DNA of 64,000 bases from Nakazawaea peltata (taxonomy: Eukaryota; Ascomycota; Pichiomycetes; Alaninales; Pachysolenaceae), in the NCBI GenBank assembly GCA_001599355.1, contig BCGQ01000011.1, positions 123,662 through 187,661 of the forward strand. Reading direction: 5' to 3'. How positions within the stretch are numbered: the stretch's first letter is position 1; the number at the start of each line of letters is the position of its first letter. Below the pieces are notes generated by a model that did no database searches, was not told the origin of the DNA, and worked only from the letters and a program-made list of their open reading frames with translations. Positions 1 through 64,000 of this stretch are shown one piece after another. The position numbers were made by a program, and so were the translations under genes.

Positions 1-1795
1 ACATTTGATTCACCAAATTCTTGGATTCTTCAATCTCCAACTCTTGACGAGTCTCGTCTTCCAATGCCAGAAGTTCCTCTTTTTGAGTATTTACAGATGG
101 AGCATAGACTCTTCTACCCTCGTTCTTAGACACATTGATCGAGTTCTGAGCGTCGTCCAAGTAACTCTCTTCCTTCAATTCTCTGATATTCTTAGCATTC
201 TCCAGTTTAGCTCTCAGTTCGGCATTCTTCATGAAATCCATAGCCATCACACCTTTACCTAACTTATTTCTCAACCCTTCTTCGTCGGACATTTGATCAT
301 CTTTCTCCAAATCTGACAAATCTTTATCACTGTAATCACTCAGAGAGTCCCCATCTTCATCATATCCCATCATCTTAGATCTCAAACGTTCTCCTTGTCT
401 TAACATTTCCTCCATTTCTCCTCTCAGCTCCAGATCTTTGGACATTCCACTTTTGATCATCGATTTGGCCCACGAAGATTGGTTCTTATGCTTTAATGAC
501 ATTCTTTCTTTAGCACGTTTGATATCATGAGACTCTTGGTCACTCTCATCACCTTCTACTAACTCTTGGTTACGTTTGAGTTCCTTGTTTTTGATCTTAT
601 GATAAGTCTTGGACTTGATCTTCTTGACTCTCTTCAGTTTTCTCTCCTCTCTGAACATCAACTCTCTCATCAAACGTAACTCATTCTGTCTTTTCTTCAA
701 TTCTTCTTTTGACATTTTCAGTACTGCGATTTCTTCGAATTGAGATTCTTTTTTGGTATCGATCAATGCCGATTGCTCTAACATATCATTTACTTTATGT
801 TCCAACTCGGTCATAGGTTGTGTTGTTGGATCAAATGAAGTGACAGGAGGAGGAGCCGAGTCTTGGTCTTTCATCAGAGGGAAATTCAATACCTCGGCAC
901 GACGGTTTTCCTTAACAGTGTCTTCCCATTTGTTCACCTCTTCTATTTGGATCTCATATGCAGCTTTACGTTCATTTCTCTCGTGAATTCTTTGTGGTAA
1001 CGGCACATCAAGAGCTTTATTGGCAGAAGAAGTATCATCTTGGTCGATCAAAATGGCATCGTTACCCTCTACACCAGCAATCATATCGGCTAATGACAAT
1101 TTAGCTCCACTGGTAGGCAAGTTAAACTCATGTTCCTCAAGTTTGTAGTTGTTTAATTTCTTCTTCTCTCTTTTGAGGGAGTCCAGTTTTTGTAAGGATT
1201 GTTTAACGGCACTTAAGTCTACGTTATCTTCATCTGAAAATCCTTCAAAGACATCACTGTCACTTTCGCTATCACTCTCACTCTGACTTTCACTCTCCTC
1301 ATCGCTTTCACTTTCACTGTCACTCTCATTATCATCAAATACAATATCTTGATCCAGAGTCTTCTTAGATTTCTTACCAGATGCCAGTTTTTGGTCCAGA
1401 TCATCTAAATCCCACACTGCAGACAATGGCAACAATTCAGATTCATCTATACTCGAGTAACCCTCATCTTCATCACTATCCAATCCCAGCTTCTTCCTGT
1501 CTCTAATAGTTTGTGAGAATTTGGAATTCAACACATCGAAATCGTCGTCAGATCCTAACAGTTCGTCAGAGTCAAGTTCTTCATCTTCGAATTCCTCATC
1601 TTCATCCTCATCGTCTCCTGCTTCACCTTTTTGCATCAATTTACGAGCGTTAAGCACACCATTCCGAGGCTCGAACTCATCTCCTGAAGAATAATCGGAG
1701 TCGGCGCCACCTCTTCTCAGTTCTGCTTTTTCGGCAAGTTGAAATGCATCGAGAACTCTTCTCTGGGACTTCTTCTTCCCACTTTTCTTAGCCAT
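1..1795 (-). CDS. UTP14: U3 snoRNP / SSU processome protein Utp14 (3' end cut by window edge)
   Basis: Utp14 is a nucleolar component of the small-subunit processome and activates the helicase Dhr1 during 18S rRNA maturation. The reading frame opens at an ATG at 1795-1793 (protein starts MAKKSGKKKSQRRVLDA) and stays open to base 1, giving about 598 codons without a stop. The C-terminal part lies outside the window. Visible family features are the basic N-terminus, long acidic Asp/Glu/Ser stretches, the segment SGAKLSLADMIAG, the block ERNERKAAYEIQIEEVNKW, and MRELMFREERKLKRVKKIKS followed by AKERMSLKHKNQSSWAKSM. These match Utp14 in order. No intron is needed. The promoter has an RRPE-like box, as expected for a ribosome-biogenesis gene. 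Confidence 0.93.
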   Translation of the reverse strand, partial: MAKKSGKKKSQRRVLDAFQLAEKAELRRGGADSDYSSGDEFEPRNGVLNARKLMQKGEAGDDEDEDEEFEDEELDSDELLGSDDDFDVLNSKFSQTIRDRKKLGLDSDEDEGYSSIDESELLPLSAVWDLDDLDQKLASGKKSKKTLDQDIVFDDNESDSESESDEESESQSESDSESDSDVFEGFSDEDNVDLSAVKQSLQKLDSLKREKKKLNNYKLEEHEFNLPTSGAKLSLADMIAGVEGNDAILIDQDDTSSANKALDVPLPQRIHERNERKAAYEIQIEEVNKWEDTVKENRRAEVLNFPLMKDQDSAPPPVTSFDPTTQPMTELEHKVNDMLEQSALIDTKKESQFEEIAVLKMSKEELKKRQNELRLMRELMFREERKLKRVKKIKSKTYHKIKNKELKRNQELVEGDESDQESHDIKRAKERMSLKHKNQSSWAKSMIKSGMSKDLELRGEMEEMLRQGERLRSKMMGYDEDGDSLSDYSDKDLSDLEKDDQMSDEEGLRNKLGKGVMAMDFMKNAELRAKLENAKNIRELKEESYLDDAQNSINVSKNEGRRVYAPSVNTQKEELLALEDETRQELEIEESKNLVNQM

Positions 1796-1879
1796 GTTGA
1801 ATTTAGTCTTGCCACACCGCTGTTACTTGAAAGATCTATCTGATTCTCATCTCTTCTCATCTGGTAAAATTTTTTAGAT

Positions 1880-1889
1880 AAAATTTTTC
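1880..1889. promoter_or_regulatory. RRPE-like element upstream of UTP14
   Basis: AAAATTTTTC lies 85 bp upstream of the UTP14 start and matches the rRNA-processing element core (AAAATTTT) common in yeast ribosome-biogenesis promoters. CTCATCTC, one base off the PAC element CTCATCGC, lies nearby at about 1847-1854. Assignment is by similarity and position only. Confidence 0.4.
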
Positions 1890-1950
1890 GTGAGCAGAAA
1901 ATGAAAATGGAGATGATGGCTTCTTTGGAGGAAGAAATTAGAAAAACATT

Positions 1951-2076
1951 AAGGAAAATAGTAGGGAAAATAGTAGGGGAAATTAGTAGGGGAGTAGTGA
2001 GGAAAAGTAGTAGCAAGAAGTAGAGGAAATAGTAAGGAAAAGTAGTAGGGAGAAGTAGGGAAATTAATAGGAGGGA
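1951..2076. repeat. Purine-rich GTAGGGAAA repeat, left arm of inverted repeat
   Basis: Many degenerate copies of AGTAGGGRAA occur on the + strand. The reverse-complementary array lies at 2206-2325. An exact 19-bp inverted match pairs 1972-1990 with 2304-2322. The array sits in the intergenic region between the UTP14 start and the PRE8 stop. Confidence 0.8.
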
Positions 2077-2205
2077 GCGGGGAGATCAATTGTATCCGTA
2101 ACTATTTTCCTTAGTAATTTGCATTACTGATTTTCTTTACTTTTATCTTAATGCTATCTGTCTACTATCGTACCACTATCTATCTACTATCGCTTACTAT
2201 TTCTT

Positions 2206-2325
2206 ATTACTTTCCCCTACTAATTTTCCCTACTTTTCCCTACTATTTTTCCCTACTAATTTTCCCTACTGATTTTCCCTACTGATTTTCCCTACTACTT
2301 TTCCCTACTAATTTCCCCTACTTTT
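2206..2325. repeat. Pyrimidine-rich TTTCCCTAC repeat, right arm of inverted repeat
   Basis: About nine tandem copies of TTTTCCCTACT with short variable spacers are present. This is the complement of the purine-rich array at 1951-2076, so the two can fold into an imperfect long hairpin or cruciform around a loop of about 130 bp. No gene is seen between 1796 and 2508. Confidence 0.8.
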
Positions 2326-2508
2326 CTTGCCTCTCTTTACCATGGAACCAAAATATTCAGGATCATCACTAAGCCGAGTTGAAACTTCACTATGGCCAAC
2401 ACTTACACTTACAATAGAGTCTTCTACCAGCTCATTATGATCATCCTACAAAATACAATCCCCCGAATAACTACACAATCTTCTACATCTCTTATCCTAA
2501 ACATCCAT

Positions 2509-3317
2509 TCACAAGGAATCTAATCTATCATTGATCTCTTGAGGAGTCAATTTTCTGAATCTAGGGCCTGCAACTCCTTCAGCACCTTGGAATCCCAACA
2601 GCATCTCATCTTCCAGTCCAATAACACTAATCTCAATAGTATTACCATTCATTTCTCCCTCAATACTCTCTTTCAAAGTCAACAAAGCAATATGAATAGC
2701 ATCTTCCAACTCTAATTCATCATTCCATCTCTTTTCAAGGAATGTCTTAGCCAGACTGGCATTCTTACCGATCAGAGTCAGTTTCCATGGGAAATAAGAT
2801 CCAGAAGGATCAATTTGGTATAACATGAATTCATTTTGTTCATCGTAAGCACCGAGCAATAATGACACTCCATAAGGTCTTACACCTCCACTCTGTGTCA
2901 GCTCTTGCATGATCTTTGCAATATCCAGTGTCAATATCTTTGCAGGTGGGTATTCATTATAAATACGTTTATATTTGGTATGCGAAACCCTTCTAGAGGC
3001 GTCTACAAGTACTCTGAAATCAGGTCCCATTCCAGAATAAGTCATCCCGACATTAGGAGTGATATCCACGATCTTACTTTCCACGTCACCATTGATCAAT
3101 TCCGATGCTGTTCTCTTCTCGGTAGCTAAAACAATACCATTTGTAGCCTTGATTCCCAACGACGTCACACCTTGACTAACCGCCTTCAAAGCATATTCGA
3201 TTTGTACTAATTTACCACTACAATTCTGTTAGTAATCACTTTCAATCGACCCCAATTTTCACTCAAAACTTACCTAGGAGAGAATGTGGTCAAAGAAAAC
3301 GAGTATCTGTCAGCCAT
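2509..3317 (-). CDS. PRE8: 20S proteasome subunit alpha 2 (one intron)
   Basis: Outer-ring alpha subunit of the 20S proteasome. The CDS is the complement of 2509-3217 joined to 3274-3317. Exon 1 (44 nt) encodes MADRYSFSLTTFSP plus part of a Ser codon. The 56-nt intron 3218-3273 has GTAAGT, TACTAAC and TAG. The spliced protein is 250 residues, the same as yeast Pre8, with the alpha-type N-terminus FSPSGKLVQIEYA, then GVTSLGIKATNG, YSGMGPDFRVLVD and SGGVRPYGVSLL. Four CTG codons (2901-2899, 2781-2779, 2775-2773, 2754-2752) fall on family alanines, as in WKATAIGK, and support CUG=Ala. The exon 1 start was chosen because exon 2 alone lacks the conserved N-terminal helix. Confidence 0.96.
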
Positions 3318-3390
3318 TTTACCGGTGTTTGTTCACAATTGACCTTCTTTTCAACTCGCTACCGCTCTCAATTGAACTTGTGAAAGAAAA

Positions 3391-3399
3391 GGTGGCGAT
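3391..3399. promoter_or_regulatory. Rpn4/PACE-like element upstream of PRE8
   Basis: GGTGGCGAT lies 74 bp upstream of the PRE8 ATG. It keeps the GGTGGC core of the proteasome-associated control element GGTGGCAAA bound by Rpn4. Position and gene type fit; binding is inferred. Confidence 0.4.
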
Positions 3400-3425
3400 T
3401 TTTTTGTATATTTTTCGCGAGTTTT

Positions 3426-3525
3426 CCGAGGGTGCGTTAAAGGGAGAGGAAGTTTGGCATGGCTTTTTTTCCGGGGGTATTCCGAGGGTATTCCGAGGGT
3501 TCTACTGGGGCAGTTCTCCGAGGGT
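3426..3525. repeat. Cluster of CCGAGGGT octamers
   Basis: Exact CCGAGGGT occurs at 3426-3433, 3482-3489, 3493-3500 and 3518-3525, with a CCGGGGGT variant at 3471-3478. The cluster lies 109-208 bp upstream of the PRE8 ATG and downstream of the U2AF gene. The same octamer clusters again at 29213-29256. It is probably a transcription-factor site array. Confidence 0.65.
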
Positions 3526-3575
3526 AGGGGATGGAAGAGACGGTCATTGAGACCGGTTTATTATAAGTATACAGT

Positions 3576-4351
3576 TTAATATGCCAAGGATTCAGGTTCT
3601 TCAGGTCTTGGTTTCACTTCTTGACGTTGAGATCTCGGTTGGAATTGTTTCTTTTGGGATGCAAATAATGATTTCTTCAATTCTGGGTTGACACTTTTCA
3701 CGTGCCAGAAATTACAATGGGCATCTCTTGGGCAAGAACCAGAAGTTTGGTAAGTACCACAGATAGCTTCTTCAAATTTGGATACTGGAGATAATTCCAC
3801 AAAGATAGGTCTCTGATCATACCAACGACCATTCATATCTTGAAATGCACGTTCCAGGTCTTGTTCTCTGGCAAATTTCACAAATACATTCCCATTCAAA
3901 TGGTTGAAATTCTCGGTGACTTCTAAATCTTCCACTTTACCATATTTCAAGCTGAATTCGCAGAAAATGTCTTTATAGAACTCCTCGAAATGATCCCGAA
4001 GTTGTTGCTCTGTCATAGAACCAGTATATATATATTTTGGAGGAAGTTCATGCTTTGACTCCACAAATTTCTTCTTCAGTTCTGCTGCTTCGAGACTGAG
4101 GTTGATGGCCTCTTCATTGGCCTCTTCTGCCTTCTGTTTCTCCCATACTGGGTTTCTGTACATATTAGGCATCATTAATACTCTAGAATAGGTCGGTTTT
4201 TGATGTTGTCTGGAACATCTATCTCCATGACGACACACTCCAATTTTGGAATAAAATGTACTGGTTAAATATAGTTAGTATGAGGTATGAGAAGGTCCAA
4301 CTTTGAACTGAAAACTTACCATATCTGAGAGTCACCGTTTCTATAACTCAT
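3576..4351 (-). CDS. uaf2: Splicing factor U2AF small subunit (U2AF35-like, one intron)
   Basis: Recognises the 3' splice-site AG as part of U2AF. The CDS is the complement of 3576-4260 joined to 4320-4351, 238 residues. The 59-nt intron 4261-4319 has GTAAGT, TACTAAC and CAG. Domains in order are a CCCH zinc finger (C11-x8-C20-x5-C26-x3-H30, where Cys11 is completed by the splice), an RRM-like UHM domain at about residues 55-150, and a second CCCH finger (CGTYQTSGSCPRDAHCNFWH). The layout and length match S. pombe Uaf2 and human U2AF35. Saccharomyces cerevisiae lacks this gene, so its retention says something about splicing here. The intron in its own 5' end could allow feedback control. Confidence 0.92.
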
Positions 4352-4610
4352 ATTGAATCGAAATCTTTAGTAGGTAATGCAAACTGCTGGTATAAAACTC
4401 TATGGTCTCTTTATAAGCGCCTGTGCAAAACCCCTGTGCTCTCTTTATAATCGCCATCTTATATTTTATAGGGAAGGTGTATTAAATTTCCTAATTTGGA
4501 ATGAAAAATTTTATTAGTAAATCGGGAATTCAAACCCAACGTCTAATCTGAGACAAGGTTTCTACAGTTGAGATGAATAGTAGAGATGAAATATTAAGGT
4601 ATAAATAGAT

Positions 4611-5962
4611 CTATTTTTGCTCGTAGAATCTTCTGTACTTGTCGTCGATGTTAGTCAAGTAGTAAGTACCCTTGGAGATATGTTCAATGGATCCCTTTGG
4701 AGCGTAATCTTTTTGCAAGTGGATCAGTTCTCTTAAGGCGATGGCTTCTTCGTATTCCTTTGGAGATTTGGTGGTTCTCAGAGCCAATTTCAGAGGCAAG
4801 TCCAAGGTCTTTACAATCTTGGAGACATCGCCCTTGATTTGGACACTGAAGATAGAAGCAGCTAAACCAGAACCGTAAGAGAACATTCCAATTCTCTTGT
4901 TGGTCAAGTCATCCTTGGAGAAGGTCAACAAGGAAGCAAGGGAAGTCCAGACAGATGCAGTATATGTGTTACCGACATTTGTGGCGAATTCCAAGGATGG
5001 CAGAACCTTGGAGGCAAAGGCTTGCTTGTTAGCAGAAGAGTAAGCCTTGACATCATAAGTCTCTGGGGCAGTCTTCTTAGCAACATCATCCAAATAAGTT
5101 AATAAAGCGTATGACTTGGTGACCAACTTACAGTTTGGAACGTGGAAAGCATTGTAATCGAAGAAATCAACACCAACGGTCTTGTCATCCAATGGAGTCT
5201 TGACCAATCCCTTCTTGATGGCCTTCTTGGAGTATGTGTGGTAACAAGACTTAAGAGCATCTGTGTAACAGTTCAAAGAGAAGTGACCATCGACAACTGG
5301 GTATTCAACAGTGAAGTTTGGCTTATAGAAATCGTAAGCGTGCTCGATGTGAGAACCGTGAACTGGGTCGAAAACAATTGGAGCATCTGGGCCGATCAAC
5401 ATGGCAATGGTACCAGCACCTCCAGTTGGTCTAGCAGCACCCTTGTCGTAAATCAGGATGTCACCACAGACGACAATAGCGTCTCTACCGTCCCAAGAAG
5501 AACTGTCAACCCAGTTGACAGCGTTGAAGACAGCGTTAGTTCCACCGTAACAGGCATTGACAGAGTCAACACCTTCAACGTCAGGGTTCTCCTTGAACAA
5601 TTGCATCAAGACAGACTTAACAGACTTGGACTTGTCCAACAAAGTTTCAGTACCAACATCCAATCTACCAATCTCGTTGGTGTCAATGTTGTTCTTGGTG
5701 ATCAAGTTGTTCAATACGGTCAAACACATAGAGTAGATGTCTTCTCTGTCGTTGACGAAACCCATGTTGGTTTGACCTAAACCGATGGTGTACTTTCCTG
5801 AGCTGACACCATCGAATTGCTCCAAATCAGCTTGGTTGACAGCCTATAAACGTATTTGTTAGTTACGGCGCTTCGCCATCAAAATAAAGTCGCGTTACTA
5901 CTTACCTCACTTGGAATGTAGACCTCAATGGCCTTGATACCGATATTTTCTGGACGGGACAT
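4611..5962 (-). CDS. ERG13: Hydroxymethylglutaryl-CoA synthase (one intron)
   Basis: Condenses acetyl-CoA and acetoacetyl-CoA to HMG-CoA, the committed early step of the mevalonate/ergosterol pathway. The CDS is the complement of 4611-5843 joined to 5906-5962. Exon 1 encodes 19 residues ([19 protein letters not shown]). The 62-nt intron 5844-5905 has GTAAGT, a CTAAC branch site and TAG. The 429-residue product is shorter than the 491-residue S. cerevisiae enzyme because it lacks the N-terminal extension. The active-site Cys motif is NACYGGTNA, with [15 protein letters not shown] and YSGxGLAAS-type C-terminal motifs ([10 protein letters not shown]). An internal TTG at 5825 is not a start, because splicing restores the conserved N-terminus. 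Confidence 0.96.
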
Positions 5963-6122
5963 GTTGTTATACAGTAAGCGAGAGTTCTATTATCCTCCAG
6001 AACGATCTTTGATCCGAAAGGCCTCTATAATAATAGTTGAGTATTATACCCCTTTAGCTAAATAGACTAAGATTCGACCCGCTCCTTTTTATAAGGTGAA
6101 AAAAAAGTTTTTCGACGCATCG

Positions 6123-6129
6123 TCGTATA
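6123..6129. promoter_or_regulatory. Sterol regulatory element-like site (Upc2 type) upstream of ERG13
   Basis: TCGTATA, the core of the Upc2/Ecm22 sterol response element in S. cerevisiae, lies 161 bp upstream of the ERG13 ATG. A 7-mer is expected several times by chance in this window. Support comes from its recurrence before ERG9 and the sphingolipid desaturase. Confidence 0.4.
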
Positions 6130-6165
6130 CAAAATTTGTTAGGGAGATTTGTTAAATGTTGGGAT

Positions 6166-6230
6166 GTGAAGGGTAGGGGGAGAGGGGTAGAGAGGGGTAG
6201 AGAGGGGAGAGAGGTGAAGAGGGGAGAGAT
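6166..6230. repeat. Purine-rich GGGGTAGAGA tract
   Basis: Almost pure purine run on the + strand built from GGGGTAGAGA and GGGGAGAGA units, about 200-270 bp upstream of ERG13. It is a simple low-complexity repeat. Confidence 0.6.
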
Positions 6231-6617
6231 GATAAGTTGTAGAGAATATGGGTAGAGTATAGTGGGTATGGAAGGATAAATCATTTAAATTACAAATTGT
6301 AGATATTTACATAGCCTCTTCCTTCTTTAGCATTCTCCCCTATCTGTTCGTAGCGTCGTTTATAAATCTGTATTTACTCGCTCATGCGCATCGCTTGGTG
6401 GAAGCGAGGAAGAATCTGACGATAGTTAAGATTTCAGGTGTGGTACTGGGGAGAGGGACAGCATAAGGGAAGTATAGGGGGGAGGGGGATATTGAGCGGA
6501 AATGCAGGAGATGAGAATAGACGTTTATTCATATATAGTTCTTAAGTAATATCATTGAATTACGGTAATTACGGTAATTTAACGTCCTTTTACTCCTCTT
6601 CTTGCAGCCCTTATCTT

Positions 6618-6630
6618 ACATCATAACACC
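6618..6630 (-). repeat. Interstitial telomere-like box
   Basis: Reverse complement GGTGTTATGATGT, identical to 13 bp of the terminal 28-bp repeat. It lies 656 bp upstream of ERG13. Confidence 0.75.
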
Positions 6631-6852
6631 AAATCCCAGGATTATTTGCGATTATTTTCCCTTGCGCCGCACCTTTGATAAGCAACAAAAGGGGCGATAA
6701 TTTGTGTTCTTTCTTACTAAACCTACAAAGTGAATGCGCCACTGTTCTACTTTCTAATCTTCTGTTTCTTGCACTCCAAGCTACTACACTACAACTATAC
6801 CCCATAGCCACACTCTTACAACATTACCTTCAAATCAAGATATTTATTTTAT

Positions 6853-8466
6853 TTAATGGAATAACGTAGATAAACGCAATCTCCAGTATGTTGGAGACCA
6901 CATCGAGATATAATTCGATGGTTCAAGACCCAAATAATACAGAGTATTGAACTTGGCACGTTCATACAATTGTTGATGATCCCATCCCTTAGTATCTTTT
7001 ACCCCGTATAAAGTTTCCAAATATTTTTGTAATTCCTCATTTGACCAGCTGCTGAGGTAATCCAAGTACTTTTTCAGGCTTGTAGCGGTTCCTGCAGCTG
7101 CTTCCTTGGCACTGTCCATAGCAGATCCTACTTTGTCTTCGATCTCCATTTTCTTGTAATTCTCGGTGATGGAATCCTGGGTGGAGGAGTAGATTTCCAA
7201 GGCTTTGTTACGTAAGTCGTCGTAACTCAAGTCACTGGCAACATCTCCGTAACTACTCAACCAACCTTTTAATTGGTCTACTGACCATCCTTCGAACAAT
7301 TGGTTGGTAGAGAATGAAGGCATCTTCAATTTTCTCGATTTGTACTTCTTAGCCAATTTGACCAAGTCAGACTTAGTAGCAAATACTGGAACCTTGACAC
7401 CTCTAGCCTTCAAAAACTCAGACAATCTTTGTTTTGGCCATTTCTCAACATCAATCATAAAAGTATCATTGATAACTTCAGATCCATGACCCAAGATTGG
7501 ACTGACACTTGACTTGGTGTACTCGATCCAAGAAGCGATATCTGATTTGACAGCCTCTTTGTTCTCCTTGACAAGGGCAATCAACTCCTCTCTTTTGTTG
7601 TAGGCTTCAGGAGGAACCTCAACTTCATGGTATGCCAACCAAGCCTTCAGTTGCAGGTCTGACCAATTGTTGAGGAACTCGTCCTTAACACCAGAAGCTT
7701 GGTCGATCAATTGTTCTTGATCAGGCAAGTCCATGGAGTTGAACAAATCGTAAACAGAATCCTTCAGAGAGACAGAGGCTGGGTAAATGTTGTTGCGGAC
7801 AAGTTTCAACAAAGCATCACGGTCCTTGGAATATTTACCTTGAACGGCAATATTTTGCTTTTGTAACCAATTCTTCATGTCATCAACACTCCAGGTCTCA
7901 AACAACCAGTTACCTGGGTAATAACCAGAGGCTTTAGCATTCTTGCTAAGTTTGGAATAATTCTTTTTAGCCAAAACAGCCAATTCGTCTTTGCTTGATT
8001 TGGCATTGTATTTGATCTTGTTCTTCAGGAGCAAGGTCTGCAACTCAGCCTTGGACCAAGTGTCAAAGACCCAGTCTGAAACCGCGGTTTTGGTATCTTT
8101 TTTAGCTGGCTTAGTAAGGTACTCATAGGATTTAGATACTTGTTCAGATACAAAATCTGGATATACATAACCCAATACAGTATCCTTAAAATCTAAAACG
8201 TTCTCCTTCCAGGATTCGACTCCTTGACTGAGTTGAGCCTCATATTTGGACCCGGCATCATAAAGTTTGGTCAATTCAGTGAGAGCTGCTTTTTGCAATT
8301 CCTCCAAGCTGCTGGAGTCACTCTTCACCTTAACGTTACGGTCATATAAAAATTGTTGTAAATCATTTTTATCCCAATTAGTTAAGGAGTCGCGTAAGTC
8401 AGGCAATTGGGCAGAGGTCAATGCCATCAAAGATGACAAACAGATCAAAGTTTTAGTTAATTTCAT
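6853..8466 (-). CDS. MSC1: Msc1/Ish1-type stress protein with repeated Ish1 domains
   Basis: Protein of 537 residues with an N-terminal signal peptide (MKLTKTLICLSSLMALTSAQ). It has several Ish1-type helical repeats of the form W-S-x-x-x-L-x-x-W/F-L, for example WDKNDLQQFLYDRNV, WSKAELQTLLLKNKI, WSVDDMKNWLQKQNI, WSDLQLKAWLAYHEV, WPKQRLSEFLKARGV, WSVDQLKGWLSSYG and WSNEELQKYLETLYG. These repeats and the length match S. cerevisiae Msc1 (513 aa) and S. pombe Ish1, which act at the ER or nuclear envelope in stress. The exact role here is inferred from family. The ATG at 8466 directly precedes the signal peptide. The gene faces the same way as ERG13. Confidence 0.85.
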   Translation of the reverse strand: MKLTKTLICLSSLMALTSAQLPDLRDSLTNWDKNDLQQFLYDRNVKVKSDSSSLEELQKAALTELTKLYDAGSKYEAQLSQGVESWKENVLDFKDTVLGYVYPDFVSEQVSKSYEYLTKPAKKDTKTAVSDWVFDTWSKAELQTLLLKNKIKYNAKSSKDELAVLAKKNYSKLSKNAKASGYYPGNWLFETWSVDDMKNWLQKQNIAVQGKYSKDRDALLKLVRNNIYPASVSLKDSVYDLFNSMDLPDQEQLIDQASGVKDEFLNNWSDLQLKAWLAYHEVEVPPEAYNKREELIALVKENKEAVKSDIASWIEYTKSSVSPILGHGSEVINDTFMIDVEKWPKQRLSEFLKARGVKVPVFATKSDLVKLAKKYKSRKLKMPSFSTNQLFEGWSVDQLKGWLSSYGDVASDLSYDDLRNKALEIYSSTQDSITENYKKMEIEDKVGSAMDSAKEAAAGTATSLKKYLDYLSSWSNEELQKYLETLYGVKDTKGWDHQQLYERAKFNTLYYLGLEPSNYISMWSPTYWRLRLSTLFH

Positions 8467-8751
8467 CTTCGTTTTATCTTTGTCTTTCTTAATGTATTAG
8501 GAAGGGTCAATGGCGAGATCTACGGTATTTATATCAGATAGTGTTCGTAGCATGAAATTCCGGGGTAGCAGCAACTAAAAATACTTGCTCTAGCCCTTGC
8601 ATTTCTATATGAAGCCCACACACCCCCAATTTTGACGCTTGCTTTATTTCGTATATTGCTCAACATAGAAAGCAAGCGTGATCGGATGAGGCAGAACCAC
8701 GTTTATTCAGCAAGGAGCAGGAATAATTTGCTTAATGATGAACGGCTGAAT

Positions 8752-8775
8752 CTAGGAGACTAGGAGACTAGGAGA
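8752..8775. repeat. CTAGGAGA x3 tandem octamer
   Basis: Three perfect head-to-tail copies of CTAGGAGA, in the promoter region shared by MSC1 and the first MFS gene. Confidence 0.8.
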
Positions 8776-8952
8776 CTTCAGGTATCTCCAAGAAATGTAA
8801 CTTGCAATATTTATTATCCTCACCAAAATTAAATCTCTCCATAGTTATTAGTAAGATCGGCAACAAAATAACTGCCGAAAACGTTTTCTAAGCTTCCATT
8901 TGACAGATTTTTATGCGCCGAACACTTTAAACCTTTTTCCCTCGCAGTGACA

Positions 8953-8976
8953 ACCGATGAACCGATGAGCCGGTGA
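8953..8976. promoter_or_regulatory. ACCGATGA x3 tandem octamer, possible Zn2Cys6 operator
   Basis: Two exact ACCGATGA copies and one GCCGGTGA copy, about 105-130 bp upstream of the first MFS ATG. CCG triplets in direct repeat are the kind of site read by fungal Zn2Cys6 regulators of drug exporters. The regulatory role is inferred. Confidence 0.4.
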
Positions 8977-9081
8977 GTTAATAATAACGCACAAACGAGT
9001 GCATCGGTTGTTAAAATACAATTATATATAAAGGGGGCTATTTCTTGAAGAAAGTCGAATCCGTAGGTCATCGAATACAAA

Positions 9082-10764
9082 ATGTCAGAATCTACTGCAT
9101 ACGATGATATCGCCTCTTCTATTTCTCTTGACTCTAATCAAGATCCCTTGCCCTTTGATGTTGAACTGCAAACAAATAATAATGATTTAGTAGACGGAGA
9201 AGAGCTTGAGAAATTAGAGAGCAATGCTCTGATTAATAGAAACATTTCACGCATGTATACCAATGCCCAAAGTTTGTTAGAAAAGCTGCAATCGAAAAGC
9301 GGACCAATTCCTCCTATGGGTTTGGATAAAAAAATCCCTAACTTTATCCCCAATAGAGATGAATATACAGTTTCGTTTAATGGAGAAGATGATCCTATGC
9401 ATCCGCATAATTGGCCATTGAAGAAGAAAATATTGATTTGTGTTATGATAGCATTGAACACAGTTGCTGTAAGTTGGGGAAGTTCTGTCTTCAGCCCAGG
9501 GTTAGAAGAGATCTCTGCAGAGTTCCATGTCAGCGTCGAAGTCTGCATCTTGGGAATCTCCTTATATGTTTTAGGATTTGCTACTGGACCTGTTATTTGG
9601 GCTCCATTATCTGAATTATATGGAAGAAGAATTGTTTTAATCATAAGTAGTTTGGGATTCACATTATTCCAATTTGCAATTGCAACTGCTAAGGATATTC
9701 AAACTATTATTATTTGCAGATTCTTTGCTGGATGTATTGGAGCTGCTCCGCTTGTTGTTGTTCCAGCTCTGTTTGCTGATTTGTTCAACAATAGAGCCCG
9801 TGGTAAACTGATTGCTTTGTTTGCCATGGCGGTTTTCTTATCGCCAATTTTAGCACCTGTAGCAGGATCATTTATTGCTCATTCTTATTTAGGATGGAGA
9901 TGGCTCGAATACATCACAGGAATTATGAGTGTACTGGCTTTGCTATTAGTTGTCGTATACTTTGAAGAAACACATCATCCAATTATTTTGGTTCACAAAC
10001 TGGAAGAATTGAGAAGAAGAACAGGTAATTGGGCAATTCATCTGCCACATGATGAGTTCACCTTGTCCATCAAAGAGATTCTGCAAAATAACATCACCAG
10101 ACCAATTAAAATGTTGTTCAGTGAAAGCACTATTTTCTTAATCTCGTTGTACAATTCATTTATCTACGCCATTTTGTACTTGTTATTATCAGCTTATCCA
10201 ATTGTATTTGCTGAGGGGTACCAAATGAAAGGAGGAGTGGCAGAATTACCATACTTGGGAGTTGCTATTGGAATGATTTGTGGTGGGTTATATGCAATGT
10301 GGTCAGATGGCTCGTACCAAAAACTGATGGATAATAATGAGGGTAGAGCAGTTCCAGAGGCCAGATTAACAAGTATGTTCCCAGGAGCTTTCACATTTCC
10401 TATTGGACTTTTCTGGTTTACATGGACAGGAAATTACCCAGAAACAGTTCACTGGATGCTGCCAACAGCTGCTGGTGTTTTCATTGGATTCGGTTTAATC
10501 ACCATCTTCAATGCCTGCATAAATTACCTTATTGATAGTTATTTAGTCTTTGCAGCATCTGCTATGGCAGCCAATGCCTTCCTTAGACTGGCTTTAGCAT
10601 GTGCATTCCCATTATTTGGAACACAGATGTTCCATAATATGGGCACCAATTGGGCTGGATTATTACTTGCATGTGTTGGGTTCGTATTAGCCCCGGTACC
10701 TTTCCTTTTCTACAAATTCGGTCCAAAGATCAGACTGAGATCTAAGATGGCTTATTCTTTATAA
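9082..10764 (+). CDS. DHA1-family MFS drug/polyamine exporter (Tpo1/Flu1-like), copy 1
   Basis: Plasma-membrane proton antiporter of the DHA1 family, 560 residues with about 12 membrane segments after a cytosolic N-terminus of about 110 residues. Family motifs are FNGEDDPMHPHNWPLKKK just before TM1, FATGPVIWAPLSELYGRR (motif A region), CRFFAGCIGAAPLVVV, and AFLR-[CTG]-ALACAFPLFG near TM11. Substrates in this group include polyamines, fluconazole and other drugs; the substrate here cannot be read from sequence. The gene has a TATA box 48 bp upstream. It is a tandem paralogue of the gene at 11602-13386, very similar from residue 70 onward and divergent in the N-terminal tail. Confidence 0.88.
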   Translation: MSESTAYDDIASSISLDSNQDPLPFDVELQTNNNDLVDGEELEKLESNALINRNISRMYTNAQSLLEKLQSKSGPIPPMGLDKKIPNFIPNRDEYTVSFNGEDDPMHPHNWPLKKKILICVMIALNTVAVSWGSSVFSPGLEEISAEFHVSVEVCILGISLYVLGFATGPVIWAPLSELYGRRIVLIISSLGFTLFQFAIATAKDIQTIIICRFFAGCIGAAPLVVVPALFADLFNNRARGKLIALFAMAVFLSPILAPVAGSFIAHSYLGWRWLEYITGIMSVLALLLVVVYFEETHHPIILVHKLEELRRRTGNWAIHLPHDEFTLSIKEILQNNITRPIKMLFSESTIFLISLYNSFIYAILYLLLSAYPIVFAEGYQMKGGVAELPYLGVAIGMICGGLYAMWSDGSYQKLMDNNEGRAVPEARLTSMFPGAFTFPIGLFWFTWTGNYPETVHWMLPTAAGVFIGFGLITIFNACINYLIDSYLVFAASAMAANAFLRLALACAFPLFGTQMFHNMGTNWAGLLLACVGFVLAPVPFLFYKFGPKIRLRSKMAYSL

Positions 10765-11601
10765 GAAATATATAATATATAGATTCTGAAAAATCATTTC
10801 AAATATACATTTTAATATCACGACATTTGCTTTTGGTCATAGTAGTTACCGAAGTAAACTATATGACATATCAAACTATAATAATTAAATTTGAAGTGAA
10901 CCACCCATGCACCCCCTTTGTTGGTAGCCGTTTACCAAGCTTTTTTACTGCGTTGACAATTATCGCACAGTAATTAACCGTCAATAACCGAAGACCCTGC
11001 AGGAGGGGTTGCGCGAGGCAAGATTTGAAGATTAGGAAGAAGGAAGAAGGTGATGGTCTGATAGATCCGGGGTTAGGAAATATTGAGAAATTTAGGAGAT
11101 TCAGGAGATAAAGAAACTAATACTGAGCGGAGTATTAGTCAGTTTCCCACCATATTCGGACGAGTGCTCTATTACTAATATGTTGCATACAGGGGCTTCA
11201 TTGCTATAGTCCGAAATTATTTGTAAAATTTCATGCGCATTTGTTGTTTGCCGAGCAGAAAAAATTAGTTATGTCTCTCCTTCTTCGGATGTTTGTCCGA
11301 GGTTCGCTTGATTCGCACTCAACTGAAAAATCATCTCCGATTGGCACTGCTTCAAAGAAGAGCCTCGTTTGTTGCGCACTCTCATAGTATTCCAGAAAGC
11401 TCCAGAAAAGCAGTTACGGGCGGTGCGGCTTTGCGCAATTAGCGCTTTTTGGTTAATTTTTTCGCATTTAAGCACCTGTATGCATTTCGGCACTTTAAAG
11501 CCGCAGGTTCGGCAACTAAATCGGTTATTATATAAATAAAAGATAGGCCGCAGGGGATCTCGAGAAGGGGTGGAAAATTATTCTGGGTGGTAGTAGACAA
11601 G
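10765..11601. other. Intergenic region between the two MFS paralogues
   Basis: 837 bp without a supported gene. It includes a TTACTAA Yap1-type site (11172-11178) and a TATA box TATATAAA (11529-11536) 66 bp before the second MFS ATG. It is not an obvious copy of the first gene's promoter. Confidence 0.55.
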
Positions 11602-13386
11602 ATGACTAATTCTAGTGAGGAAACTACTGGTATGTACGATCAGCCAAATGCTAATAGGAACGTTGCTGACATCCAAGCAGACTCTACATTACAAACAGAC
11701 GTTGCCGATGACAAGGATGCTCTTTCTGTCTCGTCGGGCTCAAACGATGCCGGGGACCCTGTGGCATTGGAGGGGGATTCTCTGAAAGATATCGAGAGAT
11801 ATGCGGGAGAAGATGAAGCTAGTGATTTGGTGAGGGTTGAGAGTGGTGCTGAGGCTAACCGTACTATTTCAAGACTGTACACCGATGCTCTGAGTTTAGT
11901 GGAGAGACTGCAGTCTGAAAGTGGGCCTCTCCCATCTATGGGACTTGACAAACAAATACCAAGTGTTATTCCAGACAGAGAAGAATATACTGTTTCATTC
12001 AATGGACCCGATGATCCTGACCATCCTCATAATTGGCCCTTGAAGAAGAAACTTCTTATCTGTATTATGATTGCGTTCGGTACTGCTTCTGTCGGTTGGG
12101 GAAGTTCCATTTTCAGTCCTGGTATTACGGAGTTCGCTGCTCATTTCAATGTGAGTGAAGAAGTCGGTATCTTGGGAACCTCTTTGTACGTCTTAGGATT
12201 TGCTACAGGTCCTGTTATTTGGGCTCCATTGTCTGAATTATATGGAAGAAGAATCGTTTTGATCTTGAGTATTATGGGTTTCACCATTTTCCAATTCGGT
12301 GTGGCCACAAGTCCTAACGTCCAAACTGCCATTATTTGCAGATTCTTCGCCGGATGTATTGGAGCTGCCCCGCTTGTTGTTGTTCCAGCTGCTTTCTCCG
12401 ACTTGTTTGATAACAGAACTCGTGGTAAACTGATCACCATTTTCGGTATGACAGTCTTCATGTCCCCTATTATTGCTCCAGTTGTAGGAGCATTTATCGC
12501 ATATTCATATTTGGGATGGAGATGGCTCAGTTACATCACTGGTATTATGAGTGCATTTGCGTTGACTATGGTTTGTATTTTCTTTGAAGAAACTCACCAT
12601 CCAATTATTTTAGTTAAAAAGCTGGAAGAATTGAGAAGAAGAACCGGCAATTGGGCTATCCATCTGCCTCACGATGAGTTTACTTTGTCCATTAGAGAAA
12701 TCGTAGAGAAGAACATTACCAGACCTCTTAGAATGTTATTCACCGAGCCAATCATTTTCTTGATTTCCATTTACAACGCTTTCATTTACGGTATTTTATA
12801 CTTGTTATTGTCAGCTTATCCTATTGTATTTGTAGAGGGATATGGATTTTCAGGTGGAGTCTCGGAGTTGCCATATTTGGGAGTTGCTCTTGGTATGTTC
12901 ATCGGTGGTTGGTACAGTATGTGGGCCGAGACCAGATATCGTAAAGTACTTGATAAAAATAACGGTAAAGTAGTACCTGAAGAAAGATTACCTACCATGT
13001 TCCCTGGAGCTTTCTTGTTCCCTCTGGGTCTTCTTTGGTTCACATTTGCCGGTAATTATCCCGACAAAGTGCACTATATGGTTCCAACCGCAGCTGGTCT
13101 TTTCATCGGTTTCGGATTAATCACTATTTTCAACTCATGTATCAATTACATCATTGATAGCTATTTAATCTTTGCAGCCTCTGCTATGGCTGCTAATGCA
13201 TTCTTAAGACTGTCATGGGCTTGTGCTTTCCCATTATTCGGTACTCTGATGTTCCATGGTATGGGAACTAATTGGGCTGGTTTATTACTTGCATGTTTCG
13301 GTTTCCTCTTGGCTCCTGTTCCATTCTTATTCTACAAGTACGGTAGAAAGATCAGAGAGCGTTCCAAGTTGGCTTTCGTCTTGTAG
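11602..13386 (+). CDS. DHA1-family MFS drug/polyamine exporter (Tpo1/Flu1-like), copy 2
   Basis: 594 residues. The start is the ATG at 11602; the frame is open upstream only through non-ATG codons. The layout matches copy 1: an acidic Ser/Asp-rich cytosolic tail (about 125 residues, longer than copy 1), the pre-TM1 motif FNGPDDPDHPHNWPLKKK, then 12 predicted membrane segments with WAPLSELYGRR and CRFFAGCIGAAPLVVV. Differences from copy 1 are concentrated in the tail, the central loop and scattered hydrophobic positions, as expected of an old tandem duplication with separate regulation. The gene is convergent with GAD1, with 59 bp between stop codons. Confidence 0.88.
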   Translation: MTNSSEETTGMYDQPNANRNVADIQADSTLQTDVADDKDALSVSSGSNDAGDPVALEGDSLKDIERYAGEDEASDLVRVESGAEANRTISRLYTDALSLVERLQSESGPLPSMGLDKQIPSVIPDREEYTVSFNGPDDPDHPHNWPLKKKLLICIMIAFGTASVGWGSSIFSPGITEFAAHFNVSEEVGILGTSLYVLGFATGPVIWAPLSELYGRRIVLILSIMGFTIFQFGVATSPNVQTAIICRFFAGCIGAAPLVVVPAAFSDLFDNRTRGKLITIFGMTVFMSPIIAPVVGAFIAYSYLGWRWLSYITGIMSAFALTMVCIFFEETHHPIILVKKLEELRRRTGNWAIHLPHDEFTLSIREIVEKNITRPLRMLFTEPIIFLISIYNAFIYGILYLLLSAYPIVFVEGYGFSGGVSELPYLGVALGMFIGGWYSMWAETRYRKVLDKNNGKVVPEERLPTMFPGAFLFPLGLLWFTFAGNYPDKVHYMVPTAAGLFIGFGLITIFNSCINYIIDSYLIFAASAMAANAFLRLSWACAFPLFGTLMFHGMGTNWAGLLLACFGFLLAPVPFLFYKYGRKIRERSKLAFVL

Positions 13387-13445
13387 GTTTCCAGGTATAT
13401 ATATTTAGCTACAGTTTAATAATTATAAAATCAACAATTAACATT

Positions 13446-15218
13446 TTAACAAGTTCCTCTGTAAGATTTATGAGAACGAGAGGCATTTTTAGCAGCCTCG
13501 GTGGTCTTCTCAGACTCATGTTTAGGTGTTTTCATGGTCATTATACGATCGTCACCTTCACTGGCAATTGAGAGTAACATATTATATACTAAATCACTTC
13601 TTTCTTCCTCGGACATTTCATTGGAAGCCAACATGACACTCTTTCTTACTAAAGTAGCAGATCTCATCAAGACTTGAGTGATGTCAATGATATCTTTCAT
13701 CAATTTGTCCAACAATTGGAGGGTCAAATTGTATCTTACGACTACTCTTAAGATTTCATTGTTTTTACCTGCTGGAGGGGGGTTTTTAGTATGAGGAAGG
13801 GGGTAATTTGGAACAATGAAACCTTTGTTTCTTAATAACAACAGAATACTCGATTGAGGGATCTCTGGGAACTCTTTGATGAACTCTTCAGAGAATTGGA
13901 AAGAGACTACTGGAAGGGAAGATTGATACAGACTGTGATCGCGGAGGTCTCTGGAATCACGAGAGCTGGAGGTATCTTTGGCTTGGTGGATATTGGAAAT
14001 ACACTTGTAATAGCCACTTTCTTCTAAGAAGAAGGACAACAATCTGGCATTGACAATGGCAGTATCAAAGATTTGCTCATAACCTTTGAATCCGAGATGG
14101 ATAAAGTTATAATATTGATGAATAACTTGGAAACCTGGACGGGAGAAATTCAAATTGAAACTTTCTTCTAATCCACCAAGATATCTCAATTGGAATTTCA
14201 ATTCTTGAGGAAGTAACAGAGAGTCTCTCCAAACTACCCAACCTAAACCGGCAGTGACAAGACCGAATTTATGGCCAGAAGTGTTAATGGAATGGACACG
14301 AGGAACACGGAAATCCCATTTCAACTCAGGGTAGATGAAAGGAGCAATCATGGCTCCAGACAGACCATCGACGTGGATAGGAACACTATGACCTGTTTCC
14401 TTCTCATAGTCATCCAAGATTTCAGAAACCAGAACTACATCTTCAAAACCACCAGTATAAGTACTTCCTACAATGACGAAGACACCAATGGTGTTTTCAT
14501 CAAGATGGCTACGAATACAAGAAAGGTCCATTAAGTAGTCATGATCCGGGTCTACAGGGATAATTCTTGCCTCAACATCGAAATATCTGGCAAATTTCTC
14601 AAGAGCAACTTGACAACATGAGGACATCAAAATGTTAGGTTTTGAGGTGTCTTTATTGGCTTCACGACGCTTTTGTTGCCAGAGTTTCTTCAATGCGAGA
14701 CCACCAAGCATAATAGCCTCCGAAGATCCAGTACAAGCGGTTCCTACAGCACAAGTGGAATCCAATCTCTCAGAATTGCTCTTCTTAGGAGCATGCCACA
14801 AGTCAGCCAAGATTGAGACGCATCTTTGTTGCATCTCTAACATAATTGGATACTCATCGTTATCGGCAAGATTCTTCGTCAAATTCTCAGTAATGAGTTT
14901 ATCCAGGTAAGGATCATTGTTGAAAGTGTTGACGAAACTGGCAAGGTTCAAAGTAGGATTACCATCCAAGGCCAATTCATCATGTAACGATTGGTAGGCG
15001 ATCTCTCCTGGAGTGCCATGTTCTGGGAGTCTGTATTTCAAGCTCAAGTCGATGTCGGACATCGAATACAGAGCAAGATTGTCCACAATGTTGGACTCTT
15101 CACGACGAGCCCGATTGCTTTCATTCTTGGCTTGGATGTATTTGTGAACGAGTTTCTCGTGTTTGGTGAGGACTTTTTGTTCGAGTTGATCGATATTGAT
15201 TCCTGCTGAAAGTGTCAT
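13446..15218 (-). CDS. GAD1: Glutamate decarboxylase
   Basis: PLP enzyme converting glutamate to GABA, linked in yeast to oxidative-stress tolerance. 590 residues (S. cerevisiae Gad1 has 585), starting at the ATG at 15218. The PLP lysine is K317 in INTSGHKFG. The cofactor-site Asp motif is usually HVDAASG and here reads HVDG-[CTG]-SG, where CTG (14363-14361) again sits on a family alanine. TACTGSSEA-type substrate/phosphate binding residues are near 160-168. A C-terminal tail of about 40 residues is basic and probably regulatory. Confidence 0.95.
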   Translation of the reverse strand: MTLSAGINIDQLEQKVLTKHEKLVHKYIQAKNESNRARREESNIVDNLALYSMSDIDLSLKYRLPEHGTPGEIAYQSLHDELALDGNPTLNLASFVNTFNNDPYLDKLITENLTKNLADNDEYPIMLEMQQRCVSILADLWHAPKKSNSERLDSTCAVGTACTGSSEAIMLGGLALKKLWQQKRREANKDTSKPNILMSSCCQVALEKFARYFDVEARIIPVDPDHDYLMDLSCIRSHLDENTIGVFVIVGSTYTGGFEDVVLVSEILDDYEKETGHSVPIHVDGLSGAMIAPFIYPELKWDFRVPRVHSINTSGHKFGLVTAGLGWVVWRDSLLLPQELKFQLRYLGGLEESFNLNFSRPGFQVIHQYYNFIHLGFKGYEQIFDTAIVNARLLSFFLEESGYYKCISNIHQAKDTSSSRDSRDLRDHSLYQSSLPVVSFQFSEEFIKEFPEIPQSSILLLLRNKGFIVPNYPLPHTKNPPPAGKNNEILRVVVRYNLTLQLLDKLMKDIIDITQVLMRSATLVRKSVMLASNEMSEEERSDLVYNMLLSIASEGDDRIMTMKTPKHESEKTTEAAKNASRSHKSYRGTC

Positions 15219-15907
15219 TTTGGTTTACTGCTGGAAAATATCGTCCATACGAAAATTGGCAAAATTGTCAATTCTTATATAAATGAATCGATTGCTACTT
15301 GCTGCAGGTTTGGGGGGTAAGCACGGGGATATGAATAGAGTCTGCACGACCTGCATAAAAATAGGGAAACAAAAATAGAATTGGATCTAGCCAAGCTTTT
15401 TGTGTTACGCGAGGGAATTCTTGTGCGGGATGGAAATTGAGGTGAGTTGTTGAGCTTTGGGGGTGCTTAGTTTCGGCTGTTAAAATATGGGTGAGGCGCA
15501 ATTGAGGGATTAGCGGATGCGGTCGGAAATAGATGAGAAGGATAGGTGGAGAGGGATGGATGAGGTGGATGAGGTGGAGATATGTTCAAGGTGGAGATAC
15601 GGCCGAGTCGGAGATATAACAACTAGACTAGTGAATATTATTCGGGTTGATTTAATTGAGTACTCTGTATTGTTAGTATATCTTCTATTATGTATTGCTG
15701 TTAATTATAGTTAATATTGTTATTACCTATTTAGGATAATTAATTTATTTCCTTATATAGAATTCAAAAGTCAATCTCTGATTTTCCTCTGTTGCTAAAT
15801 AGTAGTGCACTAAATCCTCATCTCAGTGATAGAAATCCATCTATTAAAGATTACAACGGCGGCTAGAAGTGACTTCTTACCAGTCAATTGAATCAGTCTC
15901 AAACCCA
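15219..15907. other. Divergent intergenic region GAD1/GTR1
   Basis: 689 bp with no gene. The GTAGTGCAC motif at 15802-15810 lies 98 bp upstream of GTR1. Between about 15540 and 15590 there is a short GGATGAGGTGGA-like repeat. Confidence 0.55.
15802..15810 (+). promoter_or_regulatory. GTAGTGCAC motif upstream of GTR1
   Basis: One of about twelve GT(A/C)GTG(C/T)A(C/T) nonamers in the window, 98 bp before the GTR1 start. Factor unknown. Confidence 0.4.
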
Positions 15908-16964
15908 ATGTCATCATCAAGAAAGAAGCTTTTGTTAATGGTATGATTGATTTTCTATTACTCTACACTTCCAATTCATCTACTAACAACTGAAATAGGG
16001 CCGTAGTGGGTCCGGGAAATCGTCGATGAGATCTATCATCTTCAGTAACTATTCTGCATTTGATACTAGAAGATTAGGAGCTACGATGGATGTGGAACAT
16101 TCGAATTTGCGTTTCTTGAATAATATGACCTTGAATTTATGGGATTGTGGAGGACAAGATGTGTTTATTGAGAATTTTTTAAACAATTCCATCAATCAAC
16201 CAAACTCAAATAACAATATCTTCAAGAAATGTGAGGTGTTAATTCATGTTTTTGACGTTGAGAGTAAAGAGGTGACTAAAGATATTGAGATTTTCCGCAG
16301 GGTTTTGAAGAATTTGAACCAATTTAGTCCTCAATGTAAAGTATTCATTTTATTGCATAAGATGGATTTGATTCAGATTAGTAAAAGAGATGAGCTTTTC
16401 AAGATCATGTTCAACAAATTACAAGAGATTGCTCAGCCTTTCAATTTTGATATTACTGGGTTTGCTACTTCCATTTGGGATGAGAGTCTTTATAAGGCAT
16501 GGTCATCAATTGTTTGTTCATTAATCCCGAATATTTCCACATATGAAAGACAATTATTGGAGTTTAATAAGATTTTAAGTGCAAAGGAGATCATTTTGTT
16601 TGAGAAAACCACTTTTTTGGTGATATCGTCAACTAATTCATTACTTAAATCGCCCCCGACTGATTCGGAAAAACTGTTATTACCATCATCATCTAACATC
16701 ATGACACCAACTGGAGGAGCATCTGATTTGGATCCTAAAAGATTCGAGAAGATCTCTAATATTATCAAGACTTACAAGCAGAGTGTCAACAAGATCAGAT
16801 CCAATTTCTCCAGCTTGGTATTGAACGGGATGAACTCTTCCATTTATTTGGATGTTTTAAGCGATAACATGTACATTATGATCATCATTGATGAGAAGAA
16901 GAACGTTGAGGATGATAATTTGATCTTGGAGAACATTAAGAGTTTTAGTAAATTGTTTAACTAA
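15908..16964 (+). CDS. GTR1: Rag-family GTPase Gtr1 (one intron)
   Basis: Small GTPase of the Gtr1-Gtr2 (Rag) heterodimer that carries amino-acid signals to TORC1 on the vacuole. Exon 1 is 15908-15940 (MSSSRKKLLLM). The 58-nt intron 15941-15998 has GTATGA, TACTAAC and TAG. Exon 2 is 15999-16964, giving 332 residues (yeast Gtr1 has 310). The G1 loop GRSGSGKSS spans residues 12-20, split from exon 1 by the intron. LGATMDVEH is the switch region, WDCGGQD (59-65) the G3 motif and HKMD (131-134) the G4 motif, followed by the Rag C-terminal roadblock-like domain. An Asn-rich insertion at about residues 73-85 is lineage-specific. Confidence 0.95.
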
Positions 16965-17156
16965 TAAATTAGATTATACAGATGTGAGGTGACGTAATTG
17001 AGCTATTCGTTAGCACGGAAAAGATCCAGACGAGCTATTCGGCTACTCCAGAAACGATATAAAAAGGGCACCAATTTCCCCTTCAGCAGAGCGAGAATTA
17101 ATCTTTACGGAATAGGTACATCGTTACACCAAATAATCTTACTAATAATAAAGTGT

Positions 17157-18583
17157 TTATTTAACGGTCGAGTATACAGCATATGTAACAGATAAGAGGG
17201 CGATGAAGATACCCAACAAAGTTTGGTTACATTTCAGGGTCTCTGCGGCGTAGATTCCTTCGACGGCTTTGTCCAATTGGACTTTGTGTTTGATGTCGTT
17301 ATAAACTTCATCATGGACTGGCAGTTTGGCTCCTTCTGGCATGTAATCTTCGATGAACATGCTCTCGATGAACTGTTGTAATTCACCACATTTGAGACCG
17401 ATCAGTAAGTAATTTCTATCGGTGACTGGACATTTGTGGTGGATTTTGTGAATGTAATCTTGGAAGATTTCGATACAACCTTTGTAAGTTCTTGAGCGTA
17501 AGATCAAGTCACAGGTGGTGGATTTACGGATTTTGACGTTTTGCTTGAATACTAACGGATTTTGGAAGACCAATTCCAAAGTTGCAATGGCCATGACTTG
17601 TGGAATGACACAGAATTGATAACAACTTTGCTCTTCGATCAAGGATAAGTAAATCAACAGATCTTTAACATGAGATAAAGAGTCTAATACCATATCACTA
17701 CTACATTCTAAAGCCAATTTCAAGTTTTGTGGCTCGGCCAATTGTTTCAATTCAGGAACGTACTTTCCCCAGATTTCTTTTGGCCAGAAAGAACGACCAT
17801 CATCTAAATCTTCTTTATAATCACGAATAATGTTGGTCTTTTGTAAGAATAAACCCATAGATACTGTCAATTGCAGTTGATCTTCACGGCCAATCTTGGT
17901 GTTGGCGAAGTCCAGGGCTAAGAATAATTTGGTTAATCCGACTCCGACCAAACCGGCAACATAGTAACAGTATAAATCATAATCTTTACAAGTGGCAACA
18001 CCTTCTAAGTTGAAACTTTCATTTCCAATGTAGTCAGCCATTCCGTTACCCATTTGTTTAGTGATATCTTTGATTACTACTTGATATTTGGACTTCAATT
18101 TATGATACTCGGTCAAGATTTGGTCAAATTCGACAAGAACATCACGATCTTTTTCGTTTGGTCCATTACCGTTGAAAGTCCAGTCCTTGAGGTCCAATTT
18201 CTCATCGAAAGAACGTAATAATGGCACTTTAATCTTTGGATCGATAGTCATATCATCCTCGACAGTGTCCAAAGCACGTAAGATCAAGTAGAATAACATG
18301 ATAGCGACACGTAATTCTGGGTCTAATTCACAAATGACGGCAGCGAAAGACCGGGATGTGAGCTTCAATAACTCATAACATCTTTTCAATGAAGCAGGCT
18401 CGGTACTAGGGTCTCTTGGATGTGTGCTCTTTCTGAAGAATAACCTAAAAATTTGTTAGTACTTGGTAGGCGAGAGTGGGGTGGGTCCAAGTCAGCAAAT
18501 CAGCGCGGAAAAAGTGGTACATACATTTGGACCATGGCCTTCAGCTCCAATGGATGGAGGACCAGTTCTGTTAATTTACCCAT
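17157..18583 (-). CDS. ERG9: Squalene synthase (one intron)
   Basis: Joins two farnesyl diphosphates to squalene, the first dedicated step of sterol synthesis, at the ER. The CDS is the complement of 17157-18444 joined to 18525-18583, 448 residues (yeast Erg9 has 444). Exon 1 encodes 19 residues beginning MGKLTE. The 80-nt intron 18445-18524 has GTATGT, TACTAAC and TAG. The two Asp-rich sites are LRALDTVEDDM and NIIRDYKEDLDDGRSFWPKEIW, with YYVAGLVGVGL between them. A C-terminal hydrophobic segment (LLGIFIALLSVTYAVY) is the tail anchor. It is convergent with GTR1. Two sterol-element-like sites lie upstream at 18979-18993. Confidence 0.97.
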
Positions 18584-19190
18584 ATCGAATTGGTGTAGTT
18601 GGTATAGTTGTTTTGGAGTGGGATCTTCTTTGAATTGAAGTTTTTAGACGCTTTTTTCGCCCAACTGGCGCGTTAAATAAGGGAAGGAAAGAGGAAAAAA
18701 AAAGAGGGACTAAAAAGGGCAGAAGAGCATGAAAAGATAAGGGGCAGGTCAACTGAGAGATTAAGAGCGAAGAGGGGAAGGAGGAGATTAAACCTTTTAG
18801 CATCCATGGAATATTATGAACATCGCAATGTAAACAGGGACAGTATACTTGTGAGCATTAATGCTATTCGATATTCTTTCTTTAATCGCTTATTTAATTG
18901 CTCGTTGGTTACTATCTCGCTCTGCCCCTTGCCCTTATTAGTACCCTATTTGGGTCATCAATTTAAGCTTTTTCTCACTCGTATAATCGTATATAAATTG
19001 GGGGTGTAAAGACAGGAGAGGAACCAGGAAAGAGGCAGTACAAAGAAGTGATGTGGGATTGAAGCGTTGGTCCGAGAAGACCTGGCACCTCATTGTATAC
19101 TTAAAATAACTCAATATTGTCTTCTCCAACTAACCGTCTACAATTCAATCTACATCTCACGCTTAATATTCATCCCCTTTATTCTATATA
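18584..19190. other. Intergenic region: ERG9 promoter and BST1 3' flank
   Basis: 607 bp with no supported gene. It contains two sterol-element-like sites about 400 bp upstream of ERG9. Confidence 0.55.
18979..18993. promoter_or_regulatory. Paired sterol regulatory element-like sites
   Basis: TCGTATA occurs twice, at 18979-18985 and 18987-18993, separated by one base, about 400 bp upstream of the ERG9 start. A tandem pair is less likely by chance than a single 7-mer. Upc2-type control is inferred. Confidence 0.45.
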
Positions 19191-22100
19191 CTAATACATA
19201 AATGCAAACACTGCCATCATCATACTAAATAATTGATGTAAAAAGAAGAGATTGCGGATCCCAAATAATATCGCAAACACTGCTATATACAACAGCACCC
19301 CGTATAAAACTGGATATACTCTTCTATTACGATCGGTGCACCGGATCATCCGGCCATTTACATTCTGTTCAACAACTACCAAAATTGGAAACACCGCAAG
19401 TAAGTTATGATGGGACGAGAATGGAGTCGCCCATCTTAACGAAAAATTATGCAAAAACACCACAACGACCGGAGCATTGATTGGAATTAACCAAAGCATC
19501 AAATTCAAAATACTCATCTGGTAATTATTCATATTTTTACGATCTAATTTCCCTCTTACTAATTTACGATAACCAGAAATATCATAGTCATCAGTTTGAT
19601 AATCATCATCGTCAGTTGAAGATTCTCTAGATGACCCCATTGCAGTCACAATAGGAGGTTTTCCATTAGTAGGATAATGAAGTTGAACTAATGATCTTAT
19701 CACTACGGTTATTTGTACTATTGAGCAAATTATAAATCCCAATTGGTACGGAATGTACAATGAGACAGCTCCTAAAAGCAATAATGTTCCTACCAATTGC
19801 TTACCTGATTTGAAGAAGCCATTGGCAGATTCTTTAGACGGTCTCGAGAATCTCATAGGTTTCAGAACCAATCCGTAACAGATCATAACTATTCTTCCAA
19901 TCAACATCACAGCTTGATAGATAACCGCGACTAAAGCTATCGAGCAAATGAAAAATATAGGCCCTATCAACATGAGGAAATTCTCTCTTAGTCCCAAAAA
20001 GGTAATATTCTTCCCATAATCGAGATAAGGCGACTCAGAAGGGGCCACTGGGTTGAGATAATTTAATAATGTGCACACGACAGGGATCTGAAGTAACGGT
20101 GTGAGAAGCAGAAGTGACAGTAGTAATGGGACGATGATCTGTCTTTCACATAATTGAGATAAGCCGTCCGATACCGAAGGGAAGACTCCTGTTTTGTTAA
20201 ATAAATTCAACTGCAAGAATAATACCATGAAACATACCGCGACTGGGAATGGAATTACCAGTAATCTGTAGCGTAAGACGAGTAATTTTAAGCTTTTGAG
20301 CCAGTCTATGGAGATGAAAATATCAAGAGGATCTGAGGACGCCTCACTCCATAATTGTAATCTTAAATGAGGTTGTTCTTCATTTTGAGAATATTGAACG
20401 AATGGAGAATTAGCATGGAAAGTGACTGGTGCTGGCTCAGAGTCATCAAGACCAATATGCCATTTGGTTTCGTACGGGTTTTCAATGTACTGTCTCATTA
20501 GTGGAGAAAATGATTGCTGTGAGAGTCCACTGAATGAGACTTTGTATGCTAATAAACTACTCCATGCAGCCGGGACATCTATATTAACCATTAAAGGTCT
20601 ACTTGAAGCAAGAGAGAGGTCATATCCACGGGTCAGAAGAGCCCAAAATGATGTTCCTCCCATTGTGAGATATTGAGTTGATTGTGACTGAAGCTCAGCG
20701 ATCACGAAATCGTCAACACTGCCCGGGGAGTTGTTGGTCAGGACTAAAATGGTGTCGAAATTGTTATTTCCGTTCAATTGGAGTGCCTGGAAGGGAGATT
20801 TCGGACCTCCAATGGAGGAATCTGCTAAGGACTCTGTATCTGGCATTGAACGTGGGACTGTCAGTAAAAATTTGTGTAGATCTGTACATTCCAACTCGGA
20901 CACCTTGCCTGAGGGGGAAGAATAATCGAGATATACAGTATTGTTGCCAGTTTCTGAAGTATGAGAGGCTCTACACCCAATAATTGAAATGTGTTTGGAG
21001 TTTGGATGTGATTCCTCATTAATAGATGATATTTCAAGCGACGAAAGTAAGTTGAAAGAGTGAGAATTCGATGAAAAGTCTACCACTTTCACTGAATTCT
21101 TTTTAAAATCGGTCAGTTCAAGTCTTAAATGATCTGAAGGTGTTTTAAGCTGCTCCTCATCGAGTGAAATTCTGATATTGAAGGAGTCGGAAGGAGCATG
21201 TTCTTCAAATCCAGGGAGAAGATGACTCCTGAAGATGGCCATACGTTGGTCTAATGGATATGTGCAATCAGGAGAATCAGCTGTGGTTATCAGGAGCAAT
21301 ATTTGAGCCAATTTTTGTCTTAATTGATCACACCAAACGATTGCCAAATGGTCGATTGGTGTGAAAACTCCTGGAATTCCCGTCGTAAACACCGTAAGCG
21401 AATGTGAGTTGGGCATAATTCCTTCTGTTTGTGTATAATCTGCCGGTAAAGTGTTATCAGTGACACCTCCGGTGATGGAAATCAAAGCTACGTTCTTAAG
21501 ACGACCGTGGGCGAGTTTAGAAAGATCGTCCGAGCTGTTGGTGAAGGCAGCATGCCAGAAATTATCAATTTCCGTGTATGTGCGGAGCAATTCTCCGTCA
21601 AAAGTTGCTGGAGCAGCCGAATGAGGTGTCGCAAGGGTTATTATTGTATTCACCGAGTCCTGAGCGTAATTTGGGAGAGTTAAGATGGTCCTTGCGACGA
21701 TCCCACCCATCGAATGGGCTATTATAATGACAGAACGAGGGCGTGTCGGTGCCGGCTGATTCTCATAGAGGGATAAAATGAACTGGATCAGTTGGTTGAG
21801 ATATTCCAGCTGATCAAGCAAAGTTCTGCCATGGAAGGCGGTGAGATCCTCATTAAAATCCAGCGTAAACACGTCAAGATGTCTTTTATTGTCGGGATTT
21901 GGGTTGTCAAAGTAGAGGTTCGACAGCAGAGACGCCACAGAACGCAGTTGTTTATATGAACCAGCATTTCCGGGGATGAAAAGCACGGGTACTCCCTGAG
22001 TCTCTGTGAAATCCGGGTCCTTTCCCTGTTCTCTGTATAAGAAAAGGGAATATTTGCGAGCAAAGCGGGTATGAGACTCGTCAAACAGCTTGATACGCAT

Positions 22101-22265
22101 ATAACTTGGGTACATATAGATGCTTCGACATGATCCGAGGTCGGGACCTGTCAGTTTTCCCCATACGAAACTGGTCAGGACGGCGGTTATGAAGAGAAGG
22201 CCACACGCGGATAATGATAGGAGGATCAATTTGGACGTATCTCTCTGTCGCCTTGTGAATATCAT
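19191..22265 (-). CDS. BST1: GPI inositol-deacylase Bst1
   Basis: ER membrane lipase that removes the inositol acyl chain from GPI anchors before ER exit. 1024 residues (yeast Bst1 has 1029), ATG at 22265. An N-terminal membrane segment at about residues 13-35 is followed by a PGAP1-type alpha/beta hydrolase domain with VLFIPGNAGSYKQ (94-106) and the nucleophile motif IIAHSMGG with S185. A long lumenal region follows, then a C-terminal half with about eight hydrophobic segments from about residue 660. The gene shares a 585-bp divergent promoter region with MDL1. A GPI adhesin at the right end of the window would be a client of this pathway. Confidence 0.95.
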   Translation of the reverse strand: MIFTRRQRDTSKLILLSLSACGLLFITAVLTSFVWGKLTGPDLGSCRSIYMYPSYMRIKLFDESHTRFARKYSLFLYREQGKDPDFTETQGVPVLFIPGNAGSYKQLRSVASLLSNLYFDNPNPDNKRHLDVFTLDFNEDLTAFHGRTLLDQLEYLNQLIQFILSLYENQPAPTRPRSVIIIAHSMGGIVARTILTLPNYAQDSVNTIITLATPHSAAPATFDGELLRTYTEIDNFWHAAFTNSSDDLSKLAHGRLKNVALISITGGVTDNTLPADYTQTEGIMPNSHSLTVFTTGIPGVFTPIDHLAIVWCDQLRQKLAQILLLITTADSPDCTYPLDQRMAIFRSHLLPGFEEHAPSDSFNIRISLDEEQLKTPSDHLRLELTDFKKNSVKVVDFSSNSHSFNLLSSLEISSINEESHPNSKHISIIGCRASHTSETGNNTVYLDYSSPSGKVSELECTDLHKFLLTVPRSMPDTESLADSSIGGPKSPFQALQLNGNNNFDTILVLTNNSPGSVDDFVIAELQSQSTQYLTMGGTSFWALLTRGYDLSLASSRPLMVNIDVPAAWSSLLAYKVSFSGLSQQSFSPLMRQYIENPYETKWHIGLDDSEPAPVTFHANSPFVQYSQNEEQPHLRLQLWSEASSDPLDIFISIDWLKSLKLLVLRYRLLVIPFPVAVCFMVLFLQLNLFNKTGVFPSVSDGLSQLCERQIIVPLLLSLLLLTPLLQIPVVCTLLNYLNPVAPSESPYLDYGKNITFLGLRENFLMLIGPIFFICSIALVAVIYQAVMLIGRIVMICYGLVLKPMRFSRPSKESANGFFKSGKQLVGTLLLLGAVSLYIPYQLGFIICSIVQITVVIRSLVQLHYPTNGKPPIVTAMGSSRESSTDDDDYQTDDYDISGYRKLVRGKLDRKNMNNYQMSILNLMLWLIPINAPVVVVFLHNFSLRWATPFSSHHNLLAVFPILVVVEQNVNGRMIRCTDRNRRVYPVLYGVLLYIAVFAILFGIRNLFFLHQLFSMMMAVFAFMY

Positions 22266-22850
22266 GATGTGTGAAATTCAGGGTGTCAAATGGGGTGAAT
22301 TGGTGCCACTTCACGTAGTGTCTTTTCGATGGTTAAAAATAGATTGGCGGGATCGGAAGGGGGGATTCACAGTGGCAAGAGACGGGGGGAGTGGGGGCAA
22401 AACGAGATGTAGTCTGATCCTGAGGTGTTCTTGTGACTCAGAAACTGGTACCGAGCAGTTTTAACGCTGAATTGAGCAATCCGCCAATGGATGATATGGG
22501 AGATGATGTCTGGTAAGGGCGGGAATTTAAATTGGATTTGAAGTTTTTCGGAGCGAAGAGGTTAGATGTTCCGCCTGTTCTCCGCCCGATCTCCGCCTGG
22601 ATGAGATTTTGTCCCGCCTGGGAGTGTGTTAGGAGATTTAACTGAGCGGAATATCAATTTGCGTGCGCGAGCGCCCCTTTTTTCTTGTAAGGTCTCAGCT
22701 GGTGATCCCCTGCCCTGTTCCGCCCAAACTTCAACTGATGTCCGCCGCGCACCCCACCTAACTTCCAAAGGGGATGGAAAATTTTTAAGCGCCTTCCAAA
22801 TTTATCGGGTTTAACGACGAGACTCTGACAAATACTGGTTAGAGGGAGAG
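22266..22850. other. Divergent promoter region BST1/MDL1
   Basis: 585 bp with no supported gene. It is more GC-rich than most other intergenic stretches near 22560-22760. Short open frames run on both strands there but have no family resemblance. Confidence 0.5.
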
Positions 22851-25031
22851 ATGTTGGTATATATGAGGGGAGTACGAGGATCTGCCTCAGGGTTGAGAAA
22901 TATGACTCGAAATCCCGGGCTTTTTTGGTCAAGTCGTTCTTTTTCGACCTCCTTCACCGGCCTTCGGTCGTCGATGGCGTTGAAATTTGATCTGACGGGG
23001 GTTACAAGGGCGGTTTGGAGTAGAAATAATGGTCAATGGAAAGTTCTTGGAGCATCTAATATGCCTGGAACAAGATATTATTCGTCTAAACCATCACCAG
23101 ACCTGAAATCTGAACTGGAATCCGAGTCTTCTAATGAATCCGAGTCATCAAAATCTAAAAAAGACTCAACTTTCAGAGATATCCTAAATTTATTGAAGCT
23201 TGCGAAACCTGAGTCCAAGTTAATCACCTTGGGTGTCATCTCGTTGTTCATAACAAGTGCAGGAAGTATGGCAATGCCCTCCATTATAGGTAAAGTGATC
23301 GATACTACGACGGTTTCTGAGAGTAAAGAGCCTAAGATCAAGTTGGGAGATTACGAGTTCACAGAGTTCGAATTTTATACTGGAGTTGGTGTGGTTTTCC
23401 TCCTTACAGCTATAACTAACTTCGGACGTATCTACTACTTGAAAAAAGTGGCCGAAAGAGTCGTCTATAAATTGAGAGCCACCATAGTTCGGAATTTGTT
23501 TTATCAAGATGCCAAATTTTGGGATATTCATAAATCGGGGGATTTGATATCGAGATTGGTTAATGACTCGAGTATTATATCTAAATCTGTTACTCAGAAC
23601 CTTAGTGATGGTTTAAGAGGTACCATTCAAGGAATGGTGGGATTGACTATGATGCTTTTCATCAGTATCAAATTGACTGGTTATATGGTAGTTATGTTTA
23701 TTCCTATTATTCTGATTGGGTTGGTATTTGGTAGAAATGTACGGACGTTGAGTAGATTGACACAGGAACAATTAGGTTCGTTGACTAAGATCTCCGAGGA
23801 GCAGTTCTCTTTCATTAAGACTATGCAAGCTTTTGGTAGAGAGAATTTCGAATTGAAAAAATACACTACTCTGTTAGATGATTTGTATCAATTGGGACTT
23901 CGTGAACTGAGATTGCAAGGTAACTTCTATTCATCGACTGGGTTCTTCGGGAACTCATTACTTATTGGGTTACTTATCATTGGAACTAATATGGTGAGAA
24001 CTAACCAGATGAGTATTGGAGAGTTATCGAGTTTCATGATGTACTCGGTTTATTCTGGGTCTTCTTTCTTCACGTTATCGAATTTCTATGCCGAGTTGAT
24101 GAAAGGTGTAGGAGCTTCTACCAGAGTATTTGAGATGTTGGATGTTAAGCCAGGTATTAGATCTGATGTAGGGAAGAAAGTTTATCATCCAAAAGATTAT
24201 GAGCTTTTGACTGATAAGACAGATGCTATTACTATTGATGGAGATATCGAATTCAAAGGTATAGATTTCCATTATCCAACAAGGACTAATCATCAGATTT
24301 TCTCCGGTTTGGATCTCACCATCAAGAAGGGAGATCATGTTTGTCTTGTTGGACCTTCTGGATGTGGAAAATCTACCATTGCACAGTTACTTTTCCGTCA
24401 TTATGATGCTCAGAAGGGACAGATCTTGATCAACGGGACAGATTTGAAAGAAATCAACTTGCAGTCGTTACGTAGTAGTATTGGAATAGTCCAACAAGAG
24501 CCTATGTTATTCTCTGGAACTATTAGAGAGAACTTGACGTATGGTAAATTGGATGCTGCTGATGAAGAAGTATTTAGTGCTTGTAAATTAGCCAACTGTT
24601 ATGACTTTATAATGAGTTTCCCTGAAGGATTCAATACTGTGATTGGAGCTAAGGGCACCCAATTGTCGGGGGGTCAAAAGCAAAGAATTGCTTTACTGAG
24701 GATGTTACTTTTTGATCCTGATTTGATTATTTTGGATGAGGCTACTTCTCTGCTTGACAATAACTCGGAATTGGCTATCAATGACACTTTGAAACTGTTA
24801 AGTGATAAGACCGTCATAAGTATTCTGCATAGATTAAGCACTATAAAGATGAGTGACAAGGTGATTGTATTTGGGAAGCTGGATGAAGATTCCCAGTTCA
24901 ATGGTATTTTGGAGATCGGAGATTATAATGAGCTCATTGTAAATAAAGATAGTCAGTTATGGAAGTTGCTCAAACGGTCTCAAGACGGTCAAGACACCGA
25001 AGTTGAATTATCGGTAGGTGAAAAATTGTAA
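22851..25031 (+). CDS. MDL1: Mitochondrial ABC half-transporter Mdl1 (ABCB10 type)
   Basis: Inner-membrane ABC half-transporter, linked in yeast to peptide export from the matrix. 726 residues. The N-terminus is rich in Arg/Ser and lacks acidic residues, as expected for a mitochondrial presequence. The membrane domain spans about residues 120-420. The nucleotide-binding domain has Walker A GPSGCGKST near 502, signature LSGGQKQRIA near 605 and Walker B LIILDEATS near 626. Two CTG codons in the ATPase domain, 24696-24698 and 24750-24752, fall where the family has Ala (IA-x-ARALL and DEATSALD), strong evidence for CUG=Ala. A telomere-like box begins at the last base of the stop codon. Confidence 0.94.
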   Translation: MLVYMRGVRGSASGLRNMTRNPGLFWSSRSFSTSFTGLRSSMALKFDLTGVTRAVWSRNNGQWKVLGASNMPGTRYYSSKPSPDLKSELESESSNESESSKSKKDSTFRDILNLLKLAKPESKLITLGVISLFITSAGSMAMPSIIGKVIDTTTVSESKEPKIKLGDYEFTEFEFYTGVGVVFLLTAITNFGRIYYLKKVAERVVYKLRATIVRNLFYQDAKFWDIHKSGDLISRLVNDSSIISKSVTQNLSDGLRGTIQGMVGLTMMLFISIKLTGYMVVMFIPIILIGLVFGRNVRTLSRLTQEQLGSLTKISEEQFSFIKTMQAFGRENFELKKYTTLLDDLYQLGLRELRLQGNFYSSTGFFGNSLLIGLLIIGTNMVRTNQMSIGELSSFMMYSVYSGSSFFTLSNFYAELMKGVGASTRVFEMLDVKPGIRSDVGKKVYHPKDYELLTDKTDAITIDGDIEFKGIDFHYPTRTNHQIFSGLDLTIKKGDHVCLVGPSGCGKSTIAQLLFRHYDAQKGQILINGTDLKEINLQSLRSSIGIVQQEPMLFSGTIRENLTYGKLDAADEEVFSACKLANCYDFIMSFPEGFNTVIGAKGTQLSGGQKQRIALLRMLLFDPDLIILDEATSLLDNNSELAINDTLKLLSDKTVISILHRLSTIKMSDKVIVFGKLDEDSQFNGILEIGDYNELIVNKDSQLWKLLKRSQDGQDTEVELSVGEKL

Positions 25032-25043
25032 CATCATAACACC
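25031..25043 (-). repeat. Interstitial telomere-like box at the MDL1 stop codon
   Basis: Reverse complement GGTGTTATGATGT. Its flanks on both sides (ATTT before, TACAAT after) are shared with the copy at 38103-38115. It lies 192 bp upstream of the next + strand gene. Confidence 0.75.
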
Positions 25044-25234
25044 AAATCTTGTAAATAATAAATGAAAAATTAATATTTTGCTGTATGTTTGGGTATTTCC
25101 CGATCCGGTAATATGCATACAATTAAATCCGCTAGTGGAAAGGTGCAGAAAGAGGGCGTTGGCTTGGAGGTAGTTTGGGTATATATAGGGTAGTAGGACT
25201 GGAGGGAAGATAATTGATGAGAGAATAGAGGAAA

Positions 25235-26206
25235 ATGCAGGCATTTAACAGTAAAAATAAGGCCCAGTTGCCGGGTTTACCACAACCAAGATTTAATAAG
25301 AAAGTTAATGGTTCTAGAAATGGGAATGGGAATTCTAATGGGAGGAATAATGGGAATTCTAATGGGGGCAGTGGTATGAAGATGTCAGCTGCTGTCAAAA
25401 TTAACAAGCTTAGTGAACTTGAAAAACCTACAATTTACAATAATACCCATAACACAGAGAGAATTGAGGAATTTGGAGCTCCTAAGACAGCTGAATGGAT
25501 GAATGTTAATTTGCCAAATATCTCTTCGATCACCAGGAGAAAGAGCAGCCAACACGTTGTAAGAACCAGACAATTATTGGCATCTACACATGCACAGACC
25601 AAGGAATTGATGAGAAATGGAGGAGTTACTGATTCTGCAGAAGATCCATTCAATACTTTAATTTCTTCGAGACAATCGAGTCATCCAGTTTTGAGTTTAG
25701 GTCCCGCTCTTCAGCAAGCTAATCATATTAGATTCTTCCAACAAGGTACCAATGGAGTCTTCCATGCTGAGTTATATGGAGATTTCTATACCGAATTCCC
25801 TACATCTCTGAAAAAGAGACCTATCAAGGAACTTGATACCAATTTGATGCACCTTCATGGCACTACTAAAAAACACAAATACGATTTACCTTTGGAAAGC
25901 TCAAGGACCATTTCAGCAAAAGAAGTGTTGCGTATGGTTGACTCATCATTGATTTCATCTGATATGGATTTGAGTTATATGCATAACACTACTTCTATTT
26001 TACCACAGACCGACACTCCATCGAGACCTACTTCGTCTTATTCCAAGTTATTCAATGGCACTAACATTCTCTCCGTGGATACTCCATTAAAGAATGCATT
26101 GCTCTCGTCTACACCTCAGCCATCATCTCGTATTCTGAGTTTTGTCGATGACGACTTGAAGACCCAAAGTCCTCTTAGTTCTGCTCGTTTGAGAAAATTG
26201 TATTAA
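25235..26206 (+). CDS. Unrecognised 323-residue low-complexity protein
   Basis: I do not recognise a family. The ATG at 25235 opens a 323-codon frame. Residues 22-50 are an Asn/Gly/Ser tract built from a short GNSNGxxN repeat. The rest is Ser/Thr/Pro-rich and probably disordered, with possible phosphorylation sites (RRKSSQ, TPSRPTSS, SVDTPLKN, STPQPSS). It has no membrane segment or signal peptide. It ends 28 bp before the TAF13 stop on the other strand. Length and yeast-like codon use argue for a real gene. The SP/TP sites would fit a cell-cycle or cytoskeletal regulator, but that is only a guess from composition. Confidence 0.75.
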   Translation: MQAFNSKNKAQLPGLPQPRFNKKVNGSRNGNGNSNGRNNGNSNGGSGMKMSAAVKINKLSELEKPTIYNNTHNTERIEEFGAPKTAEWMNVNLPNISSITRRKSSQHVVRTRQLLASTHAQTKELMRNGGVTDSAEDPFNTLISSRQSSHPVLSLGPALQQANHIRFFQQGTNGVFHAELYGDFYTEFPTSLKKRPIKELDTNLMHLHGTTKKHKYDLPLESSRTISAKEVLRMVDSSLISSDMDLSYMHNTTSILPQTDTPSRPTSSYSKLFNGTNILSVDTPLKNALLSSTPQPSSRILSFVDDDLKTQSPLSSARLRKLY

Positions 26207-26234
26207 TACACATATCTTTACATAATCATTATCG

Positions 26235-26702
26235 CTAGTAGTCATCCTCATCTTCCTCTTCGTCATCATCACTATCCTGAACACGGGATTTCTTCAGTTT
26301 AGGACCATTATCCATGGCAGCAGCATCGGCCAGCCGTCTTTTTTTCTCTTCTTCCACGAATTGGTCAATTACATTATCTTCTTTTTGGTTTCTCAGGTTT
26401 TGAATCTCCTTCAGTTGAACAATCAACTCTTTGGCTCTGGCTAACTTTAACTTGTCATTGCGCAAAATAAAACATAAATCTTCCACTTTGATTTTCTTTA
26501 AAGGTTTCTTGGGGTTCGTCCGCAGTCTATTGGCAATAAATAATAATTGATGTGATATATCTGTGAGGTAGTTGATCAACACGTCTTCTAAAGCCGCCAC
26601 GGTCAGCAGGTCGGGGGTATCTACATCACCATGAGCATATAAAAGCAGCAGAATATCCTGCGTAAATGACTTCTTTGACGATTTCTTCGGTACGTAAGAC
26701 AT
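26235..26702 (-). CDS. TAF13: TFIID subunit Taf13
   Basis: Histone-fold subunit of general transcription factor TFIID that pairs with Taf11. 155 residues, ATG at 26702. The histone fold covers about residues 10-105, with FTQDILLLLYAHGD and KKIKVEDLCFILRNDKLKLARAKELI, the strongest matches to yeast Taf13 (LLYAYGDV; KLRLEDFKFALRKDPIKLGRAEELI). An insert in the loop (NRLRTNPKKP) and an acidic C-terminal tail are also present. A GTAGTGCAT motif lies 100 bp upstream at 26802-26810. Confidence 0.93.
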   Translation of the reverse strand: MSYVPKKSSKKSFTQDILLLLYAHGDVDTPDLLTVAALEDVLINYLTDISHQLLFIANRLRTNPKKPLKKIKVEDLCFILRNDKLKLARAKELIVQLKEIQNLRNQKEDNVIDQFVEEEKKRRLADAAAMDNGPKLKKSRVQDSDDDEEEDEDDY

Positions 26703-26801
26703 GATTATGTTGATTTAGGTGATTGTTATATCTTCCGAACTGTCCGTTGATGTCGTTGCCAACTAATAAAAATTGATATGGCAGATTTTTTATGATTTAA
26801 A

Positions 26802-26810
26802 GTAGTGCAT
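26802..26810 (+). promoter_or_regulatory. GTAGTGCAT motif upstream of TAF13
   Basis: Copy of the GT(A/C)GTG(C/T)A(C/T) nonamer 100 bp upstream of the TAF13 start. The spacing is nearly the same as in front of GTR1. Confidence 0.4.
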
Positions 26811-26911
26811 ATTAGCACAATTTTCACATCGAATAAAAGGTAGTGTATATATGTATAATTTCTATTTTGGGAATTATATGTATAAATTAAATAAATTTGA
26901 GATGGAATGAT

Positions 26912-28729
26912 TCATTCATTCAACACGGTCTTGACCTTCAATTCGTATAAATTTCCACCATCTAACAGTTCACTCTTCATATTAGTCAAACAATCTTTCA
27001 ATATCTTAACTTGTTTACCAACATCATTCATCTTATTCAATACAACATCATTACCGGTAACAAAGCCATAGATAGAGTACTGAAGACCTACCTCATTGCA
27101 GAATTCGATCACCATATCTTGTACTTTTCTAAGGTTATGTCTAGGTAATCTTGGGAATAAGTGATGGATGGTCTGGAATTGTAATCCACCATGGAAATAA
27201 TCGAACCATTCGGGACAATCAACGTCCATTGTAGTTCTGATCTGTCTCATGACGAAGGATTCGGAAGTTCCAAGATCTGAGGTTGACATTGCGAAATGTG
27301 ATAATGTGATTTGAACATGTACGATCATTGTAGTAATGTGTGATATTAAAACATAAGCGACTCTTTCCTTCCAATCATTGAGACTTTTGTACACGACCAA
27401 ATATGCAAACCAATAAGTGAAGAAACTAAGTCCTACAAGTTCAAAGTATCTGAACCAAGCCAGTTTCCCTCTTCTTGGACCCAACCCTAACACAAGATGT
27501 AATAAAGATAATCTATAAAGATTGAATCTACCAAAACATAAGATTGGGTAGTAAAGATACCTTTGAAGTGGTACTAACAGTTGAGCAGCTTGGTCAAACC
27601 AAAGAGTTTTGCTGTAGTAAGTGGAGAAAACATTGCCTAACAATCTTGAACTAACTGCAAAGAATGGTAAATGTTGGATATCAGGGTCATGAACAGGATC
27701 ATTTGTTACTAAATGATGGACATTATGGTTTCTTTTCCACCAACCGAGACTTAAACCTCCGAAATATGAAGCAACAACCATACCAATGATGTTATCTACC
27801 TGGTAATTATGAGTGATAGAGATGTGACCCGCATCATGAGCGATGAAAACCAGTTGTTGCCATGCTATTCCTACACAAAATGCAGACAACATTTTATAAC
27901 CCAATTTCAAAAAAATCAAAGACCATAAAAACATCCCACCAATACGACAAAATTCTTTGAAATATTCAATGTAGGGGCACTGATAGTATCCCATGTCGAT
28001 TATCCGTTGGTGCAAGGCGTTGTATTTCTGAGATAACTTCAACTGGGTTTCATAGTCAAGGTTAGGTAAATTTTCAAGATCCAATTTTACCAAATTGTCA
28101 TCGAATTCCTCAATTACTTGCTGTGGATCCCTGACACCTCCAGATCTGGCTCTTTCTTGTTCTTCCACTACCTCAATGGTAGCGATCTTTCCTTGAGGAA
28201 TTTTAGGTTTAATTTCAACCTCTTGTTGTCCCATTGCACTGCCCACTTTTTTATTGGAAGTGACAAGAGGATCTTCTCCTTCTTTCAACTCTTTGTAGAC
28301 TCCACCTTGGATAGGAGGTAACATATTCTCCCATTTGTAGTCGATTCTTCCAATTCTGTACCGTTGGAACGACTTCACAGTCTCATCTGAATGATACAGG
28401 TTCATTTCATCGGTGGCATCGCGCCCAATCATATGATACATTGCGATATCACCTCCTGGATGCACACTGAGCATGGCGTTCAAGCGGAGAACTTGGCTGT
28501 TGTAGATCACAATAGCATTTCCTGTCAGAATGAGATGTTCAATGTACCTTGAGCTGAGGATCCGGTCCTTATGTGGCACCTTCTGTTCTTGATCTAATTT
28601 GTTCCGGTGTTTGAGTTCAGATTCGTTGTTGAGTATGTCTTGGAGAGATTCTTTCGCCACTTTCATGCTTGTCGAGCCTTGTGACAGCATCTCTCCCAGA
28701 GGAGGCATTTGCATTATAGTCGTCCCCAT
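26912..28729 (-). CDS. SLD1: Cytochrome b5-fused sphingolipid delta-8 desaturase
   Basis: Introduces the delta-8 double bond in the long-chain base used for glucosylceramide, at the ER. 605 residues. An N-terminal cytochrome b5 domain spans about residues 55-130, with heme motif HPGG at 90-93 and second ligand His113 in LYHSDE. A membrane desaturase domain follows with His boxes HDAGH (near 298), HNVHH (near 337) and QTIHH (near 520). The Gln in the third box marks a front-end desaturase. S. cerevisiae lacks this gene; Candida and Komagataella relatives have it. About 50 residues precede the b5 domain, so a start at a later Met is possible. A sterol-element-like site lies at 29035-29041. Confidence 0.9.
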   Translation of the reverse strand: MGTTIMQMPPLGEMLSQGSTSMKVAKESLQDILNNESELKHRNKLDQEQKVPHKDRILSSRYIEHLILTGNAIVIYNSQVLRLNAMLSVHPGGDIAMYHMIGRDATDEMNLYHSDETVKSFQRYRIGRIDYKWENMLPPIQGGVYKELKEGEDPLVTSNKKVGSAMGQQEVEIKPKIPQGKIATIEVVEEQERARSGGVRDPQQVIEEFDDNLVKLDLENLPNLDYETQLKLSQKYNALHQRIIDMGYYQCPYIEYFKEFCRIGGMFLWSLIFLKLGYKMLSAFCVGIAWQQLVFIAHDAGHISITHNYQVDNIIGMVVASYFGGLSLGWWKRNHNVHHLVTNDPVHDPDIQHLPFFAVSSRLLGNVFSTYYSKTLWFDQAAQLLVPLQRYLYYPILCFGRFNLYRLSLLHLVLGLGPRRGKLAWFRYFELVGLSFFTYWFAYLVVYKSLNDWKERVAYVLISHITTMIVHVQITLSHFAMSTSDLGTSESFVMRQIRTTMDVDCPEWFDYFHGGLQFQTIHHLFPRLPRHNLRKVQDMVIEFCNEVGLQYSIYGFVTGNDVVLNKMNDVGKQVKILKDCLTNMKSELLDGGNLYELKVKTVLNE

Positions 28730-28839
28730 GTGATCTCAAAGCTCTAGCTACGACTCTTCTTCTACAAGATGAAAGGTCCCTGTTAACATGTGGGCCAATT
28801 TTTTTCTTAGGGCTTTGAGTAAGATCGGAAACTTTATTT

Positions 28840-28849
28840 CCTAATTAGG
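28840..28849. promoter_or_regulatory. MADS-box (Mcm1-like) site CCTAATTAGG
   Basis: A perfect CC(A/T)6GG palindrome, 111 bp upstream of the desaturase ATG. Related CCYAATTRGG sites occur at 30145, 33253, 33301, 43420 and 57456. Binding is inferred. Confidence 0.4.
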
Positions 28850-29212
28850 GACAGGGGTACCTTAAAAGGGGTAGATACAGCCTCGATAAGGGAATTGTCG
28901 GGGCAGGGTGGGCAAGTGACGGGAGAAGTGAGTGGTGTGGCAAGTAAAAGTGGCAGGGATAGAGAGATGGGATTTATGAGAAGGCAAGTTGTGGCTCACT
29001 TAATTGAAAATGGGATGTTCCGAAAAGGTGCTCGTCGTATATAAAATAAGGGGGTGTTTGGAGATGGTGAATCAGATGATTTGTGGGATGAGAAGTAAAG
29101 GGGTTGAATAGAATATAGGGGAGTGTTAAATTATATAAAGTTATATAAACTGAATAGTTGGGTGAATATTGTTCATTCCGAAGTTATTATTCTGAGGGCA
29201 TTTGATGTGGGT

Positions 29213-29256
29213 CCGAGGGTACTCTCCGAGGGTACTATCCGAGGGTGTCCGAGGGT
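29213..29256. repeat. Second cluster of CCGAGGGT octamers
   Basis: Four exact copies in 44 bp (29213, 29226, 29239, 29249), the same octamer as upstream of PRE8. It lies about 485-530 bp upstream of the desaturase start and 120 bp beyond the GOS1 stop. Confidence 0.65.
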
Positions 29257-29374
29257 ACGCGAAACTTCTTACCTTTTATCAATACACCACCTATACACCA
29301 CCTCTGACTCTACTTCTCCAATCAGCCTACCAGCACTCCCTATTTCTACATCATCCAATTCATATCATTTATTC

Positions 29375-30037
29375 CTAAGAAATAAACCAAAGTAAAATTA
29401 TCATAAACGTTATCAATGTCAGTAAAATCAAGCTATCTCTCTTCTTACGAGTGTTAATACGCTTGATCAAATTATTCATTCCTGGTATCGCACTCAAACT
29501 GTTGGTCAATTTGACTCTGGCAGAATTCAAAGTGGAACTTTGTTGTGATAAGAGATCCCTTGTATTCAAGGCATCACTGATTAAACGATCCACTATACTG
29601 TTAGATTGGTCGACACGTTGACGCTCCAGTTGGATATAATCATCCTCACTTCCAAATTGAGTCTGCTGGCTTTGTTTCTGATGCTCATCTATATCATTAC
29701 GAACGCTAAATAACAAATTCATCCTACTACGTTCATCACGAATCAGTGTCTTGATCCTACTGAAATCACGGATTTGTTCCTGATAATTTTCCTTCTGTCT
29801 TTGCAATTGTTGTAATTTGGACAGGGGGAGACTCAAATCTTGCTCGGAAATGGTCTCTAACTTCTTCAACAGCTCATCTAATTGACCAAGGAATTTCTCG
29901 ACTGACCTTTCCAGCAGCAATTCATCCGATGTGGGCAGTGATGAAGTAGACTGTGCAAACGATGAGTAATTGCTTAACAGCTGTCTAGCTTTATTCTCTA
30001 ATGTGAGCGCTTGGGAACGCGCCTGTTGAAATGACAT
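29375..30037 (-). CDS. GOS1: Golgi v-SNARE Gos1
   Basis: SNARE for intra-Golgi and endosome-to-Golgi fusion. 220 residues from the ATG at 30037 (MSFQQARSQALTLE); two upstream in-frame codons begin with TTG and are not used. The N-terminal helical bundle is followed by EDDYIQLERQRVDQSNSIVDRLIS, the start of the SNARE motif, with the zero-layer Gln in the later helix. The C-terminal tail anchor SLILLTLITFMIILLWFIS follows KRINTRKKRD. Yeast Gos1 has 223 residues and matching motifs (DEYIQNETRRIDQSNNVVDRLIS). Confidence 0.95.
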   Translation of the reverse strand: MSFQQARSQALTLENKARQLLSNYSSFAQSTSSLPTSDELLLERSVEKFLGQLDELLKKLETISEQDLSLPLSKLQQLQRQKENYQEQIRDFSRIKTLIRDERSRMNLLFSVRNDIDEHQKQSQQTQFGSEDDYIQLERQRVDQSNSIVDRLISDALNTRDLLSQQSSTLNSARVKLTNSLSAIPGMNNLIKRINTRKKRDSLILLTLITFMIILLWFIS

Positions 30038-30452
30038 CTCCAATTACCTCCCTTCCTTTGGATTATCCTCCTTTAACCGCCAGCTGAGCCCGCCCCTTTA
30101 TAAATTTTCCTAGAAGTTTTTGTTGATGTGTCCTTAGTTAATTGCCTAATTGGGAAGGTTCCGAGATGGGGAAATCAGATAAGAGATGGGATGAATTGGA
30201 AATGAATTGGAGCTCAAATGGAGTCCAGCTCGAGCTTAATTACAACAGAAAGACGAATACCGACCAATGAGTTCTAGACAGACTCCCCTACCAATCCACT
30301 CTACATTTCACTGAATGAATATTATAAATAATTGTTAATTCTGCCCATATTCGACAGCAAGCCGGATGTACCTGATCAAACAAGCACGATTTATATAAAT
30401 AATTCTATATGAGATGCTAAGGAGATTAAAAAGAAATGAATTGATGAGGTGA
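30038..30452. other. Intergenic region GOS1/SDH2
   Basis: 415 bp with no gene. A Mcm1-like CCTAATTGGG sits at 30145-30154, about 108 bp upstream of the GOS1 start. Confidence 0.5.
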
Positions 30453-31253
30453 TTAATCAAACAGCAATTGCTTCTTAATCTCGGCAATAGCCAAACCAGG
30501 GTTCAAACCCTTTGGACAGGTTCTGGAACAGTTCATAATGGTGTGACATCTGTACAAAGACATGGAGTTTTGTAACATTTCTCTTCTGATCAGCTTAGCT
30601 TCATCTCTGGAGTCGATCAACCATCTGTACAGTTGCATTAATACGGCTGGACCCAAGTATTGTTGTTGGTTCCACCAGTAAGATGGACAAGAAGTGGAAC
30701 AACATGCACACAAGATACATTCATACAAACCGTCCAACTTCTTACGGTCTTCAATGGATTGCAAGTTCTCCTTACCATCGGCTGGCAAGTGCTCGGTTTG
30801 CAAATATGGTTGAATAGACTTATATTGCTTGTAGAAGTGGGTCAAATCTGGAACCAAATCTCTGACAACGAACATATGAGGTAATGGGTAGATCTTGGTC
30901 TCCTTAGAGGTATCTTGCTCGATTCTACACAAACAAGCCAAGGTGTTTCTACCTCCAATGTTCATGGCACAAGAACCACAGATACCTTCTCTACAAGATC
31001 TTCTGAAGGTCAAGGTAGAATCCTGTTCATTCTTGATCTTGATGATGGCATCCAATACCATAGGACCACACTTGTTCAAATCCACTTGGTATTCTTGCAT
31101 TTGTGGTTTCACCTCTGGGGTGTCCGGGTTCCATCTGTAAATTTTAAAAGTCTTCAATCTAGGCAGTTGCTCATTGGAGACGGTAGCCAAGCTCCTGAGG
31201 GATCTCAAGGAGTATGAGGCAGTTCTTTGCTTGAAAAGAGGGTTGGCGAACAT
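30453..31253 (-). CDS. SDH2: Succinate dehydrogenase iron-sulfur subunit (complex II)
   Basis: Carries electrons from FAD to ubiquinone in mitochondrial complex II. 266 residues from the ATG at 31253, the same length as yeast Sdh2. An upstream TTG at 31274 is not taken as start. The presequence is [21 protein letters not shown]. Cluster ligands are the [2Fe-2S] motif [21 protein letters not shown], the [4Fe-4S] motif [12 protein letters not shown] and the [3Fe-4S] motif [17 protein letters not shown] codons at 30632-30630 (LMQ-[CTG]-YRW) and 30464-30462 (QL-[CTG]-FD) stand where the family has Ala. Confidence 0.97.
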
Positions 31254-32002
31254 TTGAGCACACTTCAAATCCAATTTTTATCTGATTAATTAAAAAACTT
31301 TTAATTTAAATCACCCTCCATTATCCTTATGCCTTCCGGCTCCCCTTCACTACTTATACTTCCCACCAACGTCACACATCTTTTTTCGCTTCCGACTTTG
31401 CTTTACAGTGCGCAGAGGGCGAGTTGTTAGCGGTGAGGGAGTAATCAATTTTGATCTGATTGGCTGTTTTTTGCAGGAATTGCGGGCAGGAATCAGAATT
31501 TTTTCTCTAGTGACCGAAGGAGGCCGATGAAACTGGGGGGGATGAGGGTGAGAAGGAGAAGGGGAGGTTGGGAAAGGAGAGGGATGGGATTGAGGGGAGG
31601 GGGTCAAGTTAACTGCTGGGACTTTGAAATCTTTAGACCAATCTCCTACTTCACTCTTGTGACTAACGAATTTAAACCCCTTCTTTTGTTCCTCCATTCA
31701 TCCTTGGGTTTTTCCCCCAATTATGCGGGTCACTCACGGAGAGCTTTTGTCAACAAATAAGACTCACCCGAGAAATTACGAATCCTTAAGTTGGGCAACT
31801 ATACACGACGAAAAAAATAGAAAATCTTTTAGTAGTGCATAATGTTCTAATTCAAACCTAGACCTCTTTGGTAGTGCACGAAAATCAAACTCTAACGTTT
31901 GGTCGTGCACTCCAACAATCCCTCACCAAAATTCATATTAATCATCTAATACCATCTTCTCAAACTACGACCAACCATCATATCATCTATATTCCAGTCA
32001 AA
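31254..32002. other. Divergent promoter region SDH2/FIP1
   Basis: 749 bp. It has no supported gene, although a frame of about 115 codons runs on the minus strand without a recognisable product. Close to FIP1 it holds four copies of the GT(A/C)GTG(C/T)A(C/T) motif (31801-31910). Confidence 0.55.
31801..31910. promoter_or_regulatory. Cluster of four GTMGTGYAY motifs upstream of FIP1
   Basis: GTCGTGTAT on the minus strand at 31801-31809, GTAGTGCAT at 31832-31840, GTAGTGCAC at 31871-31879 and GTCGTGCAC at 31902-31910. The cluster ends 92 bp before the FIP1 ATG. It is the densest cluster in the window. Confidence 0.55.
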
Positions 32003-32863
32003 ATGGGTGAGATTGAAGATGATGAGGCCTTCCTTTACGGGTCAGATTCAGAAAAACCCGAAGTTGCCACAAATGATGAGCCTGTGGTAGTCGCAGAAGC
32101 CCAAGATGAAAGTGACGACAGCGGTAGCGAGTCATACGAATCCGATTCAGACGATGATATCCAAATTATTGTGGATGATAAGAAAGAGGATGCTAAAAGT
32201 ACATCTATGACCAGTCCTGAATCTGCAGTTGGTGGTGGAGCTTCCTCGGCTGCAGGCTCCTCTTCAAGTGGAGGCGCTCGTCTTCCAGGCCATCAAGAAT
32301 CGACAATCGATTTGGATACCGTCCCAATGTATAAAGGAAAGAAGTTGACGGAGTTGGATTTGCAAAAATTAGAGTCTAAACCATGGAGATTACCTGGTGC
32401 TGATACAACAGATTATTTCAACTATGGATTTAACGAATTAACATGGTTAAAGTTTGTAGGAAGAACAGACCAAATTAAAGCATTCTTAGAAGAACAAGCC
32501 AAGGATCCAGGAATGCAAAAACTGCAGCTGAAAATGCTGCAGCTGAAGATGTCTGGTATGCCAATGCCAATGCCAATGCCACCTATGCCTGTAGGAGGAA
32601 CTGGAGGTGCTAATGGAGTTAATGGGCTGCCAGGTGGAGGAGCTCCAGGGTTTATGCCATTTATGCCTTTTAATCCTATGATGTGGAATATGAATAATCA
32701 AAACGGAGTTCCTGCACGTCCTCCGCAACCTCAACAGCAGCAGACACAACAATCACAACAGAATGATCATCAGAGTGCATCTCAAGATGAACGTGAACAA
32801 CGTGAGAGAAATCTCGGGTCAGGAAATAACTACCGTACTCAAAGAAGGGATAGAAGGTATTGA
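32003..32863 (+). CDS. FIP1: Cleavage/polyadenylation factor subunit Fip1
   Basis: Tethers poly(A) polymerase to the mRNA 3'-end processing complex. 286 residues from the ATG at 32003 (MGEIEDDEAFLYGSDSE); the frame is open further upstream but without a better ATG. An acidic N-terminus holds the FLYGSDSE motif seen in yeast Fip1. The Fip1 core lies at about residues 110-160 (KPWRLPGADTTDYFNYGFNELTWLKF). A Met/Pro/Gly-rich segment with MPMPMPMPPMP and a Gln-rich then Arg-rich C-terminus follow. CTG codons are frequent in the KMLQLK-like segment (32521-32550) and should be read as Ala. Confidence 0.94.
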   Translation: MGEIEDDEAFLYGSDSEKPEVATNDEPVVVAEAQDESDDSGSESYESDSDDDIQIIVDDKKEDAKSTSMTSPESAVGGGASSAAGSSSSGGARLPGHQESTIDLDTVPMYKGKKLTELDLQKLESKPWRLPGADTTDYFNYGFNELTWLKFVGRTDQIKAFLEEQAKDPGMQKLQLKMLQLKMSGMPMPMPMPPMPVGGTGGANGVNGLPGGGAPGFMPFMPFNPMMWNMNNQNGVPARPPQPQQQQTQQSQQNDHQSASQDEREQRERNLGSGNNYRTQRRDRRY

Positions 32864-33233
32864 GTAATTGTATATTATGAAGTGTTGTTATGATAAGGAT
32901 TGTAGTGAATGTAGTGGCCAGCATCCTCCTGGCAAACATGCCAATCTGCCTGACAAACGTACCTGACTTGCACATTTAGATCTTTCCTCTACAGATCACC
33001 TACAAAATATCTACGTTATATTGTAATTGGTGGAATAGTTGGTATTTCTGAGTCCATATCTCCACCTTAGATCACTCATTACCTCTTGTCAGTTGGTCAG
33101 ACCTCTCATAGCCATGCCAGCGGTTTGAATATCACATCGTGATCTGAATACCTCATCTCAACATAGAAACATCCAAAGGTCGTGCATTCCCAAATATCCC
33201 AATCCGGATATATTACTCTGCAAGAATATAAAA

Positions 33234-33310
33234 GTCGTGTATAACTACATTTCCCAATTAGGATAGCAAATTTATTTTAATATAAAGTCGTGTATAATTA
33301 CCCAATTAGG
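33234..33310. repeat. Direct repeat of GTCGTGTATAA ... CCCAATTAGG
   Basis: AAAGTCGTGTATAA followed by CCCAATTAGG occurs twice (33231-33262 and 33284-33310) with different spacer lengths. A diverged third copy lies at about 33177-33210. Confidence 0.7.
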
Positions 33311-33312
33311 GT

Positions 33313-33325
33313 GGTGTTATGATGT
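33313..33325 (+). repeat. Interstitial telomere-like box between FIP1 and BUD4
   Basis: Exact GGTGTTATGATGT on the + strand, immediately after the last CCCAATTAGG box. Confidence 0.75.
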
Positions 33326-33341
33326 TCATTAACCCCCAATC

Positions 33342-36300
33342 TCACATCATTCTGTCCCCCATCAACTTAACCCATGGTTGACGGGCAAAATGATTACGGT
33401 TGACTACCTCATTCAAACAGTTCAACCATTCAGCCTTCTCGTACTTATCCTGAGCTGTAAACTCAATCATCTCCCCATTTGCAAACTTCAACCTAAATCC
33501 AGTACCCAATAAATTATCACTGAAATATCTGTCGGATTTGACTTGATGTTCAGTATTAGAATACATGATCTCTACAACCTTAGACAAATTGATTCTACAT
33601 CTTGTCTTCATGGTCTCCTCGGTATGGGCAATCAAACATGAGTCTTGTAATTTGAAGAATCTTCTCTTCATGAATTTACAATCTCCTCCTTCTTGGAAAA
33701 GGTATCCCTCATGGATGGTGATCCCAGCTTGACTTCTACGACGTTTGGTCAACAGACCAACCTTCTCATACAGTTCTTGGATGGATCTAGGCATTACCTC
33801 GTGTCTTGATACCCTTGGTAAGTACATCATAGTCACATCAAGTAAGGCGATCTGATACAATTGATGATAATTCTTGGAATTCCACTCATTAAGAAGAGGA
33901 AGTTTGTAGGACAACAGCAGACCGGTGAGTTGCTGTTCGAATTGATCCAAATGAATTACTACTTTACCGAAGGAACCATCAGGAGCAGTCACGTGATCCC
34001 ATGGATCTTCCGGCAGTTTTTTATTAACGAATTTCGTCCTTGTGATCACATTTTTGGATTTGAAAAGTTTACCAAAGAAGGTCTTTGATGGGACAACTTC
34101 TCTTTCTTGAACTTCGACCAATTTGTCGGTGATCTTATCATACTTCAATTTGAAGGTCAAGATGACACTCAAGTTGGAGTCTTTGGCCGTAAGTAATTCG
34201 AATTCCTTCTCAAGTGGGATCTTTTCTGTTAATGGAACGTAATCAGTTTGGATACGATGAACTCCGTTGTCCATGATACAACATACCTTGGCATTACCAC
34301 GACGTTGAGACATGTTAGGGAGATCAATATTGGAGATGTTATTGAGACGAATGAAGAGTCTGCCTGCTTCGGAAGGCAAAGTATTGGCATCTTTTTGTTC
34401 CATATTGTTTGCCTGAGATATCTCTTTCTTTAAAGCATGATTATTAGGAAGTTGATTGAGTTGGGAATGTTTCCATTCACCCAAAACAGAAACTTCAGTG
34501 GTGTCGGCCAGTTCTGGTTCTCCTCTTGGAGAACTCATCTCTACATCGGACAAATTAGCCAATACCGATACTTCTGGGGCATTTACTGTTGGTACAGAAA
34601 TGTTAAAAGTATCGTCATAAGCCATTTCTACAGCAGCCAGATGGTGTTGAAGAGCCGAGGATTCGTTGAGTTGCAGTTGGGAACGAGCATTCTTCACCTC
34701 ATGTTCTTCATCGGAGAAAACATGGACTTCAGTGCTTTCGAGGGGTTTTTGATCTCTTTGACCACGGATTGTACCTGTTCTCCAGATGTTGTGTACAGCT
34801 GCGGCAGGAGAGGTGGCCCGGGTCTCTGAGATAGGTCCCAGATTGCTGATCATTTCCTGAGAATCATGGTAAATTTCGCCGTCGCTATCGACATCAAGTT
34901 CCGCAACAGCACCATCAGTTTCATCAGCGAGATTTATTCCCATACTTTTGAAACTTATGGCGAAATCAGAGTCACCTGAGATGTCAGGAAGGAAGTTGGT
35001 ACCTGAGACATCGGCTGAGGCATCAGCAGAGTCTGAGATTTCAATTGGAGCAGCTGCGACAGGAGCCAGAGCAACTTTTGGAGTGACTGCTGCTTCGACT
35101 TCTTCCTCTTCAATTTCCTCAATCTCCTTCTCTTTCTCCCCAGATCTCTTACGAATCTTTGGACTAATCTTTTGATTAACAATCACTTTCTTACTTGGAA
35201 TGATTGAACTATCAACTAAACTAGTACAACGAGTGGTCTTATGACGTGGGACATGTTGATACTCGGTTTGAGATTGCCAGATTGACAAGATTTCTGTCTG
35301 AGGAGATGAAGATGAAGGAGAAACGACACGTTTACGAGGAGGGGAGATTAATGAATCGAAGGAATCGTCATCAATGACTGGTGTCAGGACGGAAGGAATA
35401 ACTTCAGTCTCGGCCTTTACCTCAGTCTTTTCCTCGGACATAGGCTCAGTCTTAGGCTCAGCCATCGAGTGAGCAATAGACTCGGTTTTTAATTCGGTCT
35501 CTGGCTCTGTCTTACGTTCAATCTCCAACTCTTTCTCTTGAGCATCAACCTCCTTCTCTTCAGGCTTCTCTTCTTCAATTTCTGTCACTTGAGTTTTGAT
35601 CTCTCTCTCTTGTTTACTTCCTTCCGGCTCTAAAACATCCAAATCCAAAGAAATCGAATGATTCTCTTCCTCTCCCTCAAGTTGATACTCATTCTTACTT
35701 ATCTCCACAATAGAAGAGTCTCCTGTGTTCTCCAAAGTAGTACTTCCTTCATCCTCAGTTGCTGAAGATGCGGCACCAATAGCAGCTGCCAGAGCGGCCG
35801 CCAGAGCCACGGCAGAAGTTCCAGCAACAACAGCCTTTGGAGACCCAATTTCAGGAGTTTCCAGGTCCAGGTCCAAAATCTCAGTAGAATTCCCAATAAC
35901 ATCGTCATCATCTCGTTCAGTAGTAGGCAATGGCTCAGTCTGGCCCATGACATGCAGTCTAAGCAGTTCAAATCCATCTCCACTGTCATCACTTGAACTT
36001 GCTTCAGTTTGACGCAGACTTTCAAAGAAATCTTCCGTGGAAGATCTCAAAGATTCGAGATCTCCAGTGCCTGTGACATCACTTGTGTCTACATTACGTT
36101 CTACGCTACGCTCCACATTTTTGCTGTCATTGTCCTTGCTCTGTAACTGCTCATGAATGTCCTGAGAACTAACAATCTTCTTCAAATTGTTAACCAAAAA
36201 TTGACCAACTCTTGATGGTGATAAAACCTCAGAAAGCGATGATTGTCTTGAGTGGGCAGCCCTTGAAGGAGTAGATGGTGCTGGAAGTACTGCTGATCCA

Positions 36301-37652
36301 GCATTATTGAGAAGATCGGCTGAATTATCACTGACTCCTCCAGTCAACTCTCTAACTAAATCTTTATGAACCTCATCATCTGAATCGGTGACCTCGTCTT
36401 CTTCTCTCTGGTCGAAGGAAGCAGCCGTGACCTTCAATGGAGACTTAGTAACAAGAACTCTCTCGACTGAAGCAATGGAAATCTGGGATTGAACAGAATT
36501 CGATCTATTTAAATCCAATTTCAAAGAATTATTGTTCTTTGTATTACGGATATCTGAATCATAAAGGTTGGTAAGACCGTCAAACTCTTCCCCATCGTTC
36601 TCAGTACCGTTGTTGTTCTTTTTAACCGAATTCAAAAGCATGTCGTCATAGTAACTCTTTCTTTTCAGAGCCGATTTCGTTCTCTTGAAATTCTGCTCTT
36701 GTAAATAAGCCTCATGGTCGATCTTATCCGAGTCTTCGACGCCCATTACGGCGTTCAATTTCTCTTCAATGGTCATCTGCTTGAGTGAACGGATATCATC
36801 TACAGTTAAATTAGGTGTAGGATCGTCGGTCTCGTCGTTTATGATTTCGTATGATTTTTCTGGAGAGGAAGGCAGAGAAGGAAGTGACTTGGAGCTGGTC
36901 TTTTTAGGTGTTAATTGCTTCCAAGCGACATCTTGAGGTACTGAAGGTGATGCCGACTCCGATTCATCGTCATTTTCCGACTCAGTATCGAATTCCATGT
37001 CTTCTCCAGCGGCAGGACCGGCAAATTCCATAACTTTAGGAGGACTGACGTCAATCATGACCGATTTTCTGGATGGTGAGATATCTGGTGTGCTTGTAGC
37101 ATCTTTTAATATGGATTCCAGTTGCAATTTGGTCTTCTTTGGGGTCTCAAACACGGCTCTTGGACCTTTTAAACTACTTTTCAAACTAAGATTTGGATTG
37201 GCCGGGATATCTTGAATGAGCTCGGCGGTATCGGCGCTTGAAGAGCCAGAAGCCTTGAGTGCTATATCTTCTTCTATATCACTACCAATATCCTCATTTG
37301 CCTCGGTTTTGCCCCTCAAAACTGAACTCAAACTCGTCCTACTGGAGTTCATCTTCAGTAAATTTAATGGCTTTGTAGGTGAGATATGAACTGGGGAAAT
37401 CTTGCTGAGCTTTGAGGTGGCCTCGGCGGATCTCATGTCCTCTAAAAACAGGTCCACTGAGGTGGTCTCATGCTTGAATATGTCAGTGTAATCCTTCTTG
37501 GAGTCCAAGCTGAACTGGGTCAGCTTGTAATTCTCGTCCTCCATTTTGGTGTGGGTTAATAAGGGAGACGTTTCGTTCAATATGACTTTCGCACTGTCCT
37601 CGTGCTTGAGGAGCGGTATCAGTGTGTCGGAGAACTCTTTCTTGATCGACAT
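33342..37652 (-). CDS. BUD4: Anillin-like bud-site selection protein Bud4
   Basis: Septin-associated landmark protein for axial budding and septin ring organisation. 1436 residues (yeast Bud4 has 1447), ATG at 37652. The first two thirds are disordered, with many Ser/Thr-Pro sites and Glu-rich tracts at about residues 680-760 (repeats such as TEPETELKTE). An anillin-homology region follows at about 1080-1300 (SQRRGNAKVCCIMDNG, KTFFGKLFKSKN). A C-terminal PH domain lies at about 1310-1430 (EGYLFQEGGDCKFMKRRFFKL; GFRLKFANGEMIEF; FARQPWVKL). These C-terminal motifs are diagnostic. Confidence 0.95.
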   Translation of the reverse strand: MSIKKEFSDTLIPLLKHEDSAKVILNETSPLLTHTKMEDENYKLTQFSLDSKKDYTDIFKHETTSVDLFLEDMRSAEATSKLSKISPVHISPTKPLNLLKMNSSRTSLSSVLRGKTEANEDIGSDIEEDIALKASGSSSADTAELIQDIPANPNLSLKSSLKGPRAVFETPKKTKLQLESILKDATSTPDISPSRKSVMIDVSPPKVMEFAGPAAGEDMEFDTESENDDESESASPSVPQDVAWKQLTPKKTSSKSLPSLPSSPEKSYEIINDETDDPTPNLTVDDIRSLKQMTIEEKLNAVMGVEDSDKIDHEAYLQEQNFKRTKSALKRKSYYDDMLLNSVKKNNNGTENDGEEFDGLTNLYDSDIRNTKNNNSLKLDLNRSNSVQSQISIASVERVLVTKSPLKVTAASFDQREEDEVTDSDDEVHKDLVRELTGGVSDNSADLLNNAGSAVLPAPSTPSRAAHSRQSSLSEVLSPSRVGQFLVNNLKKIVSSQDIHEQLQSKDNDSKNVERSVERNVDTSDVTGTGDLESLRSSTEDFFESLRQTEASSSDDSGDGFELLRLHVMGQTEPLPTTERDDDDVIGNSTEILDLDLETPEIGSPKAVVAGTSAVALAAALAAAIGAASSATEDEGSTTLENTGDSSIVEISKNEYQLEGEEENHSISLDLDVLEPEGSKQEREIKTQVTEIEEEKPEEKEVDAQEKELEIERKTEPETELKTESIAHSMAEPKTEPMSEEKTEVKAETEVIPSVLTPVIDDDSFDSLISPPRKRVVSPSSSSPQTEILSIWQSQTEYQHVPRHKTTRCTSLVDSSIIPSKKVIVNQKISPKIRKRSGEKEKEIEEIEEEEVEAAVTPKVALAPVAAAPIEISDSADASADVSGTNFLPDISGDSDFAISFKSMGINLADETDGAVAELDVDSDGEIYHDSQEMISNLGPISETRATSPAAAVHNIWRTGTIRGQRDQKPLESTEVHVFSDEEHEVKNARSQLQLNESSALQHHLAAVEMAYDDTFNISVPTVNAPEVSVLANLSDVEMSSPRGEPELADTTEVSVLGEWKHSQLNQLPNNHALKKEISQANNMEQKDANTLPSEAGRLFIRLNNISNIDLPNMSQRRGNAKVCCIMDNGVHRIQTDYVPLTEKIPLEKEFELLTAKDSNLSVILTFKLKYDKITDKLVEVQEREVVPSKTFFGKLFKSKNVITRTKFVNKKLPEDPWDHVTAPDGSFGKVVIHLDQFEQQLTGLLLSYKLPLLNEWNSKNYHQLYQIALLDVTMMYLPRVSRHEVMPRSIQELYEKVGLLTKRRRSQAGITIHEGYLFQEGGDCKFMKRRFFKLQDSCLIAHTEETMKTRCRINLSKVVEIMYSNTEHQVKSDRYFSDNLLGTGFRLKFANGEMIEFTAQDKYEKAEWLNCLNEVVNRNHFARQPWVKLMGDRMM

Positions 37653-38592
37653 TTGGGGTTCGAAAGAAGGTCTTGATAGTTGGGATGAAAGAAAGAAATG
37701 GGTTTTTGTTTACTTTTTTAAGATTTCAATTGGGGGTTTGGGGCAGGGTAGCGCAGGGCAAGGGCCGGATGGGAAAGAGAGGGAGGGTGAGAAATGGGGG
37801 GAAAGGGTGGTGGAATAGTGGGAAAACGGAGACAATGAGATAATGAGACGGAAAGCTTTGGGATCTGGATCGTTGTGAGCCTTTCAATAAATTTGAGCCG
37901 TCGATATCCCCCATGTTGTACCCTTCTAGTTGGGTAATCTAGTCGTTCTTACCCAACCGTGCTTGCCCTTTTTTACTTGTCTTTTTTGCCCTCATCTCTT
38001 AGTGAACTTTGGTGTATTGTTTGTTTATATTTTTCCTTTTTAGGTATTAATACTCGAGATTGTGCACGACCTTTTGACATTCTGGAACTCTCTTATGAAT
38101 TTGGTGTTATGATGTTACAATCACTGTTGATGCGCGGCTGTGCTATGGGGTGTAAAGGTGTACAGAAATGACTAATAAGATGAGAACGATGAGAGAAATG
38201 GGGGTAGGGAGGGACGATGAATAATAGAAGTGAAACGCTAAATCGAGTGTATATTGACTTTGTAACAGATTCGTGTCGATCATAGCAGTCTATATTATAT
38301 TTGTCAGTCTATAACTACTATTATTGACATCACTATTGTTCACGTGCTTGCCACCCAATTAACCCCCATAATTTATCACTATCTGGAGATTGATGAGATT
38401 ACTTTACGGCACTTATCAGGACAGTCTGATCTTATTGACACATCAGAGACTCTTTCACCTCTGTTTACGCTTTATCTACATTAGTTTCATCATAATTATA
38501 AATGTATTTTATTGAACCCGGGTATATGACGGAATTAGCCCCTAATTCCTCAGTAATATATGCTAAAATAATGTAAATGGATATGTAAAATC
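37653..38592. other. Intergenic region upstream of BUD4
   Basis: 940 bp with no convincing gene. It contains GTGCACGAC (motif on the minus strand, 38062-38070) and a telomere-like box (38103-38115), both about 410-465 bp upstream of BUD4. Confidence 0.55.
38103..38115 (+). repeat. Interstitial telomere-like box upstream of BUD4
   Basis: Exact GGTGTTATGATGT, with flanks ATTT and TACAAT identical to the MDL1-stop copy, 451 bp upstream of the BUD4 ATG. Confidence 0.75.
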
Positions 38593-38808
38593 TTACAACA
38601 CATTCAAAGTATTCTTTGAAGTCACCACATTAGCTAATTCATCATCTTTGGTTAAATCTAAACTAACTTCAGATCCAGTAGAATTCTTTCTAGAAGCAGA
38701 CTTGAACAGCGACGAGACTGGGGAAACATCCTCAATCACGTAAGGCAGAGAGATGGTGTTTGCCAATGGCAAAAAAGTGATTTGTTCTTGGTTAGTTGGT
38801 AAAGACAT
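38593..38808 (-). CDS. Possible 71-residue protein, unrecognised
   Basis: An ATG at 38808 opens a 71-codon frame. The product has no membrane segment. It contains SSLFKSASRKNSTGSEVS, a basic-Ser/Thr motif (RKNST) suited to phosphorylation, followed by an acidic stretch (DLTKDDE). A TATA-like TTTTATATTAT lies about 60 bp upstream. I know no family for it. Ordinary codon use, an ATG start and an isolated position make a real small gene plausible, but the length alone does not prove it. Confidence 0.45.
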   Translation of the reverse strand: MSLPTNQEQITFLPLANTISLPYVIEDVSPVSSLFKSASRKNSTGSEVSLDLTKDDELANVVTSKNTLNVL

Positions 38809-39371
38809 TGTATATTGCAGTTGATGATTATCACAATCGGAATTTCCAAGGATATCCCTCCCCTTTTATATTATCAAGGTCATCTCGTTTAATTAATAAT
38901 CCTAATCTCATGCAGAGCGAATTTGTCATAGAAAAATTTAAAGTGACTCTGCGCACCCATAGTTAACACCAATAGGGAATAAAAATTTTCACGTCATTCA
39001 CCGGGGTCATGTTTTTTGCTGCTTTTGTTTTCTTATTTGCTCTGCCACAGCGCAGTTTAAGGTGGGCCAGCCCCTGTTTTGGGTCGATTTGTATGGGCTT
39101 TGTGATGACCATTACACATGTTTGACAGAAGTGTGGACACGTTTATTGGCGTTATTGTTGGGGGATGACGTAACGGTATCTTGGTGATAGGTGATACTTT
39201 GTTGCCCCCCGGACTATCAGATTCTCCACGTCATATCGCCAGCAATTAATTCGGAGACTCTTTCAAACCCGGGGTGTAGATCTATAGTGCCGGGGGTTTA
39301 TCAAAACGATCCTAAAACTCCGGTGAAAGCCCCGAGAGACTCTAATAAACCCCGGCAATTAGATCGGATGA
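38809..39371. other. Intergenic region
   Basis: 563 bp with no supported gene. A C-rich/G-rich stretch around 39200-39360 contains several CCGGGG and CCCCGG patches. Confidence 0.5.
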
Positions 39372-39596
39372 TTATCTGAATTCTTTCATAACAACAAGTT
39401 TCAGTTCGTTCAAATGTTTGGTCAATATCTCACTGGATCCATCCTTGATGGCCAACTCTGCGCTCTTAGCAATCAATCTGTTATGGAATCGAAGGTAGTT
39501 CAAGTATACCAAAATATCAGTAGAATCGTTCTTGATATTATGAGGAGTTTTTGACTTGATTATACGCTTAAATCTGGCACGGGGATACTTATTCAT
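39372..39596 (-). CDS. WIP1: CENP-W/Wip1-like histone-fold kinetochore protein
   Basis: 74-residue protein from the ATG at 39596. The segment RFKRIIKSKTPHN followed by STDILVYLNYLRFHNRLI resembles CENP-W (FKRKKPQLRLEKSGDLLVHLNCLLFVHRLAEES) in spacing and in the histone-fold alpha2 helix. A short alpha3 (SEILTKHLNELKLVVMKEF) completes the fold. CENP-W pairs with CENP-T at the inner kinetochore; the yeast counterparts are Wip1 and Cnn1. Length, basic N-terminus and helix pattern fit. Identity rests on one conserved block, so another small histone-fold protein (Mhf type) remains possible. Confidence 0.65.
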   Translation of the reverse strand: MNKYPRARFKRIIKSKTPHNIKNDSTDILVYLNYLRFHNRLIAKSAELAIKDGSSEILTKHLNELKLVVMKEFR

Positions 39597-41813
39597 CGTT
39601 ACAAGGTTTGACTTCAGTGATTGATTCCCTTTGTCTGCGTTGCAAACTATGAGTTCTTATATATATATATCACGTAAAACTATAAGCTCATATATATAGA
39701 CACTGATTGAGTATCTTGTTTACCTTTTGTCAACTTTTTGGCTTAAAAGACACGAAAAAATGAGCTGGCTTATTAAGGGTTCTTGTCAAAAATACACGAC
39801 TTTTCTATAGATGATTACTCAATAAAGACTGACCTGATACATGATGCAGTTAGGGCACTCAAGATCTACAAAAGAGTTTACGCTCTAGCGGTTGTCATTA
39901 TCACTGTCTACGGGATTCTAAAAATATCACCTTAACTACAGATAATTTCAAGCCTTTTAGAGGGTGGCGACAAGAAATTTGGCCACTACCTACCAGCCCA
40001 CCCACAACCTAACGACGAATATTATGATTCAGTACACTTGAAATCCACTGTGCCACTTCATGTATCTTTTCGCCATAATTTCACTTCACCGTATTTATCA
40101 GGACATAATCAGAATTCATGTCCTTCCTGACTGCTGAAATATGTGTCACATTAACAGTTTTATTACCTTAATTTCATCTCGAGGAAAGAGAAAAAGAAAT
40201 TTCTAACGGTCGAGTAAACCCTAGAATTGGAGAAAGAGGAAATACATGCGTCCATCAACATATAGTACAATTCCTGCATCTCCCTATCTTGTTAAAAACA
40301 TCCAATCAGGTTCGGGCAGCGACGAATCTGTTCCTAATGCATGTACGAAAAATTTTCTGTCTGACTCTTCACCTATTGTATACCTTTACGGGGAAACCGG
40401 TGAGACCCGAGGGACGCTTATTCTGTCAAAGCATCTAAAAGCTGGCGAAGTGATGCATCTGCCCTCTAGAATATGGGACTATAGAATTTCAATTACAGGA
40501 CTAGACTTCATTTGCCTCATGTCTCACTCTTAAGCAGCCACTTACAATTTGATTTGAAGTCTGGCCTGTATTAAAAGCTGTAATTAGAGTGTGCATCACT
40601 TCAAATCAAAAACCGTCAGAGGAGAACAGCAGATCTTTGAAATTTTTTTTTTGTCAGCTCTCTCCACATCCCCATCGTCTCGGATTTTTTGGATCCCTTT
40701 TCCCACCTCGATCGTCCCCTTTGCCTATTTTCATGTGCTTCTTAATTTTTCAAATGTTTTATTGTACTCCTAACAATTAAGGTTTTATTTGTGCGTAACG
40801 GGCACGGATTACGGAGGTACAGGACAAAGTATTTTTTTTCGTTTCGAGTGAAAGGACAAGATGCACAGCAAAAGGGTGCATTTTTTCTTTTAAGAAGGAC
40901 ACAAACAAGTGAAGGAAAGTCCGCAAGCTTACATGAGTCGGATCCTCTTTCCCTCTAATTATTTGGGCTTGGAGGAACTTATTGACTGGGAGTGAAAATC
41001 TTGACGCAAAGATTTACCAGGCTTATATTACAGACTGCGTTGTTGTTTTTGGCTGTACAGATATTACAAAGTTGAGATTATCAGCCCAGTATGACGTTGA
41101 CAGAATTTATCAGCCAACAGTAAAGCTTCCCAAACAACTTCCCCTCTAATGGTGCTTAACTTTCCCATTCCTCAGTAGTATACACCTGCTTAAAACTATG
41201 CAGTTCCTACGCCTATCAGCAAGCATTCATGTCTTGCCCATGCCCTTTCTAGAAATAAAAAACACAGTAAAGGGCAAGTTCTGCCGCCTTACCCCCAGAT
41301 CTTATCATAATAGTATGAGGAAATATGTATATGTACAACATATTTTTAACTTTTCTTGAACAAACACCTTATATTTGACGGGATGATCGAAACTCCCTGA
41401 CTGTTGCGCTCTAATTTTGAAAACTACAAGCCTTTTTTGACTTGCTAATATGTGATACTTGTGATGCAAGCATGAACTCTATAACATATTTTTACATATT
41501 AGATATTTTTTACATATTTCAACCGATTACTTCCTTCTTTTTTTTATGATCTTGTGTTTCTCATGCATTATTTGTTGTAATATCAGCTCTTCTTTCTTTT
41601 TTTCTTTTTTTGTGAAACACCGACTGGCATATTGTTTTCTTCGATCCCTCACTTTGATTTTGACTCTTTCGTCTCTTCCATCTTTGGCTTTTTTTTTCAA
41701 AAATTATATATATTCGATAATCGACCCACAGTATCAATTGTTGAATCTTGTTTTGCCATATTGCAGTATAGCATATAGCTAGATCTATAAAAAGACTTTC
41801 GAAAGATTATAAA
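39597..41813. other. Long upstream region of the homeodomain gene
   Basis: 2.2 kb with no supported gene. A 95-codon ATG frame at 40246-40533 has no recognisable product. T-rich tracts are concentrated at 41520-41710. A TATAAAAA box lies at 41786-41793, 21 bp before the ATG. Long upstream regions are typical of master-regulator genes in yeasts. Confidence 0.55.
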
Positions 41814-42728
41814 ATGGAATTATCCAACTTGGTCAAGAAGGAACAAGAGCAACATGCTACTCAGCTGTATATGCCAAAATATGCTCCTCAGCAATATTCA
41901 CCAGTTCCTCCACAGCAGTACCAACCTCAACCAAGATTCCCAATGATGGTTTCTAACCCACAGCCGCAATCTTTTACTCCAGCTGCTCCTCAAGCCACTG
42001 TCACCAAGTCCAACAGTGCTGTTAGATTGCCTTCTATTCATGAGATCATCAACATCTCCGAATTGAACAGCTGCCAAACCCCACCACGTCCTGCTTCTGC
42101 TAGCAGTGTAGGCACCACATCATCGAACAATGGTGTTCTGTCTCCAAATTATCACTACAATTACCAGCTGCCACAACCCCACGTTCCATTGCATCGTTCG
42201 GTCTCGGCTTCAGCTGCTGGTGGTTCCCCAGTTATCCTTGGTACTAGATCTAGTCTGCCACTGATTATCCCACCTCCAGTTGCCAACTCTCCTCTCGATT
42301 CTGCTGTTCATTCACCAATCGATTTCCCTATTTACCACCGTTCTAGTTCGGCATCTTCGTCAAGCTCCTTGCCTGACCCTCATGCCAGTGGTTACACTCA
42401 AGGTGCCACTAGTATCCCTTCGATCCCATCTCCGGGCCCTCTGTACGATCGCTCTCCAGAGAAGTACAACACTGCCAAGATGGGAATCATCTCTAGATCT
42501 CAAAATGGTAGAAAGGGAAGATCCAACCTCCCAAAGAAGACCACAATGATCTTATTGGACTGGTTGTACAAGAACATTAACCATCCTTACCCAAGCCCTA
42601 AACAAAAGTCTGAATTGATCTTCCAAACTGGTTTGAGTTCCCAGCAATTGAGTAACTGGTTCATCAACGCTAGAAGAAGAAAGATCAGATCTATGAAGTT
42701 CCAAGAGGAGGAAAAGTTTGTCTTGTAA
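41814..42728 (+). CDS. TALE-class homeodomain transcription factor (Cup9/Tos8-like)
   Basis: 304-residue nuclear DNA-binding protein. The N-terminal about 230 residues are Pro/Gln/Ser-rich and disordered (PQQYSPVPPQQYQPQPR). A TALE homeodomain at about residues 233-294 begins RSNLPKKTTMILLDWLYKNI, has the three-residue loop extension before NHPYPS, and a recognition helix LSNWFINARRRKI. S. cerevisiae Cup9 and Tos8 have nearly the same core (NLPK..NPYPT..LSNWFINARRRKI). They act as repressors or cell-state regulators. The 2.2-kb upstream and 5.3-kb downstream gene-free regions suggest complex regulation. Which of the two paralogues is closer cannot be decided here. Confidence 0.88.
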   Translation: MELSNLVKKEQEQHATQLYMPKYAPQQYSPVPPQQYQPQPRFPMMVSNPQPQSFTPAAPQATVTKSNSAVRLPSIHEIINISELNSCQTPPRPASASSVGTTSSNNGVLSPNYHYNYQLPQPHVPLHRSVSASAAGGSPVILGTRSSLPLIIPPPVANSPLDSAVHSPIDFPIYHRSSSASSSSSLPDPHASGYTQGATSIPSIPSPGPLYDRSPEKYNTAKMGIISRSQNGRKGRSNLPKKTTMILLDWLYKNINHPYPSPKQKSELIFQTGLSSQQLSNWFINARRRKIRSMKFQEEEKFVL

Positions 42729-45700
42729 ATTTAACAATGTTCGCATTTACGTTTGAGTTTTTGGGGTTCATTTTGGGTTATTGGTGTTTTTATGGCTATC
42801 GATAAAATAAAAAGGTTATTATAAAGGCTATTCATCACTGAATGGCTGTGTTTTATGTTTTGTTCGTTTTGTTTTGTGTTTTGTGTTTTGTCTTTGATTT
42901 TTACCTCTGTTATCCGTTCATTTCCTTATGATCATGTCCCGCTATGCTTTTCGACAGAGGTGCTTTATTTTGCCTGCTCAGTCCAGACAAGGTCAGGCTG
43001 AGTTTCCTGTATCTACATTTAAAAAAAAGGGAGAGAAAGAGTTATAAAGAGAGAAAAGCTATGCTTCTGCTACTGTTACTAGCTATTTGAAATAGTGCTA
43101 TATACTAAAACAATATTTATGCCTTATGCTTTTTAATTGACTATTTGTAATCGTGTAGATCGATAAAAATTTCTGGTCGTTGAGGTTGGGTCAAGAGAGA
43201 GCATATGTAAGCTCGTATGTGCCTGCCATGCTTAGTACAACTCACTTGTCCCCTTGTCTTGTCAAGAGCCAACTGATTAAGAATGACATAATCTTTCCAA
43301 TAGCGTTTTATTTCCCCTTCTAGGGAAAATAAAGCATATTCTAACAATAGCTTAAATCCTTTTTTTTTGCGTAACAGCCAAACTTTAAAGTTAATTAGTG
43401 TGCCTCTGCTCAAATCATACCTAATTGGGAAATAGATCACTCTTGTTATTAGAAAAAAAAATTTCTTATTCGAAAAAAATGCGGTATGTCCTGCTCTGCG
43501 CCATGATAGAGCTTAATAAGGTGGTGATCAAAAGAGGCTAATTGACACTGCAGAAGTGCTCGTACAGATGGACGTCAGCATATATGTGCTCTCTGTGTCT
43601 ATGTATCAAAAATTGAAGGCGACAGAGTACAGGTTTACGGATTTTACGACCGTGCAACTAGTTATCGTATTGAAGGGGGCTGCCGTAATACTACGAAATT
43701 GATCGGCTGCATAGAACTCGGAAGCTCGTCAGCAGCTTCCCAGTTTTTTTCCTACATCCTTTAGGCAGTCGGGATTTCGTGGAGTTATTGCTACGGTGTA
43801 AAAAATGATGTAATAAGTTAGTAATCAAGATGGCCTTGGACAACCACCTTTTCGAAATCTAAGCTTCCATGTATCGCGGATTTTTTAACAAACTCTAATT
43901 ATTCTTAGTCTCGAGCACTCTATTTTTGTATGCTAGGAAAATGTGGAGAATGGAGCATCATCACAGCGAAACAGCAATAAACAAAGAGCAAAATATGCTT
44001 TGAAAAAAAAATAAGCAGGCGGTGCTGTTGGGAGAAAATCTTTTTTTTGACGTCTTTATTATTCTAAATTTACCCCTGATTGATTTAGCACACCTTTTTT
44101 GTTAAGAAAGATGGTACAATTGACAGAAGCAACATTAGGATGACGTTTGAGATGGGGCGTCAACAAGGAGTAGCCTCCGGATTAAAGGATTCGAGCATTT
44201 GGAGTACACTCAATAGCAAAATATGTCTTATGTAGAGCCAAGGATGACGGTATTATATAAGCATCTCAACCTATATCTCAAACCTTAAGCAAGGATCGTA
44301 TTCTATTTCGTAGGCCGAAATTCACATGCCAAACCAATGGCGGGATTACTTTTCGGCGCATATCTTCACCTTATCATTTTCTGCGTGATTAATCCTTGTT
44401 CCCTTCTACTTACAAATGACACCTTTCTTTCAGATCCAGTTAACCCCTTGTGCAGTGAAGTGTCTTGGTTTATGGTGTTTTGACCAATTCGGAAACAATT
44501 CCTCTCATTTCCTGGAGTTTATCTTGTCCAGCAAGTCCAAATCAGCAAATTAGGTAGCTGTGCATAGTAGAAGACAATATGATTTGAACTGGATTTTGTG
44601 ACTTGTCGCGGGGTCCTACACATCAAGCAGAGTCCTGCTTCTTAAACAAAGATTTCTTGCTTTAATTACACCTTGAGGCTGCAAAATAATAAGCCACTGC
44701 CACTTCTGCTAGCTTCGTATACGTCGTAAAAAAAATATGACCTCTTTGTTTTGCTAAAGAAATAGGACCGTGCTATAAATCACAACTGCCCTTTACCCAA
44801 CAGAGCTGGAGAAGAAAAAATTCACATTCCAATATTGAAAGGAGGAGGGGTGCTAGACCATTGGGAATTTCTAAGCTCCGTTTAACATCAGTTTGCCTAA
44901 GATCTGCGAACTGCGTGTCTGTGGTTTCTTTTTCCTGACTTAAAAGAGTAAGTAAAGAGCAAACTGGGTGCATAGTCTGTCAGACTTTTTTTCTCTCTGA
45001 GGTTTCTTTTTTGCCCTTTTTCAAAAAATTAGTCCGATTAGATGTATAATTCCCATCTGATTTTTTCCCCTGTTCAACGTCCTTTCAAAAAAATTTTCAG
45101 GTTATTGTTTGTTATGTATGGGACATCAATAATGCTGATAATTTGCTTGTTGTAACTGGCAGAATACACTGCTAAAGTCCAGCAAGTAAAAGTTAGATAG
45201 TATTGGCGGTTATATTGTCAATTTGGTACATAAGTGCTCTCGTCTAATAGCAAGTAAACTGTCTTCTTACATCATCTACATTTCTGCGTATAACCAAATG
45301 GTTGCGTAATCAAAGGCAGCCGAGGCCAAAAGGTTATGATGTAAATGTGTCGTTGCTTAAAAATTCAAATAGAGTCTAATTGGGTCGAGTTTAGGTATCG
45401 AGTTAATTGACGCCAAAAAGTGAAAACATTTACCTCAAAATAAAAAGCAAGGTGAGGATAGCTGCATGTTCGACCAAAGCCAACCACCTTGACTGCGCGT
45501 TATTCAAGTGGTGTACACTCGTCAAATAATAATAATACTGATGTTAGGCAGATACTTTTCGTCATCGGTTCTGAAACACCTATCCCGAATGTATTGCACT
45601 CTTAATTGTGCCTATCTTAAGAAGCAAGAAGGTGTTAGTGTCCCGCCAATCCTTATGCCTTTGGGCAATATTATATTAGCTTAGAGGAAACTGCGCAGAG

Positions 45701-47994
45701 ATGCCCGGTCTTCTAGATGGAAAAAATTATGGGAAATATAAAAAGTCCCACCACTGTCATGCATGTAGGTTCAGGCGTATAAAGACTTTGGGCAAGAATT
45801 TAAGGCAGGACTTGATTGAGCGCGATTGTTAAGAAACGAAAACAAAAAGAAAAAGATGTTTTGCATTGACCTCCAAAGTCCTCGATTCTCCTTCGCTCTG
45901 TCACCTCCTAAATAAGGAGTACTATTTTAGGTTATTTAAGCTTAAGTGGAGGAAGAGGAATTGGGTGTAGAAATCCCCAATTAAGTACTTTTATCACGGC
46001 CCCCAGTCAATTGTCGACTGGTGATCGTATAAATCCCTAGTCAGAAGTTGTCTTCTGCCTTCATTGAGACCGTCCTTTACTTCTAGTGACGATTAAATCA
46101 ATTTTATCCTAACTGGGTAATGACTACTTAAGTTATATAATCAAGAAAATTTTTCAGCATGATGATCGAAGATTTTCATAACCAAAATTCTAACTGGCTG
46201 AAAATAGTTCAAGTTGATAAATTGGATCATTATGGCCACAAAAACAGGAATATATGGCCAATGTGAAACACATATTAGGCTTGTTAGAGGTAACTGGACG
46301 TAGTCTGGTAACTAATTGGATTACCTCCTCTCAAAGTGTGACGCAATTGCACACTTAAAAACTGTAGTGTACAAATTACTCTTTGGACCTATATACACTA
46401 AGTAGTGGTAGAGTTTCTTGAACTCCTGGTGTATCACAACAACTCTTAAAATAGGAAGGAGATACGAAAAAGGTAAGGAAGATCTTTAATATCAATGTCC
46501 TATTTTGGAATTACGCACTTCACACAACTATGCTTCAATTTTGATATAGACTACTCCTGCAGGTGTTCTCCAGCTTTTGCAATTGTTCGAGTTAGCTACA
46601 GAGCCTAGCGACGAAGCTAGCTGGGAAGGATTTTACAAGCTTCAAGACATTGATAATCTCAGACGCTAGCCCTTGGAGGACGAATTCCATGTAATTTTCT
46701 GATATGTAGATTCCTTGCAAGATAATCATTTTGTCCTGGTGCAGCTTAGACACTTGTTTTGATAACTGAGGATGTTTGTCTCTATATCCACAAAAAAATT
46801 GGTCGCGGAGAAAAAGGGCAAAAAGAAAAAGTCGTGGTCGGACTAGATTTTTTTATGCAGTGACATGCATATGTGAAGCACATATGTAAAAATTTGCTCG
46901 TTTTACCTTAGGTGCATTCAACTGCTGTGCTGTTGTTTGCAGAGGGCCTAATCGAGGGGCTTCTAGAGCCTGGGGCAACATGACACCAAGAGCGGCCGAA
47001 AATATATCAATTTTGCACAAAATGCAAATACACGTAAGATAACGTGGCACCATCTTTTTTACTAGATAAGATTTAGCCGCAAAAGAAAGGCTCAAAATAG
47101 AGCTCATTAGTGTTCAAACACCAGGCGAGGGTGACATGGAAAAATTGTCCAGACTCCGGCCACCACGGTGTGGTACTACAATCCACTCTATTCATTGGTC
47201 TAGATCGTAAGAAAATATGTGTCGTTGTCTGAAGTTACGTGGGACAAATCCTTCGAGGCATAGAAATAAGTTCCTCACACAAAAAAAAACCGTTAAATCT
47301 ATTTCCGTTTATGACCACGGCGCAGCCTACACAGTTTTTTCTTATGTTTTCTTTTTCTCTACAGCGCGGTTAGTTGCGTCGCAGGTATTCGTAAGCATTA
47401 AGTGAAAGACGTTTTTTCTTGTCGTATTATATATATAAGACTTAGGACCCGTAGGAGATCTGTATTATTGCACGCAACAAGAGCATTACAGGTCACATTA
47501 GCGTACCAGTCCTTGTGCTGCCCTAAATATGCACGGCACAGGTAAGGCTGATCTCACCAGCTGTTAAATGTAAACAAGTACGGGAGTGGTATAAATCTCG
47601 GTGGTAACAGGTCACAAAGACCGTAGCCAAGCTGGAAGACCAGGCGGGGAAGCCAGCGTAAAAGGCCAAGACTAAGAGGTCTCTCTTCCACCCTAATTTT
47701 TAGTCTCCTCGAGTCCCTTGGCCTCAGTCTCGGTTGTTTCATTGTCGATCTTCAGACCTCTCTTTGCTGAGTGGTGCCTATCAAATTGATCCTTCTCCCA
47801 TCCCCGCCTTTCGGTAACACCTTGAGAATCTCTCGGCGCAGAAAACTCAATGTTCCGTGATTTTGTCCCTATCGAGTATTTTAGGGGCTGTTTCGGCAAA
47901 CTAGTTATCTAGATTTCCATCAAATATAAAATCTATTAGATAAGATAAGGGTCTCATCAATTGAATTGCCAAGAAGTGTGTATACAGTTCAAAG
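42729..47994. other. 5.3-kb gene-free region between the homeodomain gene and the D-amino-acid oxidase gene
   Basis: No open frame above about 100 codons, and none with a recognisable product. It contains a Mcm1-like CCTAATTGGG (43420-43429), many T/A homopolymers, and a GC-richer island at about 47430-47890. It is the longest stretch without a gene in the window. Candidates are a centromere, a long non-coding RNA, or extended regulatory DNA for the neighbouring regulator. I could not find long inverted repeats or tRNA genes by eye. Confidence 0.6.
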
Positions 47995-49162
47995 ATGGTA
48001 AAGATTGTTGTTGTAGGGTAAGTGAAGGTATCAATTTAGGCCCAACAGGCAATCCTATAATCGTATACTAACTATATGAATCAGAGCCGGTGTCACGGGT
48101 TTAACTAGTGCTTATCTTCTTTCTGAGAAGGGGCATGATGTGACTATTGTTTCGAAAAGATTCCATTTTGACGGTTATGATGACTGTCATTATACTAGTA
48201 ACTTTGCTGGTGCCAATTGGGCCAGTTTTGCTTCCAAAGAAGAGGTCCGTTTGCAAATGTATGACAGACCTACTTATCAACGGTTGATGAATTTGGCCCG
48301 TAAAGAGCCAAAGTCTGGTGTTCACTTACAATATAACGTCACCAAGGTAACTAAGAGTTTTTATGAAGCTAACAAGGATACGCGTCCAGATATTGAGAGT
48401 TACTTGCCATGGTATAAGGACTTTGTCGAAGAGTTCAAGGTCATCCCAGGAGAAGAAGTAGGATCTGTGCCGGATGGATCTGATGAGTATGCGTTTGCTA
48501 CTTCATACCTTGGTGTAGTCATTTCGACTAACACTTACCTCTCTTATTTGCTTGGTAAATGTGTCGATAATGGCTGTACTTACACTCGTAGAGAATTGAA
48601 GCATATTATGGATGCTGAGTCTTTGCATAGCTCTGGATCTCCAGCTGATTTGATCATCAACTGTACTGGTATTTTGTCTAAATTCCTCGGTGGTGTTGAA
48701 GACAAGAATGTTTATCCTATCAAGGGTCAGACCATTGTTGTTGCAAACAATTACCCTTATAAGACTAGTGTTCGTGATATTGAACCAATCAAGGGCGAAA
48801 GCTTTTACTTAATGCCTCGTAAAGAAGGTGGTTGCGTAATTGGTGGTTGTATGTTGGCTGATGATTGGGATGGAGCTCCTGTTCCTGCAATGACTGAAAG
48901 AATCAAGCTGAAGCTGCTCAAGTTTTGTCCAGAATTGATCGACCCATCTTACAAAAATAATCCTACAGAATTAAAAGTTCTTAGACTGCAAGTTGGTTTA
49001 CGTCCGGCACGTAAGGGAGATGTTAGAGTTGAGCGTGATCCAGTTTTGAAGAAAGTCATTCACAACTATGGTGCAGGAGGCACTGGATTCCAAAGCTCTT
49101 ATGGAACTTGTGGTCACGTGGTTAGTATTGTAGAAACATTGTTGGGTAATGCAAAATTGTGA
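47995..49162 (+). CDS. DAO1: D-amino-acid oxidase, peroxisomal (one intron)
   Basis: FAD enzyme that oxidises D-amino acids to 2-oxo acids with release of ammonia and H2O2. Exon 1 is 47995-48017 (MVKIVVV plus two bases). The 67-nt intron 48018-48084 has GTAAGT, TACTAAC (48066-48072) and CAG. Exon 2 is 48085-49162, giving 366 residues. The intron splits the FAD dinucleotide fold VGAGVTGLTSAYL. Other motifs are YTSNFAGANWASFA, substrate-site GLRPARKGDVRVE and HNYGAGGTGFQSSYG near the C-terminus. The C-terminal tripeptide AKL is a PTS1 peroxisomal signal. Without splicing the frame lacks the Rossmann fold, which supports the exon 1 call. Confidence 0.94.
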
Positions 49163-49326
49163 TGCTCTGGTAATTGAAAAATGTGATCTGCTACTTTTAA
49201 TATTTAATAGAATGTGACCAAGTTAATTTCTATCCCTAATTATGTAGTAGCCAGATATCAGTGACAAATTTATTGATTTGACTCTGATTGTCCACGATTT
49301 TAATTCTGTGTATCCCCTTTTTAATA

Positions 49327-49635
49327 ATGCGCAGTGGATATTTGACTTTGATTGTTTTAGTATGCACTTCACCAGCATTGGCTGCCGATAAGTGGCCTGG
49401 ATTTTGGTGTGACAAGGAATGTACCGAGACGGTTTTATTTGCAGAAGGATGTAAAGAGACTCAAAAGAAGACTCAAGATACTATTGATTGTATTTGCTCT
49501 TCACACTTTTATAGGAAATTGAACAAATGTCAGCATGATGGGTGCGATGAAAATTACGTCAACAAAAATTGGGCCGAGAAGGTTGAACCATTGTTAGAGA
49601 ATTGTCAAGGTCGGTACCATGATGGTCCTTTGTGA
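49327..49635 (+). CDS. Small secreted CFEM-like cysteine-rich protein
   Basis: 102 residues from the ATG at 49327; an upstream in-frame TTG at 49288 is not taken as start. The signal peptide (MRSGYLTLIVLVCTSPALA) is followed by eight Cys spaced C-x3-C-x9-C-x12-C-x-C-x10-C-x4-C-x19-C. The C-x3-C, C-x-C and C-x4-C elements resemble the fungal CFEM pattern. An Asp lies just before the C-x-C, near where CFEM proteins place the heme-ligand Asp. There is no GPI signal or membrane segment, so it is probably released. CFEM proteins such as Csa2 capture heme. Function here is inferred from Cys spacing only. Confidence 0.75.
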   Translation: MRSGYLTLIVLVCTSPALAADKWPGFWCDKECTETVLFAEGCKETQKKTQDTIDCICSSHFYRKLNKCQHDGCDENYVNKNWAEKVEPLLENCQGRYHDGPL

Positions 49636-50444
49636 TATAATTACAAGGATGTTGAGACGCCGTAAAGAAGTGTACTCAGTTTTACGTTTTACATATTTAA
49701 AGTTCCAAGTCTGAAAAGCGTTTTAAAGTTCAATTATTTCTGATCTACATATTAATTTTTTAGGGCAAATGTTAATTAGTCCGGTTGCTAATAGAGCAAA
49801 AATTAGTCTTATGCAAAATTTTATAGTCAATTATATAATATATATCTGATTTAAGTTTAGGAGAATTTTCGAATTATAGTTACTATGGTTAAGTGAGAGT
49901 TTTCAGGTATGCTCTATTACATCATCAGCCGATCCGTTCCTAACCACAACGTTTATTGAACGTTGCTTGTAATATCCCTTTTTTGCGGAGTCATTTATTA
50001 TAGCACTTGTGACGTTTATTGTAATCAGTAGATTGCTCATCAATTTATAAAGTATATTTAGAGATTGACGGTAGAGCAACCACCCGAGCAGCAAATCCAG
50101 CAACTTGTCGAGTGATAAACAACGTTTGTCAGTCCTTGACAACCTGTCGGCGACGACCTGTGACATCTCTATCAGATTCTCAATAGTCCATTGCCCTCTC
50201 ACCCTTGGCTATCTCATCCTTGCCATGCTGACTTCACTCACTCTATCATTGGCTGAGTAATTAAGTCGTGCATATATCAAAATCAACCTTATTGGGAATA
50301 AATTACCTATTTAGGAACTAAAATCCCGATAAAAAAAGAGCAAAAAATTCTCTACAAAAACATACCGATGAGAAGGGCTTTGGATTATAAATCAAATATT
50401 CAAAGGTGACTCAAGAAGTTTAAGAGCGGACGATAGTGGTCAAT
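49636..50444. other. Intergenic region between the CFEM-like gene and NAR1
   Basis: About 810 bp. A minus-strand frame with an ATG at 50166 (87 codons, to 49903) is uncertain. GTCGTGCAT at 50265-50273 lies 172 bp upstream of NAR1 and is followed by TTATTGGGAAT and CCTATTTAGG. Confidence 0.5.
49903..50166 (-). CDS. Doubtful 87-codon open frame
   Basis: ATG at 50166, product MSQVVADRLSRTDKRC onward. With CTG read as Ala it would be mostly helical and soluble. An in-frame stop lies just above, at about 50210, so no longer exon is evident without an intron. There is no family resemblance. It could be chance. Confidence 0.2.
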   Translation of the reverse strand: MSQVVADRLSRTDKRCLSLDKLLDLLLGWLLYRQSLNILYKLMSNLLITINVTSAIINDSAKKGYYKQRSINVVVRNGSADDVIEHT

Positions 50445-52067
50445 ATGAGTGCGATATTGTCGGCGGATGATTTGAACGACTTTATTAGTCCGGGAGTAGC
50501 ATGTATTAAGCCTTTAGAGATCAAGCAGGAAGTGCCCAAACAAAATGAAGGTGATGGCGGTATGGAAATTGAGATAGACTACGATGGGATGGAAGTCTCG
50601 GTATCGAAGGAGGATGAAAAGAGTGGAGAAGAAGTAGCGCGTCCTCTTGACCAGGCTCAAATCTCCTTGAGTGACTGTTTACTGTGTTCTGGGTGTATTA
50701 CGTCAGCAGAAGAAGTGCTTGTTCTGCAACATTCTCATAAAGAGCTTGTGAAGGCGTTGGAATCTTACAAAAATAACAAGAAATTTGTGGCCAGTATCAG
50801 TCATCAAAGTAGAGCCTCATTGGCCGTTGCATATGGTCTTAGTATTGAACAAACTGATAAATTTCTTATCGATTTATTTGTGAACAAATTAGGATTCAGT
50901 CATATTGTAGGAATGGGATTAGGAAGAAAGTTATCATTACAGTACAGCGCTATGGATATGATTAAGAGGAAAGAATCCGGAGCTGAATCTTCACCTGTTC
51001 TTTCAAGTGCATGTCCTGGTTTCATTCTTTATCTGGAGAAGACTCATCCTGAACTTATCTCCAGGATTAGTAATATCAAATCACCTCAACAAATCACTGG
51101 TATTATTCTTAAGAAGCTTGTTGCTATGCAATGGGGAGTTACTGAGGGTGATGTATACCATTTGTCTGTGATGCCATGTTTTGATAAGAAGCTTGAACTG
51201 GCCAGACCCGAAAAGAATTTCGAGACCGATGAGTTGATCCAAGAAGATTTCAAAGATGTGGATTGTGTCATTACTCTGAAAGAGTTGGTGCAAATGTTGA
51301 TGGAGTATGAGCTGGAACTGAACTTGTTCAACATCCAGGATATGATTGCTGAAGTTAAGAAAGACTCCTCGAATATCAGCGAAGTTTATACACGTTTTGC
51401 TCCTGAACATTGGCCATTCAAAGTGGAAAGTTGGCTCGGAGATGAAGGCTCGGCTTCTGGTGGATACGGATATCAATATCTTATGAACTACAAGGATTAT
51501 TTATCATTGAATAATGCTGATCAGACGTTCAGTATTGTTGCTGTAAATGGAAGAAATACTGATATTATGGAGTATCGTTTGATTAATGAAAGTACTGGAG
51601 AGAAAGTCGCATCTACAGCGGTTGTCAATGGATTTAGAAACATTCAGAATATCGTTCGTAAATTAAAGAATGGTGATTCAACCGGATTGAAAAAGACTAA
51701 GAATTTAGTTGTACGGAGAAGACAAAGACAAGGAGCTGAGTCCGGGAAAGTGACACCAGCTGGTAACGTTGCTGATCTGTCGACTTGTGATTACGTTGAA
51801 GTGATGGCTTGTCCAAATGGTTGCATTAACGGTGGTGGTCAGATTGCTGCTCCAGAAGATATTGGTGTCAAGCTGTGGGTTGCTAAGGTAGAAGATTCTT
51901 ATCGTAGTATTCCGATCAGTAGTATCGGTGATATGAATCAGTGGTTAACTGATTTCTGTAGGGAGTTCGAGTTGAACAGTAACAGAATATTGAAGGTGAG
52001 ATACAATGAGAGAGAGAAGATTAATAGTCTGGTTCCTGCAGCTTTAGCTATTGGAGATAAATGGTGA
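50445..52067 (+). CDS. NAR1: Cytosolic iron-sulfur protein assembly factor Nar1
   Basis: Hydrogenase-like scaffold of the cytosolic Fe-S assembly machinery that connects early and targeting steps. 540 residues from the ATG at 50445 (MSAILSADDLNDFISPGVACIKP); the frame is open upstream only via GTG. N-terminal cluster Cys lie at C20 and in DCL-[CTG]-CSGC, followed by CPGFILY, VMPCFDKK, RNTDIMEYRL and ACPNGCINGGGQ, the hydrogenase-type cluster ligands. CTG codons at 50682-50684 (DCLxCSGC) and 51198-51200 (KKLExxRPE) fall on family Ala. The C-terminal W is the conserved targeting residue of CIA clients. Confidence 0.95.
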   Translation: MSAILSADDLNDFISPGVACIKPLEIKQEVPKQNEGDGGMEIEIDYDGMEVSVSKEDEKSGEEVARPLDQAQISLSDCLLCSGCITSAEEVLVLQHSHKELVKALESYKNNKKFVASISHQSRASLAVAYGLSIEQTDKFLIDLFVNKLGFSHIVGMGLGRKLSLQYSAMDMIKRKESGAESSPVLSSACPGFILYLEKTHPELISRISNIKSPQQITGIILKKLVAMQWGVTEGDVYHLSVMPCFDKKLELARPEKNFETDELIQEDFKDVDCVITLKELVQMLMEYELELNLFNIQDMIAEVKKDSSNISEVYTRFAPEHWPFKVESWLGDEGSASGGYGYQYLMNYKDYLSLNNADQTFSIVAVNGRNTDIMEYRLINESTGEKVASTAVVNGFRNIQNIVRKLKNGDSTGLKKTKNLVVRRRQRQGAESGKVTPAGNVADLSTCDYVEVMACPNGCINGGGQIAAPEDIGVKLWVAKVEDSYRSIPISSIGDMNQWLTDFCREFELNSNRILKVRYNEREKINSLVPAALAIGDKW

Positions 52068-53442
52068 GATGTGGTGTCATATACAGTCATAGCAGGGCTT
52101 TCGTGCCCTAATTTAATATATTTATATTGCATTCCAGATTATACTCTGGTTAGATAGAGAGACAGTGTAGGTTTGAAATGTCAAATGGAGAAACTTAGCC
52201 TATTTATGACCCGATTTAGCAATTTTGGCGCTTATTCACACGACTCCTGGCTTCCGTTTGATTCGTTTTGTTTGCTCTGTCCGGTTAGCGGAGGGTTGGG
52301 AAAGGGCAAATTGTCAACGAAAAAGTTTTTCCGATACAGAAATATGGAAAAGATAAAGAAGTGGATATGGAACGTTGGTGGGGGTGAAAAAAGAGGAATT
52401 GTACGGGTAGGTACGACAGGATGAGAATAGGTAAGAATCGAAGATTGATATGTGGAATTAACTTGAAATAGAAATTGTCTTTTTCATGAGAGATATTCGC
52501 TAAGGATCAAGGGTAAAGATTAAGCAAGGGCAGTTTTTTTTTCTTAGTCATTGCAGCACTAGCCTCATTGGACGGCCCCCGGGTTGATTAGTACGAGGAT
52601 CGGATTTGTTCAATTACCTAATTGTGGCTGTTGAGTTCCCTGATTTCCCGCTCGTTATATTTCTCAGCCAAAAATGGAGCGGGCTAATCTCGGTTAGCGC
52701 TGATGCAATAGGCGTGACATTCTTGAGACCTCTGTTATCCGGACATTTTAGACAAGAAAATGTGGCTAATTTTTTTGTTTGCCTCTCAATGTTGTCGGAG
52801 TTCGATGGAAAGGGGCACGAATATCGGAGCGAAATCGGTGCTTATGAATTTGTCATAGAGCAAAGACAAAAAACTAGATAAAACGAGGTTGTTCAAGCAA
52901 AGGTGGGAAAGATACGAGATTATAAACCTAGGGTTGACTATACACTTAAAGAGATATCTCGAACTCGAACTCTAGTACAATCTCCTTATCTCTGAATTTC
53001 GATGTAGACGTAGATCAATGACATGAACTTGTTTGGCTCTTAATCCTAAATCTTAGTAATATCAAACTCTTATCGAGACCCCCCTTACCTTAGTAATATT
53101 CCATCCACGTTAAGTATAGTTTGTGGCTGATTGCACGTGATATTAGCCCAAAACTCTACTCCTTAGCCCCCCAAAAATGACAAACTTTTTTTTTTGCCTC
53201 AGCGGGGACACAACCTCCCGACTATGGGGGGTTTTCCTCTTCCACTTAACACAGGTCCCAGCGCACTTTCATGCCCTTTCCCTTCCCTTCATTTGTAATT
53301 TTATCGGGGTTCTCCCATTTTTTTGCAGCGAGCGAAAAAATCTCAAGCACTACAAAAAGCATCGAGTTCCTTCTCCATCTTATTATTAATCAAGCAGTTT
53401 AAGAGGCGATTTGATCAATTGAATAGTAAATTAAGTACAACG
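52068..53442. other. Intergenic region: NAR1 3' flank and ZWF1 promoter
   Basis: 1.37 kb with no supported gene. A frame of about 90 codons starting at a TTG near 52606 has no recognisable product. C-rich/T-rich tracts occur at 53080-53300. Confidence 0.5.
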
Positions 53443-54969
53443 ATGTCCCCTGTCGCATTCAAAGAAAACACCGTCGTAGTGGTCTTCGGAGCCTCTGGTG
53501 ATTTGGCCAAGAAGAAGACCTTCCCTGCTTTGTTCGGTTTGTTCCGTGAGGGTTATCTTAGTGAGACCACCAAGATCATTGGTTATGCTCGTTCGAAGTT
53601 GACCAATGATGAGTTCTACGACCGTATTCGTGGATACTTGAAGGCTCCAACTGATGAGGCTGCCGCTAAGGTTGATCAATTCTTGAAGATGTGCTCTTAT
53701 TCTTATGCTCCATATGACACCCCAGAAGGTTACGAACTGTTGAATGCTGAGATGGAAGAATTCGAGAAGGAAAAGAAGGTAGACGAACCACGTAGATTGT
53801 TCTACTTGGCCTTACCTCCATCTGTCTTCACTGTCGTTGCTGGAAACTTGAAGAAACACTGTCATCCAAACCCTAATGGAGATGAAGGTAAAGGTATTGC
53901 TCGTATTATCATTGAGAAACCATTTGGTCATGATCTTGAATCTTCTCGTCTGTTATCTCGTGACTTGGCTCCTCTTTGGAAGGAGGAAGAACTTTACAGA
54001 ATTGACCACTACCTTGGTAAGGAGATGGTCAAGAACTTGATGGTTTTGAGATTCGGTAACCAAATCTTGAACCTGTCTTGGAGTAGAGATCATATTAAAT
54101 CCATTCAAGTATCATTCAAGGAACCTTTTGGTACTGAAGGTCGTGGTGGTTACTTCGACTCGATTGGTATTATCCGTGATGTCATGCAAAACCATCTTTT
54201 ACAAGTTTTGACCATCTTGGCTATGGAGAGACCTGTCAGTTTCGATCCAGAACTGGTACGTGATGAAAAGGTCAAGGTTTTGAAGCTGATCAAGAAGATT
54301 GATCATGATGATGTTTTGCTTGGTCAATATACTAAATCTGAGGATGGTTCTAAACCTCTGTACGTCGATGATGATACCGTTCCAGCCGACTCTAAGTGTG
54401 TCACATTTGCTCTGCTTACTATTAATATTGAGAATGAACGTTGGGATGGTGTTCCAATTATTATGAGAGCCGGTAAACTGTTAAACGAAGGTAAGGTTGA
54501 AATTCGTATCCAATACAAGGATGTTGCTTCTGGTATTTTCAACGAAATCACTCGTAACGAGTTGGTTATCCGTATCCAACCAAATGAGCTGATCTACATG
54601 AAGGTTAATTCCAAGTTGCCTGGTGTCTCTACCGACACCATCTTGACCGAGTTGGACTTGAGTTACAAGACCCGTTACAAGGACTTCTACATTCCAGAGC
54701 TGTACGAATCTTTGATTCGTGATGCTTTGCTGGGTAACCACGCTAACTTTGTTCGTGACGATGAATTGGATGTTTCTTGGAAGTTATTCACTCCATTATT
54801 GAACTATTTAGAAGGTGAAAACCTGCCTGTTCCAAAGCCTTATGCTTATGGATCCCGTGGTCCAGAGGGTTTGGTCGAGTACTTGGAGAAGCACGGTTAT
54901 GTATTCCGTAAGGATGGTGTTTACTCATGGCCTATCACCTCTCCTAACAGGGATGCATCTAAGATGTAA
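53443..54969 (+). CDS. ZWF1: Glucose-6-phosphate 1-dehydrogenase
   Basis: First enzyme of the oxidative pentose phosphate pathway and a main source of NADPH. 508 residues from the ATG at 53443 (yeast Zwf1 has 505). NADP-binding GASGDLAKKKTFPALFGL is near the N-terminus, the active site is RIDHYLGKE, and FGTEGRGGYFDSIGIIRDVMQNHLLQ and YGSRGPEGL follow. At least 13 CTG codons are present. At 54253 (DPE-x-VRD), 54358 (SKP-x-YVDDD), 54478 (AGK-x-LNE) and 54700 (PE-x-YES) the S. cerevisiae enzyme has Ser or Ala, never Leu. The NADPH would serve sterol and sphingolipid synthesis by other genes here. Confidence 0.97.
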   Translation: MSPVAFKENTVVVVFGASGDLAKKKTFPALFGLFREGYLSETTKIIGYARSKLTNDEFYDRIRGYLKAPTDEAAAKVDQFLKMCSYSYAPYDTPEGYELLNAEMEEFEKEKKVDEPRRLFYLALPPSVFTVVAGNLKKHCHPNPNGDEGKGIARIIIEKPFGHDLESSRLLSRDLAPLWKEEELYRIDHYLGKEMVKNLMVLRFGNQILNLSWSRDHIKSIQVSFKEPFGTEGRGGYFDSIGIIRDVMQNHLLQVLTILAMERPVSFDPELVRDEKVKVLKLIKKIDHDDVLLGQYTKSEDGSKPLYVDDDTVPADSKCVTFALLTINIENERWDGVPIIMRAGKLLNEGKVEIRIQYKDVASGIFNEITRNELVIRIQPNELIYMKVNSKLPGVSTDTILTELDLSYKTRYKDFYIPELYESLIRDALLGNHANFVRDDELDVSWKLFTPLLNYLEGENLPVPKPYAYGSRGPEGLVEYLEKHGYVFRKDGVYSWPITSPNRDASKM

Positions 54970-56046
54970 AGTTTTTAAGACGCTATGAGATAAAAAATAT
55001 AATGTTATTGAAGAAATATGTAGTCAGAGTCTAGACTCTTGTAGGACTAGTCCGGAAGTAGAGACACATTTGAGATTTAATATGGGCAACATAAATAAGT
55101 GTTGAAGTGATCCAGGTGGAACAAGTCCGGATGGGACTAAAATGGCTGAGTCAAATTGTCTTAATTAGGTTAAATTTCAAGGGTCAGGTTCAAGGATTTT
55201 GGACGAGTTCAGTGATGACAAATTGGGTCCAGACGGGGTCCAAACTGGAATTGGAATTTATGAGAAATCGGATTTAATTCAGGTTCTATTTGGATTCGGG
55301 GTTTTTGTCAAATTAGGAAAGAATCAGATTTTGGAGGGGTGTTTAATTCGCCGACATATGAGCCGACTTCAGGATTGGTTGAGCTTATTACAAATTGAGA
55401 TCCCATTAGAGGCCGGGTTTGAGTAAATTGGTTTAATCTATATACAAAATTCATGGAATGGAGTTGGTACTGAAATCAGCATTCTCCAAATGGTATGCCA
55501 AATGTTCAGTATTTGGTAAATCAGAACTTTAAATGGTGATCCCCCGCAAGCATATCTACTTACTCTGCTCTTAACTAAGAATCATGTAAGTACACGCTTT
55601 ATGGAACGTAATTCCAAAACGGGGAATTCCCATTTGAAGTTCTGAGTTATTGCTTCGAAAACAAGGTGGATCCGGGTAACCAGAACGAGTCTCGGTATCC
55701 CGGAAGTTCCGTCATTGTTCATGACAAAATAACCCCCTTGTTTTACGAAAGCATTTTACAAGGGGATCTCCATCTTTCGATAGTTAGCCCCCCAAAAAGA
55801 TTGGTGATAAATTACAATCAGAAGTAAAACAATCCGGCTCTCAATGGGGCAAATGGTTTAGTATTTACCATTGTGAACTGGACAATTCTTCCCCAGATCA
55901 TATAAAAACCAATCTTGTATATGAAAGATCTAAATAACAATAATCTCTTACTGCAAATAGATAATTCAGCTAAAATTGTTAGTAATAATCCAGCAGCAGT
56001 TTAAACTATTTTAAACTAACCACTTAACAGTATATGATCTTTTTGC

Positions 56047-56220
56047 ATGTGTCACTATAAAGCCCACCCATACAAACATCATATCAATTTCCTATTATCT
56101 TAGTATAGTTCCTGGGTAGTATACGTCTCACTAAAAAGCCCAGCCGCAAACACCAAAGAAACTTTGATTTACTGTTTACCCTATCCCAATAGATATGTGT
56201 CCCTATAAAGTCCACCCATA
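56047..56220. repeat. 26-bp direct repeat pair
   Basis: ATGTGTC(A/C)CTATAAAG then (C/T)CCACCCATA occurs at 56047-56072 and 56195-56220 with two mismatches and a period of 148 bp. A degraded partial copy lies near 56125-56145. Each ends in CCACCCATA, which resembles the Rap1 core CACCCATAC. Confidence 0.7.
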
Positions 56221-57723
56221 TCATTGGAAATTGTTAGTAATATACTGAATGACCTCTTCTTTTACCTTGATATATTCAAGCATTGGCTAATCAAAATCAA
56301 TCTTAACCTTTACCGCAGTTGATAGTCTTTCCAAGTTATCCCACCCTCAAAGAAAGTGAATTCAAAATTAGCTCCCTCTTAGTATGCATCACAATGCAAT
56401 AGGGATAAGTGACCTCCATCAAAGGTGCCAAGCTCTGATAAGAAAGAGAAATTACTATAGAGATGTGGACTACCAGACCATTCTCATAGTTTCTTCCTCT
56501 CACAAATCCCTACAGCTTGAGTAGCACCTAAAATAGAGTTAATATTGAAAGCACTTAACCTCAATTGATAGTAATAATATGGAAACACTTCCAACGAACG
56601 ATAAATAATTAAAGATATCATTCATCTTACCAATGCTTTATGTATTTCAAGTTCATAGAACAAGTCATTAGTAAAAAAAAAGGTAAAATATTTTTGAAAA
56701 AAAAGCTACTTTCCATCCCCTTTTATATTTTTCCAAGATAAGCTTGAATCCTTGTCAAAATTAATCAAATTTGACCAAATTTGGTTAAATTTTAATTTGA
56801 AAATGTGGAAATTGAATTTGTTCCGTTTTTCAAATTCCTTCCGGATGATGCCAGGTCATGCCTTCTCAAAACTTATCCTTATCGGGTTTACTATGAGGTT
56901 TCATCAACTGAACACCAAGTTTGACCTTAATTATGGAGAAGTCTTTGCTATGAGATGGTGGGTTCAGGAGTGTTTTTTGCCCAAAAATGGTCTTTGTTAG
57001 AGCCATTTCATTTTTTAACCTAAAAGGTGTTAATTATGAGAAAATCTCGATTTGTTAGTATTTCAAATTCTTAACTGTGAAAATGCCTTCTCCTCTTAAC
57101 TATGGGAACTGCATTACGTGTTCAGACCATCAATTTTTAACTTAATTAGGATGTGTATCACTTTAAAACGGAACCTTCTACGTCAAGACACCAAAACATC
57201 CAAATTTCAAGTATAGACATCCTTGTCCTCGACATGTCGAGGACACAGTCTTGAAATTCTTTCGGAGCGATCAATTTATCCCCAATACGGATGATGAAGA
57301 TGAAAATTAATTAGCATTTCATCCTTTTTTTACTTATTTAGGATTTCGGAATGCTCTGGCTCAATCTCTTCTGGGCCAATTTCTTTTACTATGAGGCTCC
57401 GTTTCTTTTAATCAGCTTGAGACAGCTATAAACAGTAAAAAAATGCCTCATATAACCCAATTAGGGCAAAAAAAGATACCAATTATATGGGCTACTCTAT
57501 CATATGCCAAACAAAAATTATTCTCATTCACTTTGCAATCCACTCCATTTCGTTGTGAACCCTTGTAAAATCATTCTGAAAGCGCATTTCAGAACCTTTT
57601 TTTACCCCTTAACTATGCATCGAGAAGAGCTTTTAATGAGCAATCTCCTATGATGAAATTAACTTGCTTCATCTCAAACAAGTCTCTGAAATGTGCTCAA
57701 GACACGTCCTACACAGGTTCTAA

Positions 57724-57751
57724 ACAGGTCTATAACAGGTTCTAGACCTGT
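57724..57751. repeat. Inverted repeat ACAGGTCTA/TAGACCTGT
   Basis: Perfect 9-bp arms (57724-57732 and 57743-57751) around a 10-base loop that itself contains ACAGGTT. A further ACACAGGTTCTA copy lies at 57711-57722. Confidence 0.7.
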
Positions 57752-59229
57752 GTTCGTGTTTTGTTCCGTCTCACCGGCTCCTTCTTCCAAAAAGGGGATA
57801 AAAACTGGACACCTAATTTTGTGGAATTTGCACGACCTTTCTTGTTTAGGAAAAAAATCAAACCACGAAGAATTGCCCTACATTTCCCAAAGTGGTAAAT
57901 AATTTCTAGGACCAGCATATAAATAGGGTCTCTCCACCTTTTCCCAATCTTTTCTACGTCATTAAATTACAAACTGCATAGGAATTTTATTTTCCTTCTT
58001 TTTGATTTACTCCTGCTAATGCTAGAATGGAAACAACGGTAAGAAAAGGTGTTCTCATCTTCGATTATGTTGTTAGTTTAACTGTTGCACTTCTGCTTGG
58101 GCCTCCTGCAGATCCTTCTATAATACCCTTATTAGCTGAGAGCTCTGTCCTGTGTTTCTCAAAACCTAAAACCCGTTGGGCTTGTAAAAGATACTTCAGG
58201 TCCGACCAAGGTCTAGACCAGCCTTCTTGTAATGAGCAATGAAGACCCTGCACTCCATATCGGTGACGACTATACGGATATTACCTGTCATTTATTTATA
58301 GAAAAAATCCATGTCAGACAACAAGATTTTGGTCTCCTCCTCTGTTTTCCTAATAACTTCTTTTTTTAGGATCATAAACCAAGTAAAATTCTTTTACTGT
58401 AAGGCTGAAATCACTTGATTAGGGTCATTTATAAGCACAGAGTTTATAATATCAATTTCAAATCTAATCATGGTCTCATATAATTCGTGACATAAAAACA
58501 TTTCTAAAGTATCAGAATTGCCCAATAATTCACGTGGTTAAGAGCTCTGTGTTCCTTTCAAATTTTGATCACCTAAAGATTTGTGTTTTTTTTTTGCATT
58601 TGCCGGAATCGTTTCGATCACCCATAAATTCAACTAAACTCACGTCCCTTCAAACATTCAGGGTTTTCAAGGGATTTTCAAACGCAATCCAAACCGATTC
58701 CCTGCGTACCAAAGGAGTCATTAAATGAATCCGAGGGCTGTTATTTTGAGATTTATGCGATGTTCTCCGCTATGAAGTTTTCGGAATGAATCAATCGATA
58801 CACCCCAGTCCCAATATTAGTCGGAGATATCTGGCGAACTGTGTGATTATACTTTGCTTTCTGTTCTAATGTGGCTCTGAGGATACAAGGAAATAAAAAA
58901 ATGCCAACTATATTTCAATGACGCTGAAAGACACCTACAGTGTCTTCTTATGATGTAACTGGATCGTTTATGTTAACAAGGAGAAAGGATAGTACGTAAA
59001 GACCTGTAGCGCCTTAATTGAAACCCCTCTTTTGTTTCAGTTAATTTTACGAGCCTTGTCATATTTCTTTTCTAAGCCGTGCCCTTCCCTCGTTTATTCT
59101 ATAATGGGTCCTCTTTTTTCCGGAGCTAGCTGGTGCCTTAAACAGGTACAAGAATTATTTTTGACCAAATTCAAACGAAGCTTTCGTTTCTTTTTTTGAA
59201 TTTCTTTTTCTGCTTCCGGTGTAGCAGCT

Positions 59230-59279
59230 CAAAGGGGTAAAAAAGCCATATTATGTTATGATTCCCAAAGGGGTAAAAA
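59230..59279. promoter_or_regulatory. Repeated CAAAGGGGTAAAAA element upstream of the adhesin
   Basis: Exact 14-bp copies at 59230-59243 and 59266-59279, about 440-490 bp upstream of the adhesin ATG. The AGGGG core matches the stress response element read by Msn2/4-type factors. Function is inferred. Confidence 0.45.
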
Positions 59280-59716
59280 TAAATTGAGCCAGCAATTAAT
59301 ATATATGAAGGGAATATTCGCCGCGTCTCATTTATGACTTTCTCAGTGCTAGGCGATTCATGACATTGAAGAAAACAAGAAATAAAGTCTCGTATTATAT
59401 TACTTGGTCAACAGACTTCTCCCTGTGTATAAAAAATAATATACAGCTCCAAAGAAAGTGAGAATGTGTCTTTCTTGATTTACTTCAGATGCAACACGAG
59501 CATCAAAATGATTTTAAAGAAAGACTTCAAGAGATCTATGATAGCCATTCATGCGCAGTTGTTCGATGCCTGAGATTAATTGTTGGCATTACACTTCCCA
59601 AACCTGGTCCACTGTGGGATGGGTGCAAGATATAAATATCACGCCTAATTCCCTCTTTTGAAAACCTTCTTGCCTGAAACTTAACATCGCTAAAGCAAGA
59701 GATTAGCTGGATAGGT

Positions 59717-62700
59717 ATGATCGGTCGTTCTGTGTTTGGCCTTTTGGCATCAATGGCTTTGTATGCCAATATCATCGTGGCAGTTGATAATAATACATTT
59801 ACTTTAGATCATTATGCTTGTGTGATTAACGCTACACCCCTTTATTATGGTTTTAACGTTCAAATGTACAACTACACTTACAATGATAGTGTCAGTTATG
59901 AAGATGTAAATTTCATGGCACATGGCTACCTTGACAATCTGAAAGGAGGATCGGCAACCGGAGTCACCAATATTACAGTTGACCTTCAATCAAAGGAGGA
60001 GAAGTCTAAGGAGAATCCTGAACTCAAGGAAACAATTCTTACGATCCCTGATGTTACAGAAAAACATTATGTCGCTGAACTTAAAGGTTATTTCCATGCG
60101 ACCTCCACAGGATATTACCAGTATAGATTCCTGAAAATTGATGATTCGGTCATGATGTTCCTCGGTGATCAAGCATTTGATTGTTGTACATTCTCAACTG
60201 ACAACTACAACGAGTCTACACCTAACTACTTTTTCTTCGGCTATACTGTCAAATTCACAGATAATGGTTATGGTAACACAAACTCTTTATACGCTTCTAT
60301 ATATATGGAAGAAGGCTATTATTTCCCTATGAGAATTGTCTTTGCCAATAGAGTGAACGGCTCATCAATGGTGTTCGACGCCTATGACCCAGCTGGAAAT
60401 TTAATCGACTGGGCGGAATCTGTTATGGTCTTCGAGACTACAGATGACGAAACAATATGCTCAGATGTGGTCTTACCTCTCCGCACTACTACAGTTACAG
60501 AGCCTTGGACTGGTATAGGCACTTCGACAACTACGTATACCACAACATACACATCTGGAAGCTCTGTAGGTGAGGTGGTGAGTGTTATTATTGAGACTCC
60601 AACTCACACTCCACAGACCACCACCACTACTACTGGATGGACAGGAAGTGATACTACTACCAGTACTACCACTGGTACAAACGGTGATGTTACTGAATAC
60701 GTCGAGACACCAACTCATACTCCACAGACTACTACCACCACCACTGGATGGACAGGTTCTGACACTACTACCAGTACTACCACTGGTTCTCATGGTGATG
60801 TCACAGAGTTTGTTGAGACACCAACTGAAAACTCGAGCCACACTCCTCAGACTACCACCACTACTACTGGATGGACAGGAAGTGATACTACTGCCAGTAC
60901 TACCACTGGTTCTAATGGTGATGTCACTGAGTATGTTGAAACTCCAACCCATACTCCAATTACCACAACCACGACAGAGCCTTGGACAGTTGGACAGGCA
61001 CATACACTTCATACTCTACCACTACTGCTTCTAACGGTGATGTTACTGTTATTGTTGATAGCCCAGCCTCTACTCCATTCACTCTTACTAGGACCACTCC
61101 ATGGACCGGAACCTTCACATCTACCACTACAACTACAGATTCACTGGGTGATGTTACAGTTATCGTTGAGACTCCAACTGACACTCCTCATACTACCACC
61201 ACTACTACTGGATGGACAGGTTCTGACACCACTACCAGCACTACCACTGGTTCCAACGGTGATGTCACAGAGTTTGTTGAGACACCAACTGAAAGCTCGA
61301 GCCACTCTCCACAAACCACAACAACTACTACTGGATGGACAGGTTCTGACACTACTACCAGTACTACCACTGGTTCTAATGGTGATGTCACTGAGTATGT
61401 TGAAACCCCAACACACACTCCATCTACTGTTACTACTACTAGTGGATGGACTGGATCTAGTACTATTACTAGCACTACTACCGGCACAAACGGTGATGTC
61501 ACTGAGTATGTTGAAACTCCAACACACAAACCTTCAACTGTCACAACCACCAGTGGCTGGACTGGAAGCAGCACCATAACCAGTACTACAACAGGAACAA
61601 ACGGTGATGTTACCGAGTTCGTCGAGACCCCAACCCACACGCCATCTACTGTTACTACTACAAGTGGCTGGACTGGAACTGACACCACTACCAGCACCAC
61701 CACTGGTTCTAATGGTGATGTCACTGAGTATGTTGAAACTCCAACCCACACGCCATCTACTGTTACTACTACTACTGGATGGACAGGTTCTGACACCACT
61801 ACTAGCACTACTACCGGTACAAACGGTGATGTCACTGAGTATGTTGAGACTCCAACTCACACTCCAATCACGACAACCACCACTGAACCTTGGACAGGTT
61901 CCACCACCATGTACTCTACTACCACTGGCTCTAATGGAGATGTCACAGTTATCGTTGATACTCCAGCTTCTACTCCATTCACTCTCACCAGAACTACCCC
62001 TTGGACTGGAACCTTCACATCTACCACTACAACTACTGATGAGCGTGGTGATGTCACAGTTATTGTCGAGACTCCCAAGAAACCCACTGTCACAACTACT
62101 AGTGGATGGACTGGAACTGTTACTTCTACCAGTACCGTAACAGGACCAGACGGTGATGTAACCGAAATCATTGAGACTCCAACTCATACTCCTTCTACAG
62201 TCACTACCACCAGTGGATGGACTGGATCTGTCACTTCTACAAGCACAGTCACCGGTCCAAACGGTGATGTCACTGAGATTATTGAGACGCCTGCTCATAC
62301 TCCTTCTACAGTCACTACTACTAGTGGATGGACCGGAACAAACACTGTCACCAGTTACGCCACTGGACCTAATGGTGATGTTACTGAGATCATTGAGACT
62401 CCAACTCACACTCCAGCCACAACAACTATCACTACTCCTTGGGATAAGTCGTATACCACCACTTCCTCCTCTACAGAGCCAGATGGCGATGTCGATGTTT
62501 ACATTAAGACTCCAGTCTCTAAAGGACAGACCATTAGTGTCACCACTCCTTGGGACAAGCCATATACTTCTACTTCGTATGTCACTAACCCAGATAACGG
62601 AGTGGTTACAGCAATTATCGAGACTCCTATTAAGACTCAGACAATCACTGAGTTGTGGACTGGAGATTACACCAAGACCTCCACTGCCACTAACCCAGAC

Positions 62701-63216
62701 AATGGAGATGTCACTGTTATCATTGATGTTCCAGGTGCTACAACTACCACAACTACTTTGCCTGCTAAGGGAACTATAAGCACTAGAGTCATCACAGTCG
62801 AAACTCAAGCTGATGTCACTAACACTGTGGTAGAGCTCATCACTTGTGCCCCAACTACTTCCAAGGGTAATGTAGTCACTATCACATCGACTATGTGTAC
62901 AGCCACTCTCAACAAAGATGGTTCTGCAGCTTGTAACGGATCTTCCGGGTCTGGTTCTGGAAACTCCGGAAACTCTGGAAACTCCGGTTCATCAGGCTCA
63001 GGAAACTCAGGTAACTCCGGATCTTCTGGAAACTCAGGTAGCTCCGGTAGCTCCGGTAACACTGGAAACTCTGGAAGCTCCGGTTCTTCTGGTTCTTCTG
63101 GAAACACTGGCTCTGGCTCTGGTTCAGACACTACTGTGTACGAAGGTGCTGCCTCTGCCTTGACTGCCCAATCTGGTCTCTTGGCTGCCTTGATTCTGTT
63201 CCTCTTCTTCAACTAA
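59717..63216 (+). CDS. Flocculin-like GPI adhesin with GLEYA/PA14-type lectin head, frame broken by an 8-bp duplication
   Basis: Cell-wall adhesin. The ATG at 59717 opens a signal peptide (MIGRSVFGLLASMALYANIIVA). A lectin-like head of about 230 residues follows, with YxATSTGYYQYRF, adjacent Asp in IDDSVMMFLG and an AFDCC motif typical of PA14/GLEYA adhesins. About 20 Thr-rich flocculin repeats (TTxGWTG...GDVTE.VETP) come next, then a Ser/Gly/Asn-rich stalk (62935-63125) and a GPI signal ending LLAALILFLFFN. The head frame runs to a stop at 61579 (620 codons). The rest lies in another frame from about 60985. An exact tandem copy of TTGGACAG at 60982-60997 accounts for the shift; without it the length would be 1163 residues. 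It may be a pseudogene, a switchable allele or an assembly error. Confidence 0.85.
60481..62750 (+). repeat. About 20 flocculin-type repeats of about 37 codons
   Basis: Period is near 111 bp. Each unit carries a W-T-G core, a Thr/Ser run, (N/D)GDVT and ETPTHTP. Subtypes are GWTGSDTT, GWTGSSTI, EPWTG and TPWTGTF. The block of EPWTG plus TPWTGTF units occurs twice (about 60960-61190 and 61860-62090), so a higher-order duplication of about 0.9 kb is visible. Divergence increases toward the 3' end. Confidence 0.9.
60982..60997 (+). repeat. Exact 8-bp tandem duplication causing frameshift
   Basis: TTGGACAG twice in a row within a repeat unit that elsewhere reads GAACCTTGGACAGG without duplication (near 61880). 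Eight bases shift the frame by two. Confidence 0.9.
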
Positions 63217-63911
63217 GAACTGAGAACCGAACTCCCCCGACATGCCTACTTAATTTTTATGTTGTTGTTTAGGCACTGTCCTAGCCTCCCTTTTTGATTT
63301 TATTTAGGTGATAGCTATAAAGTTCTCACCTCCTTTTTTAACGTCAGTACTGCAGATACCGTCAAGACAATTTAAGTCAATCTTTGTTTGCCTTCACTAT
63401 CTTGCATTTTTCAACCTTTCTTCTGGAGGCCTACTATTGAGTAATAAATTATATTGTATTTAATTCTTGTAGCGATGTATTGAAAAGAATTCCTTTAGTT
63501 GTGTTTACTTTACTAATTTTCCCTATTGAGTTTTCGCTAATAAGCTAAATAAATCTGTAATTTGCATTCAACACATAGGAAGTGCGCACAACATAGCATT
63601 TTAGGACTTTTGACTCAATTTATCAAATATAATTATAGAGTTGATGGATTTAAAGAAGTGCATTTGACTATCAGCACTCCTAAACACAATTAAACATAAC
63701 AATTTATCCACATCACTACAACAAATCGTTTAATCAGTAATTGCATCCACTCTACAACTCAGTAGCATTTAATTAATACATAAATAATTATATATATGAT
63801 ATAAAATATAATCTACAGAAATACTAGCAAAGATATAAAATAAGATAAATATAATTATATATAATTAATATAACCAGAAAACATCAATGACTCACCAGTA
63901 AAGTGATGCAT
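63217..63911. other. AT-rich telomere-proximal region
   Basis: About 700 bp between the adhesin stop and the telomere repeats. It is very AT-rich from about 63430 onward, with ATATAATTATATAT runs near 63785-63875. No gene is seen. It could include an origin or a core subtelomeric element, but no family is recognised. Confidence 0.55.
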
Positions 63912-64000
63912 TGGTGTATTGGTGTGTTGGTGTTATGATGTTTACTTGGGTGTGTTGGTGTTATGATGTTTACTTGGGTGTGTTGGTGTTATGATGTTTA
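63912..64000 (+). repeat. Telomeric repeat array, 28-bp unit
   Basis: After an irregular GGTGTATT start, the unit GGTGTGTTGGTGTTATGATG plus TTTACTTG repeats exactly at 63921-63948 and 63949-63976, with a partial third copy from 63977 to the window end. Long telomere units of 20-30 bp with GGTGT elements are known from Candida and Kluyveromyces. The G-rich strand runs 5' to 3' toward the right edge, as required at a right chromosome end. Confidence 0.85.

Follow-up and report, generated by a model that had tools for sequence, protein, structure and literature searches.

The 64-kb stretch of DNA analyzed here (the window) belongs to the nuclear genome of a budding yeast from the CUG-Ala clade (order Alaninales), in which CUG is a regular alanine codon served by a dedicated CAG tRNA, a reading that we hold at a probability of about 0.97. 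The alanine meaning of CTG is confirmed and is of a known kind, the CUG-Ala code (NCBI table 26), and all protein models here are to be translated with that table. The window closes contig C11 as its final 64 kb (positions 123662-187661), and the genome that carries it comprises 11.63 Mb in 11 contigs.

CTG codons fall on conserved alanines

The code inference that an earlier note on this DNA had called for was run on three window genes rather than on the whole proteome. ZWF1, MDL1, and NAR1 were searched with X at each CTG, so that the query favors no reading, and each was aligned to 120 listed homologues; every codon was scored for each of the 20 amino acids by its summed column log-odds. 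A column had to hold at least 80 residues to count, which dropped 4 of the 33 CTG codons and kept 29. Alanine was the best residue for these 29 columns, at +45.6 bits, followed by serine at -19.7 and glycine at -39.9, with all other residues lower. Fifty-nine codons occurred, and 57 of them recovered their standard amino acid; the other two were CTG (29 columns) and CTA (a single, uninformative column).

Many CTG sites fall on variable columns. Where at least 80% of homologues share one residue at a CTG column (n=12), that residue is alanine in 11 cases, serine in 1, and leucine in none, and when the bar is lowered to a 60% majority (n=17), the counts are 15 for alanine, 1 for leucine, and 1 for serine. 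Read from the side of the residue, the 39 columns with at least 80% alanine are coded by CTG in 11 cases, by GCN in 25, and by other codons in 3, while none of the 94 conserved (at least 80%) leucine columns in the three alignments, and 1 of the 55 conserved serine columns, uses CTG.

A second approach translated the same ORFs with tables 26, 12, and 1 and scanned them against Pfam, summing over domains hand-picked as principal and non-overlapping, with weaker or overlapping families, including Sugar_tr, left out. In the window (10 proteins, 15 domains), the sums were 2447.1 bits for alanine, 2418.4 for serine, and 2383.7 for leucine, with alanine best in 12 domains and all three readings equal in 1. 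Ten ORFs outside the window (21 domains), which lie on contigs C1, C2, C3, C4, C7, and C10 and were chosen by eye among the first 45 entries in a list of 125, most of their loci having been fetched with CAG-bearing patterns, gave 2810.2, 2770.1, and 2743.8 bits in the same order; alanine alone was best in 13 domains, tied with serine in 1, and equal to both others in 1. The earlier note had held that CTG does not fit leucine, that most sites fit alanine better than serine, and that the window belongs to the CUG-Ala yeasts and must be read with table 26. The absence of CTG from conserved leucine columns, the order of the Pfam sums, the codon scores, and the tRNA described below support this interpretation.

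Table 1. Genes of the window with informative CTG codons, and single CTG sites at which all listed homologues agree
Feature	Position	Strand	CTG codons
ZWF1, glucose-6-phosphate dehydrogenase	53443..54969	+	12 CTG; 5 where at least 80% of homologues have Ala: 54286, 54412, 54478, 54589, 54700
MDL1-type ABC transporter	22851..25031	+	11 CTG; 3 where at least 80% of homologues have Ala: 24696, 24750, 24825
NAR1, Fe-S cluster assembly factor	50445..52067	+	10 CTG; 3 where at least 80% of homologues have Ala: 50682, 50724, 51033; one where 82% have Ser: 51198
PRE8 (proteasome alpha-2), 3' part	2509..3045	-	7 CTG; 4 aligned to Ala: 2899-2901, 2779-2781, 2773-2775, 2752-2754
SDH2, succinate dehydrogenase iron-sulfur subunit	30453..31253	-	4 CTG; 2 aligned to Ala: 30630-30632, 30462-30464
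Glutamate decarboxylase (GAD1-like)	13446..15218	-	7 CTG; 14361-14363 aligned to Ala of HVDAASG
HMG-CoA synthase without first exon(s)	4611..5765	-	5 CTG; 5454-5456 aligned to Ala of GDIAVY
CTG in ZWF1 PExYE	54700..54702	+	Ala in 120/120 listed homologues
CTG in MDL1 DEATSxLD	24750..24752	+	Ala in 120/120 listed homologues
CTG in NAR1 DCLxCSGC	50682..50684	+	Ala in 120/120 listed homologues

Individual genes

A CTG is found at each coordinate that the earlier note gave for such codons, and most of the family alanines named there stand (Table 1). The four sites in PRE8 are borne out against the best solved chain (yeast-type alpha-2, component Y7), in which the remaining three of seven align to Ser, Asp, and Leu, and both SDH2 sites hold in a solved-structure alignment, where the other two of four align to Thr and Lys. 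The glutamate decarboxylase site, in the context HVDGxSG, aligns to the second alanine of its motif, and in MDL1 the site at 24696 is alanine in 118 of 120 listed homologues, alongside the invariant one at 24750. Two proteins gave a mixed outcome. In NAR1 the alanine at 50682 is invariant, but at 51198 the family residue is serine in 98 of 120 (alanine in 21), and the site reads KLExARP in place of the KLEASRP that had been proposed; in ZWF1, 54478 (alanine in 119 of 120) and 54700 stand, but at 54358, in SKPxYVDDD, the homologues divide into 70 with glycine, 34 with alanine, and 16 with serine. Strong alanine sites that the earlier note had not listed are 24825, 50724, 51033, 54286, 54412, and 54589.

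Across the four proteins compared with solved structures (main aligned stretch, by eye), 8 of 20 CTG sites align to alanine (PRE8 4/7, SDH2 2/4, glutamate decarboxylase 1/4, HMG-CoA synthase 1/5) and the other 12 to Ser (3), Lys (2), Asp (2), Leu (2), Thr (1), Cys (1), and Glu (1), with a fifth glutamate decarboxylase site, in a weak second aligned stretch, falling on Ser.

Upstream of their ORFs, PRE8 and HMG-CoA synthase both run on in other frames (3046-3580 and 5766-6300, minus strand), with intron signals between (GTAAGT, TACTAAC, and AG in PRE8), and both genes therefore contain introns. NAR1 and ZWF1 adjoin each other here (50445-54969). Locus tags place their homologues side by side or close together in [Candida] arabinofermentans (28927, 28928) and Ogataea philodendri (001531, 001533), which suggests that the pairing is old.

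A CAG-anticodon tRNA with alanine features

The earlier note had also proposed looking for a CAG tRNA of alanine identity, and such a gene is present in the same genome, outside the window (C4:81426-81498; L087:101-173). It was located by a pattern scan keyed on the alanine acceptor, and it has G1-C72, G2-C71, the wobble pair G3:U70, and discriminator A73, together with U33, A35, G37, and a 5-nt variable loop, without an intron and with a run of about ten T downstream. The G3:U70 pair is the classic determinant of alanine identity, and a variable loop this short fits neither the usual tRNA-Leu nor the usual tRNA-Ser architecture. ARAGORN and Rfam both give a cloverleaf, while energy folding of this tRNA alone gave none (z-score 0.15). 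ARAGORN labels the gene tRNA-Leu, a name that follows from reading the anticodon by the standard code.

A BLAST search of the genome with the CAG tRNA returned itself only, at E <= 10, and the gene is apparently single-copy; the same search with tRNA-Ala(AGC) returned four AGC and two UGC genes only. Two pattern scans for a Leu- or Ser-type CAG tRNA, with parts of the D- and T-arms fixed and short introns only, gave no match; one of them is valid for class II tRNAs only, and the other required TGGC at positions 8-11. The CAG tRNA itself carries TGGT at positions 8-11, and GGTTA where a scan had required GGTAG.

In the mechanism that we propose, CUG would be read by this dedicated tRNA, which alanyl-tRNA synthetase is predicted to charge through G3:U70 and A73, and such charging would make CUG a regular alanine codon. 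The codon inference and the tRNA gene are demonstrated in this analysis, and for the charging step we infer from the general identity rules of the synthetase.

Other readings of CUG

One alternative keeps alanine as the main meaning of CUG and adds low-level leucine through mischarging of the CAG tRNA. Leucyl-tRNA synthetase reads A35 and A73, both of which this tRNA carries. It also has G37, the base that in the tRNA-Ser(CAG) of Candida albicans causes about 3% charging with leucine (PMC5951914). The lack of a long variable arm and the lack of CTG at any of the 94 conserved leucine columns make such ambiguity rather unlikely here.

A serine reading of CUG, such as the CUG-Ser1 and CUG-Ser2 yeasts have, is very improbable. 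Serine is the second-best residue for the CTG columns, the column at 51198 is 82% serine, and serine scored best in 2 of the 15 window and 4 of the 21 outside Pfam domains; against this stand its negative score beside that of alanine, the use of CTG at 1/55 conserved serine vs 11/39 conserved alanine columns (Fisher, P = 2e-4), and a tRNA with G3:U70 and a 5-nt variable loop in place of the long arm of tRNA-Ser. Leucine under the standard code, with the alanine matches due to chance or misalignment, can be dismissed as less probable still: the ARAGORN label, a leucine majority at the ZWF1 column 54730 (80 of 120 listed homologues), a best score in 2 of the 21 outside domains (none of the 15 in the window), and the overlapping Sugar_tr domain that stood outside the sums (47.4 for leucine vs 43.0) are outweighed by the worst summed Pfam score of the three, in the window and outside, and by conserved leucine columns that never use CTG though it is as common as CTT (Fisher, alanine vs leucine columns, P = 4e-7).

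Comparison with known codes and placement of the genome

The alanine reading of CUG places this genome with a code described in 2016 in Pachysolen and ascribed in 2018 to an Ala clade of Nakazawaea, Peterozyma, and Pachysolen (PMC5951914, PMC11415595, PMC6692504), and a 2024 codon-usage paper already handles Alaninales as CUG-Ala (PMC11540330). In the NCBI taxonomy, that order consists of the single family Pachysolenaceae, with Nakazawaea included. With the code of these genera (table 26) the present genome shares CTG as alanine and a CAG tRNA with alanine features; it differs in the body of the tRNA, for which tRNA-Ala of the same genome is not clearly the nearest match, and in the usage of CTG considered below. 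The CUG-Ser1 and CUG-Ser2 yeasts (table 12; Candida, Ascoidea, Saccharomycopsis) have reassigned the same codon by way of a novel CAG tRNA, but to another amino acid and with a long-armed tRNA-Ser; here the CTG columns do not fit serine best, and the tRNA has a short variable loop and G3:U70. Ashbya (Eremothecium) mitochondria likewise moved leucine-box codons to alanine (CUN-to-Ala), but that case, as described in PMC3874161, is mitochondrial and concerns CUU/CUA rather than CUG.

Among the matches listed, Pachysolen tannophilus was the top named homologue in all three protein searches (ZWF1, MDL1, NAR1), with identities of 70, 62, and 52% in the three proteins; at 52-70% identity, the window therefore comes from a relative and not from P. 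tannophilus itself. Named Nakazawaea or Peterozyma proteins did not appear among the 120 matches listed per search for these three proteins. Two database entries have leucine at conserved alanine columns, P0001 at 3 of 12 and P0241 at 3 of 18, whereas P0122 has it at 0 of 11; the leucines of the first two are probably the pattern expected of a CUG-Ala yeast translated with the standard code.

Origin of the CAG tRNA

According to Krassowski et al., the CUG-Ala tRNA of this clade arose by an anticodon change in tRNA-Ala. In the present genome, the body of the CAG tRNA (positions 8-65 minus the anticodon) matches tRNA-Val(UAC) at 42/55 positions, tRNA-Glu at 40/55, and tRNA-Ala(AGC) at 38/55; tRNA-Leu(AAG) also reaches 42/55, but in a heavily gapped alignment. 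The D-arm and anticodon stem resemble tRNA-Val(UAC) more than tRNA-Ala of the same genome, the D-arm (10-26) matching by hand at 16/17 for tRNA-Val(UAC), which has one extra D-loop base, and at 11/17 for tRNA-Ala(AGC). The variable loop and T-arm look like tRNA-Ala, and the acceptor with A73 matches tRNA-Ala at 11/15 and tRNA-Val at 9/15. From these comparisons of sequence it is possible, though improbable, that the CUG-Ala tRNA was derived from, or is a mosaic with, a tRNA-Val gene, rather than having arisen by anticodon change in tRNA-Ala. A single base change would turn the valine anticodon CAC into CAG, and G3:U70 might then recruit alanyl-tRNA synthetase. The difference is small and the comparison covers tRNA-Val(UAC) and not tRNA-Val(CAC) or tRNA-Val(AAC), and the valine resemblance is a lead only.

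Usage of CTG and CTA

Among alanine codons CTG ranks second, behind GCT, both in the window ORFs and in the ORFs that flank tRNA genes, accounting for 180 of 754 alanine codons (24%) in 22 window ORFs and for 371 of 1249 (30%) in 49 flanking ORFs. For the outside frequency, only the tRNA-flank loci L001-L030 were counted, because most outside-ORF loci had been fetched with CAG-bearing patterns. At conserved alanine sites, CTG makes up 11 of 36 alanine codons (31%), near its overall share. In clades with a changed code, CUG is described in PMC5951914 as relatively rare and placed at poorly conserved sites; against that 2018 description, a codon that is not rare, sits on conserved alanines, and supplies about 24-30% of alanine codons is somewhat unexpected in its ordinariness.

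CTA is among the rarest codons (7/10450 in the 22 window ORFs and 31/17326 in the tRNA-gene flanks). Its rarity raised the idea that CTA too has been reassigned, which was dropped since CTA is generally unpreferred across the subphylum according to PMC11540330. A tRNA-Leu(AAG) gene is present in the genome (L035), and a single pattern-limited scan for tRNA-Leu(UAG) gave no match.

Other features of the window

A perfect 28-bp tandem repeat of 2.9 copies (63921-64000) reaches the last base of contig C11 and is probably a telomere repeat. Near it lies a large Ser/Thr-rich, tandem-repeat, adhesin-like gene (59717-63216) with 111-bp repeats, which switch reading frame near 61 kb, so that either the gene is broken at that point or the assembly is wrong; comparable repeats occur in ORFs near two other contig ends, at L055 (C8:3824) and L080 (C1:2919170). 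At 9082-13386, two similar MFS transporter ORFs stand side by side on the same strand (Pfam on the first only), probably as a tandem duplication.

Implications

At the frequency of CTG found here, translation of this genome with the standard table would be wrong at about 17-21 residues per thousand, an error that is probably already present in P0001 and P0241, database proteins of a relative. With CUG an ordinary codon at conserved alanines, the genome offers models of sense-codon reassignment a useful late-stage case.
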